Assembly: GCA_016793465.1 (NCBI GenBank)
Contig: JAEUJW010000095.1
Coordinates: forward strand, 62,001-126,000
Source of the DNA: Myxococcales bacterium
GTDB taxonomy: Bacteria > Myxococcota > Polyangia > Nannocystales > Nannocystaceae
Reading direction: 5' to 3'
Length of the DNA stretch: 64,000 nt
Within the stretch, counting starts at the first letter, position 1; every line of letters starts with the position of its first letter. The position numbers were made by a program, and so were the translations under genes. Of this stretch, positions 1 through 64,000 are shown piece after piece. Below the pieces are notes generated by a model, which worked only from the letters and a program-made list of their open reading frames with translations, had not been told where the DNA came from and did not search any database.

Positions 1-1079
1 CGGATCTCCCCGGCCGCCGCGCGCGTGAAGGTGCTGGCGAGGATCGCGTGCGGCGCGGCCCCGCGGCTGAGGATCTGCAGGTAGCGGTTGGTGAGCTGGT
101 AGGTCTTGCCCGAGCCCGCCGAGGCCAAAATGCTGACGTGCTGCAGCGGGACGGTCGAGGGGTCGAGGCGCCGGTCCGCCGAGAGGGCGAACGCGGCCTC
201 GGCGACGTCGTCGGCCTCGCGCAGCAGCGCGAGCACGTCGTTGCGCGGGCCGGACCCGGCGACGAGGCCGATCTCGAGCTCGGCCCGCATCTTCGCCGGG
301 ATCACCGCGAGGTCGGCGGGCAGGTGCTCGTCGGTGGGGTCCGGCCAGTGCGGGTCGAACGGGCTGCGGTCCGCGTCGGGCCGCGCCGAGACGGCGGGTT
401 CGTCGGTGGGCTCAGGCCATTGCGGGTCGAACGGGCTGCTGTCGGCGGGGGCAGGCCTTGCGGGCTCGCGGCCGCGGCTGTCCGTCGGGGCCGGTCGTGC
501 GGGCTCGCGGCCGCGGCTGTCCGTCGGGACCGGTCGCGCGGGCTCGCGGCCGCGGCTGTCCGCGGGGACAGGTCGCGTGGGCTCGCGGCTGCGGCTGTCC
601 GCGGGGACAGGTCGCGCGGGCTCGACGACGATCGGGCGGGCGTGGCGGTCGACGGCGCGGGCGGCCTCGGCGGCGAGCGCGTGGATGTCGGGGGCGGCCG
701 GGTGGAGCGCGTGGGCGTCGCTCGTGATCGCCTGGCTGTCCGATGGGACAGGTCGAACCTCGGGCCGCGGCGCGCGGGTGTCGCCGACGATCGGGCGGAT
801 CGGCTCGGCGGCGCCGCGCGACCCGCTGTCCGCGGGGACGGGTTTGCCCGCCTCGGCGTTCGGGTCGTGCTCTTGCTTGGCGGCCTCGCTGCTGCGCGCG
901 AACGAGGTGGCGACCGCGGTGAACAGGTCGCGGTGCGGGCGGGCGGTCCGCGGCTTGCGCGGGGCCTTGCGCTCGCGCGGGGGCGGGCGCACCGGCGCGG
1001 CCGGCGGCTCGGGCGCGCCTAGGTCGGCGTCGCGGAACAGCCACAGGGCGTTCGGCGCGTCGGTGCGGCGTCCGCTCAC
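1..1079 (-). CDS. UvrD/AddA-type helicase subunit, N-terminal part (truncated by window start)
   Basis: About 359 codons are present, reading from a GTG at 1079 that overlaps the stop of the upstream gene (GTGA). The C-terminal part of the visible segment has a Walker A motif, ASAGSGKT (about residue 318), followed by YQLTNRYLQIL and STFTRAAAGEI. This is the Q-loop/motif I/Ia layout of superfamily 1 UvrD/RecB/AddA helicases. With the PD-(D/E)XK gene in front of it, it should form an AddAB-like helicase-nuclease for double-strand-break processing. The roughly 300 residues before Walker A are not typical of AddA: they are Pro/Arg/Asp-rich and contain about five 13-residue repeats (nt 439-625, core DSRGREPARP). 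This tail is probably disordered. Helicase motifs II-VI and any nuclease domain lie outside the window. Confidence 0.8.
   Translation of the reverse strand, partial: MSGRRTDAPNALWLFRDADLGAPEPPAAPVRPPPRERKAPRKPRTARPHRDLFTAVATSFARSSEAAKQEHDPNAEAGKPVPADSGSRGAAEPIRPIVGDTRAPRPEVRPVPSDSQAITSDAHALHPAAPDIHALAAEAARAVDRHARPIVVEPARPVPADSRSREPTRPVPADSRGREPARPVPTDSRGREPARPAPTDSRGREPARPAPADSSPFDPQWPEPTDEPAVSARPDADRSPFDPHWPDPTDEHLPADLAVIPAKMRAELEIGLVAGSGPRNDVLALLREADDVAEAAFALSADRRLDPSTVPLQHVSILASAGSGKTYQLTNRYLQILSRGAAPHAILASTFTRAAAGEI
439..625 (-). repeat. 39-bp in-frame tandem repeat in the helicase N-terminal tail
   Basis: Nearly five head-to-tail copies of a 39-bp unit begin at 439, 478, 517, 556 and 595; the last is partial. 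The unit is a multiple of three and encodes a 13-residue Pro/Arg/Asp repeat. Each unit contains CTGTCC, and the last two full-strength units also carry GGGACAG, so the repeat includes the palindrome seen elsewhere in the window. Confidence 0.9.
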
Positions 1080-4000
1080 GCTTCGTTCTCCAGGTCGTCG
1101 CCGCCGCCGAACACGCGGGTCTGACAGATGTTGGCGAACGGGTCCTCGAAGCGGGCCGGGAAGTCCTCGGCCATTTCGAACCGGCCGGCGCGGATGTTGC
1201 GGACGATGTCGCGGGCGGTGCCGATGGCGTCGTCGAGGTCGGCGGGCGACCAGCGGGCCACGTGCAGGGCCTCCTGCTCGGGCTTCTTCGGCAGGTTCAT
1301 GTAGGCCAGCTGGATCGGCCCGGTGTAGCCGTGCTGGGCGGCGAGGTGGCGGTAGAGCGGGAGCTGCAGGTCGTCCCACACGCGGCCCGAGTTGCGCGAC
1401 GCCTTGTGGGTCTTGTCGGGGGTCTTGCCGGCCTCGCTGGTCTTGTAGTCGATGATCATCCACGAGCCGTCGCGCTCGCTCTGATCGATGCGGTCGATCT
1501 TGCCTTTGATCCGCATCGGCGCCTGCTCGGGGATCTCGAGCCAGGTCGACTCCGGCAGCTCGAACTCGCAGCGGTGGATCTTCCAGCCCTCGAGGCGCCG
1601 CCGGGCCTGGTGGCGGGCGAAGGTCCGCAGGCGCTCGCGCAGGCGGGCCAGCTGGATGCGGATCGCGGGCAAGGGCTGGGTCCCGAAGTCGGCGCGGGCG
1701 CTGTCGGCCAGCAGCTCCTCGAGGCACTTCGTGATGCGCTCCGGATCGGTGCTGTCGGCGAAGATCGGGTCCTCGCCGAAGCGCTGCAGCACCGTGTGGG
1801 TGAGGTTGCCGAACTGCAGGGCGTCGAGCTCGACGGCGCTGTCCTCGACCTCGCGCAGGCGACGGATGTACTTCAGCCAGTAGCGGAACGGGCACCGCAG
1901 GTACCAGCCGAACTCGGTGACGGTCATCGCCTCGAGGTCGATCTGCAGGCCGGGCGTCTCGGGCACGCGGAAGCCGGACGTCGAGCCCGAGGGCGGAGCG
2001 CCGTACGGGAGGTTGCGGCGGATCGCGTTGGCCGGGTCGCACAGGCGGAGGATGCGCCCGGGCAGCAGGTGCTGCTCGCCGGCGAGCAGCAGGCGGCTCG
2101 GGGTGAGCGGCTCGCCGTCGGCGGCCTGACGTCCGGCGATGAAGGTGACGCGCTCGCGGCTGCGGCGGATCGCCTCGAGCAGGTAGAGGTCGCGGGCGTA
2201 GCGGCGGCCGTTGCTGAGGATGCCGAGGTGCTCGCGCAGCGAGTCGGGCAAGAAGGCGTCGGCGCTGACGGCCTGGGGGATCGCTCCGTCGTTGAAGCCG
2301 GCCAGGATCAGCACCGGCGCGGGGTCGTGGTGGAGGTCGAGCCAGCCGAGCATCTCGACCTGGCCCGAGCGCGGGTCCTCGGGGATGCGCAGGCCGGCGA
2401 CCTGCGAGAGCACGAGGCGCAGCGCGGTCGGGCCGTCGACCTGCGGCTGCAGCTCGGCGGCCGCGCCGGTGAGGCCGCCGAGCGTGCGGGCGATCTCGAG
2501 GCAGGTCGCGGCGACCCGCGCGTCGCGCGGGTGCGGGGTGTTGATGTCGAGGTGGCCGTAGGCGCCGCGCAGGACCTCGAGCACGGGCTCGAACCACTCC
2601 GTCAGCGGGCGCCGCGGGCCGTCGAGCGGGGCGAACAGCCGCGAGACGATCTCGAACAGCATGTCCATCTTCTTGACGGTGCGCTCGTCGCCCAGCCACG
2701 GACCGCCGCCGGTGTCGTGCAGGTGGTCGGTGTAGTAGCGGTCGAGCACGGTCAGCCACTCGACGTACGGGATGTCCTCCTGGACAGGCGCGGGCGCGGC
2801 GGCGACCTCGGCCTCGGTCGGCTCGGGGCTGTCCGAAAGGACAGGCTGCACGGCCTCGGCGTCGACCGTGGTCGGCTTGCGACTGCCGAGCTGACGCCGC
2901 ACCCAGGCCTCGACGTCGGGGTGGCGCAGCAGCGCGGAGAAGGCGGCGAAGCGCGGGTCGCGGACCCACTCGAGGCCGGCGTCGAGCAGGCGGAACGGGC
3001 GCCCGCGCAGCACGAGGTGGCCGCGCGGGTCGTGGACCACGAGGTTAGCCCACTCGCCGGCCTGGACCATGGTCGGGCCGAGCTTGTCGTCGCCGAGGCC
3101 GATGGTGACCTGCTCGGGCCGATAGCGGCCGCCGAGCTCGACCAGGCCCTCGACGACGGCCTGGGCCTGGTCGCCCGGGCGGTCGGCGATGACGAGCTGG
3201 CTGTCGGGGACGTGGACGATGCGCCCGGTCCAGAACGAGCGCTCGAGGCAGCCGTCGCCGTCGAAGCCGCCGGCGAGGTCCTCGGGGGCGTGCACGAGGG
3301 CGGAGGCGCGGTCGCCGTAGGCGCGGACGACGGCCCGCTGGATGCGCGCGAGGTCGACGACGCCGATGAGCACGAGGGAGCCCTCGGGGTCGACGGGCAC
3401 GTCGGCGTCGACGAGGGTGGCGATGGCCTGGCGCCGCCGCTCGTGCGGGTCGACGCGGCCGCAGCGCTTCAGGCGCTCGCGGTAGCGCTGTTCGAGCAGC
3501 TCGAGCACGGCCCAGCGCTCGGCCTCGCGTTCCATGTCCATGCGGGCGGCGACGCGGGCGACGTCGCGGAGGCTGAGCAGGTCGCCCGCGAGCTCCTCGA
3601 CGATGCCGGCGATCTGCCCGGCGAGCTCGTGCCACGCGGGCCAGTCCTGGGCGTCGGGCCGGGCCGGCAACAGCGCGGCGATCTGCTCGGGCCTCGCCTC
3701 GCGCAGCACGTGCATCCACGCGAGCGAACACTCGAGCGCCGAGGCGGTCTCGCTGCTCCGCGGCACCAGCTCGTCGACCAGCGAACCCGGGGTCAACACC
3801 TGCGGCGGCACCAGCCGCAAGCCGGCCTGGGCGCACTGCGCGAGCAAGGTGTGCAGGAGCAGACGCCCGGCCCGCGACCCGGGGAGGACGCAACGCACCC
3901 GCCGCAGGTCGCAGCGCTGGCCGTCACGATGACGCGCGACGAGCCAGGCCGCGGCTGCAGGCAGCAGCGGTCGTTGCCAGTCCAACCATTCCCGGTGCAT
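1076..4000 (-). CDS. AddB/RecB-like PD-(D/E)XK nuclease family protein
   Basis: 974 residues from the ATG at 4000. Upstream in-frame codons read as non-protein-like sequence, so the longer ORF start was rejected. The start MHREWLDWQRPLLP is followed by an inactivated-helicase-like body, as in AddB. The C-terminus carries the nuclease core: GKIDRID (about residue 833) and WMIIDYKTS (about 848-855), matching the D...(D/E)xK signature. The cysteines in RCPFRYW and NICQTRVF could be part of the AddB-type Fe-S clasp; the full set of four was not verified. It overlaps the helicase gene downstream by 4 nt, so the two are translationally coupled. Expected role: 5'-strand nuclease half of a recombinational-repair helicase-nuclease. 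Confidence 0.8.
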   Translation of the reverse strand: MHREWLDWQRPLLPAAAAWLVARHRDGQRCDLRRVRCVLPGSRAGRLLLHTLLAQCAQAGLRLVPPQVLTPGSLVDELVPRSSETASALECSLAWMHVLREARPEQIAALLPARPDAQDWPAWHELAGQIAGIVEELAGDLLSLRDVARVAARMDMEREAERWAVLELLEQRYRERLKRCGRVDPHERRRQAIATLVDADVPVDPEGSLVLIGVVDLARIQRAVVRAYGDRASALVHAPEDLAGGFDGDGCLERSFWTGRIVHVPDSQLVIADRPGDQAQAVVEGLVELGGRYRPEQVTIGLGDDKLGPTMVQAGEWANLVVHDPRGHLVLRGRPFRLLDAGLEWVRDPRFAAFSALLRHPDVEAWVRRQLGSRKPTTVDAEAVQPVLSDSPEPTEAEVAAAPAPVQEDIPYVEWLTVLDRYYTDHLHDTGGGPWLGDERTVKKMDMLFEIVSRLFAPLDGPRRPLTEWFEPVLEVLRGAYGHLDINTPHPRDARVAATCLEIARTLGGLTGAAAELQPQVDGPTALRLVLSQVAGLRIPEDPRSGQVEMLGWLDLHHDPAPVLILAGFNDGAIPQAVSADAFLPDSLREHLGILSNGRRYARDLYLLEAIRRSRERVTFIAGRQAADGEPLTPSRLLLAGEQHLLPGRILRLCDPANAIRRNLPYGAPPSGSTSGFRVPETPGLQIDLEAMTVTEFGWYLRCPFRYWLKYIRRLREVEDSAVELDALQFGNLTHTVLQRFGEDPIFADSTDPERITKCLEELLADSARADFGTQPLPAIRIQLARLRERLRTFARHQARRRLEGWKIHRCEFELPESTWLEIPEQAPMRIKGKIDRIDQSERDGSWMIIDYKTSEAGKTPDKTHKASRNSGRVWDDLQLPLYRHLAAQHGYTGPIQLAYMNLPKKPEQEALHVARWSPADLDDAIGTARDIVRNIRAGRFEMAEDFPARFEDPFANICQTRVFGGGDDLENEA

Positions 4001-4396
4001 GGCCAAGGATCGGTGCTCCCCCGCGAAACAGAGCCGAGACAGGCAACCTAGGAGATGCCGCCCCACTGCGCAAGGGCTCAGTGCCACGGCCCTCGTGCCT
4101 CGTCCTGGATCAACGCGAGGAAGGCCCATGATCGCGGGGAGAATTGCCGTTCGAGGAAATATCCAAAAATTTGACAGGGCCTCAATACGCCCTAAAACCA
4201 TCGTTTACGAGACTTTCGGCGCCACTCGATCCGCCGTGTGATCGGACGGGTCCAGCGCCCACAGTTCACGGAGATCGGCCCGCGAGGAGGCCGCATTCAG
4301 GGAGATCGGCCCCTCAACCTCCGCAGCGTCCCTCGCAACGTCGTCTCGGGTCCAGGCGCCCGGCCCGGCTCGACGGGCGTGATAGCTTGGCGGGCG
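4001..4396. other. Intergenic region with AT-rich patch
   Basis: This divergent spacer between the AddB-like gene and the polysaccharide locus contains an unusually AT-rich stretch at 4145-4215. A direct repeat of GGAGATCGGCCC occurs at about 4269 and 4300. No coding sequence is supported here: the open frame from 4238 to 4396 does not look like protein. Confidence 0.6.
4171..4198 (+). promoter_or_regulatory. Possible sigma-70 promoter (TTGACA-N16-TAAAAC)
   Basis: A perfect -35 hexamer, TTGACA, at 4171-4176 is followed after 16 nt by TAAAAC at 4193-4198, inside the AT-rich patch. It points towards the polysaccharide locus. Because the patch is AT-rich, chance -10 matches are likely, so this is tentative. 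Confidence 0.35.
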
Positions 4397-5512
4397 GTGC
4401 TCACGACCCTGTTCGCCGCGGTGGCCATGCTGTTGACGCTGGCCCTGCCGACCTTCCCGGAGGGGCTGACGATCGCGATCGTCGGCTACCTCGGGCTGGT
4501 CGGGCTGGCGGGGTTCGGCGGGTTCTTGCGCAGCGCTGCGGCGCGCAAGGAGCTGGCGCTGTTGTCGCCGTGGGTGATCGGGCTGGGGCTCGGGCTGATG
4601 GTGGGGATCGTCCGCGGCAACCCGATGGGTCAGGCCCTCGAGGACGCGCTCTGTTACATCCTGTTCGTGCTCGGGCTGTGCGCCGGGCGCGGGGCGTCGC
4701 GGCCGACGTGGCTGCTGTGGTCGGTGCTCGCGGTGTGCGTGGCCGACGTGGCCATCTCGCTGGTGCGCATGCCGAGCTACGACCTGTCGCGCTACAGGTC
4801 GACGTACCTGCATTTTAAAGTGATCCTCGGGCACCCGCTGGTCGGCCTGTTCTGCGCGACGTTCCTGCATCACCTTAGCCGCGGTAGAGGCGTGAAGGCC
4901 GTTCTCAAAGCGATCACGGTGTTCCTGGTGGTCGGGGTGATCTTCACGGTCAGCCGCGGCATGGTGCTGGGGATGGCCATGGGGGCGCTGGCGTGGATGT
5001 ACGTGCGCAAGCCTGCGCGCGGGCTGATCTTCGGGGCCATCGCGGCGGTGCTGGTGGCGGTGTTCGCGGCCAGCCTGTTCGAGCTGGGCCAGCAGTACCT
5101 CCGGCTCGGCAACCAGGCCACGGTCGACGGGCGCGTGCGGGAGATCGCCGAGTGCCTGTCGTACTTCGCGCGCATGCCGGTGTTCGGCGCGGGGCTCGGG
5201 GCGGAGTTCGTGATCGACGGGTTCGTGGTCTCGTACGTGCACAACATGCTCGCGTACCACCTGTGGAAGTTCGGCCTGGTCGGCTCGGCGCTGTTCGCCC
5301 TGCCGTTCCTCGGGCTGACGCGTCAGGCCATGCGCATCGACCGGGACGCGCGCGCGCTCGTCTTCGCCGGGGCGGCGGCCTCGCTGGTGTACATGATCAC
5401 GGCGGCGTCTTATAAAAATTACATCGTCGTGCCGATGATCGGCATGGTCGTGGGCGCGGCCCTCCGCCTGCGCTTGCCGCAGGCCGCGAAACCTCCTAGC
5501 GTGCCGGCATGA
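4397..5512 (+). CDS. O-antigen ligase/polymerase-like polytopic membrane protein
   Basis: 371 residues from the GTG at 4397 (an alternative GTG lies at 4379). The start was chosen because a -10-like GATAGC lies 10 nt upstream and the first hydrophobic segment begins at once. Around ten hydrophobic segments are visible. The segment FTVSRGMVLGMAMG resembles the SRG motif of the O-antigen ligase/Wzy superfamily, and there is a large loop before the last helices. Such proteins polymerise or transfer lipid-linked polysaccharide on the periplasmic face of the inner membrane. The gene overlaps the following glycosyltransferase (ATGA), so it heads an operon with that gene and the flippase. Ligase and polymerase cannot be told apart from sequence alone. 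It contains two AT islets (4813, 5410). Confidence 0.65.
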   Translation: MLTTLFAAVAMLLTLALPTFPEGLTIAIVGYLGLVGLAGFGGFLRSAAARKELALLSPWVIGLGLGLMVGIVRGNPMGQALEDALCYILFVLGLCAGRGASRPTWLLWSVLAVCVADVAISLVRMPSYDLSRYRSTYLHFKVILGHPLVGLFCATFLHHLSRGRGVKAVLKAITVFLVVGVIFTVSRGMVLGMAMGALAWMYVRKPARGLIFGAIAAVLVAVFAASLFELGQQYLRLGNQATVDGRVREIAECLSYFARMPVFGAGLGAEFVIDGFVVSYVHNMLAYHLWKFGLVGSALFALPFLGLTRQAMRIDRDARALVFAGAAASLVYMITAASYKNYIVVPMIGMVVGAALRLRLPQAAKPPSVPA

Positions 5513-6381
5513 CCGACGCGCGCGCGCCGTTCGCGGTGGTGATGTTGACGCTGAACGAGCAGCTGAACCTGCCGAAGGCGCTGGAGTCGATCGGCGGGCG
5601 CGCGCCGGTGGTGATCGTCGACTCGGGCTCGACCGACGCGACGCCGCGGATCGCCGCGGAGCACGCGGCGGAGTTCGTGGTCCACGCGTTCGTCGACTAC
5701 GCGGCCCAGCGGAACTTCGCGCTCGACCTGGTGGCCGACCGGTTCCGCTGGGTGTTCTTCCTCGACGCCGACGAGGAGTTCGACGAGGCGCTGTGGCGCG
5801 AGGTCCAGCAGGTGGTCGCGGCCGACGACGTCGACGGGGCGTACGTCAAGCTCGACGGGCGCTTCCTCGGGCATCGCCTGGTCCACGGCGAGTTCTCGCG
5901 GGCCATGGTGCTGCGGCTGATGCGACCCGAGCGCGCCCGCTTCGGCCGCGGGATCAACGAGCGCGTCGACGATCGCGCGCTGCGGGTGGCGGTGTTGAAG
6001 ACCCGGCTCATCCACCGCGACGTCCGGCCGATCTCGCAGTGGTTCATCAAACACGTCGAGTACGCGCGCAAGGAGGCGAAGGCCTACATCGACGGAGTCG
6101 ACCGCGAGCGCGGGCTGCAGGGCTTCAACTTGCGGACCAAGGCGGCGCGGATGATCGGGATCCGCTGGGCGTACAACAAGCTGCCGCTGTTCGTGCGGCC
6201 GTTCGCCAACTCGCTGCGCGCGGTGGTCGTGCAGTCGGCCTGGCGAGACGGGCTGCCGGGGCTGGTGTTCGCGGGCATGCACACGCTGTGGTACCCGATG
6301 CTCATCGACCTGCTGATCTACGAGGAGAAGCTGCGTCGCGCCGGGGTGCTCGACCGCGAGGCGGCGCCGAAGCCGTGGTGA
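5509..6381 (+). CDS. Family 2 glycosyltransferase
   Basis: 290 residues; the ATG overlaps the preceding stop codon. The N-terminal fold is GT-A: VMLTLNEQLNLP, then VIVDSGSTDAT, then the metal-binding FLDADEE motif at about residue 85. The arrangement resembles the WaaE/KdtX-type lipopolysaccharide core glucosyltransferases (AQRNFAL before the DxD). It would add a sugar from a nucleotide donor on the cytoplasmic side. Position between an O-antigen ligase-like gene and a flippase supports a role in building a surface glycan. Donor and acceptor are unknown. Confidence 0.85.
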   Translation: MTDARAPFAVVMLTLNEQLNLPKALESIGGRAPVVIVDSGSTDATPRIAAEHAAEFVVHAFVDYAAQRNFALDLVADRFRWVFFLDADEEFDEALWREVQQVVAADDVDGAYVKLDGRFLGHRLVHGEFSRAMVLRLMRPERARFGRGINERVDDRALRVAVLKTRLIHRDVRPISQWFIKHVEYARKEAKAYIDGVDRERGLQGFNLRTKAARMIGIRWAYNKLPLFVRPFANSLRAVVVQSAWRDGLPGLVFAGMHTLWYPMLIDLLIYEEKLRRAGVLDREAAPKPW

Positions 6382-7577
6382 GTCGGGCGCGGCGGACGTT
6401 CCTGTGGATGGCGGGGCTCTCGCTGGTGACCCTCGTGCTCGGGGTCCTGCGGGAGTTTGCGATCGCCCGCGAGCTGCGGGCCAGCGGGGCGGCGGACCTG
6501 TTCTTTCGCGGGCTGGTGGTCATCGGCACGGCGCGCAGCTTCGGCATGGCGCTGTTCCGGGCGCGGTGGATCCCCGTCGACCCGGCGATCCCCGCGCGGC
6601 GGCTCATGCAGGCCGAGCGCGGCGCGTTGATCATGATGTCGCTGGTCGGGCTGGTGGTGCTGGCGGTGTTCGTCGGGCCGGCGGCGCTGCAAGAGCCGAC
6701 CGGGTGGGTGCTCGCGGGCGCGGTGGTGCTGGCGGTGTACGGCAGCGCGGTGCGGGCGCTGGCCGAGCGCGCGGGGCACGAGCGCCGCGGGTTCGTGCTC
6801 GAGTGGGCGCTGCCGCTGGGGGCGATCGCCGGGGCGCTGCTGCTGCCGGGCACGACGCTCGGGCCGACCGCGGGGATCTTCGCCGGGCTCCTGCTCGGGC
6901 TGCTGTGGCTGTTGCCGCTGCTGGCGCGGCGGACAGGTCCCGAGGGACAGGTGATACAGTCCGAGGACGGCCGGCGCACGCGGGTGCTGCTGCTCGACGC
7001 GCTGATCTACGGCAACCTCGCGCTGCTCGACACCGCGTTCTCGCCGCTCTACGCGGAGGGTCAGTTCGCGCTGCTCAACTACGGCTACCTGTTCGTCAAC
7101 GCGGCGATGACGGCGCCGACGGCGGCGGCGACCGTGGTGAGCCTGCGGCTGGCGACCGGGGGCGATGCGGCGATGCACGCGGTGCTGCGGCGCTGGTCGG
7201 TGATCGGCGGGCTGGCGACGGCGGCGATCGTCGCGGGGGTGGGGCTGTGCTTGACGTGGGGCCCCGTGGCGGCGCGGGTCGACGCGCGGGTGGGCTGGGC
7301 GCTGGCGGTGCCGGCGGGCACGTTCGTGCTGTGGTCGGTGCCGTACGCGGGGCTGCGCATGGCGAACACGATCGGTCGGCAGTTCGTGGTGGCGACCGAG
7401 CCGGAACGCGTGCTGCGCTGGGACATCGTCGGGCAGGTCGGGCGGGCGCTCGTGCTGGCGGCGCTGGCGATGACGTGGGGGATCGTTGCTTCGCCGCTCG
7501 CGCTGGTGTTCGCGGAGCTGGTTCAGGTCGCGGCCTGGTGGCGCGGGCCGCGGGCCAGCGAGGCGAGCTCGACCTGA
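6378..7577 (+). CDS. MurJ/Wzx-like (MVF family) flippase
   Basis: 399 residues from a GTG that overlaps the glycosyltransferase stop (GTGA). The protein is almost wholly hydrophobic with about 10-12 membrane segments. The stretch LLDTAFSPLYAEGQFALLNYGY resembles the MVF-family region found in MurJ (…DR.FAS.L..G..SALNYA.RL). MVF members flip lipid-linked sugars across the inner membrane. It is shorter than MurJ (usually over 500 residues), so it is more likely dedicated to this polysaccharide than the essential lipid II flippase. The central charged loop contains a CTGTCC/GGACAG-type repeat at 6931-6950, which is tolerated in frame. Confidence 0.65.
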   Translation: MSRARRTFLWMAGLSLVTLVLGVLREFAIARELRASGAADLFFRGLVVIGTARSFGMALFRARWIPVDPAIPARRLMQAERGALIMMSLVGLVVLAVFVGPAALQEPTGWVLAGAVVLAVYGSAVRALAERAGHERRGFVLEWALPLGAIAGALLLPGTTLGPTAGIFAGLLLGLLWLLPLLARRTGPEGQVIQSEDGRRTRVLLLDALIYGNLALLDTAFSPLYAEGQFALLNYGYLFVNAAMTAPTAAATVVSLRLATGGDAAMHAVLRRWSVIGGLATAAIVAGVGLCLTWGPVAARVDARVGWALAVPAGTFVLWSVPYAGLRMANTIGRQFVVATEPERVLRWDIVGQVGRALVLAALAMTWGIVASPLALVFAELVQVAAWWRGPRASEASST

Positions 7578-7674
7578 GGCGACGCGGTGTGCGGGCGCTA
7601 CTGCGCCTGCGGCGTGTGTGACGACGAGCGGCCGCGGGTCGCCGCGGATGGCGGTCTGGCATACTCGCGGGGCG

Positions 7675-8481
7675 ATGCGGATCGTGGAGATCTCTGGCGA
7701 GCCGATACACGAGCTCGAGTATCAGGACGCGGCGCCGGGCGGCGGGACGCAGCTGCGCAGGCTGCCGATCTTCCGCGGCGCGGCGGAGGGGATGCCGGCG
7801 GGGCTCGACGCGCTGCTGGTGACGTCGGATCTGCAGGGGCGCGCGCGGCTGGGCTCGGCGGGCGGCGTGTCGGCGCTGCTCGGCGAGGTGCTGGCGGAGG
7901 AGTACGCGGCGCTCGGAGAGCTCGAGACGGTGCCGGCGGCGGCGTTCACCGGGGTGATCCTCGCGGGAGATCTGTACGCGGCGCCGGGCGCCGACAAGCT
8001 GGGCGCGACCGGCGACGTGCGTGACGTGTGGCGGGCCTTCGCGGCGGGCTATCGCTGGGTGACCGGCGTGGCGGGCAACCACGACCTCTTCGGCGGCGCG
8101 CAGGAGCGCTCGCGGTTCGAGCGCGAGTCGGGGGTGCACCTGCTCGACGGAGACAGCGTGGTGCTCGACGGGCTGCGCGTCGGCGGGGTCGGGGGGATCT
8201 GCGGCAACCCGCGCAAGGAGAATCGGCGCGAGCCCGAGGTGTTCGTGCGGACGGTGCAGCAGGTGCTGGCCACCCGCCCGCACGTGCTGGTGCTGCACGA
8301 GGGGCCCGACGGCGGGCGGTCGCGGCTGCGCGGCAACCCGGTGGTGCGCGCGGCGGTCGAGGACAAGCGGACGCTGGTGATCTGCGGGCACTGTCACTGG
8401 CCCGAGCCGCTGGTGACGCTCGCGGGCGGGGCGCAGGTGCTCAACGTCGACGCGCGGGCGGTGGTGCTCGAGCGGGCGTGA
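7675..8481 (+). CDS. Calcineurin-like metallophosphoesterase
   Basis: 268 residues. Motifs in order: DLQGR near residue 50, ILAGDLY, GNHDLFGG and GHCHWPEP, which together give the D..., GD, GNHD and GHxH metal-binding signature of the metallophosphoesterase superfamily. It probably hydrolyses a phosphomonoester or diester; the substrate is unknown. The ATG at 7675 lies 9 nt after CATACT (7660-7665), suggesting its own promoter and a very short leader. The gene's 3' end is copied downstream (see repeat at 8421-8670). Confidence 0.85.
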   Translation: MRIVEISGEPIHELEYQDAAPGGGTQLRRLPIFRGAAEGMPAGLDALLVTSDLQGRARLGSAGGVSALLGEVLAEEYAALGELETVPAAAFTGVILAGDLYAAPGADKLGATGDVRDVWRAFAAGYRWVTGVAGNHDLFGGAQERSRFERESGVHLLDGDSVVLDGLRVGGVGGICGNPRKENRREPEVFVRTVQQVLATRPHVLVLHEGPDGGRSRLRGNPVVRAAVEDKRTLVICGHCHWPEPLVTLAGGAQVLNVDARAVVLERA

Positions 8482-8670
8482 GGGGTGGTGCGGAGGCGGG
8501 CGCGTCGGGGGCGGGGCGCAGGTGTGGACCGTGGACGCGGTGGCGTGAGGGGTCGTGGGGAGGTGGGCGCGTCGGGGGACGAGGCGCGGAACGTCGACGC
8601 GCGGGCGGTGGTGCTCGAGCGGGCGTGAGGGGCCGTTCGGAGGCGCAGGTGTTGAACGTCGGTGCGCGCG
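8421..8670 (+). repeat. Decaying tandem copies of the metallophosphoesterase 3' end
   Basis: The last 39 bases of the gene plus four following bases (8443-8485) recur without mismatch at 8590-8632. A degraded copy lies between them (about 8507-8576) and another partial one at about 8640-8670. The unit is roughly 70-85 bp and includes the flank GGCGGGCGCGTCG. The copies retain the terminal codons and stop but have no start or upstream domain. Confidence 0.85.
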
Positions 8671-8674
8671 TGGC

Positions 8675-10564
8675 TCAGTCCATGTACATGCGCTGCCACT
8701 GCTCGAGGATCATCAGCGACCAGATCTTGATCCCGTGGTCGCGGACGCCGGTGCGGTGCTCGCCGAGCAGGCGGGCGATCTCTGCGGGCTTGAAGATGCC
8801 GCGGCGGGCGACCTGATCGGGGTGCAGCCAGTCGCCGGTGATGCGGTCCTCGGCCTGCTTCAGCCAGGTGCCGAAGGGGGCGTTGAAGCCGAGCTTCTTG
8901 CGGGTCAGGACCTCGTCGGGCACGTGGCCGCGCATGACTCTGCGGAGGATCCGCTTCGACGCGCGGGCGGTGACCTTCAGCGGCGCCGGTGCGCCGGCCA
9001 GCAGCTCGACCAGCACGTGGTCGCAGAACGGGACGCGCACCTCGAGGCCGTGGGCCATGCTCATGCGGTCGCTGCCGCGGAGCACGTTCTCGGGGAGGAA
9101 GCCGCGGAGGTCGGCGTAACCTGCTCTTTGGACCAGGTCGCCGCGGGCCGGCTCGGCGAAGGCGTCGGCGATGTAGTCGACGCGGCCGGCCTCGGCCACG
9201 GCGGCGCGGGTCGCGTCGGTGTACATGCCGTCGCGGACGCCCTGGCGGGCGTAGCCGACCCAGGCGGCGTAGCGCCGGGCGGGCGGCAGCTCGACGCCTT
9301 CGAGGAACTGGCGGGCCCAGCGGCGCAGGCTGCGGGCGGTGGTCGGCTCGCCGGCGCGGGCGAGCACGCGGCGCGCGAGGTTTATTAATAGACCTGGCGC
9401 GTGGGACAGGCGCTCGGACAGCACGAGGCCGCGGTAGCGCGGGTAGCCGCCGAACACTTCGTCGCCGCCGTCGCCGGCGAGGGCCACGGTGACGAACTGG
9501 CGGGTGAAGGCGGACAGCTTGTAGGACAGGAGCGCGGCCCAGCTGCCGAACGGTTCGTCGAAGCCGCGGACGAGCGGCTCGAGGTCGTCGAGCAGGCGGA
9601 TGTCGAGCTGGAGCTCGCGGTGGTTGGCGTGGAGGGCGGCGGCGACGCGGCGGGCGACGGGGCGCTCCTCGTAGGACGCGCCCTCGGGGCCGTAGCCGAC
9701 GCAGAAGGTGTCGACGCGGGGCTGGGCGCGAGGGTCGGTCATGCAGGCGACGATCGTCGAGGAGTCGAGGCCGCCGGACAGGAAGGCGCCGAGCGGGACC
9801 TCGGAGATCGTGTGGAGCTTGACGGCCTCGCGCAGCACGGGCTCGGTGGCCTCGGCCCAGGCGTCGAGCGAGTCGAGTCCGGGGTCGGCGGGGCGCGGCG
9901 CGGGGTCCCACCAGCGTTTAATAATTACCTGTCCCTTGTGCCAGGTGAGCGAGTGGCCGGGCGGGAGCTGGCGGATGCCGCGGAAGATCGACCGCGGCGG
10001 GGGGACGTAGTAGAGGTCGAGGTAAGCGTCGAGGCTGGTGAGGTCGAGGCCGCGGTCGACCTCGGGGCAGCGCAGCAGGGCCTTGGGCTCCGAGCCGAAC
10101 AGCAGGGTGCCGTCGGCGAGGGTGGCGTAGTACAGCGGCTTGATGCCGAGGCGGTCGCGGGCGATGAAGAGGGTCTTCGTGTCCGAGTCCCACAGGGCGA
10201 ACGCGAACATGCCGCGCAGGCGCTCGAGCAGCGCCGGGCCCCACCGCTGGTAGGCGACGAGCAGGACCTCGGTGTCGGACTCGGTATTAAAAATTGCGCC
10301 GGCGGCGAGCAGCTCGCGGCGGAGGGCGGCGTAGTTGTAGGTCTCGCCGTTGTAGGTGATGACGGCGCGGCCGTCGGGGCTGGCCATGGGCTGGGCGCCG
10401 GCCGCGAGGTCGATGATCGCCAGGCGGCGGTGACCGAGGCCGACGGGGCCGTGGGGGTCCGTGAAGAGCCCGTCGCCGTCGGGGCCGCGGTGACGCAGCG
10501 AGGCCGTCATGGCGGCGAGCAGGTCGGGGTCGTGACGCCCGACGATCCCGGCGATCCCGCACAT
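8675..10564 (-). CDS. asnB: Asparagine synthase, glutamine-hydrolysing
   Basis: 629 residues, the normal length. It begins MCGIAGIVGR, placing the nucleophile Cys2 of the class II glutaminase domain (residues 1-200). The synthetase domain has the PP-loop SGGLDSSTIVAC at about residue 264, then GDGGDEVFGGYPR. It makes asparagine from aspartate, glutamine and ATP; paralogues inside glycan loci often amidate a sugar acid or serve a secondary pathway. The start is 8 nt from a -10-like TACCCT (10573-10578 on the complement). The gene faces away from the methyltransferase pair. Three AT islets (9381, 9917, 10285) lie inside it. Confidence 0.9.
   Translation of the reverse strand: MCGIAGIVGRHDPDLLAAMTASLRHRGPDGDGLFTDPHGPVGLGHRRLAIIDLAAGAQPMASPDGRAVITYNGETYNYAALRRELLAAGAIFNTESDTEVLLVAYQRWGPALLERLRGMFAFALWDSDTKTLFIARDRLGIKPLYYATLADGTLLFGSEPKALLRCPEVDRGLDLTSLDAYLDLYYVPPPRSIFRGIRQLPPGHSLTWHKGQVIIKRWWDPAPRPADPGLDSLDAWAEATEPVLREAVKLHTISEVPLGAFLSGGLDSSTIVACMTDPRAQPRVDTFCVGYGPEGASYEERPVARRVAAALHANHRELQLDIRLLDDLEPLVRGFDEPFGSWAALLSYKLSAFTRQFVTVALAGDGGDEVFGGYPRYRGLVLSERLSHAPGLLINLARRVLARAGEPTTARSLRRWARQFLEGVELPPARRYAAWVGYARQGVRDGMYTDATRAAVAEAGRVDYIADAFAEPARGDLVQRAGYADLRGFLPENVLRGSDRMSMAHGLEVRVPFCDHVLVELLAGAPAPLKVTARASKRILRRVMRGHVPDEVLTRKKLGFNAPFGTWLKQAEDRITGDWLHPDQVARRGIFKPAEIARLLGEHRTGVRDHGIKIWSLMILEQWQRMYMD
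9917..9926. repeat. AT islet, exact TTTAATAATT (in asnB)
   Basis: One of four exact copies in the window. On the coding strand it is read as GTA ATT ATT AAA (Val-Ile-Ile-Lys) in a gene that otherwise uses G/C-ending codons. Confidence 0.8.
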
Positions 10565-10638
10565 CGGCCGCCAGGGTAGCGCGGGGCGGGCTCGTCGGAA
10601 AGGTGTGTGGCCGGCGCGAGAGGTGTAAGAATGGCCGG

Positions 10639-11478
10639 GTGCGTGCCGGCGGCGAAAACCCCGAGCTGAAGGCGAAGGTCCGCGAGCACTGGGACCGCGA
10701 GCCGTGCGGGACCCGCGGGCTCGAGAGCGACGACCCGCGCGAACGCCTGCGTGAGGCCGAGAAGATCCGCTACGAGGTCGACGTGCACATCCCGGCGTTC
10801 GCCCGCTTCGACGAGGCCCGCGGCTTGCGGGTGCTCGAGATCGGGGTCGGGGCCGGCACGGACTTCGTACAGTGGCTGCGCGCCGGGGCGTCGGCGGTGG
10901 GCATCGACCTGAGCCCCAACAGCCTCGACGAGGCGCGCGCGCGTGTGCGTGCCGAGGGCTTCGATAGTGGTGAGGCGGAGCTGGTGGTCGGGGACGCGGA
11001 GCGGCTGCCGTTCGCCGACGCGAGCTTCGATGTCGTGTACTCGTACGGGGTGCTGCACCACTCGCCGGACACGCAGGCGGCGATCCGCGAGGTGCACCGC
11101 GTGCTGAAGCCGGGAGGCGAGGCGCGCTTGATGGTCTACCACGTGCCGTCGTGGACCGGGCTCATGCTGTGGGCCGTGCACGGGGTCGCGAGGCTGCGCT
11201 GGATGACGCCGCGCGAGGCAATTTATAAACATCTCGAGAGCCCGGGGACCAAGGCGTACACGCTGGCGGAGGCGCGGCGGCTGCTCGGAGAGTTTGCGGA
11301 CGTGCGGCTCGAGACGGCGCTGCTGGCGGGGGACCTGCTGGCGATGAAGGCGTCGGAGAGGTACAGGAGCCCGCTCGCGCGGCTGGCGTGGGCGCTGTAT
11401 CCCCGCGGGTTGATCCGCCGGTTCGGCGGGCGGCTCGGGCTCGGGCTGCTGATCACCGCGCGCAAGGCGAGGGCATGA
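10639..11478 (+). CDS. Class I SAM-dependent methyltransferase (UbiE/COQ5-like)
   Basis: 279 residues. The SAM-binding motif I reads VLEIGVGAGTD, followed by VGIDLSPNSL and motif post-I/III DAERLPFADASFDVVYSYGVLHH, characteristic of the methyltransferase 11/25 families. The GTG at 10639 was chosen because TAAGAAT lies 6 nt upstream and the longer ORF start adds unlikely sequence. The stop overlaps the next methyltransferase start (ATGA), so the two form an operon. A C-terminal hydrophobic stretch is present. The substrate may be a sugar, lipid or glycan intermediate of the adjacent locus. Confidence 0.8.
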   Translation: MRAGGENPELKAKVREHWDREPCGTRGLESDDPRERLREAEKIRYEVDVHIPAFARFDEARGLRVLEIGVGAGTDFVQWLRAGASAVGIDLSPNSLDEARARVRAEGFDSGEAELVVGDAERLPFADASFDVVYSYGVLHHSPDTQAAIREVHRVLKPGGEARLMVYHVPSWTGLMLWAVHGVARLRWMTPREAIYKHLESPGTKAYTLAEARRLLGEFADVRLETALLAGDLLAMKASERYRSPLARLAWALYPRGLIRRFGGRLGLGLLITARKARA

Positions 11479-12512
11479 GCCGGCCGCAGGTCGTGGCGAT
11501 CGACGCGTGTCCGCTGTGCGGGGCGACCGCGTGCGCGCCGCTGCTGGCGGCGCGCGGCGGGCTCGGCGTGGTGCGCTGCGACGAGTGCGGGCTCGTGCAC
11601 GCGACCGGGCAGTACGCGGCGGAGTTCCTCAGCGAGGACTACTACTCGGGGCGGGCCGCGCCGGCGGTGGCGACGAGCGGGGTGCGACCGGGGGCGGCGC
11701 GCAAGCGGCGGAACCTGGCGCTGTACGACCGCCTGAGCGGCGGGAAGATCTTCCGGCCGTCGCCGGGGGCGCGGGCGCTGGACATCGGCTGCAACGCGGG
11801 GTTCCTGCTCGACGCGCTGCGCGAGCGGGGCTACGCGACCGAGGGGATCGAGCGCTCGCGGGCGGGCGAGGCGGCGCAGTCGGCGGGGCACGTGGTGCAC
11901 GCGCTGGACATCGAGGCTCACGAGCTCGGGCTGCCGAGGTACGCGCTGATCACGATGACGCACGTGCTCGAGCACCTGCAGCAGCCGGTCGCGGGCCTGA
12001 CGTGGATCCGCCGGCACCTGGCGCCGGGCGGGCTGGCGGTGATCGAGGTGCCGAACTGGGGCGACGCGGCGCGGCCGCTGTGGGGTCGGCGCTACCGGCC
12101 GCTCGAGCTCGGCGACCACGTCAGCTTCTTCGAGCGGGCCACGCTGACCCGGGCGCTGCAGCAGGCCGGGCTGGGGGTGGTCCGGCTGTGGAGCGCCCCC
12201 CAGGCGAGCACGCTGGTGTTCCCGAGTTTGCTCACGGCCCTCGACCTCGGGCTGGCGCTGCGGAGCCGCCTTCGGGGCCAAACCGGGTCGGGAGAGGGTG
12301 GGGGAGATCTCTCCGGAAGTGCGGCGAACGAGGGGGGTGACGTCGCCGGGGTGAGGTTCGCAGGCGGGAGCTCGGGCGGGCAGGTCCGCCGTACTCTGGT
12401 CCCGATGCTCGCCACGGCCCTCGATAGCCTCGATCCGCTGCTCGAGCGCGTGTTCGGCGCGGACTGCGGGTGGGCCGCCAACCTCGTCGCTCTGGTTCAT
12501 GCTCGGGCTTGA
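11475..12512 (+). CDS. Methyltransferase with N-terminal zinc finger (C-methyltransferase-like)
   Basis: 345 residues. An N-terminal CPLCG...RCDECGLVH pair is a zinc-binding knuckle, as in sugar C-methyltransferases and related type 12 methyltransferases. SAM motif I, ALDIGCNAGFLLDALRERG, follows at about residue 95. MTHVLEHL and PNWGD mark the catalytic face. It is coupled to the preceding methyltransferase by a 4-nt overlap. Likely acts on a nucleotide sugar or glycan in the same surface-polysaccharide pathway. The last 60 residues are Gly-rich and poorly conserved looking. Confidence 0.75.
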   Translation: MSRPQVVAIDACPLCGATACAPLLAARGGLGVVRCDECGLVHATGQYAAEFLSEDYYSGRAAPAVATSGVRPGAARKRRNLALYDRLSGGKIFRPSPGARALDIGCNAGFLLDALRERGYATEGIERSRAGEAAQSAGHVVHALDIEAHELGLPRYALITMTHVLEHLQQPVAGLTWIRRHLAPGGLAVIEVPNWGDAARPLWGRRYRPLELGDHVSFFERATLTRALQQAGLGVVRLWSAPQASTLVFPSLLTALDLGLALRSRLRGQTGSGEGGGDLSGSAANEGGDVAGVRFAGGSSGGQVRRTLVPMLATALDSLDPLLERVFGADCGWAANLVALVHARA

Positions 12513-12538
12513 CGTCCGCGCGGCCCTTGCCGCATACT
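12509..12538 (+). promoter_or_regulatory. Sigma-70 promoter for tRNA-Asp
   Basis: TTGACG (12509-12514), an 18-nt spacer and CATACT (12533-12538) precede the tRNA by about 70 nt. The tRNA-Ser promoter at 56036 has the same hexamer pair and the same CTTGCC(G)CATACTCCC context, which supports both. Confidence 0.7.
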
Positions 12539-12607
12539 CCCGGTCCCTGTCGGCGCCACCTGACAGGGGAGGTCGCAAGACCTCTGGCAATCCGTGAGGG
12601 TGCCGCC

Positions 12608-12681
12608 GGGGTGGTAGTTAAGTTGGTTATAACGCCGGCCTGTCACGCCGGAGGTCGCGGGTTCGAGCCCCGTCCGCCCCG
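12608..12681 (+). tRNA. tRNA-Asp (GTC)
   Basis: Complete cloverleaf. The acceptor GGGGTGG pairs with CCGCCCC. The anticodon arm CCGGC-CTGTCAC-GCCGG carries anticodon GTC. The T arm is GCGGG-TTCGAGC-CCCGT, and the discriminator is G, as expected for Asp. CCA is not encoded. Confidence 0.95.
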
Positions 12682-12748
12682 CAAGAGAGAGAACGAGAGA
12701 GCCCCGGAGCCCAGCTTCGGGGCTCCTTGCTTTTCGGGGTCCGGGCGT

Positions 12749-13372
12749 TCACTCGTCGTCGGCCTCGTCGAGCTCGCCGGGGAAGCGGCCGCGCATGGCG
12801 AGCATGCGGGCGGTGAGCTCGGCGAAGAACGCGGACATCGGCTCGGCCTCGGCGGGGCCGTGCAGCAGCTCGACGACGCGGGTCGCGGCCTCGAAGGTGC
12901 AGACGGCGTCGGGGCGCGGGGGCGTGCGCACGCCCCAGCGCGAGGGCGGGCCCGGCGGGAGCGTGCGGTGGGGGAGCTCGGAGATCCTCGGGGCGCGCCT
13001 CGCCATGCGCGAGCACTGGTGCCAGGTGCCGTCGAGCACGACCACGCAGCGGCGCTTGCCGGGCGTGACCGGCATGCTGGCCGCGCCGACCGCCGGCGCG
13101 CCCTCGCTGGGGAACAGCACGTAGTAGTCGAGGTCCGGGTCGTCGAGCGGGGCGGTGTCCATCGCCTCGTCGCGCGCGCCGTAGTAGACGACGGGGGCGC
13201 GCAGCACCGCGGCGGCGACGCGTCCGGTGCTGGTCGGCTTGGTGCGCTCGCGGTTGTGCTGCACGACCACGAACGCGGTCGGGAGGTCGCGCAGCGGCAG
13301 CGCGTCGCACAGGCACAGCTCGAGGTGGAGGCCGCAGGTCGGGCAGCGCGGGCGAGAGTTCTTGCGGGGCAT
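12749..13372 (-). CDS. DTW-domain tRNA-uridine aminocarboxypropyltransferase
   Basis: 207 residues. The N-terminal cysteine cluster (CPTCGLHLELCLC), the Q..RE core QHNRERTKPTSTGR and the VVLDGTWHQCSRM motif match the DTW/TapT family. That family transfers the 3-amino-3-carboxypropyl group of SAM to a uridine in tRNA (acp3U). It starts 4 nt after the HD-domain gene stop, so it is the second gene of that operon. A 5' neighbour tRNA gene lies on the opposite strand, which is probably coincidental. Confidence 0.85.
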   Translation of the reverse strand: MPRKNSRPRCPTCGLHLELCLCDALPLRDLPTAFVVVQHNRERTKPTSTGRVAAAVLRAPVVYYGARDEAMDTAPLDDPDLDYYVLFPSEGAPAVGAASMPVTPGKRRCVVVLDGTWHQCSRMARRAPRISELPHRTLPPGPPSRWGVRTPPRPDAVCTFEAATRVVELLHGPAEAEPMSAFFAELTARMLAMRGRFPGELDEADDE

Positions 13373-13376
13373 GGGG

Positions 13377-14645
13377 TCAGGTGAAGTCGGCGAGGGCGTC
13401 GGCGACGCGGGCGCGCAGCCCGGCGGGGAACACGGCGCGGTGGTGGACGAAGCGCTCGCGGCTGAGGCCGCGGAGCACCGGCGAGGCGTCGAGCAGCTGC
13501 TGCACGCGGCCGCCGGAGCGCAGCACGCCGAGGGCGTCGTCCTCGGTGTACGCGTCGATGTGCACGCGGTCGATCGCCCCGAGGTACGCGGGGGCGATGC
13601 CGGCGTCGGCGAGCACGCCGTGGAGGCGGGCCTCGGCGGCGGCGGAGTCGGCGGCGGGCGCGAGGCGCAGCGTCTTGTACAGCTTGCGCTCGCGCAGGCC
13701 GGTGGCCAGCCCGGCGAGCACGGGGTCGGGGCCGCGGGCGTACTCGGCGAAGGCGGTGACGAGGGTGGTGTCGTCGAGCTCGAGGTAGGCGGCGACGGAG
13801 ATCTGGCGGCCGCGCAGGATGTCCTCGAGGACAGGCGGCGTGCCGGGCTGACGATCCGTCTCCAGCAGCCGGCGGAACAGCGCGTGGATCATGTGCTCGG
13901 CGGCGCGGACGGCCTTGTGCAGGTAGACCTGGCGGTACATGTAGAGGCGGGCGAGGAAGAACCCCTCGACGGCGGTCAGGCCCTTCTCGCCGTCGACGGC
14001 CAGGCGCGCCGAGGTGCCGTCGCGGGGCACGACCAGGCGCAGCGAGGCCAGCAGCCAGTCGACGTCGAGCAGGCCGTAGCGCACGCCGGTCATGTAGCTG
14101 TCGCGCACGAGGTAGTCGCAGCGGTCGACGTCGAAGGTGCCGGACACGGCGCTGGCGAGGTGGGCGATCGGCCCCTCGCCGTGGATCAGGCGCTCGACCA
14201 CCGCGGGCATCGCCGGGTCGGCCTCGGCGAGCGTGCGGTGCACGCAGGTGCCCGGGTCGAGGAGGATGCGCGAGGTCCAGGTCTCGTGGCGCGGCGAGTC
14301 GGGCAGCACGGCCTCGAAGGTGTGCGAGTAGGGGCCGTGCCCGAGGTCGTGCAGCAGGGCCGCGGCGAGGGCGGCGAGGGCGGTGTCGTCGTCGATGCGG
14401 TCGTGCGCGGGCAGCTCGGCCGAGAGCGTGCGCACGCGATCGAGATAGCGCTGCATGACGTGGGTGGCGCCGACGGCGTGCGAGAAGCGCGAGTGCTCGC
14501 CGCCGGGGAAGGCCAGCGAGGCCAGCCCGAGGGCACGGATCCGCCGCAGGCGCTGGACCTCGGGGCACGCGAGCAGGCGAGAGATCCACCGCTCGGCCGC
14601 GCCGGTGAAGGAGATCAGCCCGTGAACGGGATCGCGCAGGATCAT
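13377..14645 (-). CDS. HD-domain phosphohydrolase (dGTPase/SAMHD1-like)
   Basis: 422 residues from the ATG at 14645; TACCCT lies 7 nt upstream (14653-14658 on the complement). The protein begins MILRDPVHGLISF. It has the HD signature: RFSHAVGATH, then LLHDLGHGPYSHTFE, then FDVDRCDYLVRDSYMTG. This is the COG1078 arrangement shared with YwfO and SAMHD1. Likely function is hydrolysis of dNTPs or another nucleotide. The reading frame continues open far upstream into the TPR gene's antisense strand, but that part is a shadow. Confidence 0.85.
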   Translation of the reverse strand: MILRDPVHGLISFTGAAERWISRLLACPEVQRLRRIRALGLASLAFPGGEHSRFSHAVGATHVMQRYLDRVRTLSAELPAHDRIDDDTALAALAAALLHDLGHGPYSHTFEAVLPDSPRHETWTSRILLDPGTCVHRTLAEADPAMPAVVERLIHGEGPIAHLASAVSGTFDVDRCDYLVRDSYMTGVRYGLLDVDWLLASLRLVVPRDGTSARLAVDGEKGLTAVEGFFLARLYMYRQVYLHKAVRAAEHMIHALFRRLLETDRQPGTPPVLEDILRGRQISVAAYLELDDTTLVTAFAEYARGPDPVLAGLATGLRERKLYKTLRLAPAADSAAAEARLHGVLADAGIAPAYLGAIDRVHIDAYTEDDALGVLRSGGRVQQLLDASPVLRGLSRERFVHHRAVFPAGLRARVADALADFT

Positions 14646-14745
14646 CGCCGGGAGGGTACACGCTGCCCGCCGGGCCATAAAGCCGCGATCCGGTGTTATC
14701 CTGCGAGGCCGCCTCCACGGCCGCGGTCGCGGCCTCACCACGACG

Positions 14746-17700
14746 ATGGGCCAGTGCCGCAAATGTGCGTATCCCCTGGACCAGGGCGAGCAGCTCGGCC
14801 AGCGCTGCCCGAACTGCGGGGCGCCGACGCGTGAGCCCGAGCCGGAGGGGCCGGCGATCCTCGGGTCGGTGTTCGGCAAGCCGGCGGGTGAGCCTGGCCT
14901 TTCGGACAGCTCGTCGAGCGCGGCCAGGGCGTCGGACTCGGGCTCGCGCCTGTCGGAGTCAGGGGCGCAGCCGCGGCGGATCTTCGAGGTGCCCGGGTTC
15001 AAGACGCCGGTGACCCAGCCGGCGGCGTTCTTCAAGGCGCCGCCGGGCAAGCCGGTGAAGCTGGAGAGCAAGCCCGGCAAGCCGCCCGAGGCCCGGGCGG
15101 CGCCGACGGTCGCGCCGACGGTCGCGGGCGGGCCGAGCCCGACAGGACCGGGCGAGGCCGCGTCGGCGCCGGCGACGACGGGCGCCGCGTCGGCGACAGG
15201 CGCCACGCCGCGGCCGTCGTCGGCGTCGGTGCTGCCGCGAGGGACTGCCGGGCGCGGGCCGAACGAATCGTCGCATGTCGCGCCCGGGCCGAGCGAGTCG
15301 TCGCATGTCACGCCCGGGCCGAGCGAGCCGTCGCGCGTCGCGCCCGTGCCGAACGAGTCGTCGCGCGTCGCGCCCGTGCCGAACGAGTCGTCGCGCGTCG
15401 CGCCCGGGCCGAACGAGTCGTCGCGCGTCGCGCCCGGGCCGAACGAGTCGTCGCGCGTCGCGCTGACGCTGGCGGGGCCGCGTTCGCCGGGCGACTCGTC
15501 CTCGCGCGGATCTTCGGCGACCTCGAGCGGCTCCCGGCCGATCCGCAGCGACCCGAACGAGGACGACCTGCCGGCGCCGGTGGTGTCGACGCGGCCGTTC
15601 ACGATCCCGAAGATCGTCGGGCAGCAGCGCCTCACGGTCCCGCCGGTGGCCGCCGGGACCCACGAGCTCGACAGCAGCTCCGAGCTCGACCTCCCGCAGA
15701 TCCTCGAGCTCTCCAACCTCGACTCGCGGATCGACACCGTGGTCGCCAGCGCGCGCCCGCCGGGCAGCGCGCGCCCCGACGACGTCGAGGTCGACCTCGA
15801 GGACCTCCACCACGAGGCCGCCGAGGCGCCCCCGCCCGCGCCTACGCCGCCCCCCGCGTCGCCCACGCCGGCGCCCGAACAGCCCCGCGCCGCCCCGCGC
15901 ACGCCGCCGCCGCGCCCGCGCGCGCTGCCGGTCCCGCCGCCGCCGCCGCCGCGCGAGCCGAGCCTGCTGGCCCGCGCCGGCGTGGTCGTGCTGGCGGTCG
16001 CATGCGTCGGCGTGTGGTGGTCGCAGTTCACCCGCGAGGCCGAGGCCGGACCGCCGACGGTCACGCGCACGCTGTCCCTCGAGACATGGTCCGAAGTCCA
16101 CGCGTTCATGCAGGCGCGGCGCCTCGACACCGACCGCACCGCCGACTACCTGAAGGCGCTGGCCGAGGCGGAGGCGCAGCGCGACCCGATCGGCCAGGCC
16201 GAGGCGGCGCTGTGCATGCACCTGCGGTACGGCCCGGACCCGGTGCGCAGCAGCGCCGCCGAGGTGTGGCGCCGCCAGGCCGCGCCGGAGGACCCGCGCC
16301 AGGCTCGCGTCGCCGGCCTCGCGGCCCTGGCCAACGACGACGTCGCCGAGGCCGAGCGCCTGCTGGTCGGCGAGGACGCGCGCTCGCGGCTCTATCGCGC
16401 GCTCGCGGCCCAGCGGCGCGGCGACCACACGACCGCGGCGAACGAGGCGAGCGCCGCCCTGGCGCTGCGCCCGACCGACGTGGCCGCGGGGCTCGTGGCC
16501 GTGACGTCGGCGATCGCCGCCAGGCGCACCGCCCCGCTCGACCCGCTGCGCGCGGCCGCGGCGGCCCACTCCGATCACCCGCTGTACCGCGAGGCGCTGG
16601 TGCGGGCGCTGCTCGACCGCGGGCGCCTGGCCGAGGCGCGCACGCTGGCCGACCGCATCGACCGGGTCAACGGCGCGAGCGAGGCGCACCAGGCCCGGGC
16701 GCTCGCGCTGAAGGCCGAGGTCGCGGCCGCGGGCGGCGAGATCTCGCAGGCGGTCTGGCTGTTCGAGAAGGCGGGCCAGCTCGCGCCGCAGGACCTCCCG
16801 ACCCAGCTCGCGCGCGTGCGCCTGCTGCTGTCGCACGGCGACCGCCTGCGCGTGCAGCAGGAGCTGACCCAGCTCGCGCGCCAGTCGCCCGACGACCCCG
16901 GCGTGCTCGCGCTGCAGGCCGAGGCCGCCCTGAAGTTCGAGAACCACGCCGCGGCGACGCGGGCGATCGACCGGCTCGCGGCCGTCGACGACGAGCGCGC
17001 GCGGGTCGCTCGCCTGCGCGGCGAGCTGAACCTCAAGCAGGGCAACGTCGAGGCCGCGATCGCCGCCTACCGCGCGGCCGTCGACGCGCAGCCCGACGAC
17101 GTCGCCGCCCTGCTCGCGCTCGCCGGGCTGCGCACCCGCGGGTCCGAGGGCCGCGCCGCCCTCGCCGCGCTCGACGCGGCCCGCCAGACGCTGCAGGCCG
17201 ACCCGAGCGCCGCGCAGCGCCCCAAGCTGCGGGCGCTGGCCCTGGGCCACGCGAACCTGCTCGCCGAGACAGGTCGCAAGGACCAGGCGATCGGCGTGCT
17301 CGACGCGGCCCTGGCGATCGACCCCGACGACAACGCGGCCCAGCTGCGCCGCGGCGAGCTGGCGATCGAGCAGGGGCGCGTCGCGGCCGGGCGGGCCGAC
17401 CTCGCGGCGGTGGCCGAGCGGACCGGCGGCTACCCGGGGCTGGTCGAGTCGCTCGGGCGCCTGTACCTCCGCGACAACGAGCTGGTGCTGCTGGCCTCGC
17501 TGGTCCAGCCGCACCTCGCCGACCCGCGGGCGTCCGACGAGGTGCTGGTGATGGGCGGGCTCTTGCGCCTCGCGCAGGGCGAGGTCGACGCGGCCGAGGC
17601 GCTCATCGATCGCGTGCTGCTGCGCAGCGGGAGCGTGTGGGAGGCGCGGCTGGCCAAGGCGCGGGTGCTCCACGCGCGCGGTCGGCCGGCGGACGCGCTG

Positions 17701-18300
17701 GCCGAGGTGCGACTGGCCCGGCCGCCCGAGCCCGACGCCGAGGTCGAGCTGTGGACCGGCAAGATCCTCGAGCGCCTCGGCAAGCCGCAGGAGGCCGCCA
17801 ACGCCTACCGCAAGGCGCGTCAGCTCGACCCCTCGCTGTACGAGGCCGCGTTCCTGCACGGGCGCGCGCTGCTCGCCGGGGGCGAGGCCCGCGAGGCGAT
17901 CACCGAGCTCACCGCGGTGACCGCCGCGACCGACGCCTTCCCCGCGGCCTTCCTCGCGCTCGGCCTGGCCCACCGCGAGCGCGGCCAGTACGACCTGGCG
18001 ATCAACCAGTTCATCCGCGCCGCCCTGCTCGACCCCTCGACCGGCGAGGCCGCGTACTGGGCCGGCCGCACGCGCGTCGAGCTCGGCCGCCCCGCCGACG
18101 CGCTCTACCACCTCCGCCGCGCCGTGCTCGCCCCCAGCCCCGGCCCCTGGCTGGCCGACGCCCACCTCTGGCTGGCGCGAGCTCTGATTAAACAGAACCT
18201 GCGCGACGAGGCCGCCGGCGCCTACGCCAATTATTTAAAGATCGCCGGGCCCAGGGCGGCCGCCCGCGCCGAGGCCGAGAAGCTCACGCGCGGCCGCTGA
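14746..18300 (+). CDS. Zinc-ribbon, membrane-anchored TPR protein
   Basis: 1184 residues. Residues 1-27 form a two-CxxC zinc ribbon (CRKCAYP...CPNCGAP). Residues about 170-240 are seven 10-residue repeats (consensus SSRVAPGPNE), followed by a Pro-rich linker. One membrane segment (LARAGVVVLAVACVGVWWSQF, about 406-427) precedes some 730 residues of helical TPR-like repeats full of Ala/Leu/Arg, presumably periplasmic. This layout (cytoplasmic zinc ribbon, disordered linker, TM, TPRs) is common in myxobacterial scaffold proteins. Partner and pathway cannot be inferred. It is divergent from the HD gene with a 100-bp gap and has a TTATCC -10-like site at about 14695. Confidence 0.75.
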   Translation: MGQCRKCAYPLDQGEQLGQRCPNCGAPTREPEPEGPAILGSVFGKPAGEPGLSDSSSSAARASDSGSRLSESGAQPRRIFEVPGFKTPVTQPAAFFKAPPGKPVKLESKPGKPPEARAAPTVAPTVAGGPSPTGPGEAASAPATTGAASATGATPRPSSASVLPRGTAGRGPNESSHVAPGPSESSHVTPGPSEPSRVAPVPNESSRVAPVPNESSRVAPGPNESSRVAPGPNESSRVALTLAGPRSPGDSSSRGSSATSSGSRPIRSDPNEDDLPAPVVSTRPFTIPKIVGQQRLTVPPVAAGTHELDSSSELDLPQILELSNLDSRIDTVVASARPPGSARPDDVEVDLEDLHHEAAEAPPPAPTPPPASPTPAPEQPRAAPRTPPPRPRALPVPPPPPPREPSLLARAGVVVLAVACVGVWWSQFTREAEAGPPTVTRTLSLETWSEVHAFMQARRLDTDRTADYLKALAEAEAQRDPIGQAEAALCMHLRYGPDPVRSSAAEVWRRQAAPEDPRQARVAGLAALANDDVAEAERLLVGEDARSRLYRALAAQRRGDHTTAANEASAALALRPTDVAAGLVAVTSAIAARRTAPLDPLRAAAAAHSDHPLYREALVRALLDRGRLAEARTLADRIDRVNGASEAHQARALALKAEVAAAGGEISQAVWLFEKAGQLAPQDLPTQLARVRLLLSHGDRLRVQQELTQLARQSPDDPGVLALQAEAALKFENHAAATRAIDRLAAVDDERARVARLRGELNLKQGNVEAAIAAYRAAVDAQPDDVAALLALAGLRTRGSEGRAALAALDAARQTLQADPSAAQRPKLRALALGHANLLAETGRKDQAIGVLDAALAIDPDDNAAQLRRGELAIEQGRVAAGRADLAAVAERTGGYPGLVESLGRLYLRDNELVLLASLVQPHLADPRASDEVLVMGGLLRLAQGEVDAAEALIDRVLLRSGSVWEARLAKARVLHARGRPADALAEVRLARPPEPDAEVELWTGKILERLGKPQEAANAYRKARQLDPSLYEAAFLHGRALLAGGEAREAITELTAVTAATDAFPAAFLALGLAHRERGQYDLAINQFIRAALLDPSTGEAAYWAGRTRVELGRPADALYHLRRAVLAPSPGPWLADAHLWLARALIKQNLRDEAAGAYANYLKIAGPRAAARAEAEKLTRGR
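15255..15465 (+). repeat. 30-bp in-frame tandem repeat in the TPR protein
   Basis: Seven copies of a 30-bp unit, nearly identical in the last four, encode the 10-residue repeat in the disordered linker. The near-identity suggests recent expansion. Confidence 0.9.
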
Positions 18301-18335
18301 CCTGTCCTCGCGGACAGCCTGTCCTGAGGACCAGG
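18300..18335. repeat. CTGTCC/GGACAG palindromes between convergent genes
   Basis: CCTGTCC-TCGC-GGACAG at 18301-18317 is followed at once by CCTGTCC-TGA-GGACCAGG. Two hairpins therefore lie between the stops of the TPR gene and the FAD gene. They may act as a bidirectional terminator, though no T-tract is present. Confidence 0.6.
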
Positions 18336-18349
18336 TGAGAACCGCGCGC

Positions 18350-19945
18350 TCAAAACTCCTGGGCGACCGCCTCGACGCGCGCCCCGAGCCGGCGCGCCAC
18401 CGCCTCGGCGACGCGCAGCCCGTCGAGCGCGGCCGACACGATGCCGCCTGCGAACCCCGCCCCCTCGCCGCACGGGTAGAGCCCGGGCGTGCCCGGCGAG
18501 GCCAGAGTGTCGGGCTCGCGGTCGAAGCGGACCGGACAGCTCGTGCGGCTCTCGAGCCCGACCGCGACGGCCTCGTCGCCGAGGAAGCCCGGCATGCGCC
18601 CCGCGAGCCCGCGCAGCGCGAGCTGCAGCGGCGGTGCCAGCCTGCCGAGCAGCGCGTCGAGCCGCGCCGGCCGCAGCCCGCGGTGGTAGCTGGTGGCCGG
18701 CAGATCGCTCGACGGCGTGCCGGCCACGAAGTCGCGCAAGCGCTGGCCCGGGGCCACGAACCCGCCGCCGCCGGCCTCGTACGCGGCGGCCTCGAGCCTG
18801 GCCTGGTAGGCCACGCCGGACAGCGGGTCGGACGGGTCGAGGCCGGCGCGCGCGACCTCCTCGGCGCCGACCTCGGTGACGAGGCCCGAGTTGGCGTAGC
18901 GCCCGCTGCGCGCGTTCGGGCTCATGCCGTTGACGACCTGCATGCCCGGGTCGGTCGCCGCCGGCACGATGTACCCGCCCGGGCACATGCAGAACGAGAA
19001 CGCCGCGCCCGCGGGGGTCTGCTCGACCAGCCGATACGAGGCCGCGCCGAGCGCGGGGTGCCCCGCGAGCGCGCCGTACTGCAGGCGGTCGATCAGCGCC
19101 TGCGGGTGCTCGACCCGCACCCCCAGCGCGAACGGCTTGAAGGACAGTTTGACCCGCGCGTCCCGCAGCCAGCGCTGCACGTCGCGGGCCGAGTGCCCCG
19201 GCGCGACGACCACCGCCGCGGCCGGCACGACCTCGCCGTCCGCGAGTCGCACGCCGCGCACGCCGCCGCCGTCGCGGAGCAATGCATCGACCCTGGCGTC
19301 GAAGCGGATGTCCACGCCGGCGCTGGCGAGGTGCTCGCGCATCGCCGTGATCACCCGCGGCAGCAGGTTGGTGCCGATGTGCGGGCGCGCGTCGACCAGC
19401 ACCTGCGGCGGCGCGCCGTAGCCGGCCAGCGCCGAGAGCACCAGGCGCACCGACCCGCGCTTGCTCGACCGCGTGTACAGCTTGCCGTCGGAGAACGTGC
19501 CGGCCCCGCCCTCGCCGAAGCAGTAGTTGCTGTCGGGCACCAGCTCGCCGCGCTGGCTGAGCGCCGCGAGGTCCCTGCGGCGGGCCCGGACCTCGCGCCC
19601 GCGCTCGAGGATCACCGCCCGCACGCCCGCGCGCGCGAGGCCCCACGCGCAGAACATCCCCGCCGGTCCGGCCCCGACGATCGCCACCGTCGGCGCCGAC
19701 GACATGGCCGCGAGCACAGGCACGCGCAGCTCGCGGGGCCGCGGCGCGTCGGCCAGCTGCAGCGCCAGCTCGGCGTGGATCCTCACCCGCCCGCGGCGCG
19801 CGTCGATGGCCCGGTGCACGACCTCGACCGCGCGCACGCTGGCCTCGGGCACGCCGGCCGCGCGCGCTCCTTCGCGGCGCAGCGCCGCCGGGTCGAGCAG
19901 CGCGTCCGGGTGCAGGTCGACCCGCGCGAGCAGCGGCTCGTTCAC
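18350..19945 (-). CDS. FAD-dependent dehydrogenase-like protein (COG2509 type)
   Basis: 531 residues, starting at a GTG that overlaps the M28 peptidase stop (GTGA). An N-terminal domain of about 85 residues precedes the Rossmann motif AIVGAGPAGMFCAWGLARAG. NYCFGEGGAGTFSDGKL and PGHSARDV follow, both hallmarks of the uncharacterised COG2509 FAD dehydrogenases. The end (GLYPCGEGAGFAGGIVSAALDGLR) is the usual second FAD contact. The natural substrate of this family is not established. Translational coupling to a secreted peptidase has no obvious metabolic logic. Confidence 0.8.
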   Translation of the reverse strand: MNEPLLARVDLHPDALLDPAALRREGARAAGVPEASVRAVEVVHRAIDARRGRVRIHAELALQLADAPRPRELRVPVLAAMSSAPTVAIVGAGPAGMFCAWGLARAGVRAVILERGREVRARRRDLAALSQRGELVPDSNYCFGEGGAGTFSDGKLYTRSSKRGSVRLVLSALAGYGAPPQVLVDARPHIGTNLLPRVITAMREHLASAGVDIRFDARVDALLRDGGGVRGVRLADGEVVPAAAVVVAPGHSARDVQRWLRDARVKLSFKPFALGVRVEHPQALIDRLQYGALAGHPALGAASYRLVEQTPAGAAFSFCMCPGGYIVPAATDPGMQVVNGMSPNARSGRYANSGLVTEVGAEEVARAGLDPSDPLSGVAYQARLEAAAYEAGGGGFVAPGQRLRDFVAGTPSSDLPATSYHRGLRPARLDALLGRLAPPLQLALRGLAGRMPGFLGDEAVAVGLESRTSCPVRFDREPDTLASPGTPGLYPCGEGAGFAGGIVSAALDGLRVAEAVARRLGARVEAVAQEF

Positions 19946-21903
19946 CTGGCCTCGACTTTCTTGACCACCGTCTTCGGGTCGCTGCCCGGCAGCCCGCTCG
20001 CCAGCCCGACGCCGTTCTTATTAAAAGGCACGGGGCGGCCGTCGGCGAGCGCCTGCATGACCCCGCCGACGATCTGCCCGATCGCCAGCATGCCCTCGAG
20101 GTTGATCTTGTCGACGGTGTCGCCGGGTCGGTGGTAGTCCGCGTGCGTCCCTGTGAAGAAGAACAGCACCGGGATGTCCTTGCGGTAGAAGCTCGCGTGG
20201 TCGCTGCGGGTCGCGGTCGAGCCCTCGTAGAGCACCTGCAGCCCGGCCGGCCCGATCTCGTCGAGCAGCGGCAGCCACGCCTCGCTCGACCCGAGCCCGC
20301 CGATCGCCAGCCCCTTGGGCCCGAGGCGGCCGACCATGTCGAGGTTGACCATCGCCACCACCTTGCCGAGCTCGAACGGCGGCCTCTCGACCAGCGCCTT
20401 CGAGCCGAGGATGCCGAGCTCCTCGCCCGCGAAGTGGGTGAACACCAGGGTCCGCCGCGGCGCCCGCCCGCTCTGTTTGAACAGGCGCGCCAGCTCGAGC
20501 ACCATCGCCGTGCCGCTGGCGTTGTCGTCGGCGCCGTTGCAGATGGCGTCGACCTTGTCGCCCTCGCGCAGCTCGCCGCACTCGTCGTCGGGGGCCTCGC
20601 CGATGTGGTCGTAGTGCGCGCCGAGCACGACGAGCTCCCCGGCCCTGTCGCTGCCCGGCAGCGTGGCGATCACGTTGGGCACCATCACCGACTCCGGCTC
20701 GAGCGCCACCGCCAGCGCGACCTCCGGCCCGCCGGAGATCGGCCCCGACAGCGGCTTCTTGTGCCGGTCGAGCTCGGCCTGCAGCTGCGAGATCTTCTTT
20801 CCCGTGCCCGACAGCAGCCTGTCGGCGGCCTTCCAGCGGACCTGGACCACCGGCACCGGTAGGGGGTCCAAAGCCCCACCCCGGCCTGGCTTGTCGGGCT
20901 TCAGCTTCGGCAGCTCGTCGGCCTTGCGGCTGGCCTCGTCGACGAAGCTCCGCGGGCCGCGGACGGCGACCACCCCGACCGCGCCGGCCTTGGCCAGGCG
21001 CTCCACCTTGGAGCGCAGCGAGCCCTCGGAGAACCCGAACCGCGGCCCCGGCAGCTTCGCCGCCGACTTCATCAGGGCCCCGCCGATCGTCATCGGGTTG
21101 TACTCGACGGTCAGCGGGTCCTCGGGCAGCGGCCACACCTCCTTCAGGGACTCGGCCGGCATGAACGACCCGACCCGCGCGAGCAGCTCGGCCCGGGCCT
21201 TCGCGTGCAGCGCCTTCAACTTGGCGACATCCTTGGCCTCCTTCAGGGGCTTGGCCGCCTCGGCGAAGGCCTTCGCGTCGGCCTGGATCTTCCCGAACAG
21301 GGCCATCGGGTCGGGCCGGCCCGGGGCCTCGAGCAGGACCAGCGCGACCTTCCCCTTGAGGTCGACGCCCGCGAGGTCGTCGTACTCCGGGGGAGTGCCC
21401 TCCTCGGACTCGGACCTCGCGGCGTAGCCGACGAACACCAGCCCGCCGCGGACCTCGCCGGACGCGCTCTGCGGCACCGCGGCGAACTCCTCGGCGGACG
21501 CCGGTCTGGCGGCCTTGCCGCGGTGCACGTGCAGGCTCGGCGGCTGCGTCGCCCGGGCCCCGGTGACGAGCGGGAAGTCGACGGTGAACGCCGCTCCCGC
21601 CGGCGTGAGGCCGAGCTCGGCGTAGCGCCCGACGAGGTGCTCGGCGGCCCGGCGCAGCTCGGGCGACAGGGTGTGACGCCCGTGCATCTCGTCGCTGGCG
21701 AGGAACGTGATGTCGGCCGTCATGCGCGCGCCGTCGAGGCTCGGCAGCGCGGCCGGCGGCGGCGCCGGCCGCGGCGGTTCGGCGGGCCTCGACGGCTCCG
21801 GCGGACGCGGACCAGGACCGCGGTCGCATGCGAGATCTGTGGCGAGGACCACGGCGAGAGCGAGCCACCGCGGACGCGAACCGATGCGGAACATGGCGTG
21901 CAT
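19942..21903 (-). CDS. Secreted M28-family zinc metallopeptidase
   Basis: 653 residues from the ATG at 21903 (a second ATG lies at 21894). The longer upstream frame is not protein-like. A hydrophobic leader ends at LACDRG, a weak lipobox, so the protein may be a lipoprotein. A PA-like insert (residues 90-330) precedes the catalytic domain, which has GAHYDHIG, NGADDNASGTA, HFAGEELGILG, NLDMVGR and HADYHRPGD. These are the five metal ligands and catalytic Glu of family M28 aminopeptidases. It should trim peptides outside the cytoplasm, fitting predatory or scavenging nutrition (inference). Confidence 0.85.
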   Translation of the reverse strand: MHAMFRIGSRPRWLALAVVLATDLACDRGPGPRPPEPSRPAEPPRPAPPPAALPSLDGARMTADITFLASDEMHGRHTLSPELRRAAEHLVGRYAELGLTPAGAAFTVDFPLVTGARATQPPSLHVHRGKAARPASAEEFAAVPQSASGEVRGGLVFVGYAARSESEEGTPPEYDDLAGVDLKGKVALVLLEAPGRPDPMALFGKIQADAKAFAEAAKPLKEAKDVAKLKALHAKARAELLARVGSFMPAESLKEVWPLPEDPLTVEYNPMTIGGALMKSAAKLPGPRFGFSEGSLRSKVERLAKAGAVGVVAVRGPRSFVDEASRKADELPKLKPDKPGRGGALDPLPVPVVQVRWKAADRLLSGTGKKISQLQAELDRHKKPLSGPISGGPEVALAVALEPESVMVPNVIATLPGSDRAGELVVLGAHYDHIGEAPDDECGELREGDKVDAICNGADDNASGTAMVLELARLFKQSGRAPRRTLVFTHFAGEELGILGSKALVERPPFELGKVVAMVNLDMVGRLGPKGLAIGGLGSSEAWLPLLDEIGPAGLQVLYEGSTATRSDHASFYRKDIPVLFFFTGTHADYHRPGDTVDKINLEGMLAIGQIVGGVMQALADGRPVPFNKNGVGLASGLPGSDPKTVVKKVEAR

Positions 21904-22251
21904 CTTGTACCTCACCGATCTCGCGTCACGGCGCTTCGCGCCCGAACGCTGCGCGGAGCACGTGCGTTGATTCACACCTCCGCAGCCGCGAGCATCGGCC
22001 GTCCGTGGACCCGCAGTTCCTCCGTCGTGTGTCGCGACGAGCCCCGAACTTCCCCTCGTCTCCCCGGTCGGCAAAAACCGCGCAAACGTCGCAATGGCCG
22101 CGCCAGGGCCGTGCCGGGCGGTTGACGCCCCATGGCAAGACGGGTACCGTCCGGACGCACCATAGGGTGACCCTTTCCTGTCCGACGGCATGCCGGACGC
22201 CCCCCACGTTGAAGGGCACAACTTTCAACTAGCCAGAAGGATTACAAAACG
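21904..22251. other. Divergent intergenic region
   Basis: Spacer between the M28 and VWA genes. It contains the predicted VWA promoter at 22122-22150 and a leader of about 95 nt. Nothing else is recognised in the M28-proximal half. Confidence 0.6.
22122..22150 (+). promoter_or_regulatory. Sigma-70-like promoter for the VWA gene
   Basis: TTGACG (22122-22127), a 17-nt spacer and TACCGT (22145-22150). The start codon follows 101 nt later, behind a purine-rich AGAAGGA ribosome site at about 22235. Unlike most genes here, this transcript would have a long leader. Confidence 0.55.
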
Positions 22252-24525
22252 ATGAAGCGTCTCAGTCTGATCGGTTCATGGAAGCGGATCGGCGTGCAGG
22301 CCGGCCTCCTCGCGGGCATCGGCCTCGCGTTCGTCGGCGGCTCGCAGCCCCCCAATGTCGGTGCGGAGCCCCCGGAGGATTGCAAGAGCGAGGACATGTG
22401 CTCGTTCAAGAAGCCGCTCTTCCTGATCATCCTCGACTACTCGACGTCGATGAACAAGGACTTCATGGGCCAGGGCACCCGCTGGGAGAACGCGGTGTCG
22501 GCCACGAAGACCGCGATCGACGCCAACAACGGCTTCCTGGTCTCGAACTTCATCATCGGCCTCATGCGCTTCGGCCATGACCCGAACCCGAACTCCGCCG
22601 GCACCACGATCCCGAGCGACACCTCGGGCATCGTCGACGGCCAGAAGGTCGACGTCGAGTTCTACGACAAGAACGACCCGGCCAAGCCCTACTTCGAGTG
22701 CGAGCAGGGCGACGTCATCAAGGCCGCCCTCGACGCCCTGCCGGCGCCGATCAACGGCAACCTCGTCGGCATCGGCACGTGGACCCGCGGCGCGCTGCTG
22801 AGGGCCGAGCAGGTCTTCGACGACGCCCTCGCCAACCACCCGATGGACGGCCAGGACCCCGCCCGCCTGCGCTCCATCATGCTCGTCACCGACGGCGAGT
22901 GGACCAACCCGCAGGGCAACATGCCCCTCAACCCGCCGGCCGAGAACCCGTCTCCGCAGGCCGCCAACCTCTTCAACAACGACCAGATCCCGACCTACGT
23001 CGTCGCCATCGGCGAGGCGATGGGCAAGGCCTTCGCCGACGAGCTCGCCAACGCGGGCGGCACCGGCACGGCCTACGACGCGGCCAACCCCCAGGCCCTC
23101 GTCGAGGCCCTCGCCATGGTCGTGCAGGACCTCATCAACATGCAGGTCTCGCCGATCTGTACGCCCGGCCTGCCGCGCATCATGGTCCTCCTCGACGCCT
23201 CGTCGTCGATGCTCAACCTCATGGGCGGCGCCACCCACGCCGGCCCGGGCCAGGGCGGCTGGGAGGCCGCGCGCGACGCCCTCGCCGGCGACGTCAACGC
23301 GATCTTCCTCCAGCAGGTCACCAACGGCCAGGTCGAGGACCTCGTGCACCTCGGCCTCGCGGTGTTCGGCGGCGGCCCGCCCCAGGGCGTCGACGAGTCC
23401 GACATCCTCGTGCAGTACGGCCCGTGCCGCCGCGACAACTTCAAGTGGGCGCTCGACCCGCAGAGCTCGTGCGTCGCCCCCGGCTGCAACGACCCGTACG
23501 CCCCGGCGCCGATCACCTGGACCTACCAGGACGGCACCATGGTCGGCCCGATGTTCGACGAGGCGACCACCAGCCACATGCCGCTCTGCAACCAGGGCCA
23601 GGCCCCCAACATGGGCTGCTTCGGCTCCGGCACGATGACCCACCTCGGGCTCCTCACCATCCAGAGCAACATCAACACCTACAAGGGTCAGTGCAGCGAC
23701 CCGAACGCGCAGTACCCCTGCAGCGACTCGACGCAGTTCATCAACATCATCATCACCGACGGTGTCTCGAACTCGACCGACGCGCAGCTGCAGCCGCCGC
23801 TGACCCAGATGTACAACGCCGGCATCACGTCCTACGTGATCGGACTCGGCGACGGCGTCGACACGCCCCAGGCCATCACCCACCTCAACAAGCTCGCCGA
23901 CTGGGGCTCGGGCAACATGCTCGACTACTACGACGCGAACAACCAGGTGATGCTCCAGAACGCCCTGGCCGACATCATCGAGGGCGTCAGCTTCGACCCG
24001 TGCTGCAAGTTCAACGACTGCGGCTTCAACCCCGAGCCGCAGACCATGGAGCCCGACCCGGTGGTGAACCCCACCTCGGAGTCCGATTCCACGACCGACC
24101 CGATGACGTCGGGCACGACGAACATGACCGGCGAGACGACCGACACCACCGGTCCGGTCCTCACGACCGACATGACCACGGGCGGCCCGACCAGCGATAC
24201 GGACACCAGCGCCGGTCCGACCAGCGACCCCGACACCAGCGCCGGCCCGACCAGCACGCCGGAGCCGGATCCGACGGGCGATCCGCCGACCACCACCGCC
24301 GAGCCCGATCCGACGACCGCTGGTCCGACGACGGTCCCGACCACCAACGAGCCGGATCCCGACGAGGAGACCACCTTCGGCAGCAGCGGCTCGTCCACCG
24401 CCGACACCGGCATCGACGACGAGGGTGGCTGCGGTTGCAAGACCGACGACGCCCCGCGCGGCCTGCTCGGCACGCTCCTCACCTTCGGCCTGGCCGGCTT
24501 CATCCGCCGGCGTCGCCGCGCGTGA
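22252..24525 (+). CDS. Secreted double-VWA protein with MYXO-CTERM-like anchor
   Basis: 757 residues. A signal peptide (residues 1-40) leads to two von Willebrand A domains. The first has the MIDAS motif DYSTS at about residue 61 and the second DASSS at about 316. Both bind a divalent metal and usually mediate adhesion or assembly. Residues about 600-720 are a Thr/Asp/Ser/Pro linker with imperfect TSDTDTSAGP repeats. The end has GGCGC, a hydrophobic helix and an RRRRR tail, the MYXO-CTERM layout: cysteine processing and surface anchoring. Codon use is strongly C-ending. It is followed by a good terminator and is probably monocistronic. Confidence 0.85.
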   Translation: MKRLSLIGSWKRIGVQAGLLAGIGLAFVGGSQPPNVGAEPPEDCKSEDMCSFKKPLFLIILDYSTSMNKDFMGQGTRWENAVSATKTAIDANNGFLVSNFIIGLMRFGHDPNPNSAGTTIPSDTSGIVDGQKVDVEFYDKNDPAKPYFECEQGDVIKAALDALPAPINGNLVGIGTWTRGALLRAEQVFDDALANHPMDGQDPARLRSIMLVTDGEWTNPQGNMPLNPPAENPSPQAANLFNNDQIPTYVVAIGEAMGKAFADELANAGGTGTAYDAANPQALVEALAMVVQDLINMQVSPICTPGLPRIMVLLDASSSMLNLMGGATHAGPGQGGWEAARDALAGDVNAIFLQQVTNGQVEDLVHLGLAVFGGGPPQGVDESDILVQYGPCRRDNFKWALDPQSSCVAPGCNDPYAPAPITWTYQDGTMVGPMFDEATTSHMPLCNQGQAPNMGCFGSGTMTHLGLLTIQSNINTYKGQCSDPNAQYPCSDSTQFINIIITDGVSNSTDAQLQPPLTQMYNAGITSYVIGLGDGVDTPQAITHLNKLADWGSGNMLDYYDANNQVMLQNALADIIEGVSFDPCCKFNDCGFNPEPQTMEPDPVVNPTSESDSTTDPMTSGTTNMTGETTDTTGPVLTTDMTTGGPTSDTDTSAGPTSDPDTSAGPTSTPEPDPTGDPPTTTAEPDPTTAGPTTVPTTNEPDPDEETTFGSSGSSTADTGIDDEGGCGCKTDDAPRGLLGTLLTFGLAGFIRRRRRA

Positions 24526-24579
24526 GCCACCCGGGCCCGCCCGGGCCCACCGACCTTCGCCGTGGATCACGGCGACCCA

Positions 24580-24614
24580 CCGCGCCGGCCCCAAGCCGGC
24601 GCGGCCGGCTTTTA
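24580..24614 (+). terminator. Intrinsic terminator after the VWA gene
   Basis: A 10-bp GC stem (CCGCGCCGGC pairing with GCCGGCGCGG) with a CCCAA loop at 24580-24604 is followed by a second short GC block and TTTT at 24610-24613. Confidence 0.7.
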
Positions 24615-24643
24615 ATAATTGGTCATCGATTCAATTATTAAAA
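24610..24643. promoter_or_regulatory. AT-only inverted repeat upstream of the HelD-like gene
   Basis: Two perfect 12-bp arms, TTTTAATAATTG (24610-24621) and CAATTATTAAAA (24632-24643), are separated by 10 nt centred on ATCGAT. The left arm contains an exact TTTAATAATT. In a genome of about 70% GC this is a strong candidate operator or nucleoid-protein site. It lies 117 nt before the helicase start. Confidence 0.6.
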
Positions 24644-24759
24644 ATTATCTGACGCGGCGTACGTGGCTGCGTCGGGGTCTGGGGGACCCGCGGAGTTCGT
24701 CGCATTTTCGCGGCGAGCGTACTGGTCGGCTGCGATCGCTTTTGCTATGCACCCCGATC

Positions 24760-27201
24760 GTGTCTCACGCCGAGCAATCCGAGGAATTGACCGCCCCGTC
24801 GTCCGGCCCTGAATACGCCTCCCTCTCGCGGGACGGCCAGCGCATCGTCTCCGAGGAGGTCGACATCCTGCGAAAGATCCAGGAGCGCCTCGCCCGCGAG
24901 GCCGAGAGCACCCCCGAGCAGATGGAGGACCTCGACGCCCAGCTGCTCGAGCTGCGCGACGCCCTCGCCGAGGCCAAGGAGGAGGACCAGGCCTCGCTCG
25001 TCGAGCAGATGCATCAGGTCGCGGCCCTCAGCCGCACCCGCGGTCAGGGCCGCGACGCCCCCGTCGACCCCAAGAACCCGTACTTCGGCCACCTGCGCCT
25101 GCGCGAGGCCAAGTCCTCGCGCATGCGCGACGTCCTGGTCGGCAAGCGCACCATGCTCGACGACGGCGACGGCCTCTCGATCGTCGACTGGCGCAACGCC
25201 CCGGTCTCGCGCCTCTACTACCGCTACGAGGAGGACGACGAGTACGAGGAGGAGTTCGACGCGCGCAGCCTCGAGGGCCGCGTGCTCGTGCGCCGCTCGA
25301 TCGCCGTGATGGACGCCCGCCTGCGCCGCGTCTCGGCCCCGCAGGGCACCTTCGTGTGCGACCGCCGCGGCCAGTGGAAGGACGCGGTCGGCGCGGCCAA
25401 GCCCTCGCTCGAGGGCGGGGTGGGCACCGCGGCGCGCGTGCCGAGCGGGCAGCTCGGCGTGCACGGCGAGGAGGACGAGCCCCGCGCCGACAAGCACCTG
25501 CAAGAGATCACCGCGCTGATCGACAAGGAGCAGTTCAACCTCATCACCCAGCCGGAGTCGGGGATCGTGCTGATCCAGGGCGGCGCCGGCTCGGGCAAGA
25601 CGACGGTCGCGCTGCACCGCGTGGCCTACCTCGCCTACCAGGACCGCCGGCGCTTCGCGCCGAGCAAGATGCTCATCATGGTCTTCAACGAGGCCCTGGT
25701 CGAGTACATCCGCCACGTGCTGCCCTCGCTCGGCATCGAGGGCGTGCCGGTCACGACCTACCGCCGCTGGAGCACCCAGCTGCTGCGCAAGCTCAAGCTG
25801 CGCCTGCCGATCGCCCACGTCGACGGCACGCCCGACCCGGTGTCGCGCTTCAAGAAGCACCCGGCGACGATCAAGATGCTCGAGGCGCGCATCGCCGAGC
25901 AGCTGGCCGACGCCGAGGAGTCGCTCGACACCCGCCTCGGCGACCGCCCCGGCAAGGCCGCGATCCTGGCCGCATGGAAGCGGTTCGCCGAGCTCCCGCC
26001 GGTCGTCCGGGTCGAGCGCACGCTCGAGTGGGTGCGCGCCGAGCAGAGCCTGCCGCCGGCCACGCGCGCGCCGGCCGAGACCACCCTGCGGGCCATCCGC
26101 GAGTACATGCGCGACGTCTGCGACGACTACATCGAGCTCATGACCGACGGCGAGGCGATCCGCGCCGCCATCCGCGAGCACGCCGCCGACGACTTCAACG
26201 ACGCGGACATCGGCACGATCGTGCGCTGGTGCGGCGCCAAGGCCGAGCTCGACAGCGAGCCCGAGCCCGAGCCCGATGACGCCGAGCCCGACGTGCCCGA
26301 CATCGACGGCGAGCCGCGCCCGCCGAAGGGCGAGGTCGACGACGACAACGAGCCCGAGGTCATGGCCCCGAGGCAGCTCGGCGCCGCCATGCTCGACCCC
26401 GAGGACGACGCCATCCTGCTGCGCCTGCTGCAGCTCAAGTACGGCGGCATCTTCGTCGGCGGCAAGCGCTTCGAGTACGAGCACATCGTCATCGACGAGG
26501 CCCAGGACCTGGCCCCGCTCGAGGTCCGCGTGCTGCTCGACTGCGTGACCGACGGCCAGAGCGTGACCATCGCCGGCGACCGCGCGCAGAAGATGATCTT
26601 CGACAACGGCTTCACCGACTGGCCCGAGCTGCTGGCCGACGCCGGCCTGCCGCACGTGGCCATCCAGCCGCTGAAGATCACCTACCGCTCGACCCGCCAG
26701 GTCATGGACCTCTCGCGCCACGTGCTCGGCCCGCTGCACAACCCCGAGGACCAGCTCATCGCCCGCGAGGGCGCCCCGGTCGGGTTCTTCAACTTCGGCG
26801 ACACCGGCGAGGCCGTCGCCTTCCTCGCCGAGGCCCTGCGCAGCCTCATGCAGCGCGAGCCGACCGCCAGCGTCGCGCTCATCACCCGCTACCCCCAGCA
26901 GGCCGACGTGTACCACGACGCCCTGCGCATCGCCGAGGTGCCCAAGCTGCGCCGCGTCGGTCGCCAGGACTTCAGCTTCACGCCCGGCATCGACGTGACC
27001 GACGTCCGCCAGGTCAAGGGCCTCGAGTTCGACTACGTCGTCATCCTCGACCCGACGTCGCAGAACTACCCCGAGGTGGTCGAGTCGCGCCACCTGCTGC
27101 ACATCGCGGCGACCCGCGCCGCGCACCAGCTGTGGCTGATCTGCGCCGGCCCGGTCAGCAGGCTGATCCCCGAGGACGTGATCGTCGCCGGCGAGGAGTA
27201 G
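24760..27201 (+). CDS. HelD-like superfamily 1 helicase (RNA polymerase recycling factor type)
   Basis: 813 residues from the GTG at 24760. An N-terminal coiled coil (residues about 25-90) is followed by YFGHLRLRE, GKRTMLDDGDGLSIVDWRNAP and YRYEEDDEYEEEF, segments typical of HelD proteins. The helicase core has Walker A GGAGSGKTTVALHR (about 273-286), IVIDEAQDLAPLE (about 576) and motif VI ATRAAHQLWL. An acidic insertion lies at about 505-545. HelD frees stalled RNA polymerase from DNA. The longer upstream ORF start overlaps the AT palindrome and was rejected. Confidence 0.8.
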   Translation: MSHAEQSEELTAPSSGPEYASLSRDGQRIVSEEVDILRKIQERLAREAESTPEQMEDLDAQLLELRDALAEAKEEDQASLVEQMHQVAALSRTRGQGRDAPVDPKNPYFGHLRLREAKSSRMRDVLVGKRTMLDDGDGLSIVDWRNAPVSRLYYRYEEDDEYEEEFDARSLEGRVLVRRSIAVMDARLRRVSAPQGTFVCDRRGQWKDAVGAAKPSLEGGVGTAARVPSGQLGVHGEEDEPRADKHLQEITALIDKEQFNLITQPESGIVLIQGGAGSGKTTVALHRVAYLAYQDRRRFAPSKMLIMVFNEALVEYIRHVLPSLGIEGVPVTTYRRWSTQLLRKLKLRLPIAHVDGTPDPVSRFKKHPATIKMLEARIAEQLADAEESLDTRLGDRPGKAAILAAWKRFAELPPVVRVERTLEWVRAEQSLPPATRAPAETTLRAIREYMRDVCDDYIELMTDGEAIRAAIREHAADDFNDADIGTIVRWCGAKAELDSEPEPEPDDAEPDVPDIDGEPRPPKGEVDDDNEPEVMAPRQLGAAMLDPEDDAILLRLLQLKYGGIFVGGKRFEYEHIVIDEAQDLAPLEVRVLLDCVTDGQSVTIAGDRAQKMIFDNGFTDWPELLADAGLPHVAIQPLKITYRSTRQVMDLSRHVLGPLHNPEDQLIAREGAPVGFFNFGDTGEAVAFLAEALRSLMQREPTASVALITRYPQQADVYHDALRIAEVPKLRRVGRQDFSFTPGIDVTDVRQVKGLEFDYVVILDPTSQNYPEVVESRHLLHIAATRAAHQLWLICAGPVSRLIPEDVIVAGEE

Positions 27202-27298
27202 GCGACGCCGGTCACCGCCGCGCGTCCGCGGTCGGGCCGCATCGGCTCGGCTTGCGGGCGCGCATGTGTTCTCGGATCGGCCTGTGCTACAAGCGGGC

Positions 27299-28627
27299 GT
27301 GCTCCGTTGCTGGCTCTGTGCCGGGATCCTCGCCTCGGCGGCGTCCTCCGTGCACGCGGCGCCGCCGGATGGGGCACGCGACCGCGGCGAGCCGGTCGAG
27401 CTGGCGCCGACGCCGGTGCGGCCGGGCCCCGTGCAGACCTGGTCGCTACAGCAGGTCATGCGCGCGGTGGAGCACAACCACCCGCGGATCCGGGCCGAGC
27501 AGGCGCGCCGCGGTGAGGTCGACGCCGACGTGCTCACGGCGCGCTGGTCGATCCCCAACCCGATCGTGATGACCGACAACGGCACCGCCGAGTTCACCTA
27601 CCGCCTCGGGCTCACCCAGCGGATCGAGCTGGGCGGCAAGCGGCGGCGGCGGGTCGAGCTGGCGATGGCCCGCTACGCCGTGCTCGACGCCGACCTGCGG
27701 GTCGTCGCCGCCGGGCTGCGGGCCGACGCGCGGCGCACGTACATGGAGGCCTTCTTCGCCCAGGAGCGCGAGAAGATGCTCATCGAGCTGATCCGCAGCA
27801 TCGACGAGCTGCTCGCCATCGTCGACGCCAGGCCCGGCGACATCCCCAAGGCCGACGTGCTCGAGGTCCGCATCGTGCGCCTGAAGGCGCGTCAGGCCCT
27901 CGAGACCTCGAAGTTCGAGCACCTCCAGGCCGACATCCGCCTCAACAACATGCTCGGCAACGAGGCCGCGGTCGAGCTCGTGCTCACCTCGCCGGCCCGC
28001 GACCGCCCGCCGCGCTGGCTCGACCTGAAGAATGACGACTGGCGCACCGAGTTCCTCGGCGCCTACGAGAACCTGCTCGCCGAGGCCCTGAAGCACCGCC
28101 CCGAGCTCGAGCGCCTGCTCCGCGAGCGCGACATCCTCGGCCAGGAGGAGCGCCTGCACCGCAGCGAGCGCGCCCCTGACCTGTACTTCAGCGTCGGCCC
28201 CGACTTCGTGCCCGAGCCCGACTACAGCCGCGTGAACAAGGGCGTGTTCGCCATGCTGAGCTTCGACGTGCCGCTGTTCGACCGCCAGCAGGGCCCGCTC
28301 GCCGGCGTCCGGGCCCGCCGCGCCCAGCTCAACCTCGAGCACGACGCCCTGCGCACGGACATCGCCCGCCAGGTCGCCGACGCCGTGGCCTTCGCCTGCT
28401 TCCAGCAGTCGCAGTACCGCCTCTACGAGCGAGAGCTGGTGCCCGCCGCCGACGCCGTGTACGCCGACGCGCTCGGGGCCTTCCTCGCCAACCAGTCGCC
28501 GTTCCTCGTGGTGGTCCGCGCCCAGGAGAGCCGCGTGCTCACCCGCCTCGAGTACCTGCGCAGCCTGGCCGCCTACCACGTCGGCCTCGCGACCGTCGAG
28601 CAGGCCCTCGGCACGCCGGCGATCTGA
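27299..28627 (+). CDS. TolC-family outer-membrane efflux protein
   Basis: 442 residues. A short signal peptide (LCAGILASAASSVHA) precedes two repeated helical hairpins, including WSLQQVMRAVEHNHPRI, RIELGGKRRRR and PLFDRQQGPLAGVRARR, which place it among CzcC/CusC-type outer-membrane factors. It would form the outer-membrane exit duct of a tripartite pump, but no inner-membrane pump or adaptor gene is adjacent. The GTG at 27299 was chosen: CTACAA lies 7 nt upstream. An alternative GTG lies at 27266. Confidence 0.8.
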   Translation: MLRCWLCAGILASAASSVHAAPPDGARDRGEPVELAPTPVRPGPVQTWSLQQVMRAVEHNHPRIRAEQARRGEVDADVLTARWSIPNPIVMTDNGTAEFTYRLGLTQRIELGGKRRRRVELAMARYAVLDADLRVVAAGLRADARRTYMEAFFAQEREKMLIELIRSIDELLAIVDARPGDIPKADVLEVRIVRLKARQALETSKFEHLQADIRLNNMLGNEAAVELVLTSPARDRPPRWLDLKNDDWRTEFLGAYENLLAEALKHRPELERLLRERDILGQEERLHRSERAPDLYFSVGPDFVPEPDYSRVNKGVFAMLSFDVPLFDRQQGPLAGVRARRAQLNLEHDALRTDIARQVADAVAFACFQQSQYRLYERELVPAADAVYADALGAFLANQSPFLVVVRAQESRVLTRLEYLRSLAAYHVGLATVEQALGTPAI

Positions 28628-28714
28628 ACGCGCCGAGACGCAGGAGCGCGAGGGCCTCGGAGCGACACACTCGTGCGCTCAGAGGGCCGAGCCGCGGAGG
28701 TCGGACGGACCAGC

Positions 28715-28756
28715 GCGAAGCCCCCGGCTCGCGTGAAGCGGAGCCGGGGGCTTCGC
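28715..28756. terminator. Perfect 16-bp hairpin between convergent genes
   Basis: GCGAAGCCCCCGGCTC (28715-28730) pairs perfectly with 28741-28756 around a 10-nt loop. Position between the ends of the TolC-type and dehydrogenase genes suggests a bidirectional terminator, although a T-tract is missing. Confidence 0.6.
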
Positions 28757-28757
28757 A

Positions 28758-28782
28758 CTGGACCGGCCGACGGCCGGTCCAG
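28758..28782. terminator. Perfect 11-bp hairpin adjacent to the first
   Basis: CTGGACCGGCC and GGCCGGTCCAG pair around a 3-nt loop, only 1 nt after the first hairpin. Together they insulate the convergent gene ends. Confidence 0.6.
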
Positions 28783-28800
28783 ATCCGGAGGGGCGTGAAC

Positions 28801-29967
28801 TCAGCTCGCCGCGGACTGCAGGTGGCGCACGGAGGCCTCCGCGAGCCACTGGCCGACCTCGGAGCACTTGGCCGCCTTCGCCTCGCCGACGAGGTCGTAG
28901 GTGAGCGGGTTGCCGATCTTTAATAATTCGACGACGGCGGCCTCGATGGCCCTGGCGCCGCGATTGAGGCGGGCGTCCTGCTTGCGGTCGCCGAGCCACT
29001 CGAGGCCCTCCTTGACGGAGAGGATCATGGCGATCGGGTTGACCTTGTCCTTGCCGGCGTGCTTCGGGGCCGAGCCGTGGATCGGCTCGAACATGCCGTG
29101 GTCCTTGCCGACGTTGGCGCCGACGGCCATGCCCATGCCGCCCTGCAGGACCGACGCGAGGTCGGTGAGGATGTCGCCGAACATGTTGGTGGTGACGACC
29201 ACGTCGTAGTACTCGGGCTGGCCGATGAGCCACTGCGTGAACGCGTCGACGATCGCCGTCTCGCGCTCGATGCCCGGGTACTGCTCGCCGATCTCGTGGA
29301 ACACCTGGGTGAAGAACTGACAGCCGTGCAGCACGTTGTCCTTGACGATGGCCGTCACGCGCAGCTTGCCGTCCTTGGGGGCGCCCTTGTTGCGGCGCTT
29401 GCACAGCTCGAACGCGTGACGGATGACCTGCTCGCTGGCGCGGCGGGTGATCACGCGGGTGTCGACCGCGACCTCGGTGCGGCCGCCGGGCGAGAGCTTG
29501 CCGCCGGTGGGCGAGTAGAGCCCCTCGGTGTTCTCGCGGATCATCACCATGTCGACCTGGCCGGGCTGCCAGACCAGCTTGTTCTGGCCGTGGATGCGGT
29601 GCTGCACGCCCTCGTAGAGCTTCACCGGGCGCACGTTGGCGTAGAGGTTGAGGCGGGTGCGGTTGCCCAGCACCGGCGAGAACCCGGCCATCTTGCCGTC
29701 CTTCATCAGCACCGGGCCCGCGCCGGTGGGCGACGGCCAGCCGACCGCGCCGAGCAGGATCAGGTCGGCCGCGTCGCAGCGCGCTTCGGCGCCCTCGGGC
29801 CAGTCGCGGTCGCCGTGCTCGAGGTAGTACTGACCACCGCACGGGATGTCGTCGATGCTCCACGCCACGTCCAGCGCGCGGGAGATCGCATGCAGCACGC
29901 GCAGGCCCTCCCGCATCACCTCCGGGCCCGTACCGTCGCCGCCGAGGGTCACCAGCTTGTACGTCAT
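28801..29967 (-). CDS. Isopropylmalate/isocitrate dehydrogenase family enzyme
   Basis: 388 residues. It begins with [10 protein letters not shown], contains [13 protein letters not shown] and [10 protein letters not shown], and has the metal-binding [12 protein letters not shown] and the cofactor loop [10 protein letters not shown] of beta-decarboxylating dehydrogenases. These oxidise a 2-hydroxyacid (3-isopropylmalate, isocitrate, tartrate or homoisocitrate) with NAD(P). 3-Isopropylmalate dehydrogenase (leucine synthesis) is most likely, but no leu genes adjoin, so the substrate is left open. TACGAA lies just upstream of the start. The codons at 28919-28928 include TTA TTA (an AT islet). Confidence 0.75.
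28919..28928. repeat. AT islet, exact TTTAATAATT (in dehydrogenase gene)
   Basis: Read on the coding strand as GAA TTA TTA AAG (Glu-Leu-Leu-Lys). Leucine could be encoded by CTG/CTC, so the amino acids do not force the AT sequence. Confidence 0.8.
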
Positions 29968-30076
29968 GGCGCCCTTCGTACCGCGTGGTTCGCCCGCCGG
30001 GGCGCGTCGAACGCGGTTCTAGGGTGTGAAAGCTCACCCGCTCGCGACAGAGTCGGGTTATACATACGGACTCGTC

Positions 30077-32698
30077 GTGCAGCTCGTCGCCTCGCCGCTG
30101 TGGTTGCTGTGGCTGCTCGCACCGGAGCCCGGGGTCGCGGAGGCGGGGACGAGCGCGCCGGGCGAGACGACCGGAGCCGAGCCGAAGGCCGAGGGCCCGG
30201 CGCTGCCGGCTGGCGCGTTGCCCTCGACCCCGGGCGTGCCGGGTGTGGTCGACATGGCGGACTCGCCGGAGTGGGTGGCGCCGTCGCGGACGCGCAGGCG
30301 CAAGCCGATCGTCGGCGCGGCGCGGGTCGAGCGCATGTACATGAAGGCGCACCGCGTCGACGACAGGGACATCACGGTCGACGGTCACCTCCACGAGGCG
30401 GCGTGGAAGACGGTGCCGCTGCTGCCGGAGCTGGTCCAGACCGAGCCGCGTTACGGGTTTCATCCCACGCACCCGACCGACGTGCGCGTCGCCTACGGGC
30501 AGCGGGGCATCTACGTGTCGTTCGTGTGCCACGGCGACCCCAAGAAGGTGCGGCCGGGGGTGTTCCGCAAGGACCAGATCGGGCCGAGCGACCTGGTGTG
30601 GCTCGAGATCGACCCGAACAACAACGACACCAACGGGTTCGTGTTCGTGACCAACCCGTCGGGCTCGCAGGAGGACGCGCAGCTGTTCCGCGACGACAGC
30701 GAGGAGCTGCTGTGGGACGGCGTGTGGCAGACGGCCGGCAAGATCACCCCGCAGGGCTGGACCTCGGAGATCTTCGTGCCGTGGTCGACGATCCGCTTCG
30801 AGGCCCGCGACGAGTACGACTTCGGCATCAACGTCGGCCGGTGGGTCAACGAGGACGGCGAGCTCAACATCCTCTCGCCGGCGCCGCAGGGCCTGCCGGG
30901 CCGCATCTCGTGGGCGCTCGACTACCGCGGGGTCAAGGGCATCGAGCCCGGCCTCAACCTCGAGCTGCGCCCGTTCGTCTCGTCGCGCATCGCCGCCCGC
31001 AGGCCCGACGACACGCTCGACCTGTCGACGCCGTTTCTCCCCAACGGCGGCTTCGACGTCAAGTACGGCCTGCGCGGCAACCTGACCCTCGACGTCACCG
31101 TGAACCCCGACTTCGGCCAGGCCGAGGTCGACCCCGCGGTGCTCAACCTCGGGCCGTTCGAGGTGTTCTTCCCCGAGCGCCGGCAGTTCTTCCTCGAGTC
31201 GAAGGAGCTGTTCGAGACCCGCTTCCAGCTGTTCTACTCGCGGCGCGTCGGCAACAACCCGCGGCCGGCGCGGGCCGACCTGACGACCCGCACGGACAGG
31301 AACGGCAACGAGGAGCGCGGCGACCTCGTGCAGCTCGACCCGCTGACGCGCATCTTCGGGGCGCTGCGGCTCACCGGGCAGGCGGCGAAGTCGTGGAGCG
31401 TGGGCGCGTTGACGGCCACGACCGGCGCGACCTACGGCACCGAGGAGTTCTCGGACGGCACGCGCCACCGGGTGACGGTCGACCCGACGAGCCAGTACTC
31501 GGTGCTGCGCGTGCGCAAGGAGTTCGACAGCCAGACCAGCGTCGGCACCATCGCCACCGGGGTGATCCGCGGCGGCGGCGAGCGCAGCGCGTTCACCGGC
31601 GGCTTCGACTACCGCATCCGCTTCCTCGACCGCTGGCGCCACTCGGCCCAGGTCATCGGCACCTACGACGGCCAGCGCGGGGGCGCCGGCGCCGGCTTCG
31701 ACCTGCGGCGCAGCGGCAAGAACTTCTCGATGGTGACCGACCTCGACATGCTGACGCCGCACGCGAACTTCAACGACCTGGGGTTCATGCGGCTCAACAA
31801 CTACATCGACGGGCACACCACGCTCAGCGTGTACAACGCCCAGCCGGTCGGGCGCGTGCGCCGGCTGTCGGCCGCGGTCGACACGCGGGTGGCCTCGAGC
31901 TTCCAGGGCGACCTGCTGCAGAAGCAGCTGTTCGGCGAGTTCGGGCTGACGACCCTCAGCCTGTGGGAGTTCGCGGCCAACGCCGGCGGCCACCTGCCGC
32001 AGTACGACCTCTACGAGACGCGCGGGGGCATCCCCTACGAGGTGCCGCTGCACTGGTGGACCGGCTTCGACGTGACCTCGCCGGACAACCGCCGGGTCGT
32101 CGGCGCCTTTAATAGTGCTTACGGCGAGCAGAACGGGCGACCCGGCCCCGACATCGCGCTCGAGCTGCGGCTGCGGCCGATCAACCGGCTCGAGCTGACG
32201 CTGCGCGGCGACTTCAACGCGACTTTCAACCGCCCGCGCTGGACCACCACCAACGCGTTCGGCGAGCCGGTGTTCGGACGCGCCAAGGTCATCTCGTACA
32301 CCGGCGTGCTGCGCGGGACCCTCGGCATCCTGCCCAACCTGACCCTGCAGACCTTCAACCAGCTGTACTACCTGTCGGCGCACCACGACGAGTTCTTCAT
32401 CCTCACCGCGCCCAACGTGCTGCTGCCGACCGACCCGACCCCGTACTACGGCCAGGTCGACCAGGGCCTGACGAGCTTCATCTCCAACTCGATCCTGCGC
32501 TGGGAGTACCTGCCGGGCAGCTTCCTGTTCGTGGTCTACACCCACCGCACGAGCTTCACCGAGGGCGGCGACAGCACGGCCCCCGGCGGCGGCCCGATCT
32601 TCTTCCGCCCGGGCTCGGGCTTCTCCAACCTGCTGGCCTATCGCGCGCAGGACGAGGACATCATCTTTATTAAATTGCAGCACCTGTTCGGGCTGTGA
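30077..32698 (+). CDS. DUF5916 outer-membrane protein with CBM9-like N-terminus
   Basis: 873 residues from the GTG at 30077; TATACAT ends about 10 nt upstream. A GTG at 30026 would add 17 residues. A hydrophobic leader is followed by a CBM9-like domain (ITVDGHLHEAAWK, about residue 105), then the DUF5916 region (DPNNNDTNGFVF; NPDFGQAEVDPAVLNLGPFE; FFPERRQFFLE). The C-terminal half alternates polar and hydrophobic residues and ends with aromatic residues, as beta-barrels do. The family is common in Bacteroidota and Myxococcota; its function is unknown but outer-membrane transport or sugar binding is plausible. Contains AT islets at 32107 and 32666. Confidence 0.75.
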   Translation: MQLVASPLWLLWLLAPEPGVAEAGTSAPGETTGAEPKAEGPALPAGALPSTPGVPGVVDMADSPEWVAPSRTRRRKPIVGAARVERMYMKAHRVDDRDITVDGHLHEAAWKTVPLLPELVQTEPRYGFHPTHPTDVRVAYGQRGIYVSFVCHGDPKKVRPGVFRKDQIGPSDLVWLEIDPNNNDTNGFVFVTNPSGSQEDAQLFRDDSEELLWDGVWQTAGKITPQGWTSEIFVPWSTIRFEARDEYDFGINVGRWVNEDGELNILSPAPQGLPGRISWALDYRGVKGIEPGLNLELRPFVSSRIAARRPDDTLDLSTPFLPNGGFDVKYGLRGNLTLDVTVNPDFGQAEVDPAVLNLGPFEVFFPERRQFFLESKELFETRFQLFYSRRVGNNPRPARADLTTRTDRNGNEERGDLVQLDPLTRIFGALRLTGQAAKSWSVGALTATTGATYGTEEFSDGTRHRVTVDPTSQYSVLRVRKEFDSQTSVGTIATGVIRGGGERSAFTGGFDYRIRFLDRWRHSAQVIGTYDGQRGGAGAGFDLRRSGKNFSMVTDLDMLTPHANFNDLGFMRLNNYIDGHTTLSVYNAQPVGRVRRLSAAVDTRVASSFQGDLLQKQLFGEFGLTTLSLWEFAANAGGHLPQYDLYETRGGIPYEVPLHWWTGFDVTSPDNRRVVGAFNSAYGEQNGRPGPDIALELRLRPINRLELTLRGDFNATFNRPRWTTTNAFGEPVFGRAKVISYTGVLRGTLGILPNLTLQTFNQLYYLSAHHDEFFILTAPNVLLPTDPTPYYGQVDQGLTSFISNSILRWEYLPGSFLFVVYTHRTSFTEGGDSTAPGGGPIFFRPGSGFSNLLAYRAQDEDIIFIKLQHLFGL

Positions 32699-32746
32699 CG
32701 CGCGAAACGTGCGGGTGAGGGCTCGCGCCCGCGGAGGCGCGGCGGC

Positions 32747-32776
32747 TCGACAGGCGCGGCGGGCTTACGCGATACT
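32747..32776 (+). promoter_or_regulatory. Sigma-70-like promoter for the TerB-like gene
   Basis: TCGACA (32747-32752), an 18-nt spacer and GATACT (32771-32776). The start codon is 37 nt further on, behind GGGAGGG. Confidence 0.5.
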
Positions 32777-32813
32777 CGGCTGGGGGCGGTGCCGCGGCGC
32801 CGGGAGGGTGCAC

Positions 32814-33299
32814 ATGCTCGAATCTTTGCTGGCCGAGCTCGCCGGGTTGTTCGTGGAGGAGGGCAGCGAGCCGCACGAGCGGTCGCGCGGGCACCGGAGC
32901 GAGGCGTCGCGCGCGGCGGCGGCGGCGATCCTCGAGATCGCCACGCTGGTCGCGCTGGCCGACGGCAAGCGCACCGACGCCGAGCAGGCCACGCTCGAGC
33001 GGGCCGCGCTGGCCCTGCTGGCCAGGGAGCAGCGAGCCAGCGAGGCGCTCGCGGGGGCCTTCGAGATCGCCAGCGCGTCGCGGGCGCGCGGCGAGGTGCG
33101 CACGCACCTGCGGGCCGCGGCGGCGCAGGTGCCCGAGCAGCGGCGGGTCGAGCTCATGACCTACGCGATCAAAACCGCGGTCGCCGGCGGCGAGCCGCTC
33201 GCCAACTCGGTGCTGCGCGCGCTGGCCGACGAGCTCGGGGTGGCGCCCGACGACCTCGCGGCGCGGGTCGAGCGGGCGCAGGCCCGCGCCGAGGGGTGA
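32814..33299 (+). CDS. Small TerB-like helical protein
   Basis: 161 residues from the ATG at 32814, preceded by the ribosome site GGGAGGG. The longer ORF start was rejected. Its core (EIATLVALADGKRTDAEQATLERAAL) resembles the TerB/tellurite-resistance helical fold, whose acidic 'ADG...D.E' turn may bind metal. No signal peptide is seen. Function is unknown; the TerB assignment is from motif shape only. Confidence 0.5.
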   Translation: MLESLLAELAGLFVEEGSEPHERSRGHRSEASRAAAAAILEIATLVALADGKRTDAEQATLERAALALLAREQRASEALAGAFEIASASRARGEVRTHLRAAAAQVPEQRRVELMTYAIKTAVAGGEPLANSVLRALADELGVAPDDLAARVERAQARAEG

Positions 33300-33309
33300 T
33301 CGCTCGCGG

Positions 33310-34287
33310 CTACCAGCCGAGGACCGAGGCGAAGATCAGCGGGGCGACGATGGTCGCGTCGGACTCGATGATGTAGCTGGGGGTGTCGACGCCGAGCTTG
33401 CCCCACGTGATCTTCTCGTTGGGCACGGCGCCCGAGTACGAGCCGTAGCTCGTGGTCGAGTCGCTGATCTGGCAGAAGTAGCCCCACAGCGGCACGTCGG
33501 TGCGGCGCAGGTCCTGGTGGAGCATCGGCACCACGCAGATCGGGAAGTCGCCGGCGATGCCGCCGCCGATCTGGAAGAACCCGAGCGACGAGTCCTTGGT
33601 GGTCCTGGTGTACCAGTCGGCCAGGAAGATCATGTACTCGATGCCGGTGCGCACCGTGTGCACGTTCTTCACGTCGCCGCTGATCACGTGGCCGGCGAAC
33701 ATGTTGCCGAGCGTCGAGTCCTCCCAGCCGGGCACGATCATCGGCAGGTCGGCCTCGGCCGCGGCGAGCAGCCAGCTGTCCTTCGGGTCGATCTGGTAGC
33801 TCTGCTTCAGCTTGCCGGAGCGCAAAATCTTGAAGAAGAACTCGTGGGGGAAGTAGCGCTCGCCGGCCTTGTCGGCGCGGACCCACTCCTCGAGCACGAC
33901 GTCCTCGATGCGCCGCATGGCCTCCATCTCCGGGATGCAGGTGTCGGTCACGCGGTTCATGTGGCGCTCCAGCAGGGCCTGCTCGTCGTTGGCGGTGAGG
34001 TGGCGGTAGCCGGGCACGCGCTCGTAGTGGTCGTGGGCGACCAAATTGAACACGTCCTCCTCGAGGTTGGCGCCGGTGCAGCAGATGCCGTGGACCTTGC
34101 CGGCGCGGATCATCTCGGCGAGGGACAGGCCGAGCTCCGCGGTGCTCATGGCGCCGGCGAGGGTCACGAGCATCTTGCCGCCGCCAGCGAGGTGCCTCTT
34201 GTAGCCCTCGGCGGCGTCCACGAGGGCGGCCGCGTTGAAATGCCGGTAATGGCGGCGGATAAAGCTGGAGATCGGGGCGGAGTCCAT
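33310..34287 (-). CDS. Deoxyhypusine synthase-like protein
   Basis: 325 residues from the ATG at 34287, 10 nt from a TATCCT on its strand. Segments GKMLVTLAGAMSTAELG, ICCTGANLEEDVFN, FFQIGGGIAGDFPICVVP and SGAVPNEKITWGKL follow the deoxyhypusine synthase fold (NAD-dependent transfer of an aminobutyl group from spermidine). Bacteria lack eIF5A. Bacterial homologues are thought to act in polyamine metabolism, for example homospermidine synthesis or alternative aminobutyl transfer. Whether the catalytic Lys is kept was not decided by eye. It is divergent from glpD. Confidence 0.7.
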   Translation of the reverse strand: MDSAPISSFIRRHYRHFNAAALVDAAEGYKRHLAGGGKMLVTLAGAMSTAELGLSLAEMIRAGKVHGICCTGANLEEDVFNLVAHDHYERVPGYRHLTANDEQALLERHMNRVTDTCIPEMEAMRRIEDVVLEEWVRADKAGERYFPHEFFFKILRSGKLKQSYQIDPKDSWLLAAAEADLPMIVPGWEDSTLGNMFAGHVISGDVKNVHTVRTGIEYMIFLADWYTRTTKDSSLGFFQIGGGIAGDFPICVVPMLHQDLRRTDVPLWGYFCQISDSTTSYGSYSGAVPNEKITWGKLGVDTPSYIIESDATIVAPLIFASVLGW

Positions 34288-34340
34288 GGCGGGCGCGAGG
34301 ATACGCCATCCTGCGGGGCCTGGTACCCTCATGGCGACCG

Positions 34341-35972
34341 ATGCGACGTGACCTGTCCATGATGAGCGGCCGCCGGTTCGACCTGATCGTCGTCGGCGGG
34401 GGGGTGACCGGCGCCTGCGTGGCCCGCGACGCGGCGCTCCGCGGGCTTGCGGTCGCGCTGGTCGAGAAGCACGACTTCAGCCACGCGACCAGCGCGGCCT
34501 CGTCGAAGCTGATCCACGGCGGGCTGCGCTACCTGCGAAACCTCGAGTTCGGGCTCATCCGCGAGTCGCTGCGCGAGCGCAGGATCTGGGAGCGCAGCGC
34601 GCCGCACCTCGTGTACCCGCTGGCGATGGTCATGCCGGTGTACGCGCGCCACGACGACGGCCTGGCCAAGATGCGCCTCGGGCTCTCGCTCTACGACGCG
34701 CTGGCGTTCGACCGCGGGTGGCTCGCGGACCCCGACCAGCGGATCCCCGCCCACCGCTCGCTGTCGCCGGCCGAGACGCTGGCGCTGCAGCCCGAGCTCG
34801 CCGCCGACGGGCTCACCGGGGCGCTGCAGTACTTCGACTGTCAGATGTTCTCGCCGGAGCGCCTCGCGCTCGAGTGTTTGATCTCTGCCGCGGCCGCGGG
34901 GGCGGCGCTGGCGAACTACGTCGAGGTCGACGGGTTCGTGCGCGAGGGCCCGCGGGTCGCCGGCGTGCGCGTGCGAGACCGGATCGGCGGCGCGACGGTC
35001 GAGCTGCGCGCGGGGCTGGTGATCAACGCGGCGGGGCCGTGGGCGGACAAGCTGCTCGAGCGGGTCACCGAGCACCCGCCGCCGATGATGCGCTCGAAGG
35101 GCATCCACGTGATCACGCGGCCGCTGACGAGCGGGCACGCGCTGGCGATCGTCGGCGCGCACGGGCACGTGTTCGTGCTGCCGTGGCGCGGGCACAGCCT
35201 GATCGGCACGACCGACGAGGTCTACGAGGGCGAGCCCGACGCGTTCCGCGTGACCGAGAGGGACATCGCGGGGCTCTTGAACGCCCTGAACGCCGAGGTG
35301 CCGGCGTTCGCGCTGACGCGTGGCGACGTGCTGCACACCTACGGCGGGCTGCGGCCGCTGGTCGAGGACTCGTCGGCGACGTCGAGCTACGACGCCTCGC
35401 GGCGCTCGGAGATCTGCGACCACGCGGCCCAGGGCGGGCCCGAGGGGCTGGTCTCGGTGCTCGGCGGCAAGTGGACGACGTCGCGGCGCCTGGCCGAGAA
35501 GGTGGTCGACATGGTCGGACGCAAGCTCGGGCGCAAGCTCGCGGCCTGCCCGACCGCGCAGACGCCGGTGCCGGGCGGCGCGATCGGCCGGTTCGCGAGC
35601 TTCGTGGCCGGGGCCGTGCACGCCCGGCCGGGCCTCGACGCCGGGCTCGTGCAGCACCTGGCCCGCAACTACGGGGCGCGCATGGACGAGGTGCTGCACC
35701 TCGTGCGGCACGACCCCGGCCTGGCCCGGCCGCTGGCGGACGGTCTGCCGGAGGTGGCGGCCCAGGTCGTGCACGCGGTCCGGGCGGAAATGGCCGTGGG
35801 GCTCGAGGACGTGGTGTTCCGGCGGACCGGGCTCGGCACGCTGGGGAACCCGGGGGAGGCGGCGCTGACGGCCGTGGCCGGGCAGATGGGCGCGCTGCTC
35901 GGGTGGGACCGGGCGGAGCGGGTGGCCCAGGTCGACCGGGTGCTTGACCGCTACGTCGTCGCGGGCGCATGA
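34341..35972 (+). CDS. glpD: Aerobic glycerol-3-phosphate dehydrogenase
   Basis: 543 residues. The N-terminal FAD site reads LIVVGGGVTGACVARDAALRG. EKHDFSHATSAASSKLIHGGLRYL is the GlpD signature, and a C-terminal helical domain follows. It oxidises sn-glycerol-3-phosphate to dihydroxyacetone phosphate at the membrane, feeding electrons to quinone. The next gene overlaps (ATGA), and an alkylglycerone-phosphate synthase follows 31 bp after that. In this context its DHAP could feed ether-lipid synthesis. TACCCT lies 11 nt upstream; an alternative ATG lies at 34359. Confidence 0.9.
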   Translation: MRRDLSMMSGRRFDLIVVGGGVTGACVARDAALRGLAVALVEKHDFSHATSAASSKLIHGGLRYLRNLEFGLIRESLRERRIWERSAPHLVYPLAMVMPVYARHDDGLAKMRLGLSLYDALAFDRGWLADPDQRIPAHRSLSPAETLALQPELAADGLTGALQYFDCQMFSPERLALECLISAAAAGAALANYVEVDGFVREGPRVAGVRVRDRIGGATVELRAGLVINAAGPWADKLLERVTEHPPPMMRSKGIHVITRPLTSGHALAIVGAHGHVFVLPWRGHSLIGTTDEVYEGEPDAFRVTERDIAGLLNALNAEVPAFALTRGDVLHTYGGLRPLVEDSSATSSYDASRRSEICDHAAQGGPEGLVSVLGGKWTTSRRLAEKVVDMVGRKLGRKLAACPTAQTPVPGGAIGRFASFVAGAVHARPGLDAGLVQHLARNYGARMDEVLHLVRHDPGLARPLADGLPEVAAQVVHAVRAEMAVGLEDVVFRRTGLGTLGNPGEAALTAVAGQMGALLGWDRAERVAQVDRVLDRYVVAGA

Positions 35973-36931
35973 CACCGGGTGCCACCATGCGCGTGCGGGC
36001 GATCGTCAACCCCAACTCATCCCACGGCCGCACCCGCGAGGCGTGGCCGAAGCTGCACGCCGCGCTCGAGGGGTCGCTCGGGCCGGTGGAGTTCGCGTTC
36101 ACGTCGGGGCAGCTCGACGCGACCACGAAGACGCGCGAGGCGCTGATCCAGGGCGTCGACCTGATCGTCGCCGTCGGCGGCGACGGGACCGTCAACGAGG
36201 TCGTCAACGGGTTCTACGCGCCGCCGGTGCCGGGCGGGCCCGACGTGCCGCTGCGGCCGCAGGCGGCGCTGGCGCTGCTGGTCTCGGGGACAGGCGGGGA
36301 CTTTCGCAAGACCTTCAGCATCGGCGACGACCTGCATGAGCAGGTCCGCCGCATCGCCGACGGCGAGACGCGGGCGATCGACGTCGGGCGCATCGACTAC
36401 GTGGCCGGCGACGGCGCCCCGGGCGCGCGTTACTTCATCAACATCGCCAGCTTCGGGCTGTCGGGGCTGGTGGTCGGCGCGGTCAACGGCGCGTGGCTCA
36501 GCAAGCGGATCTCCGGGCGCTTCGCGTTCTTCTGGGCCTCGCTGACATCGCTCGTCCGCTACGAGATGCCGCGCGTGCGCCTGCGGGTCGACGAGCAGGC
36601 GCCGGTCGAGTTCGCCTGCAACACCGTCGCGGTGTGCAACGGCCGCTACTTCGGCGGCGGCATGCACGTGGGCCCCGACGCCAGGCCCGACGACGGGCTG
36701 TTCGACGTGGTGGCCATGCACGACATGGGCAAGCTCGAGATGATGAAGGACCCCAACGCGATCTACCGCGGCGAGCACGTCAAGCACCCGAAGGTGCGGG
36801 TGGTCCGCGGGCGCACGGTGGTCGCGGAGCCGCTGGACGGCGAGGTCCTGCTCGACGTCGACGGCGAGGGGCCGGGTCGTCTGCCGGCCACGTTCACGGT
36901 GATCCCCGGCGGGCTGCAGTTTCGCAGCTGA
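35969..36931 (+). CDS. Diacylglycerol kinase-family lipid kinase
   Basis: 320 residues, coupled to glpD by a 4-nt overlap (an internal ATG at 35987 is also possible). The DAGK catalytic signature LIVAVGGDGTVNEVVNGF occurs at about residue 68, with VSGTGGDFRKTF replacing the usual GTxNDFAR, and PLDGEVLLDVDGE near the end. It should phosphorylate a lipid or sphingoid alcohol with ATP. Sitting between glpD and an ether-lipid synthase, it may act on alkyl- or diacylglycerol (inference). Confidence 0.85.
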   Translation: MTPGATMRVRAIVNPNSSHGRTREAWPKLHAALEGSLGPVEFAFTSGQLDATTKTREALIQGVDLIVAVGGDGTVNEVVNGFYAPPVPGGPDVPLRPQAALALLVSGTGGDFRKTFSIGDDLHEQVRRIADGETRAIDVGRIDYVAGDGAPGARYFINIASFGLSGLVVGAVNGAWLSKRISGRFAFFWASLTSLVRYEMPRVRLRVDEQAPVEFACNTVAVCNGRYFGGGMHVGPDARPDDGLFDVVAMHDMGKLEMMKDPNAIYRGEHVKHPKVRVVRGRTVVAEPLDGEVLLDVDGEGPGRLPATFTVIPGGLQFRS

Positions 36932-36962
36932 CCGAAGAGACAGGAAGATCGAGGGACAGAGC

Positions 36963-38672
36963 ATGACGTACGACAGACGCAAGCTGCGCTGGAACGGGTG
37001 GGGTCTGGCCCACGCGGGCTTCGAGTTCGGGCCGCGCGAGCCCGAGGTGTGGGCGTGGATCGCCCGGATGCTGGGGCGCCGGGAGTTCGCGCGCACGCCG
37101 GCGGTGCCGCTGCCGGACATCGAGCTGGCGGCGCCGCGGCTCGACGCCGGGGCCGTCGAGGCGCTGGCGGCGATCGTCGGCCACGACCACGTCAAGCAGG
37201 ACCGCTACGAGCGGGCCTTCCACGCCCGCGGCAAGAGCTACTACGACCTATTAAAAGTGCGGGCGGGCGACCTCGGAGAGAACGTGCCCGACGCGGTCGT
37301 GTACCCCGAGGACTTCGACGAGGTGCAGGCGCTGGTCGAGCTGGCGGCGCAGCGGAACATCGCCCTGGTGCCGTTCGGCGGCGGCTCGAGCGTGGTCGGC
37401 GGGGTCACGGCCCAGCGGCGCGCGGACCAGGCCGGGGTGGTGACGGTCGACATGACGCGCATGAACCGGCTGCTCGCGCTCGACTCGGTGTCGCACACGG
37501 CGACGCTCGAGGCGGGGGTGTACGGCCCGGACCTCGAGGCGCAGCTGCAGGCGCGGGGCTACACGCTGGGGCACTACCCGCAGTCGTTCGAGTTCTCGAC
37601 GCTCGGCGGGTGGATCGCCGCGCGCGGGGCGGGCCAGCAGTCGAACCGCTACGGCAAGGCGGAGAAGTGGCTGCTCGGCGCCAAACTGGCGACGCCGCGC
37701 GGGTCGTGGACGACCGAGCAGTTCCCGGCGTCGGCGGCCGGCCCGAATTTAAATCAGCTGGTGGTCGGCAGCGAGGGCACTCTGGGGATCGTCGCGGAGG
37801 CGACGGTGCGGGTGCACCCGGTGCCGGCGGTGAAGGACTACCGCGGCTACCTCTTCAAGAATTTCTCCGAAGGGGCGGCGGCGGTGCGGGAGATCGTCCA
37901 GCGGGGCATCCCGGTGGCCATGCTGCGGCTCTCGGATCCCGACGAGACGCGGTTCCTGCAGGGGTTCTCGGGCGCCCAGCACCCGCCGGGTCAGGCCACG
38001 AAGATCGGCGCGCGGCTGGTCGCGTGGCGCGGCTACGCGGAGGAGCGCTGCCTGCTGCTCGTCGGCCTCGAGGGCGAGCGCGAGGCGGTGTACGAGGCGC
38101 AGATCGCCACCCGCTGCGTGTGCGAGCGTCACGGCGGGCTGTCGCTCGGGCAGGGCGCCGGGCGCCGCTGGTACGCGCGGCGCTTCATGATGCCGTACCT
38201 GCGCGACCCGCTGCTCGACCGCGGCATCGCGGTCGAGACGCTCGAGACGTCGGTGCGCTGGGCCAACCTCGTCGGGCTGTATGAAGACATGACGACGACG
38301 CTGCGCGAGGCGCTCGCCCAGGAGAGGGCCGACGCGGAGGCGCAGACGATCGTCATGGCCCACATCTCGCACGTGTACGAGGACGGCGCGTCGCTGTACT
38401 TCACGATGGTGTTCCCGCAAAAGGGCGGGAAGACCCCGGCGGAGGCCGCCGAGGCCAACCGCGCGCAGTGGGACGTCGTCAAGCAGGCGGCCTGCAAGAC
38501 GCTCGCCGCGGGCGGCGGCACGATCTCCCATCACCACGGCGTCGGCACCGACCACGCGCCGTGGCTCGCGGGGGAGAAGGGGCCGATCGGGTTCGACGTC
38601 CTGGCTGGCCTGAAGGACAGGCTCGATCCCGCGGGCGTGCTGAACCCCGGGAAGCTCATGACCGGCGGCTAA
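36963..38672 (+). CDS. Alkylglycerone-phosphate synthase-like FAD enzyme
   Basis: 569 residues. It opens with RRKLRWNGWG, typical of alkylglycerone-phosphate synthases. The FAD/PCMH domain follows: PFGGGSSVVGG (about residue 140), FEFSTLGGWIAARGAGQQS and LVVGSEGTLGIVAEAT. The C-terminal HHHGVG motif (ISHHHGVGTDH) contains the catalytic His cluster. The enzyme swaps the acyl chain of acyl-DHAP for a fatty alcohol, giving the ether bond. Myxococcus xanthus makes ether lipids with such an enzyme. The glpD-kinase-synthase order makes a coherent pathway. Two AT islets (37249, 37744) lie inside it. Confidence 0.85.
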   Translation: MTYDRRKLRWNGWGLAHAGFEFGPREPEVWAWIARMLGRREFARTPAVPLPDIELAAPRLDAGAVEALAAIVGHDHVKQDRYERAFHARGKSYYDLLKVRAGDLGENVPDAVVYPEDFDEVQALVELAAQRNIALVPFGGGSSVVGGVTAQRRADQAGVVTVDMTRMNRLLALDSVSHTATLEAGVYGPDLEAQLQARGYTLGHYPQSFEFSTLGGWIAARGAGQQSNRYGKAEKWLLGAKLATPRGSWTTEQFPASAAGPNLNQLVVGSEGTLGIVAEATVRVHPVPAVKDYRGYLFKNFSEGAAAVREIVQRGIPVAMLRLSDPDETRFLQGFSGAQHPPGQATKIGARLVAWRGYAEERCLLLVGLEGEREAVYEAQIATRCVCERHGGLSLGQGAGRRWYARRFMMPYLRDPLLDRGIAVETLETSVRWANLVGLYEDMTTTLREALAQERADAEAQTIVMAHISHVYEDGASLYFTMVFPQKGGKTPAEAAEANRAQWDVVKQAACKTLAAGGGTISHHHGVGTDHAPWLAGEKGPIGFDVLAGLKDRLDPAGVLNPGKLMTGG

Positions 38673-38794
38673 ACAGAGGCGCAGAGACCCGGTTCCTCGC
38701 CGCGGGGCGGCTCCTACCCGCCTTCTGGGCGCTGTCAGGTTGGCGCCGGGACCGCCGGACGGGTCGATCTCGGGTCCATGCGACTCTGTTTAGC
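38668..38794. repeat. Long-stem inverted-repeat element between convergent stops
   Basis: Perfect 11-bp terminal arms, GCTAAACAGAG (38668-38678) and CTCTGTTTAGC (38784-38794), are extended inwards by CGCA/TGCG and CCCG/CGGG pairs to a broken stem of about 25 bp. The left arm contains the stop codon of the alkylglycerone-phosphate synthase; the right arm abuts the stop of the radical SAM gene. It could be a bidirectional terminator, a structured RNA or a MITE-like insertion. Confidence 0.65.
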
Positions 38795-39838
38795 TCACGC
38801 GTCGTCGGCGAACAGCGACTGCTGGGCCTTCGGCACGCGGAAGGTCGTGCGCCCGCCGGGCTCGGGCTCGTCGGGGCGGCCCGCCTCGAAGCCGAGGCGG
38901 CGGGCGTGGGCGAAGAACAGCTGCTCGATGGCCTGCCAGCGCGGGCCCTCGCCGCGCATGCGCTCGCCGAAGCCGCCGCGGGTCATGGCGCCGCCGCGGA
39001 CGTCGCGGATCGCCGAGAGCACGTGTCCCGCGCGCAGGGGGACGGCGGCGGCGAGGCGCTCCTCGAACACAGGGAGCACCGAGCCGGACAGGCGGACCAT
39101 GGTCATGAAGGCGCGGGTGGCCCCGCACTCGCGCGCACGTTTGAGAATTGCCGGGATGTGGCTGTCGTTGAGGCCGGGGAGGATCGGCGCGACGGCCACG
39201 GCGGTGCGCACGCCGGCGGCGGACAGGGCGGCGAGGGCCGCGAAGCGCCGGTCGATGCGCGAGGCGTAGGGCTCGATCTTGCGGCCGGTCTCGTCGTCGG
39301 CGAAGGGGATGCTGATGATGGCGACGGCGTCGGCCTCGGCGCCGAGGCGGGCGAGCAGCTCGGCGTCGCGGGCGACCAGGGCGTTCTTGGTGATGACGTG
39401 GACGGGGTTGCGGTACTCGAGGCAGACCTCGAGGCAGCGCCGCGTGAGCTCGTAGGCGGCCTCGAGCGGCTGGTAGCAGTCGGTGACGCCGGAGAAGGCG
39501 AGGCGCTCGCCCCGCCAGCCGCGGCGCTCGAAGGCCTCGCGCAGCAGCTCGGGGGCGTTGCGCTTGACGACGATCTTGCGCTCGAAGTCGGTGCCGGCGC
39601 CCCAGCCGAGGTACTCGTGGCTCGGGCGGGCGTAGCAGTAGATGCAGCCGTGGTAGCAGCCGCGGTACGGGTTGACGCCCCAGCGGAACGGGATGTCCGG
39701 GCTGTCGTTCTCCGAGAGGATCGAGCGGGCGTCTTCTTCGAAGACCTCGAGGCGGGCGTCGGGCGGGGGGATGTCGTCGAGGTGCTCGACGTGCGTCGAC
39801 AGCCAGGGGTTCGGCGGGTTGGCGATCGGGCGCGGCAT
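38795..39838 (-). CDS. Radical SAM protein of the PA0069/Rv2578c family
   Basis: 347 residues from the ATG at 39838 (TACGCT is about 12 nt upstream; an ATG at 39862 adds 8 residues). The Fe-S cluster motif is in RGCYHGCIYCYARPSH (CxxxCxxC), preceded by PFRWGVNPY. FSGVTDCYQPLE and VITKNALVARD follow, as in this family, which includes Rv2578c and spore-photoproduct-lyase-like members. The substrate is unknown. It is convergent with the ether-lipid operon and divergent from the SDR gene. Confidence 0.85.
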   Translation of the reverse strand: MPRPIANPPNPWLSTHVEHLDDIPPPDARLEVFEEDARSILSENDSPDIPFRWGVNPYRGCYHGCIYCYARPSHEYLGWGAGTDFERKIVVKRNAPELLREAFERRGWRGERLAFSGVTDCYQPLEAAYELTRRCLEVCLEYRNPVHVITKNALVARDAELLARLGAEADAVAIISIPFADDETGRKIEPYASRIDRRFAALAALSAAGVRTAVAVAPILPGLNDSHIPAILKRARECGATRAFMTMVRLSGSVLPVFEERLAAAVPLRAGHVLSAIRDVRGGAMTRGGFGERMRGEGPRWQAIEQLFFAHARRLGFEAGRPDEPEPGGRTTFRVPKAQQSLFADDA

Positions 39839-40098
39839 GACCGGGCGCGCAGCGTAGCGCATGCGGATCTCGCACGCACATGTCCGTGAAGACAGGTCAC
39901 GAGGGCGCGAGGCGAGCACGGCGGCGGCGGCGCTGGGGCCTGGTCGTCGGGACAGGTCGGTCGTCGGCGGTACGGAGCCGTCGAGCACGGCGAGGGCCGG
40001 GGGCGCGAGCGGCTCGCCGCGGCGGGGGACGAGCGCGCGGGACCTTGGCGCGTGTAAGCGGTGGCGTACCGGCGGCAAACTTGCTAGGACCGGGCGCC

Positions 40099-40962
40099 AT
40101 GAACGCGGAGATGCAGGGCAAGGTCGTGCTGATCACGGGCGGCAACACGGGGATCGGCAAGCAGACGGCGATCGCGCTGGCCCGCAAGGGCGCGCAGGTG
40201 GTGATCACGTCGCGCGACCCGGACAAGGGCCAGGCGGCGCTGGCGGAGGTCCGCGAGGCGAGCGGGCGCGACGACGTGGTGTGCATGCGCCTCGACCTGG
40301 CGTCGCTCGCCGAGGTGCGCCGGTTCGCGGCGGAGTTCCTCGAGAGGCACCCGCGGCTCGACGTGCTCGTGCTCAACGCCGGGCTCATGCTCGGCGCCCG
40401 CTCGCAGACGGTGGACGGCTTCGAGTCGACGTTCGGGGTCAACCACCTCGGGCACTTCGCGCTGACCCGGCTGCTGCTCGACCGCCTGAAGCAGAGCGGG
40501 CCGGCGCGCATCGTCGTGCTGTCGTCGCAGGCCCACCGCGGCGCGCGCGGGCTCGACTTCGACGACCTGCAGCTGCAGCGCGGCTACAGCAGCTGGAAGG
40601 CGTACACGCGCTCGAAGCTGGCGAACCTGCTGTTCACGCTCGAGCTGGCGCAGCGGCTCGAGGGCACCGGTGTGACCGTCAACGCGGCGCACCCCGGGGT
40701 GGTCGCCACCGAGTTCGCGGGGGCCGAGGACATGGGGCGGTTCGCCGCGCTGGTGTGGTCGCTCGGCAAGTGGGCCATGCTGACGCCGGAGCAGGGCGCG
40801 CGGACGTCGGTTTACCTCGCCAGCTCGCCGGAGGTGGAGGGCGTGAGCGGCAAGTACTTTATTAAATCGAAGCCGGCCCGGACGACGCGCGCGGCGCAGG
40901 ACCGCGAGGCGGCGAGGCGGCTGTGGGACGTCAGCGAGGCGCTGACGGGCGAGCGCTACTGA
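40099..40962 (+). CDS. Short-chain dehydrogenase/reductase (retinol dehydrogenase-like)
   Basis: 287 residues. The classical SDR motifs are TGGNTGIG (NAD(P) binding, residue 13), NAG (about 92) and the catalytic Ser and YTRSK. The NHLGHFALT stretch is that of retinol-dehydrogenase/WW-oxidoreductase-like SDRs, which reduce lipid aldehydes or ketones with NADPH. The ATG at 40099 lies 9 nt after CTAGGA. A frame open from 39880 was rejected as a start. It meets the kinase gene tail to tail, with an AT islet at 40858. Confidence 0.85.
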   Translation: MNAEMQGKVVLITGGNTGIGKQTAIALARKGAQVVITSRDPDKGQAALAEVREASGRDDVVCMRLDLASLAEVRRFAAEFLERHPRLDVLVLNAGLMLGARSQTVDGFESTFGVNHLGHFALTRLLLDRLKQSGPARIVVLSSQAHRGARGLDFDDLQLQRGYSSWKAYTRSKLANLLFTLELAQRLEGTGVTVNAAHPGVVATEFAGAEDMGRFAALVWSLGKWAMLTPEQGARTSVYLASSPEVEGVSGKYFIKSKPARTTRAAQDREAARRLWDVSEALTGERY

Positions 40963-40969
40963 GGCGGCG

Positions 40970-42646
<1,677 letters not shown>

Positions 42647-42982
42647 TCCTCGCTACGTACACTACCCGGCTCCGATGTGCACGGGGAAGCTCGCTCGTCC
42701 GTCATCCACCCCCGTGCCGCCGCGCACGCGCACCTGTCCCCAGGAAAACGGCGTTTGCCGGGGACCGTCGCGGACGCTCTTCGGGGCCGACCGGCGCGGG
42801 TGAGGAGAAGGGGATCGGGCTCTCGTGGCGGCAATTGTCGACCAGGAGCGACGCAGTCGGGCGCTGGTGCGTGACGTTGCGGGCATTTGCTCGGCGGCCC
42901 CGGCGGCTGAATTCGCGCGCCGGCCGCGCGGGCGCGGGCTGTGGGGGAGGAAGATCCGTTATCATCGCGTCCCCCCGCCCCC
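42647..42982. other. Divergent intergenic region
   Basis: 336 bp between the kinase and the secreted protein gene. An imperfect inverted repeat with GTCCCC/GGGGAC ends lies at about 42737-42771. TTATCAT at about 42959 is a candidate -10 for the plus-strand gene. No coding sequence is supported. Confidence 0.5.
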
Positions 42983-43876
42983 ATGCTCGTCTCGCTCCGC
43001 GCTCGTACCCTGGTCGCGCTCGTCGTCGCGACCTCTCTGACCGCACCGCCTGCGTCCGCGGCTCCCGCCGCGGGAGACGCCAGGGCGCAGGCCGACTTCG
43101 AGGCGGGGTTCAACGCCGGGCAGACGGAGTTCGACGCCGGCAAGTTCGTCGACGCGGCGCGCACGTGGGTCAAGGCGGCCGACAACCTCAAGGAGACGGC
43201 GAAGAACAAGGACAACCGCCAGGCGGTGTACGAGTACATCGCCGACGCGTGGGCCAAGGCGCTCGAGGGCAACGACGACCCGGCGCTGCTGCGCGAGGGG
43301 TTCGAGTCGCTCGACAGCTACTGCAAGGGCTTCACGACGGCGTACGGGACGGAGACGCCGATCTTGCCGAAGATCGTGGCGACCCGCGACGCGCTCGGCG
43401 AGCGGGTCAAGGCGGCCGAGGACACGCCGAAGCCGCCGACGCCGGAGGGGCCGGAGGAGCTGCCGCCGGGCGACGACGACGGCGGCGACGCCCGCGAGCC
43501 CGCGCAGCCGCAGGCCGGGCCGAAGTGGAAGGGGCTGGCGATCGGCGGCGGCGTCGCGCTCGGGCTCGGCGTTGGCGGGGTCGTGCTCGGGGCGGTCGGC
43601 GGGGTGAAGGGACAGAAGCTCGAGGAGGACGTGACCGACCTGACCGGCTGCGACGCGGCCATGCCGGCGGAGGGGCAGTGCAAGGAGCTCGTCGACGACG
43701 GCAAGCGGGCCAACACGCTGGCGGTGGTCGGCGGGGTGGTCGGCGGGGTGCTCCTCGTGACCGGCGCGGTGCTGCTCGGCGTCGGCCTGAAGCGCCGGGC
43801 GGCGGGCAAGAACCAGGCGTTCGCGCCGGCGCTGGGCCCGAACTTCGTCGGCTTCACGCTGCGCGGGTCGTTCTGA
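42983..43876 (+). CDS. Secreted/membrane protein of unknown function (paralogue of 47154-48116)
   Basis: 297 residues. A signal peptide (SLRARTLVALVVATSLTAPPASA) precedes a TPR-like helical domain (AGFNAGQTEFDAGKFVDAARTW, then to about residue 155). A Pro/Asp/Glu linker, two glycine-rich membrane hairpins flanking a 45-residue loop with two Cys, and a C-terminus ending GFTLRGSF complete it. The same order of parts occurs in the gene at 47154. Function is unknown. The start is supported by the signal peptide position. Confidence 0.7.
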   Translation: MLVSLRARTLVALVVATSLTAPPASAAPAAGDARAQADFEAGFNAGQTEFDAGKFVDAARTWVKAADNLKETAKNKDNRQAVYEYIADAWAKALEGNDDPALLREGFESLDSYCKGFTTAYGTETPILPKIVATRDALGERVKAAEDTPKPPTPEGPEELPPGDDDGGDAREPAQPQAGPKWKGLAIGGGVALGLGVGGVVLGAVGGVKGQKLEEDVTDLTGCDAAMPAEGQCKELVDDGKRANTLAVVGGVVGGVLLVTGAVLLGVGLKRRAAGKNQAFAPALGPNFVGFTLRGSF

Positions 43877-43894
43877 GGGCGCTCGCGCGGGCGG

Positions 43895-44578
43895 TCACTC
43901 CGCGGGCTGCTTGCGCTCCAGCAGCATCTTGCTCTTCAGCATGCGGTCGCGGTGCTTCCGCATGATCGCGACCTCGGGCTCGGCGAAGGTCAGCTCGCCG
44001 GCGATGGGGCGCACGGTCTTGTTCATCAGGCTGATGTCGTAGGTCGAGTGGCGCAGGCCGAAGAAGTGGCCGAGCTCGTGGGAGAGCACGAGGGGGCTGG
44101 CGCGCCTGGCGAGGATGACCCAGCGGCGCGAGCGGTCGGCGCGCTCGCGCCAGTGCACGCCCTGGATGTCGTTGCCGGCGATGTCGACGTCGGCGAGGCG
44201 GCCGACGACGAACACGTGGGCGACGCCGCGGGTGAAGCGGTCGTGGCCGAGGGCGTCGCGCTCGTCGCGGTCGTCGATGTCGAGCTCCTTCGCGGAGAGG
44301 GAGTCGACCGCGACGATCTCGAGGCCGGTGTCGATGAGGGCGAAGTGCTTGTGCACGTGGGTGAGCTGCTCGCTGACCCACTCGGCCGTCTGCACCGGGC
44401 CGTCGGCGGTCTGGACGATGTGGAGGTGGATGCCGAAGCAGTGCGCGCGGGCGGGGTCGCAGCGCGGGGTGTCGCGCAGGTAGGGCGCGAGCGGGTCGGA
44501 CGGGGCCGCGGCGACGGCGGGGGACGGAGCGGCGGCGGCTGCTGCTTGCGTCGAGACGGCGAGGAGCAGGGCGAGCAT
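43895..44578 (-). CDS. Secreted metzincin-type zinc protease
   Basis: 227 residues. An Ala-rich signal peptide (1-23) is present. The zinc site LSHELGHFFGLRHS is a full HExxHxxGxxH motif (about residue 165) and is followed by a Met-turn candidate, SLMNKT. This fits the matrixin/metzincin clan. Two cysteines (RCDPARAHC) near the N-terminus of the mature protein could form a disulfide. It starts 5 nt after the metF stop, so it is likely co-transcribed with metF despite the unrelated role. Likely substrate: extracellular or periplasmic protein. Confidence 0.8.
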   Translation of the reverse strand: MLALLLAVSTQAAAAAAPSPAVAAAPSDPLAPYLRDTPRCDPARAHCFGIHLHIVQTADGPVQTAEWVSEQLTHVHKHFALIDTGLEIVAVDSLSAKELDIDDRDERDALGHDRFTRGVAHVFVVGRLADVDIAGNDIQGVHWRERADRSRRWVILARRASPLVLSHELGHFFGLRHSTYDISLMNKTVRPIAGELTFAEPEVAIMRKHRDRMLKSKMLLERKQPAE

Positions 44579-44582
44579 GGGA

Positions 44583-45497
44583 TCATCCGTAGCACGCGCG
44601 CGAGAGCTGGAGGATCTCGAAGATCGCGCGCGTGGCCGGCGACTTGTTGAGCGTGTAAAAATGGATGCCGGGCACGCCGGGCTTCGGGTGGGTGAAGGGG
44701 TCGACGGCGGGCGGCTGGAGCAGGCCGCGGCACTGGTGGGCGGCGTAGGAGACGCCGGCCCAGAAGACCTCCTGGGGGTCGTCGGTGATCGAGGTGAGGC
44801 GGTCGTGCAGGGGCGCCGGGATGGTCGCGCCGCACATTTTGGTGAAGCGCTGGATCTGCTCGACGTTGGTGACCGGCATGATGCCGGGCAGGATCGGCAC
44901 GCGGATGCCGGCCTCGCGGGCGCGGCGCTCGAAGGCGTGGAAGCTGGCGTTGTCGAAGAACAGCTGGGAGATCAAGAAGTCGACCCCGGCGTCGACCTTG
45001 GTCTTTAAGTTTTGCAGGTCGACGGCGGCGTCGGCGGCCTCGGGGTGGATCTCCGGGTAGCAGGCGCCGCCGACGCAGAACGGGCCGCGGTCGCGGACGA
45101 ACGCCACCAGCTCGCTGGCGTGGCGCAGGCCGCCGGGCACGACCTCGAACTTGCCCTGGCCCTGGGGCGGGTCGCCGCGCAGGGCGAGGATGTTGTGCAC
45201 GTCGGCGTCGGCGAGCTGGTCGAGCACGCGGGCGAGCTCGTCGCGGGTGGCGCCGACGCAGGTGAGGTGGGCCATGGGCTCGATGCCCAGCTCGCGCTTG
45301 ATGCGGCCGACGATCTCGATGGTGCGCACGCGGGTGCTGCCGCCGGCGCCGTAGGTGACCGACACGAAGTCGGGGCCGAGGGGGGCGAGCTGCTCGAGGC
45401 TGCGCCAGAGGACCTGCTCGCCCTTCTCGGTCTTGGGGGGGAAGAACTCGAAGCTGAAGACCGGCCGCTTGTGCGCCAGTCGCTCGCGGATCAGCAT
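44583..45497 (-). CDS. metF: 5,10-methylenetetrahydrofolate reductase
   Basis: 304 residues, the usual bacterial length. Core motifs are FSFEFFPPKTEKGE (residue 14), VSVTYGAGGSTR, AHLTCVG and NILALRGDPP, followed by QLFFDN and ILPGIMPV. It reduces methylenetetrahydrofolate to 5-methyltetrahydrofolate for methionine synthesis, using FAD. The ATG at 45497 has TACCCA 9 nt upstream; the longer ORF start is antisense to the permease gene. An AT islet at 45003 encodes Asn-Leu-Lys. Confidence 0.95.
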   Translation of the reverse strand: MLIRERLAHKRPVFSFEFFPPKTEKGEQVLWRSLEQLAPLGPDFVSVTYGAGGSTRVRTIEIVGRIKRELGIEPMAHLTCVGATRDELARVLDQLADADVHNILALRGDPPQGQGKFEVVPGGLRHASELVAFVRDRGPFCVGGACYPEIHPEAADAAVDLQNLKTKVDAGVDFLISQLFFDNASFHAFERRAREAGIRVPILPGIMPVTNVEQIQRFTKMCGATIPAPLHDRLTSITDDPQEVFWAGVSYAAHQCRGLLQPPAVDPFTHPKPGVPGIHFYTLNKSPATRAIFEILQLSRACYG

Positions 45498-45555
45498 GCG
45501 GTGTTGGGTACCACGGGGGCGGCTGGACCGTCCAGGGTCGTGATACACAGCGCAG

Positions 45556-47103
45556 ATGCGCTGGTTCGTCCGCGGCGACATCGACGGGTTCTTCGGCCTC
45601 GCGGTCGACAACCTCGTGCAGCTCCTGTTGATCGACGCGCTGTGTCGGTTCGTGCTCGGGTTCCCGGAGGCGCTGCTCCACGGCGCGGTGCTGCCGGGGG
45701 CGGCGGTGTCGCTGCTGGTCGGCAATTTTTATTACGCGTGGCAGGCCCGCGAGGTCGGGCGGAGGCTGGGGCGCGACGACCTGTGCGCCCTGCCGTACGG
45801 CATCAACACGGTGTCGGTGTTCGCACATGTCTTTTTGGTCATGTTGCCGGCGAAGCTGGCGGCCGAGGCCGCGGGCGCGGCGGACCCGGCGCGGGTGGCC
45901 TGGCAGGCGGGGCTGGTGGCGTGCTTCGGGTCGGGGGCGATCGAGCTGCTCGGTGCGTTCGTCGCCGAGAGGGTGCGCCGGGCGACGCCGCGGGCGGCGC
46001 TGCTGTCGACGCTGGCCGGGGTGGCGCTGGGCTTCATCTCGCTGGGGTTCCTGTTTCGCAGCTTCGCGCGGCCGATCGTCGGGCTGACGACGCTGGCGGT
46101 GCTGCTGCTGGTCTACTTCGGGCGGGTCAAGTTCCGCGGGGGCCTGCCGGGCGGGCTGGTGGCGGTGCTGCTGGGCACGCTGCTGGCGTGGCTCACGGGC
46201 GTCGCGCCGGTCGGGGCGATGCCGTCGGCGGGGCAAGGGTTCAATTTGCCGGTGCCGGTGATCGGCGAGCTGGTGGCGGCGCTCAGCGGCGAGCACATGT
46301 GGACGTACCTGTCGGTGATCGTGCCGATGGGAATCTTTAATATCGTCGGGTCGCTGCAGAACATCGAGGCGGCGGAGGCGGCGGGGGACCCGTATCCGAC
46401 GCGGCCGTCGCTGATCGTCAACGGGCTCGGGTCGATCGCGGCGGCGACGTTCGGCTCGTGCTTCCCGACCACGATCTACATCGGCCACCCCGGGTGGAAG
46501 GCGATGGGGGCGCGGGCGGGCTACTCGATCTTAAATGGAGTGTTCGCCACGGCGGTGTGCCTGACGGGCACGCTGGCGTATATCGCGTGGGCGGTGCCGA
46601 TCGAGGCGGGCATGGCGATCGTGCTGTGGATCGGGGTGGTGATCTCGGCGCAGGCGTTTCAGGTGACGCCGCGAGAGCACGCGCCGGCGGTGGTGATCGG
46701 GATGCTGCCGGGGGTGGCCGCGTGGGGGGCGTTGATGGCGAAGGCGGGGCTGCGGGCGGGCGGGACGGCGTTCGATGAGAAGTTGGTGCCGGTGTTCCAG
46801 GGCGCGGACGTGTGGATCGACGGGGCCTTCGCGCTCGAGCAGGGGTTTATTTTTACGGCGATGTTGCTGTCGGCGGCGACGGTGGCGGTCATCGAGCGCA
46901 AGTTCATGGCGGCGGCCGGCTGGTGCGCCGTGGCGGCGCTGCTGTCGGCGCTGGGGCTGATGCACAGCTACGGGTGGACGCCGGCCGACACGGTGCTGGC
47001 GCTCACGCCGGCGTGGCCGTGGGCCGTCGGCTACGCGGCGATGGCGGGGGTGTTCGTGCTGGCGCCGCTGCTGACGACGCGTGACGCGGGGCCCGGGCAC
47101 TGA
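45556..47103 (+). CDS. NCS2-like nucleobase/xanthine-uracil permease family protein
   Basis: 515 residues, about 13-14 hydrophobic segments. The N-terminal block (RGDIDGFFGLAVDNLVQL) and LCALPYGINTVSVFAHVF resemble the AzgA/NCS2 permease fold; GSCFPTTIYIGHPGWKAMGAR is similar to the family's substrate-site helix. It probably carries a purine, pyrimidine or related anion with protons across the inner membrane. GATACA lies 8 nt before the ATG. It contains four AT islets (45723, 46335, 46530, 46847), the densest cluster in the window. Confidence 0.7.
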   Translation: MRWFVRGDIDGFFGLAVDNLVQLLLIDALCRFVLGFPEALLHGAVLPGAAVSLLVGNFYYAWQAREVGRRLGRDDLCALPYGINTVSVFAHVFLVMLPAKLAAEAAGAADPARVAWQAGLVACFGSGAIELLGAFVAERVRRATPRAALLSTLAGVALGFISLGFLFRSFARPIVGLTTLAVLLLVYFGRVKFRGGLPGGLVAVLLGTLLAWLTGVAPVGAMPSAGQGFNLPVPVIGELVAALSGEHMWTYLSVIVPMGIFNIVGSLQNIEAAEAAGDPYPTRPSLIVNGLGSIAAATFGSCFPTTIYIGHPGWKAMGARAGYSILNGVFATAVCLTGTLAYIAWAVPIEAGMAIVLWIGVVISAQAFQVTPREHAPAVVIGMLPGVAAWGALMAKAGLRAGGTAFDEKLVPVFQGADVWIDGAFALEQGFIFTAMLLSAATVAVIERKFMAAAGWCAVAALLSALGLMHSYGWTPADTVLALTPAWPWAVGYAAMAGVFVLAPLLTTRDAGPGH

Positions 47104-47153
47104 GCGGAGGATTTTTTCTTGCGCAGCGAGGGCGCGGCGGGAAAACTCGCGGC

Positions 47154-48116
47154 ATGCGCCGATCCCTCCGCGAAATCATGTCGGTCGTGCTGGCTGCGAG
47201 CCTGGTGGCGACGCCGGGCGAGGTGCGGGCGCAGGACGCGTCGTGGCCGGCCGCGGCGACGCAGGCCGACGCCGAGGGCAAGGCGGCGTACTCGAGCGGA
47301 GACTACGCCGGGGCGCTGGCGGCGTTTCAGCGGGCGTACGCGGCGATGCCGGACCCGGTGGCCCAGCGCAGGGGGCGCGAGGCGGTCCTGGGGTCGCTGC
47401 GCAGCACGTACACGCGGCTGTACGAGGCGTCGCACGAGCGCGCGCAGCTGTGCGCGTGGCGGGCGACGCTGGTGAGCCACACCGACGCGCTGCGGGCCCG
47501 GCTGGGGGCGTCGGCGACGCAGGAGACGATGGGGCTCGACGGGCTGCGCGCGCAGGTCGACGCCGACGTGGCGCGCGACTTCCCGAACGACCCGCGCTGC
47601 GTGCCGCCGTCGGCGACGCCGGTCGCGGGGGCGCCGACGTCTTCGCCGGCACCGTTGACGACGACGACGCCGGTGTATACGCGGCCGCCGGCGGTGCAGA
47701 CGGTGCCGCCGCTGCCGCCGAGGCAGGAGCCGGCGCCGGTGGGGTCGACGGATCGCGAGCAGAAGATGTGGCGGGCCGGAGGGATCTCGCTGGGCGTGGG
47801 GATCCTCGGGCTGCTCGGGATGGGGGCGGGGCTGGTGCTCGCGGACAACCGCGAGAAGGCGATCGTCGACCTCGAGAAGATGCTGGCCGACAAGAACCTG
47901 AAGCCGACGAACGACGACATCGAGCGCGCGGACCGGTTCAGGCGGCAGGCGACGATCGCCTCGGGCGCGGCGATCGGCCTGGGGATCGGCGGCGGGGTTT
48001 TATTAATTACGGGCATCGCGCTGATGGCCGCGGGGCGCAACGGGCGGCGCGCCAATCAAGCGAGCGTGGCGCCGACGGTCGGGGTGTGGGGGCTCGCGGT
48101 CCGCGGGCGGTTCTAG
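47154..48116 (+). CDS. Secreted/membrane protein of unknown function (paralogue of 42983-43876)
   Basis: 320 residues. A signal peptide (to VRAQ, residue 26) precedes a TPR-like repeat (KAAYSSGDYAGALAAFQRAY), a Thr/Pro linker, two membrane segments flanking a charged loop of about 45 residues (ADNREKAIVDLEKML...), and a C-terminus ending GVWGLAVRGRF. Order of parts and terminal motif match the 42983 gene. The last membrane helix carries an AT islet (LLIT encoded TTA TTA ATT ACG). Function is unknown. Confidence 0.7.
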   Translation: MRRSLREIMSVVLAASLVATPGEVRAQDASWPAAATQADAEGKAAYSSGDYAGALAAFQRAYAAMPDPVAQRRGREAVLGSLRSTYTRLYEASHERAQLCAWRATLVSHTDALRARLGASATQETMGLDGLRAQVDADVARDFPNDPRCVPPSATPVAGAPTSSPAPLTTTTPVYTRPPAVQTVPPLPPRQEPAPVGSTDREQKMWRAGGISLGVGILGLLGMGAGLVLADNREKAIVDLEKMLADKNLKPTNDDIERADRFRRQATIASGAAIGLGIGGGVLLITGIALMAAGRNGRRANQASVAPTVGVWGLAVRGRF

Positions 48117-48118
48117 CG

Positions 48119-48345
48119 GCGCCGACGGGTCTGGGGCGAGCGCGCAGCGGAGGCCGACGGTGGCGGCGTATGCCTGTCCTTCGGGACAGGCGCTCATCAG
48201 GGCGAGCGCGCAGCGGAGGCCGCCATTGGTGTATGCCTGTCCTTCGGGACAGGAGGTCGTCACGGGGCGAGCACGCAGCGGAGGATGCCATTGGCGTATG
48301 TCTGTCCTTCGGGACAGGCGGTCGTCAAGGGTCGAGCACGCAGCG
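48119..48345 (-). repeat. Tandem copies of the FGE-lipoprotein 3' end with palindromic spacers
   Basis: Downstream of the stop at 48325, three degenerate copies of the gene's terminal codons (G-x-x-R-C-[VA]-L-x-P) follow with a period of about 65 bp. Each is separated by a hairpin CCTGTCC-TTCG-GGACAGG (for example 48173-48190) and CATACRCCA. The farthest copy reaches the stop of the neighbouring gene. The copies include stops or lack starts, so they are not genes. Confidence 0.85.
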
Positions 48346-49917
48346 GAAGCCGACGTCGGCGCGGCGGTCCTTGACGTTGCGCAGGCCGCGGGCGGTCACG
48401 CGGACCTCGGCGTCGGTGGTGGCGGTGTAGCTGCCGCCGCGGACCACGCGGTTGTCGGGGTCGGGCTCGCCCGAGCCCCAGCCGCCGTCGTCGTGGCTGC
48501 CGGACTCGTCGCGGTAGGTCAGCTCGGGGCTGGCGGTCCACTCCCACACGTTGCCGGCGAGGTCGAACACGCGGCCGCGGCCGGCGCCGCGGGCGTGGCT
48601 GGCGGTGCGCGCGGTGGCGGCGTCGCCGTCGCTGGTCGAGAACAGGCGCGGCGGCTCGGGGCCGGACTTCGGCGTGGGGGCGCACTCGCGGCCGCAGGCG
48701 TTGACGAGGTCGGGGCCGGGCTCGGCCTCGCCCCACGGGTAGCTGCGCTCCTGGTCGCCGCCGCGGGCGGCCCACTCCCACTCGTGTTCGCTGGGCAGGC
48801 GCTTGCCCTGGGCGCGGCAGTAGGTCTCGGCCTGGTGCCAGGCGACGCAGTTGACGGGGTGGCGACTGCGGGCGGCGCGGTCGCCGTTGCAGCGCTCGGA
48901 CTCGCGGGTGCGCTGCTCCTCGGTGAGCCTGGCCGACTGCACGGTGGAAGGAGCGGCGGAGCAGGGGCCGCCCTGGGCGCAGTCGGCGTACTCGCCGACG
49001 GTGACCTCGCGCTGGTCGATGCAGAAGTCGCGGACGTCGACGAGGCCGCCGGACGAGGCGCCTTCGGGGCGCGTGCCGCCGCGGTGGACGCTGGGACGGA
49101 AGCGGCCGCCCTCGACGAGCGTGGTGCCGCGGGGGCAGGGCCTCGCCTGCCGGCGCGCGGACACTTCTTCGGGCTCGCGGATGGGCTCGACCTCGAGGCG
49201 GAGCAGCGCGCCGCAGCCGTCGGGCGGGGTGGAGGAGTCGCCGCCGGAGCAGCGGCGCGGGTCGCCGTCGCTGCGCTCGAACCCTCGCTCGGCGGACGAG
49301 CCGGCGCCGGCCTGGGCCACGCCGAAGCCGCCGCCGGCGGAGATCTCCGCACCTGCCTCGGAGGACAGGCGGAACGCGCCCACGGTGACGGCGGAGATCA
49401 CGTGGGTCGCGCGCTCGCAGTCGCCTTGCAGCTCGCGGCGATCGACGCGGGCGCGGCCGGCGGCCTCGTAGTGGCCGACCACGGTCATGGCCAGGGACAG
49501 CGCGCCGTGGCGGGCGAGCTCCCCCTCGAGCTGGGCCGCGCCGAGGGGGATCTTCGCGTAGAGCTCGTCGGCGCTGCGGAACACCTGGTCGTCGCGCTTG
49601 GCCCCCACGCCGGTGTACTCGTAGCGGCCCGTCACCGTGCAGCGGCGCAGCAGCTCCATCTCGCAGCTCTCGTAGCGGACCGCGACCAGCCCCGCGTCGG
49701 CGCGCTTAATGATTAAGCCTTCGAGCAGGCCGCGATCCGAGGAGGGCCACTCGATGATGAGCGGGCGCGCGTGGCTCTTCATGACGCCGCAGCGGGCCTG
49801 GCCCTGGGTGTCGATCGACGGGGTCTGGGCGAGGCCCGAGGCGAGGTTGCGGCCGCGGCAGGCCGCGCCGACGGCGACGAGCGCGAGGACCAGGCAGAGC
49901 CGCGGAGCGGGTGACAC
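48325..49917 (-). CDS. FGE-sulfatase-fold (SUMF1) lipoprotein
   Basis: 530 residues from a GTG at 49917, 6 nt from GATACCCT on the same strand. A lipobox (LVAVGAAC, Cys about 20) indicates a lipoprotein. The N-terminal 250 residues have no recognised fold. The C-terminal part is a formylglycine-generating-enzyme/SUMF1 domain: FCIDQREVTVGEYADC, HPVNCVAWHQAETYCRAQGKRLPSEHEWEWAARGG, VWEWTASP, RVVRGGSY and the terminal VGFRCVL. Secreted members are usually structural or binding proteins rather than sulfatase-modifying enzymes. The 3' end is echoed downstream. Confidence 0.8.
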   Translation of the reverse strand: MSPAPRLCLVLALVAVGAACRGRNLASGLAQTPSIDTQGQARCGVMKSHARPLIIEWPSSDRGLLEGLIIKRADAGLVAVRYESCEMELLRRCTVTGRYEYTGVGAKRDDQVFRSADELYAKIPLGAAQLEGELARHGALSLAMTVVGHYEAAGRARVDRRELQGDCERATHVISAVTVGAFRLSSEAGAEISAGGGFGVAQAGAGSSAERGFERSDGDPRRCSGGDSSTPPDGCGALLRLEVEPIREPEEVSARRQARPCPRGTTLVEGGRFRPSVHRGGTRPEGASSGGLVDVRDFCIDQREVTVGEYADCAQGGPCSAAPSTVQSARLTEEQRTRESERCNGDRAARSRHPVNCVAWHQAETYCRAQGKRLPSEHEWEWAARGGDQERSYPWGEAEPGPDLVNACGRECAPTPKSGPEPPRLFSTSDGDAATARTASHARGAGRGRVFDLAGNVWEWTASPELTYRDESGSHDDGGWGSGEPDPDNRVVRGGSYTATTDAEVRVTARGLRNVKDRRADVGFRCVLDP

Positions 49918-49974
49918 GGGGGCAGGGTATCGCAGTTTCGGCCGGCGGGGTCGCGAGGCCGCACGGCGAGGCGC

Positions 49975-50076
49975 GGGGATTGCAGGTCGACGCGGGGATT
50001 GCAGGTCGACGCGGGGATTGCAGAGCGACGCGGGGATTGCAGGGGCGCGCGGCGCTTGCAGGTCAGCGCGGCGCTT
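49975..50076 (-). repeat. 18-bp tandem repeats derived from the end of the redoxin gene
   Basis: Five imperfect 18-bp units run from the stop of the redoxin gene (50063) into the FGE-lipoprotein upstream region. The nearest copies match the gene's last codons (CAAGCGCCGCGC); farther copies become CAATCCCCGCG. No coding potential. Confidence 0.8.
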
Positions 50077-50599
50077 GCGTGTCGTCGCGGCGGACGGCGT
50101 CGATGGCACGACGGAGCTCGCGGATGCCGTCGCCGGGGCGGGCCTGCCAGCGGACGTTGCCGGCGGCGTCGACGACCAGGGTCGCGGGGATCTGCCGCAC
50201 GCGGAAGCGGCTGGCGAGGATCTGGCCGGCGTCGTGGATCACAGGGAAGGGCAGGCCGAGCTGACGGACCATCGACTGGGTGTCGGCGGCGTACTCGTCC
50301 TCGCCGAAGCCGACGATCACCAGGTCGGGGTCGGAGCTCGCGAGCCTGGCGACGTCGGGCAGCTGCTGCCAGCAGGGCTTGCAGTACTGGGCGAAGAACT
50401 CGACGACGAGGACCTTGCCGCGCAGCGATTCGCTCGTCAGCGGCGCGCCGGTGAGGGTGCGCCGGTTGAACGCGGGCACGGGGCGGCCCACCGCGGGGCT
50501 CGCGGCCGAGGGCGGCAACCCCGGCGAGGCGCACGCGAATAGGCCGCACAGCGCCAGCGCGAGGCCGGGGCCCGGCGCGCGGGCGCACCGGTGGGACAT
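50063..50599 (-). CDS. TlpA/redoxin-like thiol-disulfide lipoprotein
   Basis: 178 residues from the ATG at 50599. A lipoprotein signal (ALALCGLFACASPG) anchors it to a membrane. The thioredoxin fold has the active site FFAQYCKPCWQQL (CxxC), a later cis-Pro in RQIPATLVVD and a TlpA-like central insert. It should reduce or exchange disulfides in the periplasm, for example during cytochrome maturation or envelope folding. Its 3' end is repeated downstream. Confidence 0.85.
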   Translation of the reverse strand: MSHRCARAPGPGLALALCGLFACASPGLPPSAASPAVGRPVPAFNRRTLTGAPLTSESLRGKVLVVEFFAQYCKPCWQQLPDVARLASSDPDLVIVGFGEDEYAADTQSMVRQLGLPFPVIHDAGQILASRFRVRQIPATLVVDAAGNVRWQARPGDGIRELRRAIDAVRRDDTQAPR

Positions 50600-50661
50600 G
50601 CGGCGGGACGTCAAGGACTGGATGGTTAGCACACGTCGGGTCGCCTGTGCGACGCCGCGGC

Positions 50662-50691
50662 TTGCGAGCCCTGCGCGGGCTCCGTGATACT
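50662..50691 (+). promoter_or_regulatory. Promoter for the HTTM operon
   Basis: TTGCGA (50662-50667), an 18-nt spacer and GATACT (50686-50691). The predicted GTG start is only 12 nt after the -10, implying a nearly leaderless transcript. Confidence 0.55.
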
Positions 50692-50703
50692 GTCCGCCGC
50701 CCC

Positions 50704-53292
50704 GTGCTGCTGCTCGCCCTCGCCGAGACCCCCAACTACACCCGGGTGCCGCCGGAGCTGACGGCGCACGTCGGCTGGTTGTCGCTGGCCGCGCTGGTGT
50801 GCCTGCTGCTGTGGCTGGCCGCGCGGATGGAGTGGATCCGCCGCAGCTTCCTCGCGCTCGAGGACCCGCGCATGTTCGCGGTCATGCGCATCGGCATGGC
50901 GCTGATGACGATCCAGTGCTTCTGGAACCTGAAGCCGTACTGGCGGATGTTGTGGAGCGACGAGGGTCTATTTAATGCCGACGACGCCCGCTCGCGCATG
51001 GGCGGCTCGGCGCTGTCGGGCTGGACGCCGGAGGACGGCTTCCTCGACAACTGGGCGGTCTTCAAATACTTCTGGGGCAAGCACTCGTGGTTCTTCATCG
51101 ACTCGGCGCCCGACGCGGTCGAGACGTTCATGTACGTGTTCTTCGGGGTGCTGCTGCTGTACGCGTTCGGGGTGCTGAGCCGCGTCACCGGGGTGATCGC
51201 GTGGCTGATGGTCAGCAGCGTGTACAACCACAACGCGCTGTACCTCGAGGGCACCGACACGGTGTACCGCACGTTCTGGTTCATCCTGCTGTTCTGCAGG
51301 ACCGGGGCGGCGTGGAGCGTCGACAACGTGGTGCGCTGCTGGTGGCTGCGCCGGCGCGGCGAGCTGCAGGAGCCGGGCGCGCCGGCCCGGCCGGGGCTGC
51401 GGCCGGTCTACAGGTCGGTCCCCAGCTGGCCGCGCTACCTGATGATGGGCCAGCTCGTGGCCATCTACACCAGCACGGGCATGGTCAAGACCGGCAACGT
51501 GTGGGCGGCCGGCGACGCGCTGTACTACTCGCTGAACCTCGACCACTTCTACCGCTTCGAGGGCTGGACGCAGGTGGTCTCGGCGGCGCTCGGGACCACG
51601 CTGTTCCGCGTGATGACGTGGGTGACCCTGTGGTGGGAGTGCCTGTTTAGCGTCGCCGCGCTCGGGATGATTGTGAAATTTCACCTCGAGCAGCGCGACC
51701 GCCCGTGGTACCTCGCGCAGGGGCGCTGGCGGACGTGGCTCGCGCGCGGGGCCCTGCTCGGGCTCTACGGGCTGCTGTACCGCGTCGTCACGCTCGCGTA
51801 CCCGTACTGCATCGAGCTGCCGAAGGACGCCAGCGCCGAGCTCACCGAGAAGCTGGTGAGCGAGGGGCTGCGCAACGTCGACGTCATGATGCTCGCGGTG
51901 ATCCCGCTGCTGGTGACGCTGTGGTTCGTGCTCGGGCGCTGGCCGCTGAAGATGGGGCTGAGGCTGCGGGGGAGGCGGCGCGAGGCTGTCGTGGATCAGC
52001 ACTGGCTGCGCAAGTGGCTGCTCGGGCGCAGGGTGTGGCTCGGCCTCGGGCTGACGTTCCACGGGTTTCTGATCCTGTTCATGAACATCGGCATGTTCCC
52101 CTTCATCATGCTGATGACCTACGCCGCGTGGCTGCGCGGCGAGGAGTTCGCGGCGGCGCTGCGCTGGCTGGTCGGGCTGGTGTGGCGCTCGCCGCTCGGC
52201 AAGCGGCTGCCGGCGGCCTGGCTGGCGCGGGCCGACGCGTGGACGGCCCCGGCCGAGGCGCCCGAGGCGGCGCCGCGGCGCGGGCGGCCGCTGCCCGACT
52301 GGCTGGTGCTGCTGCTCGGGCTGATCGGCGTCGGGCTCGGGGCGGCGTGGATCGCCGGCAAGACGTGGGGCGTGAGGTACGAGCTCGGCGACTACGTGTA
52401 CGCGTGGCTCGGGCTGTGCGTGCTCGTCGGGCTCGGGTTTCGCCTGTGGAGGACCACGCCGGAGCGGCACCTCGCGCGCATGGGCGGGGGGCCGGCGCTG
52501 GCGTACGGTCCGGCGGGGCGGGCGATCGCGCTGGGGTTCATGACCAGCCACGCGCTGGTGGTCGGGCTCGGGCTCGGGCCCAACTACACCATCTTTAATA
52601 ATTGGCGCGGGCCGGTGCGCGGGCTGTTCGGCAGCTGGGCGACGGTCACGGGGACCTCGCAGAGCTGGAAGATGTTCGCGCCCAACCCGCCGCGCGCCAA
52701 CGTGTTCATGAAGACCGTGGTCGTGCTGCCGAACGGCGAGCGCTGGAACATCGGCAACAACGCCTACGACTGGCGGCCGTGGCCGTGGATCTGGAACGAC
52801 CGCATCCGCAAGATGCACCGGCGCATGGTCAGCAAGGGGAAGTGGTACCTGCGCTACTGGGCCCACTTCTACTGCCGCGAGTGGTACCTCGAGACCGGCC
52901 AGCGCGCGGCCGCGGTCGAGGTGCACAAGCTCGTCACGAAGATCCCCTCGCCCGACCAGGTGGCAAAGAAGGGCTGGTACGAGCCGACCAAGCTCAAGCT
53001 GACCGACGAGATCGTCGAGACCCACGACTGCCCGCGCGGCGGCGACCTGCCGCCGTTCATGAAGCTGCGCTACGGCCACGAGCTGACCCACGAGGACGAG
53101 GCGGCGCTCGCCGACGCGGCCGAACGCGAGCGGCGCAGCTCCGAGACCAAGCGGAGGAGCTGGGCCAACCGCCGCGACTGGGGCGGCAGCGGCCCGCAGC
53201 CGACGGCGCCGACGACCCTGCCCGGTCAGGCCGCGCGCGCCGGCGCCGACGAGGAAGAACCGCCCGCGAAGGACGGCGGGGACGGCGAATAG
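50704..53292 (+). CDS. HTTM-domain membrane protein fused to a MFAPNP-motif domain
   Basis: 862 residues. Residues about 40-320 are the HTTM (vitamin-K-dependent carboxylase-like) domain: MRIGMALMTIQCFWNL, FGVLLLYAFGVLSRVTG, YLMMGQLVAIYTSTGMVKTG and LYYSLNLDHFYR. More membrane segments follow. The C-terminus (from about 640) is soluble, with SQSWKMFAPNPPRANVF and a repeated aromatic/basic pattern. That region resembles the separate protein of the next gene, and the HTTM part resembles the third gene. HTTM proteins are of unknown activity in bacteria; gamma-carboxylase-type chemistry is only a fold-based guess. Confidence 0.75.
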   Translation: MLLLALAETPNYTRVPPELTAHVGWLSLAALVCLLLWLAARMEWIRRSFLALEDPRMFAVMRIGMALMTIQCFWNLKPYWRMLWSDEGLFNADDARSRMGGSALSGWTPEDGFLDNWAVFKYFWGKHSWFFIDSAPDAVETFMYVFFGVLLLYAFGVLSRVTGVIAWLMVSSVYNHNALYLEGTDTVYRTFWFILLFCRTGAAWSVDNVVRCWWLRRRGELQEPGAPARPGLRPVYRSVPSWPRYLMMGQLVAIYTSTGMVKTGNVWAAGDALYYSLNLDHFYRFEGWTQVVSAALGTTLFRVMTWVTLWWECLFSVAALGMIVKFHLEQRDRPWYLAQGRWRTWLARGALLGLYGLLYRVVTLAYPYCIELPKDASAELTEKLVSEGLRNVDVMMLAVIPLLVTLWFVLGRWPLKMGLRLRGRRREAVVDQHWLRKWLLGRRVWLGLGLTFHGFLILFMNIGMFPFIMLMTYAAWLRGEEFAAALRWLVGLVWRSPLGKRLPAAWLARADAWTAPAEAPEAAPRRGRPLPDWLVLLLGLIGVGLGAAWIAGKTWGVRYELGDYVYAWLGLCVLVGLGFRLWRTTPERHLARMGGGPALAYGPAGRAIALGFMTSHALVVGLGLGPNYTIFNNWRGPVRGLFGSWATVTGTSQSWKMFAPNPPRANVFMKTVVVLPNGERWNIGNNAYDWRPWPWIWNDRIRKMHRRMVSKGKWYLRYWAHFYCREWYLETGQRAAAVEVHKLVTKIPSPDQVAKKGWYEPTKLKLTDEIVETHDCPRGGDLPPFMKLRYGHELTHEDEAALADAAERERRSSETKRRSWANRRDWGGSGPQPTAPTTLPGQAARAGADEEEPPAKDGGDGE
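52594..52603. repeat. AT islet, exact TTTAATAATT (in HTTM gene)
   Basis: Read in frame as ATC TTT AAT AAT TGG (Ile-Phe-Asn-Asn-Trp), a reading frame different from the copies at 9917 and 28919. Confidence 0.8.
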
Positions 53293-53309
53293 CCCCGAGG
53301 ACATGTCCC

Positions 53310-54155
53310 ATGAGCCAGGAACCGAACCCCGAGCTGACCGACAAACTGCTGCACGCGCCCGTCGCGGAGACGCCGGTCGACCCGCGGCGGCCGGCGTACG
53401 GCGTCGTCGGCATGGTCGTGGTCAGCCTGTTCATCCTCTATCACACGATCGTGCTGCTGCAGCACACGACGCCGTCGGGCGGGCTGGCGCAGACGTTCAG
53501 CCGCACGCTGGGCGAGAAGCTCGAGGCCGGCGGGTACATGCGGGCCACCTCGAACGTGCAGAGCTGGTCGATGTTCGCGCCCAACCCGCACCGCAGCAAC
53601 ATGTTCCTGCAGGTGTTCGTCGAGCTGACCGACGGCACGGTCATCGACCTCGAGCACGACATGTACGGCCGGCGCGAGTACCCGTACATCTTTTACGACC
53701 GCATGGGGAAGATCAACCGGCGCTTGCTCGAGCAGGAGCGCTACCAGCGGCACTACGCGGCGTGGGTGTGCCGCGACTGGGCCCTGACCCACGGCGGCGA
53801 GATGCCGGACCGGGTCAAGTACGTCAAGATGTGGACCAAGGTCCCGCACCCGGCGAAGGTGATCCCCACCATGGGATTTGACCCGATGGAGCTGAAGCTG
53901 ACCAAGGAGCACCTGGCCAGCGTCGAGTGTTCGACCACCCAGCACGCCCAGCTCCCCGACGAGATCCGCGCGCGCTACGGCCTGCCGCCGCTGCCCGAGA
54001 AGGCGTTCCGCGACGTGGTGGTGCAGACCTGGTGGGACAAGAAGAAGGTCGAGGAGGCGACGATCGAGAAGCGCCGCAAGGCCATGCCCGAGGAGCCGAG
54101 CGACGCGCCGGCCGAGACGCCGCCGCCGGGCCAGGGCGCCGAGGGGGGAGGCTGA
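53310..54155 (+). CDS. Single-pass MFAPNP-motif protein, partner of HTTM proteins
   Basis: 281 residues. One N-terminal membrane helix (YGVVGMVVVSLFILYHTIVLL) precedes NVQSWSMFAPNPHRSNMFLQV, then RREYPYIFYDRMGKINRRLLEQERYQRHYAAWVCRDW. The same landmarks occur in order in the C-terminal domain of the preceding HTTM fusion. It is therefore a stand-alone version of that domain and overall suggests a two-part HTTM system. It sits 17 nt after the fusion gene and 1 nt before the next HTTM gene. The ribosome site is CGAGGA. Function is unknown. Confidence 0.75.
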   Translation: MSQEPNPELTDKLLHAPVAETPVDPRRPAYGVVGMVVVSLFILYHTIVLLQHTTPSGGLAQTFSRTLGEKLEAGGYMRATSNVQSWSMFAPNPHRSNMFLQVFVELTDGTVIDLEHDMYGRREYPYIFYDRMGKINRRLLEQERYQRHYAAWVCRDWALTHGGEMPDRVKYVKMWTKVPHPAKVIPTMGFDPMELKLTKEHLASVECSTTQHAQLPDEIRARYGLPPLPEKAFRDVVVQTWWDKKKVEEATIEKRRKAMPEEPSDAPAETPPPGQGAEGGG

Positions 54156-54156
54156 C

Positions 54157-56019
54157 ATGCTCGGCGCGCTCTCCGGCTCCCTGCTCGCGCTGGCCGACAA
54201 GCCGCCGCCGGTCGACGTCTCGGCGCACCTCGACGTCGCGACGGTCGTGCTGTGGGCGGTGCTCGGGCTCGCGCTGCTGTTCTTCGCGGTGCGCCCCGAG
54301 CTGTGGCGGCGGCTGTGGCTCGACCGCGTCGACCCGCGCCCGGCGGGCCTGCTGCGCATCGTGTTCGGCGTGGTCGTGCTGTGGACGATGGTCGACCTGA
54401 TCCCGCTCGGTCGGTTCCTGTTCACCGATGAGGGGCTGTGGCTGCCGAAGATGGCCCGCCGCAACTACAGCAGCGACTTTCGCACGATCTGGGACCCCGA
54501 GCACGGGTTCGAGGGCTGGTTCGACGTCCTGCGGGCGTTCTGGCACCGCTTCTCGCTGTTCCACATCCGCGCCGACCCGCCGTTCGTGTGGACGATCTAC
54601 GGCGTGACGATCGTGTCGCTGGTCATGATGATCCTCGGGATCAAGACCCGCATCACGACCTTCCTCAGCTGGTTCCTCGTCAACACGATCTACATCTACA
54701 GCCCGATCTTCTACAGCGGCGGCGACACGGTCGTGCGCGTGTACCTGTTCCTCGGGCTGTTCCTGCAGTGGGGTCAGGCGTACTCGCTCGACGCGTGGTG
54801 GCGCCGCAGGCGGGCCGTGCTGCGCGGGGCCGCGGAGATACCGCCGCTGAGGCCGATCCCGGCGTGGCCGCTGCGGCTGATGATGCTGCAGCTGGCGATC
54901 ATCTACTGCGCGACCGGGGCGCTGAAGAGCGGGCACACCTGGCTCGACGGCACGGCCCTGTTCTTCGCGCTGAACCTCGACCACTTCTATCGCCACCCGG
55001 CGCAGATCCAGCTCGTCACGTTCCTGCAGATGATCTGGGTCCTGCCGATCGCGACGTGGATCACGCGCATCTGGGAGACGGCGTTCCCGGTGGCGCTGGT
55101 CGGCGCGGCGGTCAACGCGTTCGAGCGCGATAAGCGGGCCGGGGTGTGGCCGCAGGCGCCGCTGTGGCGCCGCTCGCTGTCATACGCGTGCCTGGTCGCG
55201 GTGTTCGGCGGGCTGGCGTACATCGCGGCGCTGGCCGCCTGGTACTTCTACGACCCGGCGCTCGGGCCGTGGAAAATTAATAAATACGGGGCGGCGATCC
55301 TGTTCGGGGCGCTCGGCGTGGCGATCCCCGTGGTCGCGCTCGCGGCGTACCTGGCGCTGCGGCGCTGGCGTCCGCGGGTCCACCGGTTCGTGCTGACGTG
55401 GCTGCTCGGCAAGCGGCTGTGGCTGGGGATCGGGCTCGTCATGCACGTGGGCATCGACCTGCTGATGAACGTCGGCACGTTCGTGCAGGTGATGATCGCG
55501 GTGTACCTCGCGTGGCTGTCGGGGGCGGAGCTCGAGGCGTTCTGGCGCTACATCGTGACGGCGCCGCAGGCCCCGGGCGAGGGCACGCGGCCGCTCCGCA
55601 AGCCGCGCTGGCGGGCCGTGCTGCTGGCGCCGATCGACCGCCTGCGCTACCGCGCCGCGCCGGCGCCGTACGTGGTGCACCACCACCCGGGCGAGCACGC
55701 GGTGCGTCGCGCGGCGCTGCTGCGCATGTGGGACCTCAGCGGGCGCCTGGCGTTCACCGCCGACGAAGCGGTGAGGCCGGGCGAGCTGTGCGTGGTGGTT
55801 CCGCCGCGACCGCGGCTCGGCGAGCGCCTGGCCGCCCGGCTGAGCCCCGGCTGGCTCGTGCCGCGCCTGCCGGCGCCCGCGGGGGCGAGGCTCGTCGGGG
55901 CGAGGGCCGGGCGCGCGCTGGTCCGACTGCTCCCGGGCTTCTGGTGGATGTACCCGTGGTGCCTCGTGCCCGGTCTGTCGCGTCTGTGCGGCCTGTGGGT
56001 CGCCCGCACGTTCAAATGA
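54157..56019 (+). CDS. HTTM-domain membrane protein
   Basis: 620 residues, starting one base after the previous stop. The HTTM domain covers roughly residues 45-330: GLLRIVFGVVVLWTMVDL, FHIRADPPFVWTIYGV, LRLMMLQLAIIYCATGALKSG and FALNLDHFYRHPAQ, closely parallel to the first gene. A further four or five membrane helices and a basic tail follow, but the MFAPNP domain is absent. Together with the 53310 product it would rebuild the domain set of the 50704 fusion. An AT islet lies at 55274. Confidence 0.75.
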   Translation: MLGALSGSLLALADKPPPVDVSAHLDVATVVLWAVLGLALLFFAVRPELWRRLWLDRVDPRPAGLLRIVFGVVVLWTMVDLIPLGRFLFTDEGLWLPKMARRNYSSDFRTIWDPEHGFEGWFDVLRAFWHRFSLFHIRADPPFVWTIYGVTIVSLVMMILGIKTRITTFLSWFLVNTIYIYSPIFYSGGDTVVRVYLFLGLFLQWGQAYSLDAWWRRRRAVLRGAAEIPPLRPIPAWPLRLMMLQLAIIYCATGALKSGHTWLDGTALFFALNLDHFYRHPAQIQLVTFLQMIWVLPIATWITRIWETAFPVALVGAAVNAFERDKRAGVWPQAPLWRRSLSYACLVAVFGGLAYIAALAAWYFYDPALGPWKINKYGAAILFGALGVAIPVVALAAYLALRRWRPRVHRFVLTWLLGKRLWLGIGLVMHVGIDLLMNVGTFVQVMIAVYLAWLSGAELEAFWRYIVTAPQAPGEGTRPLRKPRWRAVLLAPIDRLRYRAAPAPYVVHHHPGEHAVRRAALLRMWDLSGRLAFTADEAVRPGELCVVVPPRPRLGERLAARLSPGWLVPRLPAPAGARLVGARAGRALVRLLPGFWWMYPWCLVPGLSRLCGLWVARTFK

Positions 56020-56035
56020 CGGCGTTCGCCGGCGA

Positions 56036-56064
56036 TTGACCTCGCCGCTCGGCTTGCCCATACT
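56036..56064 (+). promoter_or_regulatory. Sigma-70 promoter for tRNA-Ser
   Basis: TTGACC (56036-56041), 17-nt spacer and CATACT (56059-56064), 9 nt before the tRNA. It shares its CTTGCCCATACTCCC context with the tRNA-Asp promoter. Confidence 0.75.
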
Positions 56065-56073
56065 CCCCGCGCC

Positions 56074-56160
56074 GGAGGAGTGGCCGAGCGGTTTAAGGCA
56101 ACGGACTTGAAATCCGTCGTGCTCGTAAGGGTACCGAGGGTTCGAATCCCTCCTCCTCCA
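56074..56160 (+). tRNA. tRNA-Ser (TGA)
   Basis: 87 nt with the long variable arm of serine tRNAs. The acceptor GGAGGAG pairs with CTCCTCC; the anticodon loop is ACTTGAAAT (TGA); the T arm is GAGGG-TTCGAAT-CCCTC. CCA is not encoded; the base after the stem is A rather than the usual G. It marks the edge of the accessory region, but no second copy of its 3' end is seen inside the window. Confidence 0.95.
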
Positions 56161-56220
56161 TGCTCTTTGTCCTCGCCGCTCTCGTGAGCGCTGCACTCGG
56201 GTCCGCGGCCGCAGGCGCGG

Positions 56221-56547
56221 TCAGGGCTGCTCGAAGCAGTACGACGCGGACTTTTCCAACCCCTTGTCAGCGCTCGCCTTTCGCCACAAGCCCGCGTCGT
56301 ACTTCACGAATTCGTCCAGGGCCTGAACTCCCGTGAGTGCCCGAATCTCTCGGGAGTCAGCCCACCTCTTGGAGAGCTGGTGGAGGCGCTTGGAGCCGCG
56401 CGGCGGCGATGGGCGCCGCGTGCTCGTGGATGAACTGAGGGACAGTTTGATCGACTGTTGGGCCGGCGGCGCGACGTTGACGACCGGCGGGGCGCTGTGC
56501 GAGCGCAAGGTGGTTGTGGGATGGGTGGGAGTCGCCGTCGTGGTCAT
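56221..56547 (-). CDS. Small hypothetical protein
   Basis: 108 residues. A Thr/Ser/Pro-rich N-terminus precedes a more ordered end (KRWADSREIRALTGVQALDE, then FVKYDAGLWRKASADKGL). It is not recognised. It begins divergently from, and overlaps by 27 nt, the recombinase start, so one of the two starts may be wrong. Composition suggests protein but the length and lack of a homologue known to me keep this uncertain. Confidence 0.35.
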   Translation of the reverse strand: MTTTATPTHPTTTLRSHSAPPVVNVAPPAQQSIKLSLSSSTSTRRPSPPRGSKRLHQLSKRWADSREIRALTGVQALDEFVKYDAGLWRKASADKGLEKSASYCFEQP

Positions 56548-56946
56548 GAGGTGCGCAGCCAGGCGCGCGCCGTAGGATACATCCGGGTGTCGACCGAGGA
56601 CCAGCTCCTCGGGCCCGATGCGCAGCGAGCAGCCCTCGAGCGCTGGGCATCGGCGCGAAGCGTCGAGCTGGTCGGGGTGTTCGAGGATCGCGGCGTCTAT
56701 GGTGCGACAGCGCTGGACCGGCGACCCGGACTACTCGCCGCGCTCGACTGCATGGCGGAGCAGAGAGCCGGCCTCTTGGTCGCCGCGAAGCGCGACCGCT
56801 TCGCCCGCGACGTCATCCTCGCGGCGCAGCTCGAGCGCCTCGTCGAGCGCGCCGGGACGAAGCTCATGTCCACCGACGGCGCCAGCGACGGCGACTCGCC
56901 CGAGGTCACGATGATGCGTCGGATCCTCGACGTGTTCGGGAGGAGG
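56521..56946 (+). pseudogene. Truncated serine recombinase (resolvase N-terminal domain)
   Basis: The catalytic domain of a serine recombinase is clear: AVGYIRVSTEDQ with the nucleophile Ser, LLVAAKRDRFARDV, then MMRRILDVFG. Homology stops at about 56946, where the usual continuation (a long helix and DNA-binding domain) is replaced by sequence antisense to the kinase pseudogene. Such an enzyme would normally catalyse site-specific inversion or integration. Lacking its DNA-binding domain, this copy should be inactive. It lies 360 bp from tRNA-Ser and supports past island activity. Confidence 0.75.
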
Positions 56947-56959
56947 GCGGCCACTCGAG

Positions 56960-58437
56960 GCCCTCAGCAACCTGGGCCAGGCGCGCCTCGTCGTGGCCCA
57001 GCCGGACAGCAGCGCCTGGGCGGCGAACACCCGACCGTCGGGGCACGGGCCGCGCAGCCCGACCGCCACGACGTCGGCGCGGCGGGCCGCGACCAGCGCA
57101 GCGATGGCGAGCGAGCCGGGCGTGCGGGTGGCAGCGTAGCCGAACACATCGCCGACCATCACGTCGCCGTCGAGCGCCGTGAGCGTAGCGAATGAAGCGG
57201 CGAGCGCGGGCGGCACGTCGACGGCGGGCGGCGGGCCGAGGGCGGCGATCCGCTCGGCGTGTAGGGCGGCGATCACGACCTCGTCGCGGGTCGTACGACT
57301 CGCCGAGTGGGTGTCGCGGTCGGGAGCGAGGCGTCCGCCGATCGTCTCGTGGAAGATCTCGAGCTGGGCCGGGCCCGGCGCGCCGGACCAGCTCACCCGC
57401 GCGGTCAGCACGGCGACGCGGTCGCGGTGGACGATGGCCTGCAGCGAGACCGTCGTCGTGCCGCCGTACTCGCAGGCGCCGAGGGCGACGACGCCGTGGT
57501 CGCGGTCGCGGGGTCGCCAGTTGTCGCTCGTCAGCGCGGCGCGGACGGCGTCGGCGGTCGACAGCTCGCGGTCGAGGGCGGCGGCGAAGCGGCGCAGCAG
57601 CGCGGCGTCGCGGTCGAGCGCCGACGTCGACGAGGACATTACCCCCATGCACGTCCCGGTGGAGGATGCCGCGCGCATGCAAGGATATGAGGGCCCCCGC
57701 GATCTGTCGGCCCACCTCGAGAACTGCTGACGCCCCCAGGCGCTCGTCGCCGACCCAGAACTTGCTCGCAGTCCTGCCGGGCGCGAGCGTCATGGCGATG
57801 AACGGCTTTTCGCGATCGGGGCCCGTCCGGGCCTCGATGAGCGACGGGAGTGCCGGGTCGCACGTCGCGGAGGGCGAATGCCTCGCGCACGAAGCGACGG
57901 CGCTCCTCGGGATCCTTGGCGGATCGCTCGCTCATGATCTTCAGCGCCACATAGTCCCCGGTGTCGCGGTGATAGGCGCGGTAGACCTCGGCCTTGGCTC
58001 CGTTCCCGACCACCGCAGCTCGTAGCAGCCGTCGAACAGATGGGGCGTCGCCTCGTCCGCGTGTGCCGCGAGGATCGCCGCGAGCCGGCGCTGGAACTCG
58101 GCCGCCGTGGCGATCCGATCCTCGGCCAGCACCGCGGTCGCGTCGACCACCAGCGCCTCGAGCTCGGGAGGGAACGCGGCCCCGGGTCGAACCTCGCCCA
58201 TCGGCCGGCGGGCGACGAGGTTCGGCATCTCGCCGGTGCACAGCAGGTGGATCGTCACACCCAACGCGAAGGTGTCGAAGGCCGGGCCCGGCCGTGCGGC
58301 CGTGCGGGACCCGCCTCCGGCGCGTGAAAGCCGGGCGTCCCGACCACCATCCGCGCCTCTAGTTGGTGCTCGCAGACGGGCGGCCGCGGGCGATCCAGCA
58401 TCCCGCCCGGCTCATGGCAAGCCGCACCAGATCGCAT
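56960..58437 (-). pseudogene. Frameshifted Ser/Thr kinase pseudogene with parts of two kinase domains
   Basis: Reading down the minus strand, kinase motifs appear in successive frames. GTPGFHAPEAG (activation segment, about 58345) is followed by a C-lobe ending LAEDRIATAAEFQRRLAAIL (about 58100). A new N-lobe has GNGAKAEVYRA and YVALKIM (about 57950). Then, one frame over, comes EKPFIAMTLAPGR and HRDVHGGNVL (about 57670). A further shift opens a 220-residue segment of no recognised family to about 56960. At least three frameshifts separate the pieces. It would have been a dual-kinase or two adjacent kinases; the last C-lobe is missing. Confidence 0.65.
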
Positions 58438-58800
58438 ATTTTCGCGCGTCGCGCGTAGATCACTCCGCTGCGGTTTTATTGAATTTCATCGGCTCCGAAT
58501 TCGAGTAGTTCCGCGCCCAATCGTCGAACGATGATTGCGACGCCGAATCGACGGATCGCGCCGGGCGTGGCCGCGCGGCGCGATTTCTGGCAAATTGGAA
58601 CCCTGTTTTTCGTCGACCTCAACCTCGATCCGTCATGGGAATCGGTGTGAGTTTTGATTCTTCAAGTCAGTTCCCCGGAGGAGAACGGACGTGTAGGATG
58701 GGATCCTCATGTAGCCCTGTGAATGAACCCCCAGGCTCGTTGCGCGACCGCGGGCGACCAGCCGCGGGGGCGCATGGCCCCAACTGTGAGGAATGACCCG
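58438..58800. other. Intergenic region, lower GC
   Basis: 363 bp between the kinase pseudogene and the small-protein cassette. GC falls noticeably from about 58440. No RNA gene, clear promoter or repeat is recognised. Confidence 0.5.
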
Positions 58801-59205
58801 ATGGCTGGCATCATTGTACCCATTTGCGAGAAGCGCATTTTCGAATTCAGCTACCTTGCGAACGGCACGAACCAGGATGTCGTTCTACATCCCGCAGTCG
58901 ATGTGGGCGCCTGGTATCGCATTCGCGCGGTGGTGCTGGTGCACCAGATTTCGGTGACGTCGGGCAATTTCACTCTTAAGCTCCAGCACACGTTCCCGTC
59001 CGAAACCGATCGTCAGGAATTTGTCGACACTACGGACTTCCTGACGACGGCGAGCATCACGAACGCCTCGCCCAACATCAAGACCATCTCGGGGACCGAC
59101 CCGCAGGGCTACCTGAAGGTCATCCTTCGCGCGAGCCAGACGACGACCACGGGTGCAATCCTGTACGGTGAATTCAGCGTGTACCTCGTCCTGAGGGACG
59201 TGTAG
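58801..59205 (+). CDS. Small beta-rich protein, copy A (unknown function)
   Basis: 134 residues from the ATG at 58801, preceded by GTGAGGAATGACCCG; the longer ORF start (58723) is less likely. No signal peptide. The sequence alternates hydrophobic and polar residues throughout (for example YRIRAVVLVHQISV, ILYGEFSVYLVLRDV) and has few helices, so a beta-sandwich or binding fold is likely. It shares the ending 'GEFSVYLVLR' and general layout with the next gene (FYTELSVSLVLR). Not recognised as any known family. GC is lower than the core genome. Confidence 0.6.
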   Translation: MAGIIVPICEKRIFEFSYLANGTNQDVVLHPAVDVGAWYRIRAVVLVHQISVTSGNFTLKLQHTFPSETDRQEFVDTTDFLTTASITNASPNIKTISGTDPQGYLKVILRASQTTTTGAILYGEFSVYLVLRDV

Positions 59206-59275
59206 ATATGCGCGCCGACGGGACCGACGAACCCCGACGACTTCTTCTAAAAATCAACCTCTGAGGACATGACCC

Positions 59276-59692
59276 ATGAGCTGCCAGATTGTACCGGTGT
59301 TACAGCGGAAACGTTTCGACTGGGGGTACCTCGCTGCAGCCGGCCAGCAACTGGTGGTCCTCCAGGCAGCTATCCCCGCCTCCTGCTTTTACTACGTCCA
59401 GCTCTGGGTCAGAGTCCACGCTCTCTCCTTCTCGGGCAACCAGATCGTCGGCGTGGCCCTGTACGACACCTTTCCCTGCGAGGATGACCACCGAGAGTTC
59501 ACCAAGACTTCGGCAGCCTTCACTAGCTTGTCCTTCACGAGCTCGACGAGCCCACCCGCGCTCTTGAGCGCGAGCGGAACTAGTCCCGGGCCGTATCTCA
59601 AGGCCCTCCTCACTGGTTACCAGGATACGGCGGTCGCCGGCACCTTCTATACCGAACTCAGCGTGTCTCTAGTCCTCAGGAGCGCTCAATGA
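59276..59692 (+). CDS. Small beta-rich protein, copy B (unknown function)
   Basis: 138 residues, preceded by CTGAGGACATGACCC, almost identical to the leader of copy A. Beta-alternating sequence (CFYYVQLWVRVHALSF; FTSLSFTSSTSP) with the same YLKALL/YLKVIL and SVSLVLR/SVYLVLR landmarks as copy A. The two are divergent paralogues. Its stop overlaps the next start (ATGA), so the genes are co-translated. Not recognised; could be a carbohydrate- or surface-binding module or a structural subunit. Confidence 0.6.
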   Translation: MSCQIVPVLQRKRFDWGYLAAAGQQLVVLQAAIPASCFYYVQLWVRVHALSFSGNQIVGVALYDTFPCEDDHREFTKTSAAFTSLSFTSSTSPPALLSASGTSPGPYLKALLTGYQDTAVAGTFYTELSVSLVLRSAQ

Positions 59693-59910
59693 TCCTCTAC
59701 ACGAACAACACTCGCGTCAACGCGATCGTGACGATCAAGGTTGGGCAGGGCGGAGACCTCATAAAAGGGCTCAAGATCGGTCCACCAGGCGCCGCTTCGG
59801 CGCAAAAAGTGTTCACCGGCTACAACGACGTTCTCGTCCCAGCCGAAACCTCCATCGAGCTCGAGGATGGGCTCGACGTTACGTTCACAGGCGTCCGCAC
59901 ATGCCCATGA
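59689..59910 (+). CDS. 73-residue protein of the cassette
   Basis: Starts within the previous stop codon (ATGA). Sequence MILYTNNTRVNAIVTIKVGQ continues with a Gly/Pro turn and ends in ELEDGLDVTFTGVRTCP. Again beta-rich and without a signal peptide. Not recognised. The tight overlap with copy B argues it is real. Confidence 0.55.
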   Translation: MILYTNNTRVNAIVTIKVGQGGDLIKGLKIGPPGAASAQKVFTGYNDVLVPAETSIELEDGLDVTFTGVRTCP

Positions 59911-60101
59911 TCGTGAGCGTGCGCTCTCAGACAACCAAGTCGTCAGCGAAGACGTGGGACCGGCAATGGAGAATGTTGCCGCAGATATCGGCATTCACGA
60001 TTTTTCGGTCGGTCCCGGGGCATCAATCGAGTCGGAACAGGGCGTCATTGCAGACTTTCTGGCCTCTCGAGCGGAATCGTGACCAAGGATCACAGATCTA
60101 G
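59907..60101 (+). CDS. Possible 64-residue coupled ORF
   Basis: The frame opens with ATG codons at 59901 and 59907, the latter overlapping the previous stop (ATGA). The product is basic and Ser/Arg/Gln-rich (SVRSQTTKSSAKTWDRQW) with no recognised family. Another frame over the same bases is also open, so coding is uncertain. Confidence 0.3.
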   Translation: MIVSVRSQTTKSSAKTWDRQWRMLPQISAFTIFRSVPGHQSSRNRASLQTFWPLERNRDQGSQI

Positions 60102-60125
60102 ACAAATCTAATCAAGAGTTCATCG

Positions 60126-61769
60126 ATGACCTGCGAACGTCAGCACTCCTCCGACACCAATTGTCTGTGCGGCCAGACCGACACAGTAGGTGGAGCGACA
60201 CGAGAGAATGATGATTGTTTTACGACTGTTCCGTCGTCGATAGTCAGCCTTGAACGGCTGCCGAGCTCACGGATCAGTGTAAAGCCTTCTCTGACGTTTG
60301 AGAGTACCGCGCTCCCTCGCAATTTAGAAGCTCCGAACCCATCCCTGCCCGGACCTAGAGCAGTATGCTTCACCACAGTCCATGAGTTCTGGTCCGCTTC
60401 CGAATTTGGTCTCAAGCGATTTCGGTGCAAAGTTTTTGCACCGTGTTTAAATCCGGGGGAAAAGTTTGGCGTCATTCTTATCTTTCACGCACGCGCGAAG
60501 ACTCCGTCCGATCCAGACATGTACCCCGAGTTTCTTGCGTATGACGCACTAGGAATACATCTGGCGAGTCATAAGTATGTCGTCGTTTCGGCCTCGCGAC
60601 AGGTTCAAATCGGAACTAATCAATGGACATACATCGATGACGCCCAGGCTCGATGCGTGGTCACGGAGACGCTTGACTGGCTGTACGTTTGGTCGCCGTA
60701 TAAGAATCAGGTAACCAATACACTCGGCGTGATTGCGCATAGTTCCGGGGGTCGCATCATCATCAACAACTATGCATTTCTGTCGGGTCAGCGAAAGATC
60801 ACCGCGATTGTATTCATGGCGTCGTGTTTTGATTACAACGAGTTGACCCAAAAGATCTCGCAGTCAACAACTAGGATTCTAACTCTGGCCACAGCTAATC
60901 CGTCTGATCCCTGTGATGGAACAGTGACGGCAGAAGGTAAACCTGTGCAGTCCGTGGTGGGCCTAGCCGACATAATCCCCGGGACCATTGTCGATAAGAC
61001 CTCCGTATTTTTTCGCGAGCTCAAGAACCAATCATCTGTCTATCAGCATTTCTTTCAGGATTCTCAAACGGCCCGATTGTTCACAACGGCATTCATGGGA
61101 GCGTATTTGAACTTTATTCATGACTACCGAGAGATCTTGAGAGGCATGGTGACTGTAGATGCACCGGACAAGACTGTTGCCACGCGATTGCGACATAGAG
61201 ATTCCACGCAGGGGCGGGTTTTTAGTTTTGAGGAACAACCCGGTCTTCAATACTTTGCTACCAACAACATCATCTCGATAAAGAAGGGCTACGCATTTTC
61301 TCTTGTGAAGAATGCGCTTCCGGCTGTGAAGGTATTGAGTTTTCAATTGAAAAAGACCCAACCAATACCCTTCCCCTTCGAAGAAAAGTTTAGCATAAGC
61401 ATATCAGGATTCCCAAGCATCTTTCATCCTGAAAACTCGGGATATAAATACCTCGCTTACAGCATCGGTCAGGTCTACGACCCGGCTCGCGGCAAGACAA
61501 ACGGAGTTCCTTGGGGGATTAGAGTTTCCCTAGGGCTCGGGTCTCTCGCCAATGGTCCCGAGGTCCCTTTCGTCATTAAGCAGGGCATCATCGATCCGGC
61601 AAATGTGCGCAGCGCGCTGGCAACGTATGCAATCCCATTATCAAAACTGGGGATATTTGGCGGTGGGCCAATCCTCGCCATTCATCAAGTAACGTTTGAA
61701 TTTGTCGGGGACCCCGCAGATATGCCGATCTTTATGATTTCTGACGCTGCTCTTTGGAGAGACATATAA
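60126..61769 (+). CDS. Alpha/beta-hydrolase-like protein in low-GC cassette
   Basis: 547 residues. The core resembles an alpha/beta hydrolase: FGVILIFHARAK, then a later strand LGVIAHSSGGRIIINNY with a nucleophile elbow (H-S-S-G-G), and TRILTLATANPSDPCDG, where an acid could sit. A catalytic His may be in NFIHDYREI. The first 100 residues and the last 170 (beta-rich, ending FVGDPADMPIFMISD) are not recognised. Many A/T-ending codons give a GC content near 50%, unlike the core genome, so recent transfer is likely. The start at 60126 lacks a ribosome site and may be further in. Confidence 0.55.
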   Translation: MTCERQHSSDTNCLCGQTDTVGGATRENDDCFTTVPSSIVSLERLPSSRISVKPSLTFESTALPRNLEAPNPSLPGPRAVCFTTVHEFWSASEFGLKRFRCKVFAPCLNPGEKFGVILIFHARAKTPSDPDMYPEFLAYDALGIHLASHKYVVVSASRQVQIGTNQWTYIDDAQARCVVTETLDWLYVWSPYKNQVTNTLGVIAHSSGGRIIINNYAFLSGQRKITAIVFMASCFDYNELTQKISQSTTRILTLATANPSDPCDGTVTAEGKPVQSVVGLADIIPGTIVDKTSVFFRELKNQSSVYQHFFQDSQTARLFTTAFMGAYLNFIHDYREILRGMVTVDAPDKTVATRLRHRDSTQGRVFSFEEQPGLQYFATNNIISIKKGYAFSLVKNALPAVKVLSFQLKKTQPIPFPFEEKFSISISGFPSIFHPENSGYKYLAYSIGQVYDPARGKTNGVPWGIRVSLGLGSLANGPEVPFVIKQGIIDPANVRSALATYAIPLSKLGIFGGGPILAIHQVTFEFVGDPADMPIFMISDAALWRDI

Positions 61770-62098
61770 TCGTACATGCGTACATGCTCGCCCTGAGATC
61801 GCGGTAGGGACGGCCCTTCGCTCCTCAGGTTGCGGTAGGGACAGCCCTCCCCTCTCGGGTTGGGCCGCCCCCCGCACAGATCCGAGCATGCGCTGCTAAC
61901 GCACTCGGCTCCTACCTCGGGTACGAGCGCCGAAACGGTCGATTGGCCAGGGGTGAAGAACGCGAGGTTTGGGTAGCCAACGCAGCGATAGCCGCCGAAT
62001 GTATCCTCTCATAACACTGCCCAGCCACTGCCCCTGGGCTGGGATAGGAAGATGCCGTCGTCGCATCATGGCCGCCTTGAGTGTGCGTATTCCGGGCG
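61770..62098. other. Intergenic remnant region
   Basis: Non-coding sequence between the hydrolase and the insertion element. It contains the group II intron remnant described separately. Beyond 61920 nothing is recognised apart from a weak CTGCCC/GGGCTGGG palindrome near 62020. Confidence 0.5.
61800..61925 (-). ncRNA. Group II intron 3' remnant (domain V/VI-like)
   Basis: On the minus strand, 61879-61911 begins GAGCCGAGTGCG and ends GCATGCTCGGATC. It folds into the 33-34-nt hairpin with the AGC triad typical of domain V, followed by CTGTGCGGGGGG. Beyond it, two direct copies of a GGGC(T/C)GTCCCTACCGC block (61801-61815 and 61832-61846 on the complement) may be duplicated domain VI ends. No reverse-transcriptase gene is present, so this is a fragment. 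Confidence 0.5.
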
Positions 62099-62100
62099 AC

Positions 62101-62152
62101 CTGACCGCTCGTACCGGCCTGATCTGACCGGCCGTTCCGGACCATCTGACCG
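62101..62152. repeat. Terminal repeats of the IS21-type element
   Basis: CTGACCG occurs at 62101, 62124 and 62146, spaced 22-23 bp, just beyond the istB stop. Multiple short repeats near the ends are typical for IS21-family elements. The exact element boundary was not determined. Confidence 0.45.
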
Positions 62153-62205
62153 GAGCGAAGCGACGGCGGGGTGACGGGGAGGAGGCGGTCGGTGGGTCTG
62201 GTGGG

Positions 62206-62952
62206 TCAGGTGGTGGTGGGCTGGTTGGCCTTCTTGTCGCGCTGGGAGGGTCCCTGGAGCGCGAGGACGTGGGCGTTGTGGACGAGGCGATCGCAGATCG
62301 CGTCGGCGATGGTGGGCTCGACGAGGAGGTCGTGCCACTTCTTGGTCGGGACCTGCGACGTGATGACGGTCGAGGTCTTGTCGTAGCGGTCCTCGAGGAT
62401 CTCGAGGAGGTCGTGGAGCTCGCAGTCCTTCATGGGCGCGAGGAGGAAATCGTCGAGGACGAGCACATCGATGCGGGCGAGCCGCGCGAGCGCGGTGGTG
62501 TATGTACCATCGGCGCGGGCGATCGCAAGATCGTGGACGAGACGCGGGACGCGGGCGAAGAGCGCGCGATAGCCGTGGCGGCACGCGGTCTGGGCGAGCG
62601 CGGCACCGAGGTAGCTCTTGCCGACGCCGGTCCTGCCGACGACGATCACGTTGAGCCGCTCGCGGATCCAGCGGCAGGTGCCGAGATCGCGGAGGACGGC
62701 CTTGTCGAGGCCGCGGCCGGGACTGCAGCGCACGTCCTCGAGGCAGGCGTCCTGCCCGAGCCGTGCCGCCTTGAGCAGCCGGCCCATGCGGCGGCTCTCG
62801 CGGTCCTGCCACTCGCGGTCGACGAGCGAGCCGACGACCTCGATCGCCGTCATGTCGTGCGGCGGGGCGTGCTGGAGGAGCTCCTCGAAGCCGGCGGCCA
62901 GGCCGCTGAGCTTCATCTCGCGGAGCTTGCGGAGGGTCTCCTGGTCGATCAC
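62206..62952 (-). CDS. istB: IS21-family helper ATPase
   Basis: 248 residues from the GTG at 62952. Walker A is NVIVVGRTGVGKSYLGAALA (about residue 105); LVLDDFLLAP is the Walker B, and TSTVITSQVP the sensor region. IstB is the AAA+ helper that activates the IstA transposase and selects the target. The start overlaps the stop of a small ORF (GTGA). Confidence 0.9.
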   Translation of the reverse strand: MIDQETLRKLREMKLSGLAAGFEELLQHAPPHDMTAIEVVGSLVDREWQDRESRRMGRLLKAARLGQDACLEDVRCSPGRGLDKAVLRDLGTCRWIRERLNVIVVGRTGVGKSYLGAALAQTACRHGYRALFARVPRLVHDLAIARADGTYTTALARLARIDVLVLDDFLLAPMKDCELHDLLEILEDRYDKTSTVITSQVPTKKWHDLLVEPTIADAICDRLVHNAHVLALQGPSQRDKKANQPTTT

Positions 62953-63155
62953 CGGCGACCTCCCCGACGTGGACTGCGTGGCGGCGGCGTGAGCGTGATG
63001 TCGACGCGGGTCGCGCCGGGGACGTCGCGCGTCGTCCACGTGCAGCCGTGCGGGATCAGTACCCGCACCGTCGCCGGCGGCGGCGATGATGGCAGCAGCA
63101 GGGCGCCGGCGTCGGCGGCAGGGATGACGGGATCAGGACTGGTATTCGGTTTCAT
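62949..63155 (-). CDS. Small ORF linking istA and istB
   Basis: 68 residues ([20 protein letters not shown]...). It begins 23 nt inside istA's 3' end and its stop overlaps the istB GTG start, so it would translationally couple the two. Pro/Ala/Arg-rich with a central [19 protein letters not shown]21 elements normally have only two genes. It may be a real accessory protein or only a coupling leader. Confidence 0.45.
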
Positions 63156-64000
63156 CGGTCTCCATCTCCTTCTTGTCGTAGTAAGTGCCGCCGCGGATGT
63201 TCTCGTGGGCGACAGGAGGTCTGCCGGGTGGCGGCGTGATCGCCACCCGCTCGAGGCTGCGGCGGAGGATCGCCACCACGCTCTTGCGAGTCGGCGAGCC
63301 GATCTCGAGCGCACGGCGACAGGCCGCGTCGACGCGCACGGCGTCGAATCGTTTCACGTCGCGGAAGAGGGCGAGGCACGAGCGGTAGCCCATCTCCGGG
63401 TGGGGCTTCGACGCGAGGATCCGCCGCGCGACCTCGGCGACGTTCGGCCCGAGGGTCTCGGCCCACCCGATCACCCGCGACGGCGGCCAGTCGCCGTACT
63501 GCTGATGCGACTTGGGGCGGTGCGACGGGTCCGTCACCGGCGTGCCGCGGCGACCGTAGCTGCGCGTGTGGCTGGCGACGCGCCTCCCGCGGTGCAGCAG
63601 CTCGACGGTCGTCGTCGTCGCCCGGATCTCGACTTGGGCTCCGACGAGCTGATGCGGGACGCTGTAGGGGTGGTGGTCGAAGTCGACGTGGTAGTCGATG
63701 TTGACGCGACCCCTCGCCCACGTGGTGAGCTCGTACCGCTTCGCGGGCAGCGGGCGCATCGCCGGCCGGTCGAGCGCCTCGAAGGCCGAGCGGCGACAGC
63801 CCTCGAGCTTGGCGAAGGGGCGGGTGTTGAGGCGCTCCAGCAGCTCGGCGATCGCCTCGTTGAGGGCGTCCAGGCTGTAGAACCGGCGGCTGCGCAGGCA
63901 CGCCAGGATCCACCGCTGCGCCGACTGCCCTCCACGGCCCGACGCCGGTGCTCCACGCCGGCGTTTCTCGTCGGCGCCGAACGTCGGCGCTACGCGTCGG
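63133..64000 (-). CDS. istA: IS21-family transposase, C-terminal part (runs off the window)
   Basis: About 289 codons are visible. [40 protein letters not shown] and [19 protein letters not shown] match the C-terminal part of IstA (Mu/retroviral-type DDE transposase). The region where the catalytic Glu and its usual KVEG context should lie (about 63925-63950) does not read in one frame: VEG and QRWIL are in different frames. Upstream of that the sequence is repeat-like and not transposase-like. It is therefore probably frameshifted or truncated. Confidence 0.75.

Follow-up and report, generated by a model that had tools for sequence, protein, structure and literature searches.

The question raised by this locus is why short blocks made up of A and T alone interrupt genes with a GC3 of 92–98%. 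The window (the whole 64-kb stretch of DNA analyzed, from which all our within-genome evidence comes) belongs to a Nannocystis-like myxobacterium and is 71.4% GC. A pattern search for A/T-only runs of at least 8 bases returned 25 runs with lengths of 8–16, about one islet per 2.4 kb; 23 of them fall in the first 57.5 kb (Table 1), and the remaining two (61006 and 61442) lie inside a stretch of ~52% GC. The sequence-only reading of this DNA had reported about 25 such stretches, and all 16 of its listed starts fall on real runs, within two bases. The four identical copies of TTTAATAATT that it described at 9917, 24611, 28919, and 52594 were found together with a fifth, reverse-complement copy inside the run at 24633; position 24611 is upstream of the portion of the next ORF that can be aligned to relatives. 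The presence of scattered A/T-only islets in GC-rich genes is thus confirmed.

Expected counts were derived from 1000 within-gene synonymous shuffles of 32 high-GC3 ORFs (16,584 codons). A/T runs of at least 8, 9, and 10 bases are observed 22, 17, and 15 times in these ORFs, against 0.90, 0.11, and 0.06 expected, TATTAA/TTAATA 15 times (0.28 expected), and TTAA 23 times (6.66 expected), and none of the 1000 shuffles reaches any of the observed counts. Because each ORF was started at the first start after a stop, some N-termini may be too long; with the first 50 codons per ORF dropped, the three run counts become 20, 16, and 14 against 1.02, 0.14, and 0.10 expected. Run lengths of 8–12 are over-represented and lengths of 3–5 fall below the null, so that 8–12 is a length class of its own. 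Within the window, the counts lie far above a codon-preserving null, as for highly iterated dispersed motifs of the DUS, HIP1, and Chi kind. Few dense motifs are known to reshape coding DNA (DUS/USS, HIP1, Chi, and KOPS), and most of them point to a DNA-level process. Outside the islets, neighboring A/T-ending codons are also clustered, with 64 pairs against 14.9 expected and 9 triples against 0.58. A small number of stretches, for instance the N-terminal portion of ORF 19942–22221, hold many of these, and the clustering weighs against a pure islet effect.

The islets share a core and are selective in their sites. The self-complementary core TTAWTAA, which the sequence-only reading did not note, is present in 11 copies where the synonymous null gives 0.07; AATWATT, the reversed control, exceeds its expectation as well (6 copies vs. 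0.04), with all 6 inside islets. When expectations are taken from six Nannocystis loci on both strands, TTAA is counted 52 times against 14.6 and AAAA/TTTT 46 times against 51.6. Of the 175 permissive residue runs (at least three of FILNKY), no more than 20 are islets, and runs able to spell TTAWTAA are favored among these (8/20 vs. about 10/155, P = 1.5×10−4, Fisher's exact test). In the 45 WWN-codon runs that are exactly three codons long, all codons end in G/C in 33 cases and in A/T in 6, with 6 mixed cases, in agreement with the earlier statement that codons in an islet switch together. Its broader proposal, that the process acts on DNA and not on single codons, is borne out by this choice of sites, the excess over the null, the length class, and the codon alignments described below. 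A translational or mRNA signal, in the form of rare-codon clusters slowing ribosomes or A/U-rich RNase sites, is very unlikely: A/T-ending codons are indeed rare here and adjacent ones cluster outside islets too, but the islets have A/T in every codon position, use both stop-avoiding frames and either sense orientation, occur in intergenic DNA, and coincide with residue changes, whereas rare codons with G/C at positions 1 and 2 would serve such a signal equally well.

Among the 21 genic islets, 7 lie within 150 nt of a stop, against 1.94 expected (P = 0.002 in a post hoc test). This 3′-end bias may also reflect relaxed constraint at C-termini. That the islets are internal promoters or terminators is the least probable account. 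Those at 5410, 20018, and 32666 are directly upstream of a start, and a predicted stem-loop directly precedes those at 4165, 5410, 45724, and 46336; however, none of the three sigma-70-like matches in the 57.5 kb (−35 and −10 hexamers with proper spacing) overlaps an islet, the matches before both tRNAs read CATACT, the distance to the stop exceeds 150 nt for 14 of the 21 genic islets, and terminator-like matches total 18 against 12.6 expected.

Table 1. A/T-only islets in the window, with their gene context and the corresponding positions in relatives.
Feature	Sequence	Positions	Context	Relatives and remarks
A/T run	AAAAATTT	4165..4172	near N-terminus of ORF 1076-4201(-)	without TTAA; unaligned to relatives
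Islet	ATTTTAAA	4812..4819	Wzy_C ORF 4238-5512	unaligned to relatives
Islet	TTATAAAAATTA	5410..5421	ORF 4238-5512, stop 91 nt further	L029 aligned: TAC AAG AGC
Islet	TTTATTAATA	9381..9390	AsnB ORF 8675-10564(-)	TTAWTAA core; two-codon gap in L029
Islet	TTTAATAATTA	9917..9927	AsnB ORF 8675-10564(-)	VIIK, common only to P0005 among 44 homologues listed
Islet	TATTAAAAATT	10285..10295	AsnB ORF 8675-10564(-)	IFN; FN in 0/44 homologues listed, mostly FR or LR
Islet	AATTTATAAA	11220..11229	methyltransferase ORF 10603-11478	without aligned relative
Islet	AATTATTTAAA	18229..18239	TPR ORF 14746-18300, stop 61 nt further; convergent junction	
Islet	TTATTAAAA	20018..20026	M28 peptidase ORF 19942-22221(-), stop 76 nt further	site varies in relatives
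Intergenic islet	TTTTAATAATT	24610..24620	inverted pair, left arm	
Islet	AATTATTAAAAATTAT	24633..24648	inverted pair, right arm; probably intergenic	upstream of helicase-homologue alignment
Islet	TTTAATAATT	28919..28928	Iso_dh ORF 28801-29967(-)	GAA TTA TTA AAG here, GAC CTG CTC AAG in L001
Short islet	TTTAATA	32108..32114	DUF5916 ORF 30026-32698	7 bases, under the 8-base threshold; TTC AAC in six Nannocystis loci
Islet	TTTATTAAATT	32666..32676	DUF5916 ORF 30026-32698, stop 22 nt further	TTC CTC AAG CTG in six Nannocystis loci
Islet	TATTAAAA	37249..37256	FAD-oxidase ORF 36963-38672	CTC CTG GCC in most aligned relatives
Islet	AATTTAAAT	37746..37754	FAD-oxidase ORF 36963-38672	AAC TTG AAC in L049, residues identical
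Islet	TTTATTAAAT	40858..40867	short-chain dehydrogenase ORF 39880-40962, stop 95 nt further; convergent junction	without aligned relative
Islet	AATTTTTATTA	45724..45734	ORF 45556-47103	AAC CTC/CTG TAC TAC in 6/8 relatives
Islet	TTTAATAT	46336..46343	ORF 45556-47103	TTC AAC ATC in L041, residues identical
Islet	TTTATTTTTA	46846..46855	ORF 45556-47103	TTC ATC TTC in 8/8 aligned relatives
Islet	TTTTATTAATTA	47998..48009	ORF 47154-48116, stop 107 nt further; convergent junction	without aligned relative
Near-islet	TTAATGATTAA	49706..49716	ORF 48325-50109(-)	palindromic around central G
Islet	TATTTAAT	50969..50976	ORF 50647-53292	LFN; N in 0/34 homologues listed
Islet	TTTAATAATT	52594..52603	ORF 50647-53292	FNN, common to P0241 and P0247 among 34 homologues listed
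Islet	AAAATTAATAAATA	55273..55286	ORF 54157-56019 (weak HTTM match)	KINK kept in 5/39 homologues listed

In codon alignments, the islets occupy homologous residues in frame, at positions with G/C in relatives, and amino acid changes coincide with some of them (e.g., IFN at 10285). Of 130 islet bases in these alignments, 61 are G/C in the relatives; because the islets were picked as A/T, this comparison informs only on how large the change is. Outside the islets, S>W and W>S changes are near balance (1159 vs. 1366). Among 29 Nannocystaceae genomes, TTTAATAATT is found 0–6 times per genome, and TTAWTAA occurs at 0.5–8.2 per Mb in 10 relative genomes against ~170 per Mb in the window, i.e., it is at least 20-fold rarer in relatives; both words are thus clade-limited, as iterated motifs are. 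The sequence-only reading had staked its proposal on conservation at synonymous sites in relatives, and this expectation failed: no islet is conserved in the relatives compared, and the aligned orthologues carry G/C-ending codons at these positions. Since some islet residues persist in proteins from closer uncultured relatives, we read the missing conservation as probably a matter of depth, with the islets confined to a narrower clade. Clustered mutation without selection, that is, tract-wise G/C-to-A/T damage or gene conversion with purifying selection on the protein as a filter, would give S>W changes in short tracts and leave tolerable residues, and the milder codon clustering outside islets fits with it; it is nevertheless improbable, as it does not account for the TTAWTAA preference and the relatives' loci and genomes searched contain very little of such a pattern.

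The islets also lack periodic spacing and a clear orientation bias, for both of which the sequence-only reading had proposed a check. With regard to polar motifs of the Chi/KOPS type, an EM alignment gave 10 vs. 15 orientations, and the core is self-complementary. The islets are a clade-specific, iterated, apparently non-polar, and aperiodic DNA motif. Tentatively, we take them as copies of one degenerate non-polar element of ~8–12 bp, A/T only and often with a TTAWTAA core, in a narrow clade near Nannocystis.

Two processes that spread or impose motifs are real rivals in explaining this element. In the first, the motif would be favored in transformation, and biased uptake and recombination (molecular drive), not local benefit, would account for its spread. 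Like Neisseria DUS and Haemophilus USS, the islets are dense, dispersed within and between genes, and clade-limited; the inverted intergenic pair at 24610–24643 resembles the DUS stem-loops formed by intergenic inverted pairs as described in PMC3630211, and the gene-end bias resembles that of Pasteurellaceae uptake sequences toward gene termini reported in PMC2346458. However, this inverted pair is the single one seen in the window, and DUS/USS are near-exact words of mixed composition with G and C, whereas the islets, A/T only and apparently without polarity, form a degenerate set: the 7-mer core is common to 11 sites, the rest vary, and 5 of the 23 runs (4165, 5410, 11220, 45724, and 46846) lack even TTAA. 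We consider such drive unlikely. In the second, site-specific methylation or mismatch-repair bias would push local sequence to the motif with no selection on function at each site. HIP1 (GCGATCGC) of cyanobacteria is palindromic, dense, highly iterated, and group-specific, with a debated function and a proposed repair-bias origin according to PMC4390886, and TTAWTAA is likewise self-complementary. Yet the HIP1 word is an exact 8-mer with GATC and CGATCG methyltransferase sites inside it, and exactness is what a methyltransferase would be expected to require, whereas the islets are degenerate 8–12-bp A/T blocks, five without TTAA; a bias of this kind is less likely still.

The reading that we favor most, still tentatively and by analogy with known systems, is that the islets dock an A/T-reading chromosomal protein. 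Selection would keep the element because an abundant, probably dimeric protein docks there; its role, like that of GapR, MvaT/H-NS, or CdbA, would be to organize the chromosome or to relax it, and it might prefer the 3′ ends of genes. The host of GapR is high-GC. GapR of Caulobacter, as described in PMC8510090, shows a preference for A/T DNA and an association with the 3′ ends of highly expressed genes, which the islets resemble in composition and gene-end bias. MvaT and H-NS are reported to favor TpA steps (PMC4466236), and the islet core contains two; these proteins and Lsr2 read the A/T minor groove but target A/T-rich, often foreign DNA, whereas the islets sit in core genes. MvaT is further reported to disfavor A-tracts, and the A or T runs of at least 4 in 12 of the 23 islets (about half, by reading the run list) argue against an MvaT-like reading. 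CdbA, a nucleoid protein of Myxococcus xanthus with moderate sequence specificity, has 569 peaks, mostly intragenic as the islets mostly are (PMC7156744), but its motif is given there as a direct repeat with four bp between repeats, and the islets are single near-palindromic A/T blocks.

The GapR, Lsr2, and H-NS domains were each found in none of the 29 Nannocystaceae relatives (H-NS scoring covered just 150 candidates in the larger genomes), which counts against the docking-protein reading. We know of no nucleoid protein that reshapes coding sequence so densely, as uptake sequences and HIP1 do. The recurrent protein-binding site suggested by the sequence-only reading is also favored here, and its proposed links to replication, segregation, and pausing are hypothetical.

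An A/T-only motif in a 71% GC genome is an unusually clean signal, in that almost all copies contrast with codon usage. It is conceivable that an uncultured clade related to Nannocystis holds thousands of copies of the near-palindrome wTTAWTAAw, read by a putative protein and overriding codon usage and sometimes amino acids kept by homologues. The motif may then represent a new nucleoid or chromosome-processing code across core genes, one that relatives at ~65–89% protein identity are without, a reading we hold with similar reserve. If true, this would reveal the way in which a genome-wide DNA code originates in a narrow clade and what it costs in protein sequence.

The window has a GC content of 71.4%, GC3 is mostly 0.92–0.98 in the ORFs used, and the gene content comprises metabolic, cell-surface and other genes plus two tRNAs. 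Its Iso_dh protein shows 89% identity with a Nannocystis MAG (locus L001) and 82–84% identity with six Nannocystis strains (loci L002, L003, L004, L019, L020 and L023), and the source is therefore a myxobacterium near Nannocystis. Twenty-five A/T-only runs of at least 8 bases (islets) are present, 23 of them within the first 57.5 kb. In 32 ORFs compared with 1000 synonymous shuffles, 22 runs of at least 8 bases were observed against a shuffled mean of 0.90, and 15 runs of at least 10 bases against 0.06; neither observed count was reached in any of the 1000 shuffles. The islets noted in the sequence-only reading thus exceed codon-shuffled expectation within this single 64-kb window, from which all islet statistics are drawn, and the shuffles rule out chance and local composition. 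As assigned start sites may be too early, the test was repeated with every ORF trimmed by its 50 leading codons, and the excess stands (20/16/14 versus 1.02/0.14/0.10 for runs of at least 8/9/10 bases). Runs of length 8–12 form a separate class, and lengths 3–5 fall under the null. It is also evident that A/T-ending codons cluster outside islets (64 pairs versus 14.9), so that codon usage is locally uneven; such clusters lie in the N-terminal part (high coordinates) of the M28 peptidase ORF and in other stretches. An assembly artefact is unlikely, as the changes are in frame without stops and the homologue P0121 (98% identical, on a separate 4.1-kb contig) retains KINKY. A narrow literature search turned up no account of islets of this kind.

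When 25 sites (the 23 runs plus the near-islets 32108 and 49706) were aligned by EM, the result was AATTATTAAA for a width of 10 and approximately wTTAWTAAw for 18; the wider alignments (14 and 18) brought out no flanking column with strong conservation. The core TTAWTAA, its own reverse complement, has 11 copies in the window versus 0.07 in dinucleotide shuffles; the reversed control AATWATT is also raised (6 versus 0.04, all 6 inside islets), so that core and control differ by no more than about two-fold. With six Nannocystis loci as the reference and both strands counted, TTAA occurs 52 times versus 14.6 and AAAA/TTTT 46 times versus 51.6; TTAA is found in 18 of the 23 runs and missing from 5. 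The 10-mer TTTAATAATT, repeated at 9917, 24611, 28919 and 52594, has a fifth copy on the other strand. That an A/T run may form at any residue-permissive place is rejected, since only 20 of the 175 runs of at least three F/I/L/N/K/Y residues are islets (one of the 20, in ORF 24619, is probably non-coding but counted), and these islets favour TTAWTAA: spelled entirely in A/T codons, 8 islet runs out of 20 would contain it, versus about 10 of the 155 others (P = 1.5e-4, Fisher's exact test). Separately, GAGGTAC (either strand) occurs 12 times at scattered places in 1–57500 versus 0.2 expected from the six Nannocystis loci, and GATAC is raised in the window (16 versus 3.0 from Nannocystis loci). 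Both tRNAs are preceded by promoter-like matches whose second hexamer is CATACT, and the -10 element of the organism may resemble NATACT.

Features of the window and residues or codons at islets
Position	Feature	Observation
9381	Islet, AsnB ORF	Exception to in-frame replacement; two-codon gap in relative L029
9917	Islet, AsnB ORF	VIIK common to window and P0005 only, 44 homologues shown
10285	Islet, AsnB ORF	Window IFN; FN in 0/44 other homologues shown
12509–12538; 56036–56064	Promoter-like matches before tRNAs	
20018	Islet, M28 peptidase ORF 19942–22221(-)	Exception to in-frame replacement; variable site
24610–24643	Intergenic inverted pair	Predicted DNA stem of 12–13 pairs, z -2.2
28695–28776	36-nt inverted repeat between convergent ORFs 27266–28627 and 28801–29967	86% complementary, 10-nt loop
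28919	Islet, Iso_dh ORF	GAA TTA TTA AAG vs GAC CTG CTC AAG (L001)
32666	Islet, DUF5916 ORF	TTT ATT AAA TTG vs TTC CTC AAG CTG (six Nannocystis loci)
33310–34332	Deoxyhypusine synthase-family ORF, in a bacterium	Neighbour ORF with FAD-oxidoreductase and glycerophosphate-oxidase C-terminal domains
46846	Islet, ORF 45556–47103	TTT ATT TTT vs TTC ATC TTC (8/8 aligned relatives)
50969	Islet, ORF 50647–53292	N in 0/34 homologues shown
52594	Islet, ORF 50647–53292	FNN in P0241 and P0247, of 34 homologues shown
55273	Islet, ORF 54157–56019	Aligned relative weak only; KINK in 5/39 homologues shown (P0121, P0122, P0124, P0125, P0134), KINKY in P0121 alone
56074–64000	Likely tRNA-associated genomic island, judged from the tRNA, the ORFs and the GC fall listed below	
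56074–56160	tRNA-Ser	
56458–57195	ORF with Resolvase N-terminal domain	
60–62 kb	GC fall	To about 52%
62206–63759	IS21-type IstB and Mu-transposase C-terminal ORFs	

Codon alignments, which leave out 4165 and 4812, show islets replacing relatives' codons in frame (see table); no relative aligned at 11220, 18229, 24633, 40858, 47998, 49706, 50969 and 52594. Fifteen ORFs had a match with 50% identity or more; there the best-scoring relative carries G/C at 61 of the 130 islet bases that align, and residues are identical in 22 of 34 islet codons, similar to the rate elsewhere (5241/7403). Judged from these alignments, the islet sites are homologous positions rewritten at the DNA level. Conservation at synonymous sites, which the earlier reading had expected, fails: none of the relatives compared keeps the islets at aligned positions. 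The protein residues suggest that some islets predate the species and that others are private. Counts of FINKY triplets in homologues were suggestive for P0005 but noisy as an islet detector for sister species, and the viral contigs searched contained no DNA of closer relatives.

Across 29 Nannocystaceae genomes (the order-level search covered the same 29), TTTAATAATT has 0–6 copies per genome. The stricter pattern SSNNNTTTAATAATTNNNSS, matched by only two of the four forward copies in the window, gave 19 matches in 13 of 377 Myxococcota genomes, at most 3 per genome. TTAWTAA has 4–92 copies in ten relatives' genomes, or 0.5–8.2 per Mb, versus 11 in the 64 kb of the window; it exceeds the reversed control 1.6- to 1.9-fold in G002, G003 and G007 and lies under it in G008, G010 and G011. 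Under the same shuffle test, seven relatives' loci contain 0–2 runs of at least 8 bases each, with a weak excess in L003, L004 and L007.

No periodic spacing was seen among 22 sites (24633 left out; CV 0.79 versus null 0.96, 5–95% 0.70–1.29; KS P = 0.79), which fits random placement, and orientation in the EM alignment of 25 sites is mixed (10 versus 15). Of 21 genic islets, seven are no more than 150 nt from a stop codon versus 1.94 expected (P = 0.002), in a test run after the pattern was noticed and with near-islets left out. An islet lies within 200 bp of four of the eight convergent junctions (a raw count from the ORF list). Either placement could stem from relaxed C-terminal constraint. 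TTAWTAA is absent from the likely island after 56.2 kb, where only about 1.5 copies are expected. A rival option is that an uptake-sequence-like drive spreads the islets, since uptake sequences are likewise dense and biased towards gene ends (PMC2346458), and the single inverted pair between genes resembles their paired copies (PMC3630211); a third option is that a HIP1-like repair bias (PMC4390886) generates them.

The favoured reading, which we hold tentatively, is that islets are docking sites for a putative chromosomal protein. Several results speak against it: the A/T-ending codons clustered outside islets, the five runs lacking TTAA, the absence of the islets at aligned positions in the relatives compared, and the use of one window for all statistics. 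A degenerate, A/T-only, non-polar site suggests that A/T shape or the minor groove would be read, rather than an exact word by an enzyme. The core has two TpA steps; such steps are favoured by MvaT and H-NS, and A-tracts are disfavoured by MvaT (PMC4466236). About half of the islets hold at least four A or T in a row, and the TpA steps therefore do not single out MvaT. GapR is described as preferring A/T DNA and as linked to the 3' ends of genes with high expression (PMC8510090). CdbA is a Myxococcus nucleoid protein with most peaks inside genes (PMC7156744); its motif is a direct repeat, unlike the islets. GapR, Lsr2 and H-NS domains were each found in 0 of the 29 relatives, the H-NS search of the larger genomes covering 150 scored candidates, and the islet-reading protein, if it exists, therefore probably belongs to another family or is a recent gain.
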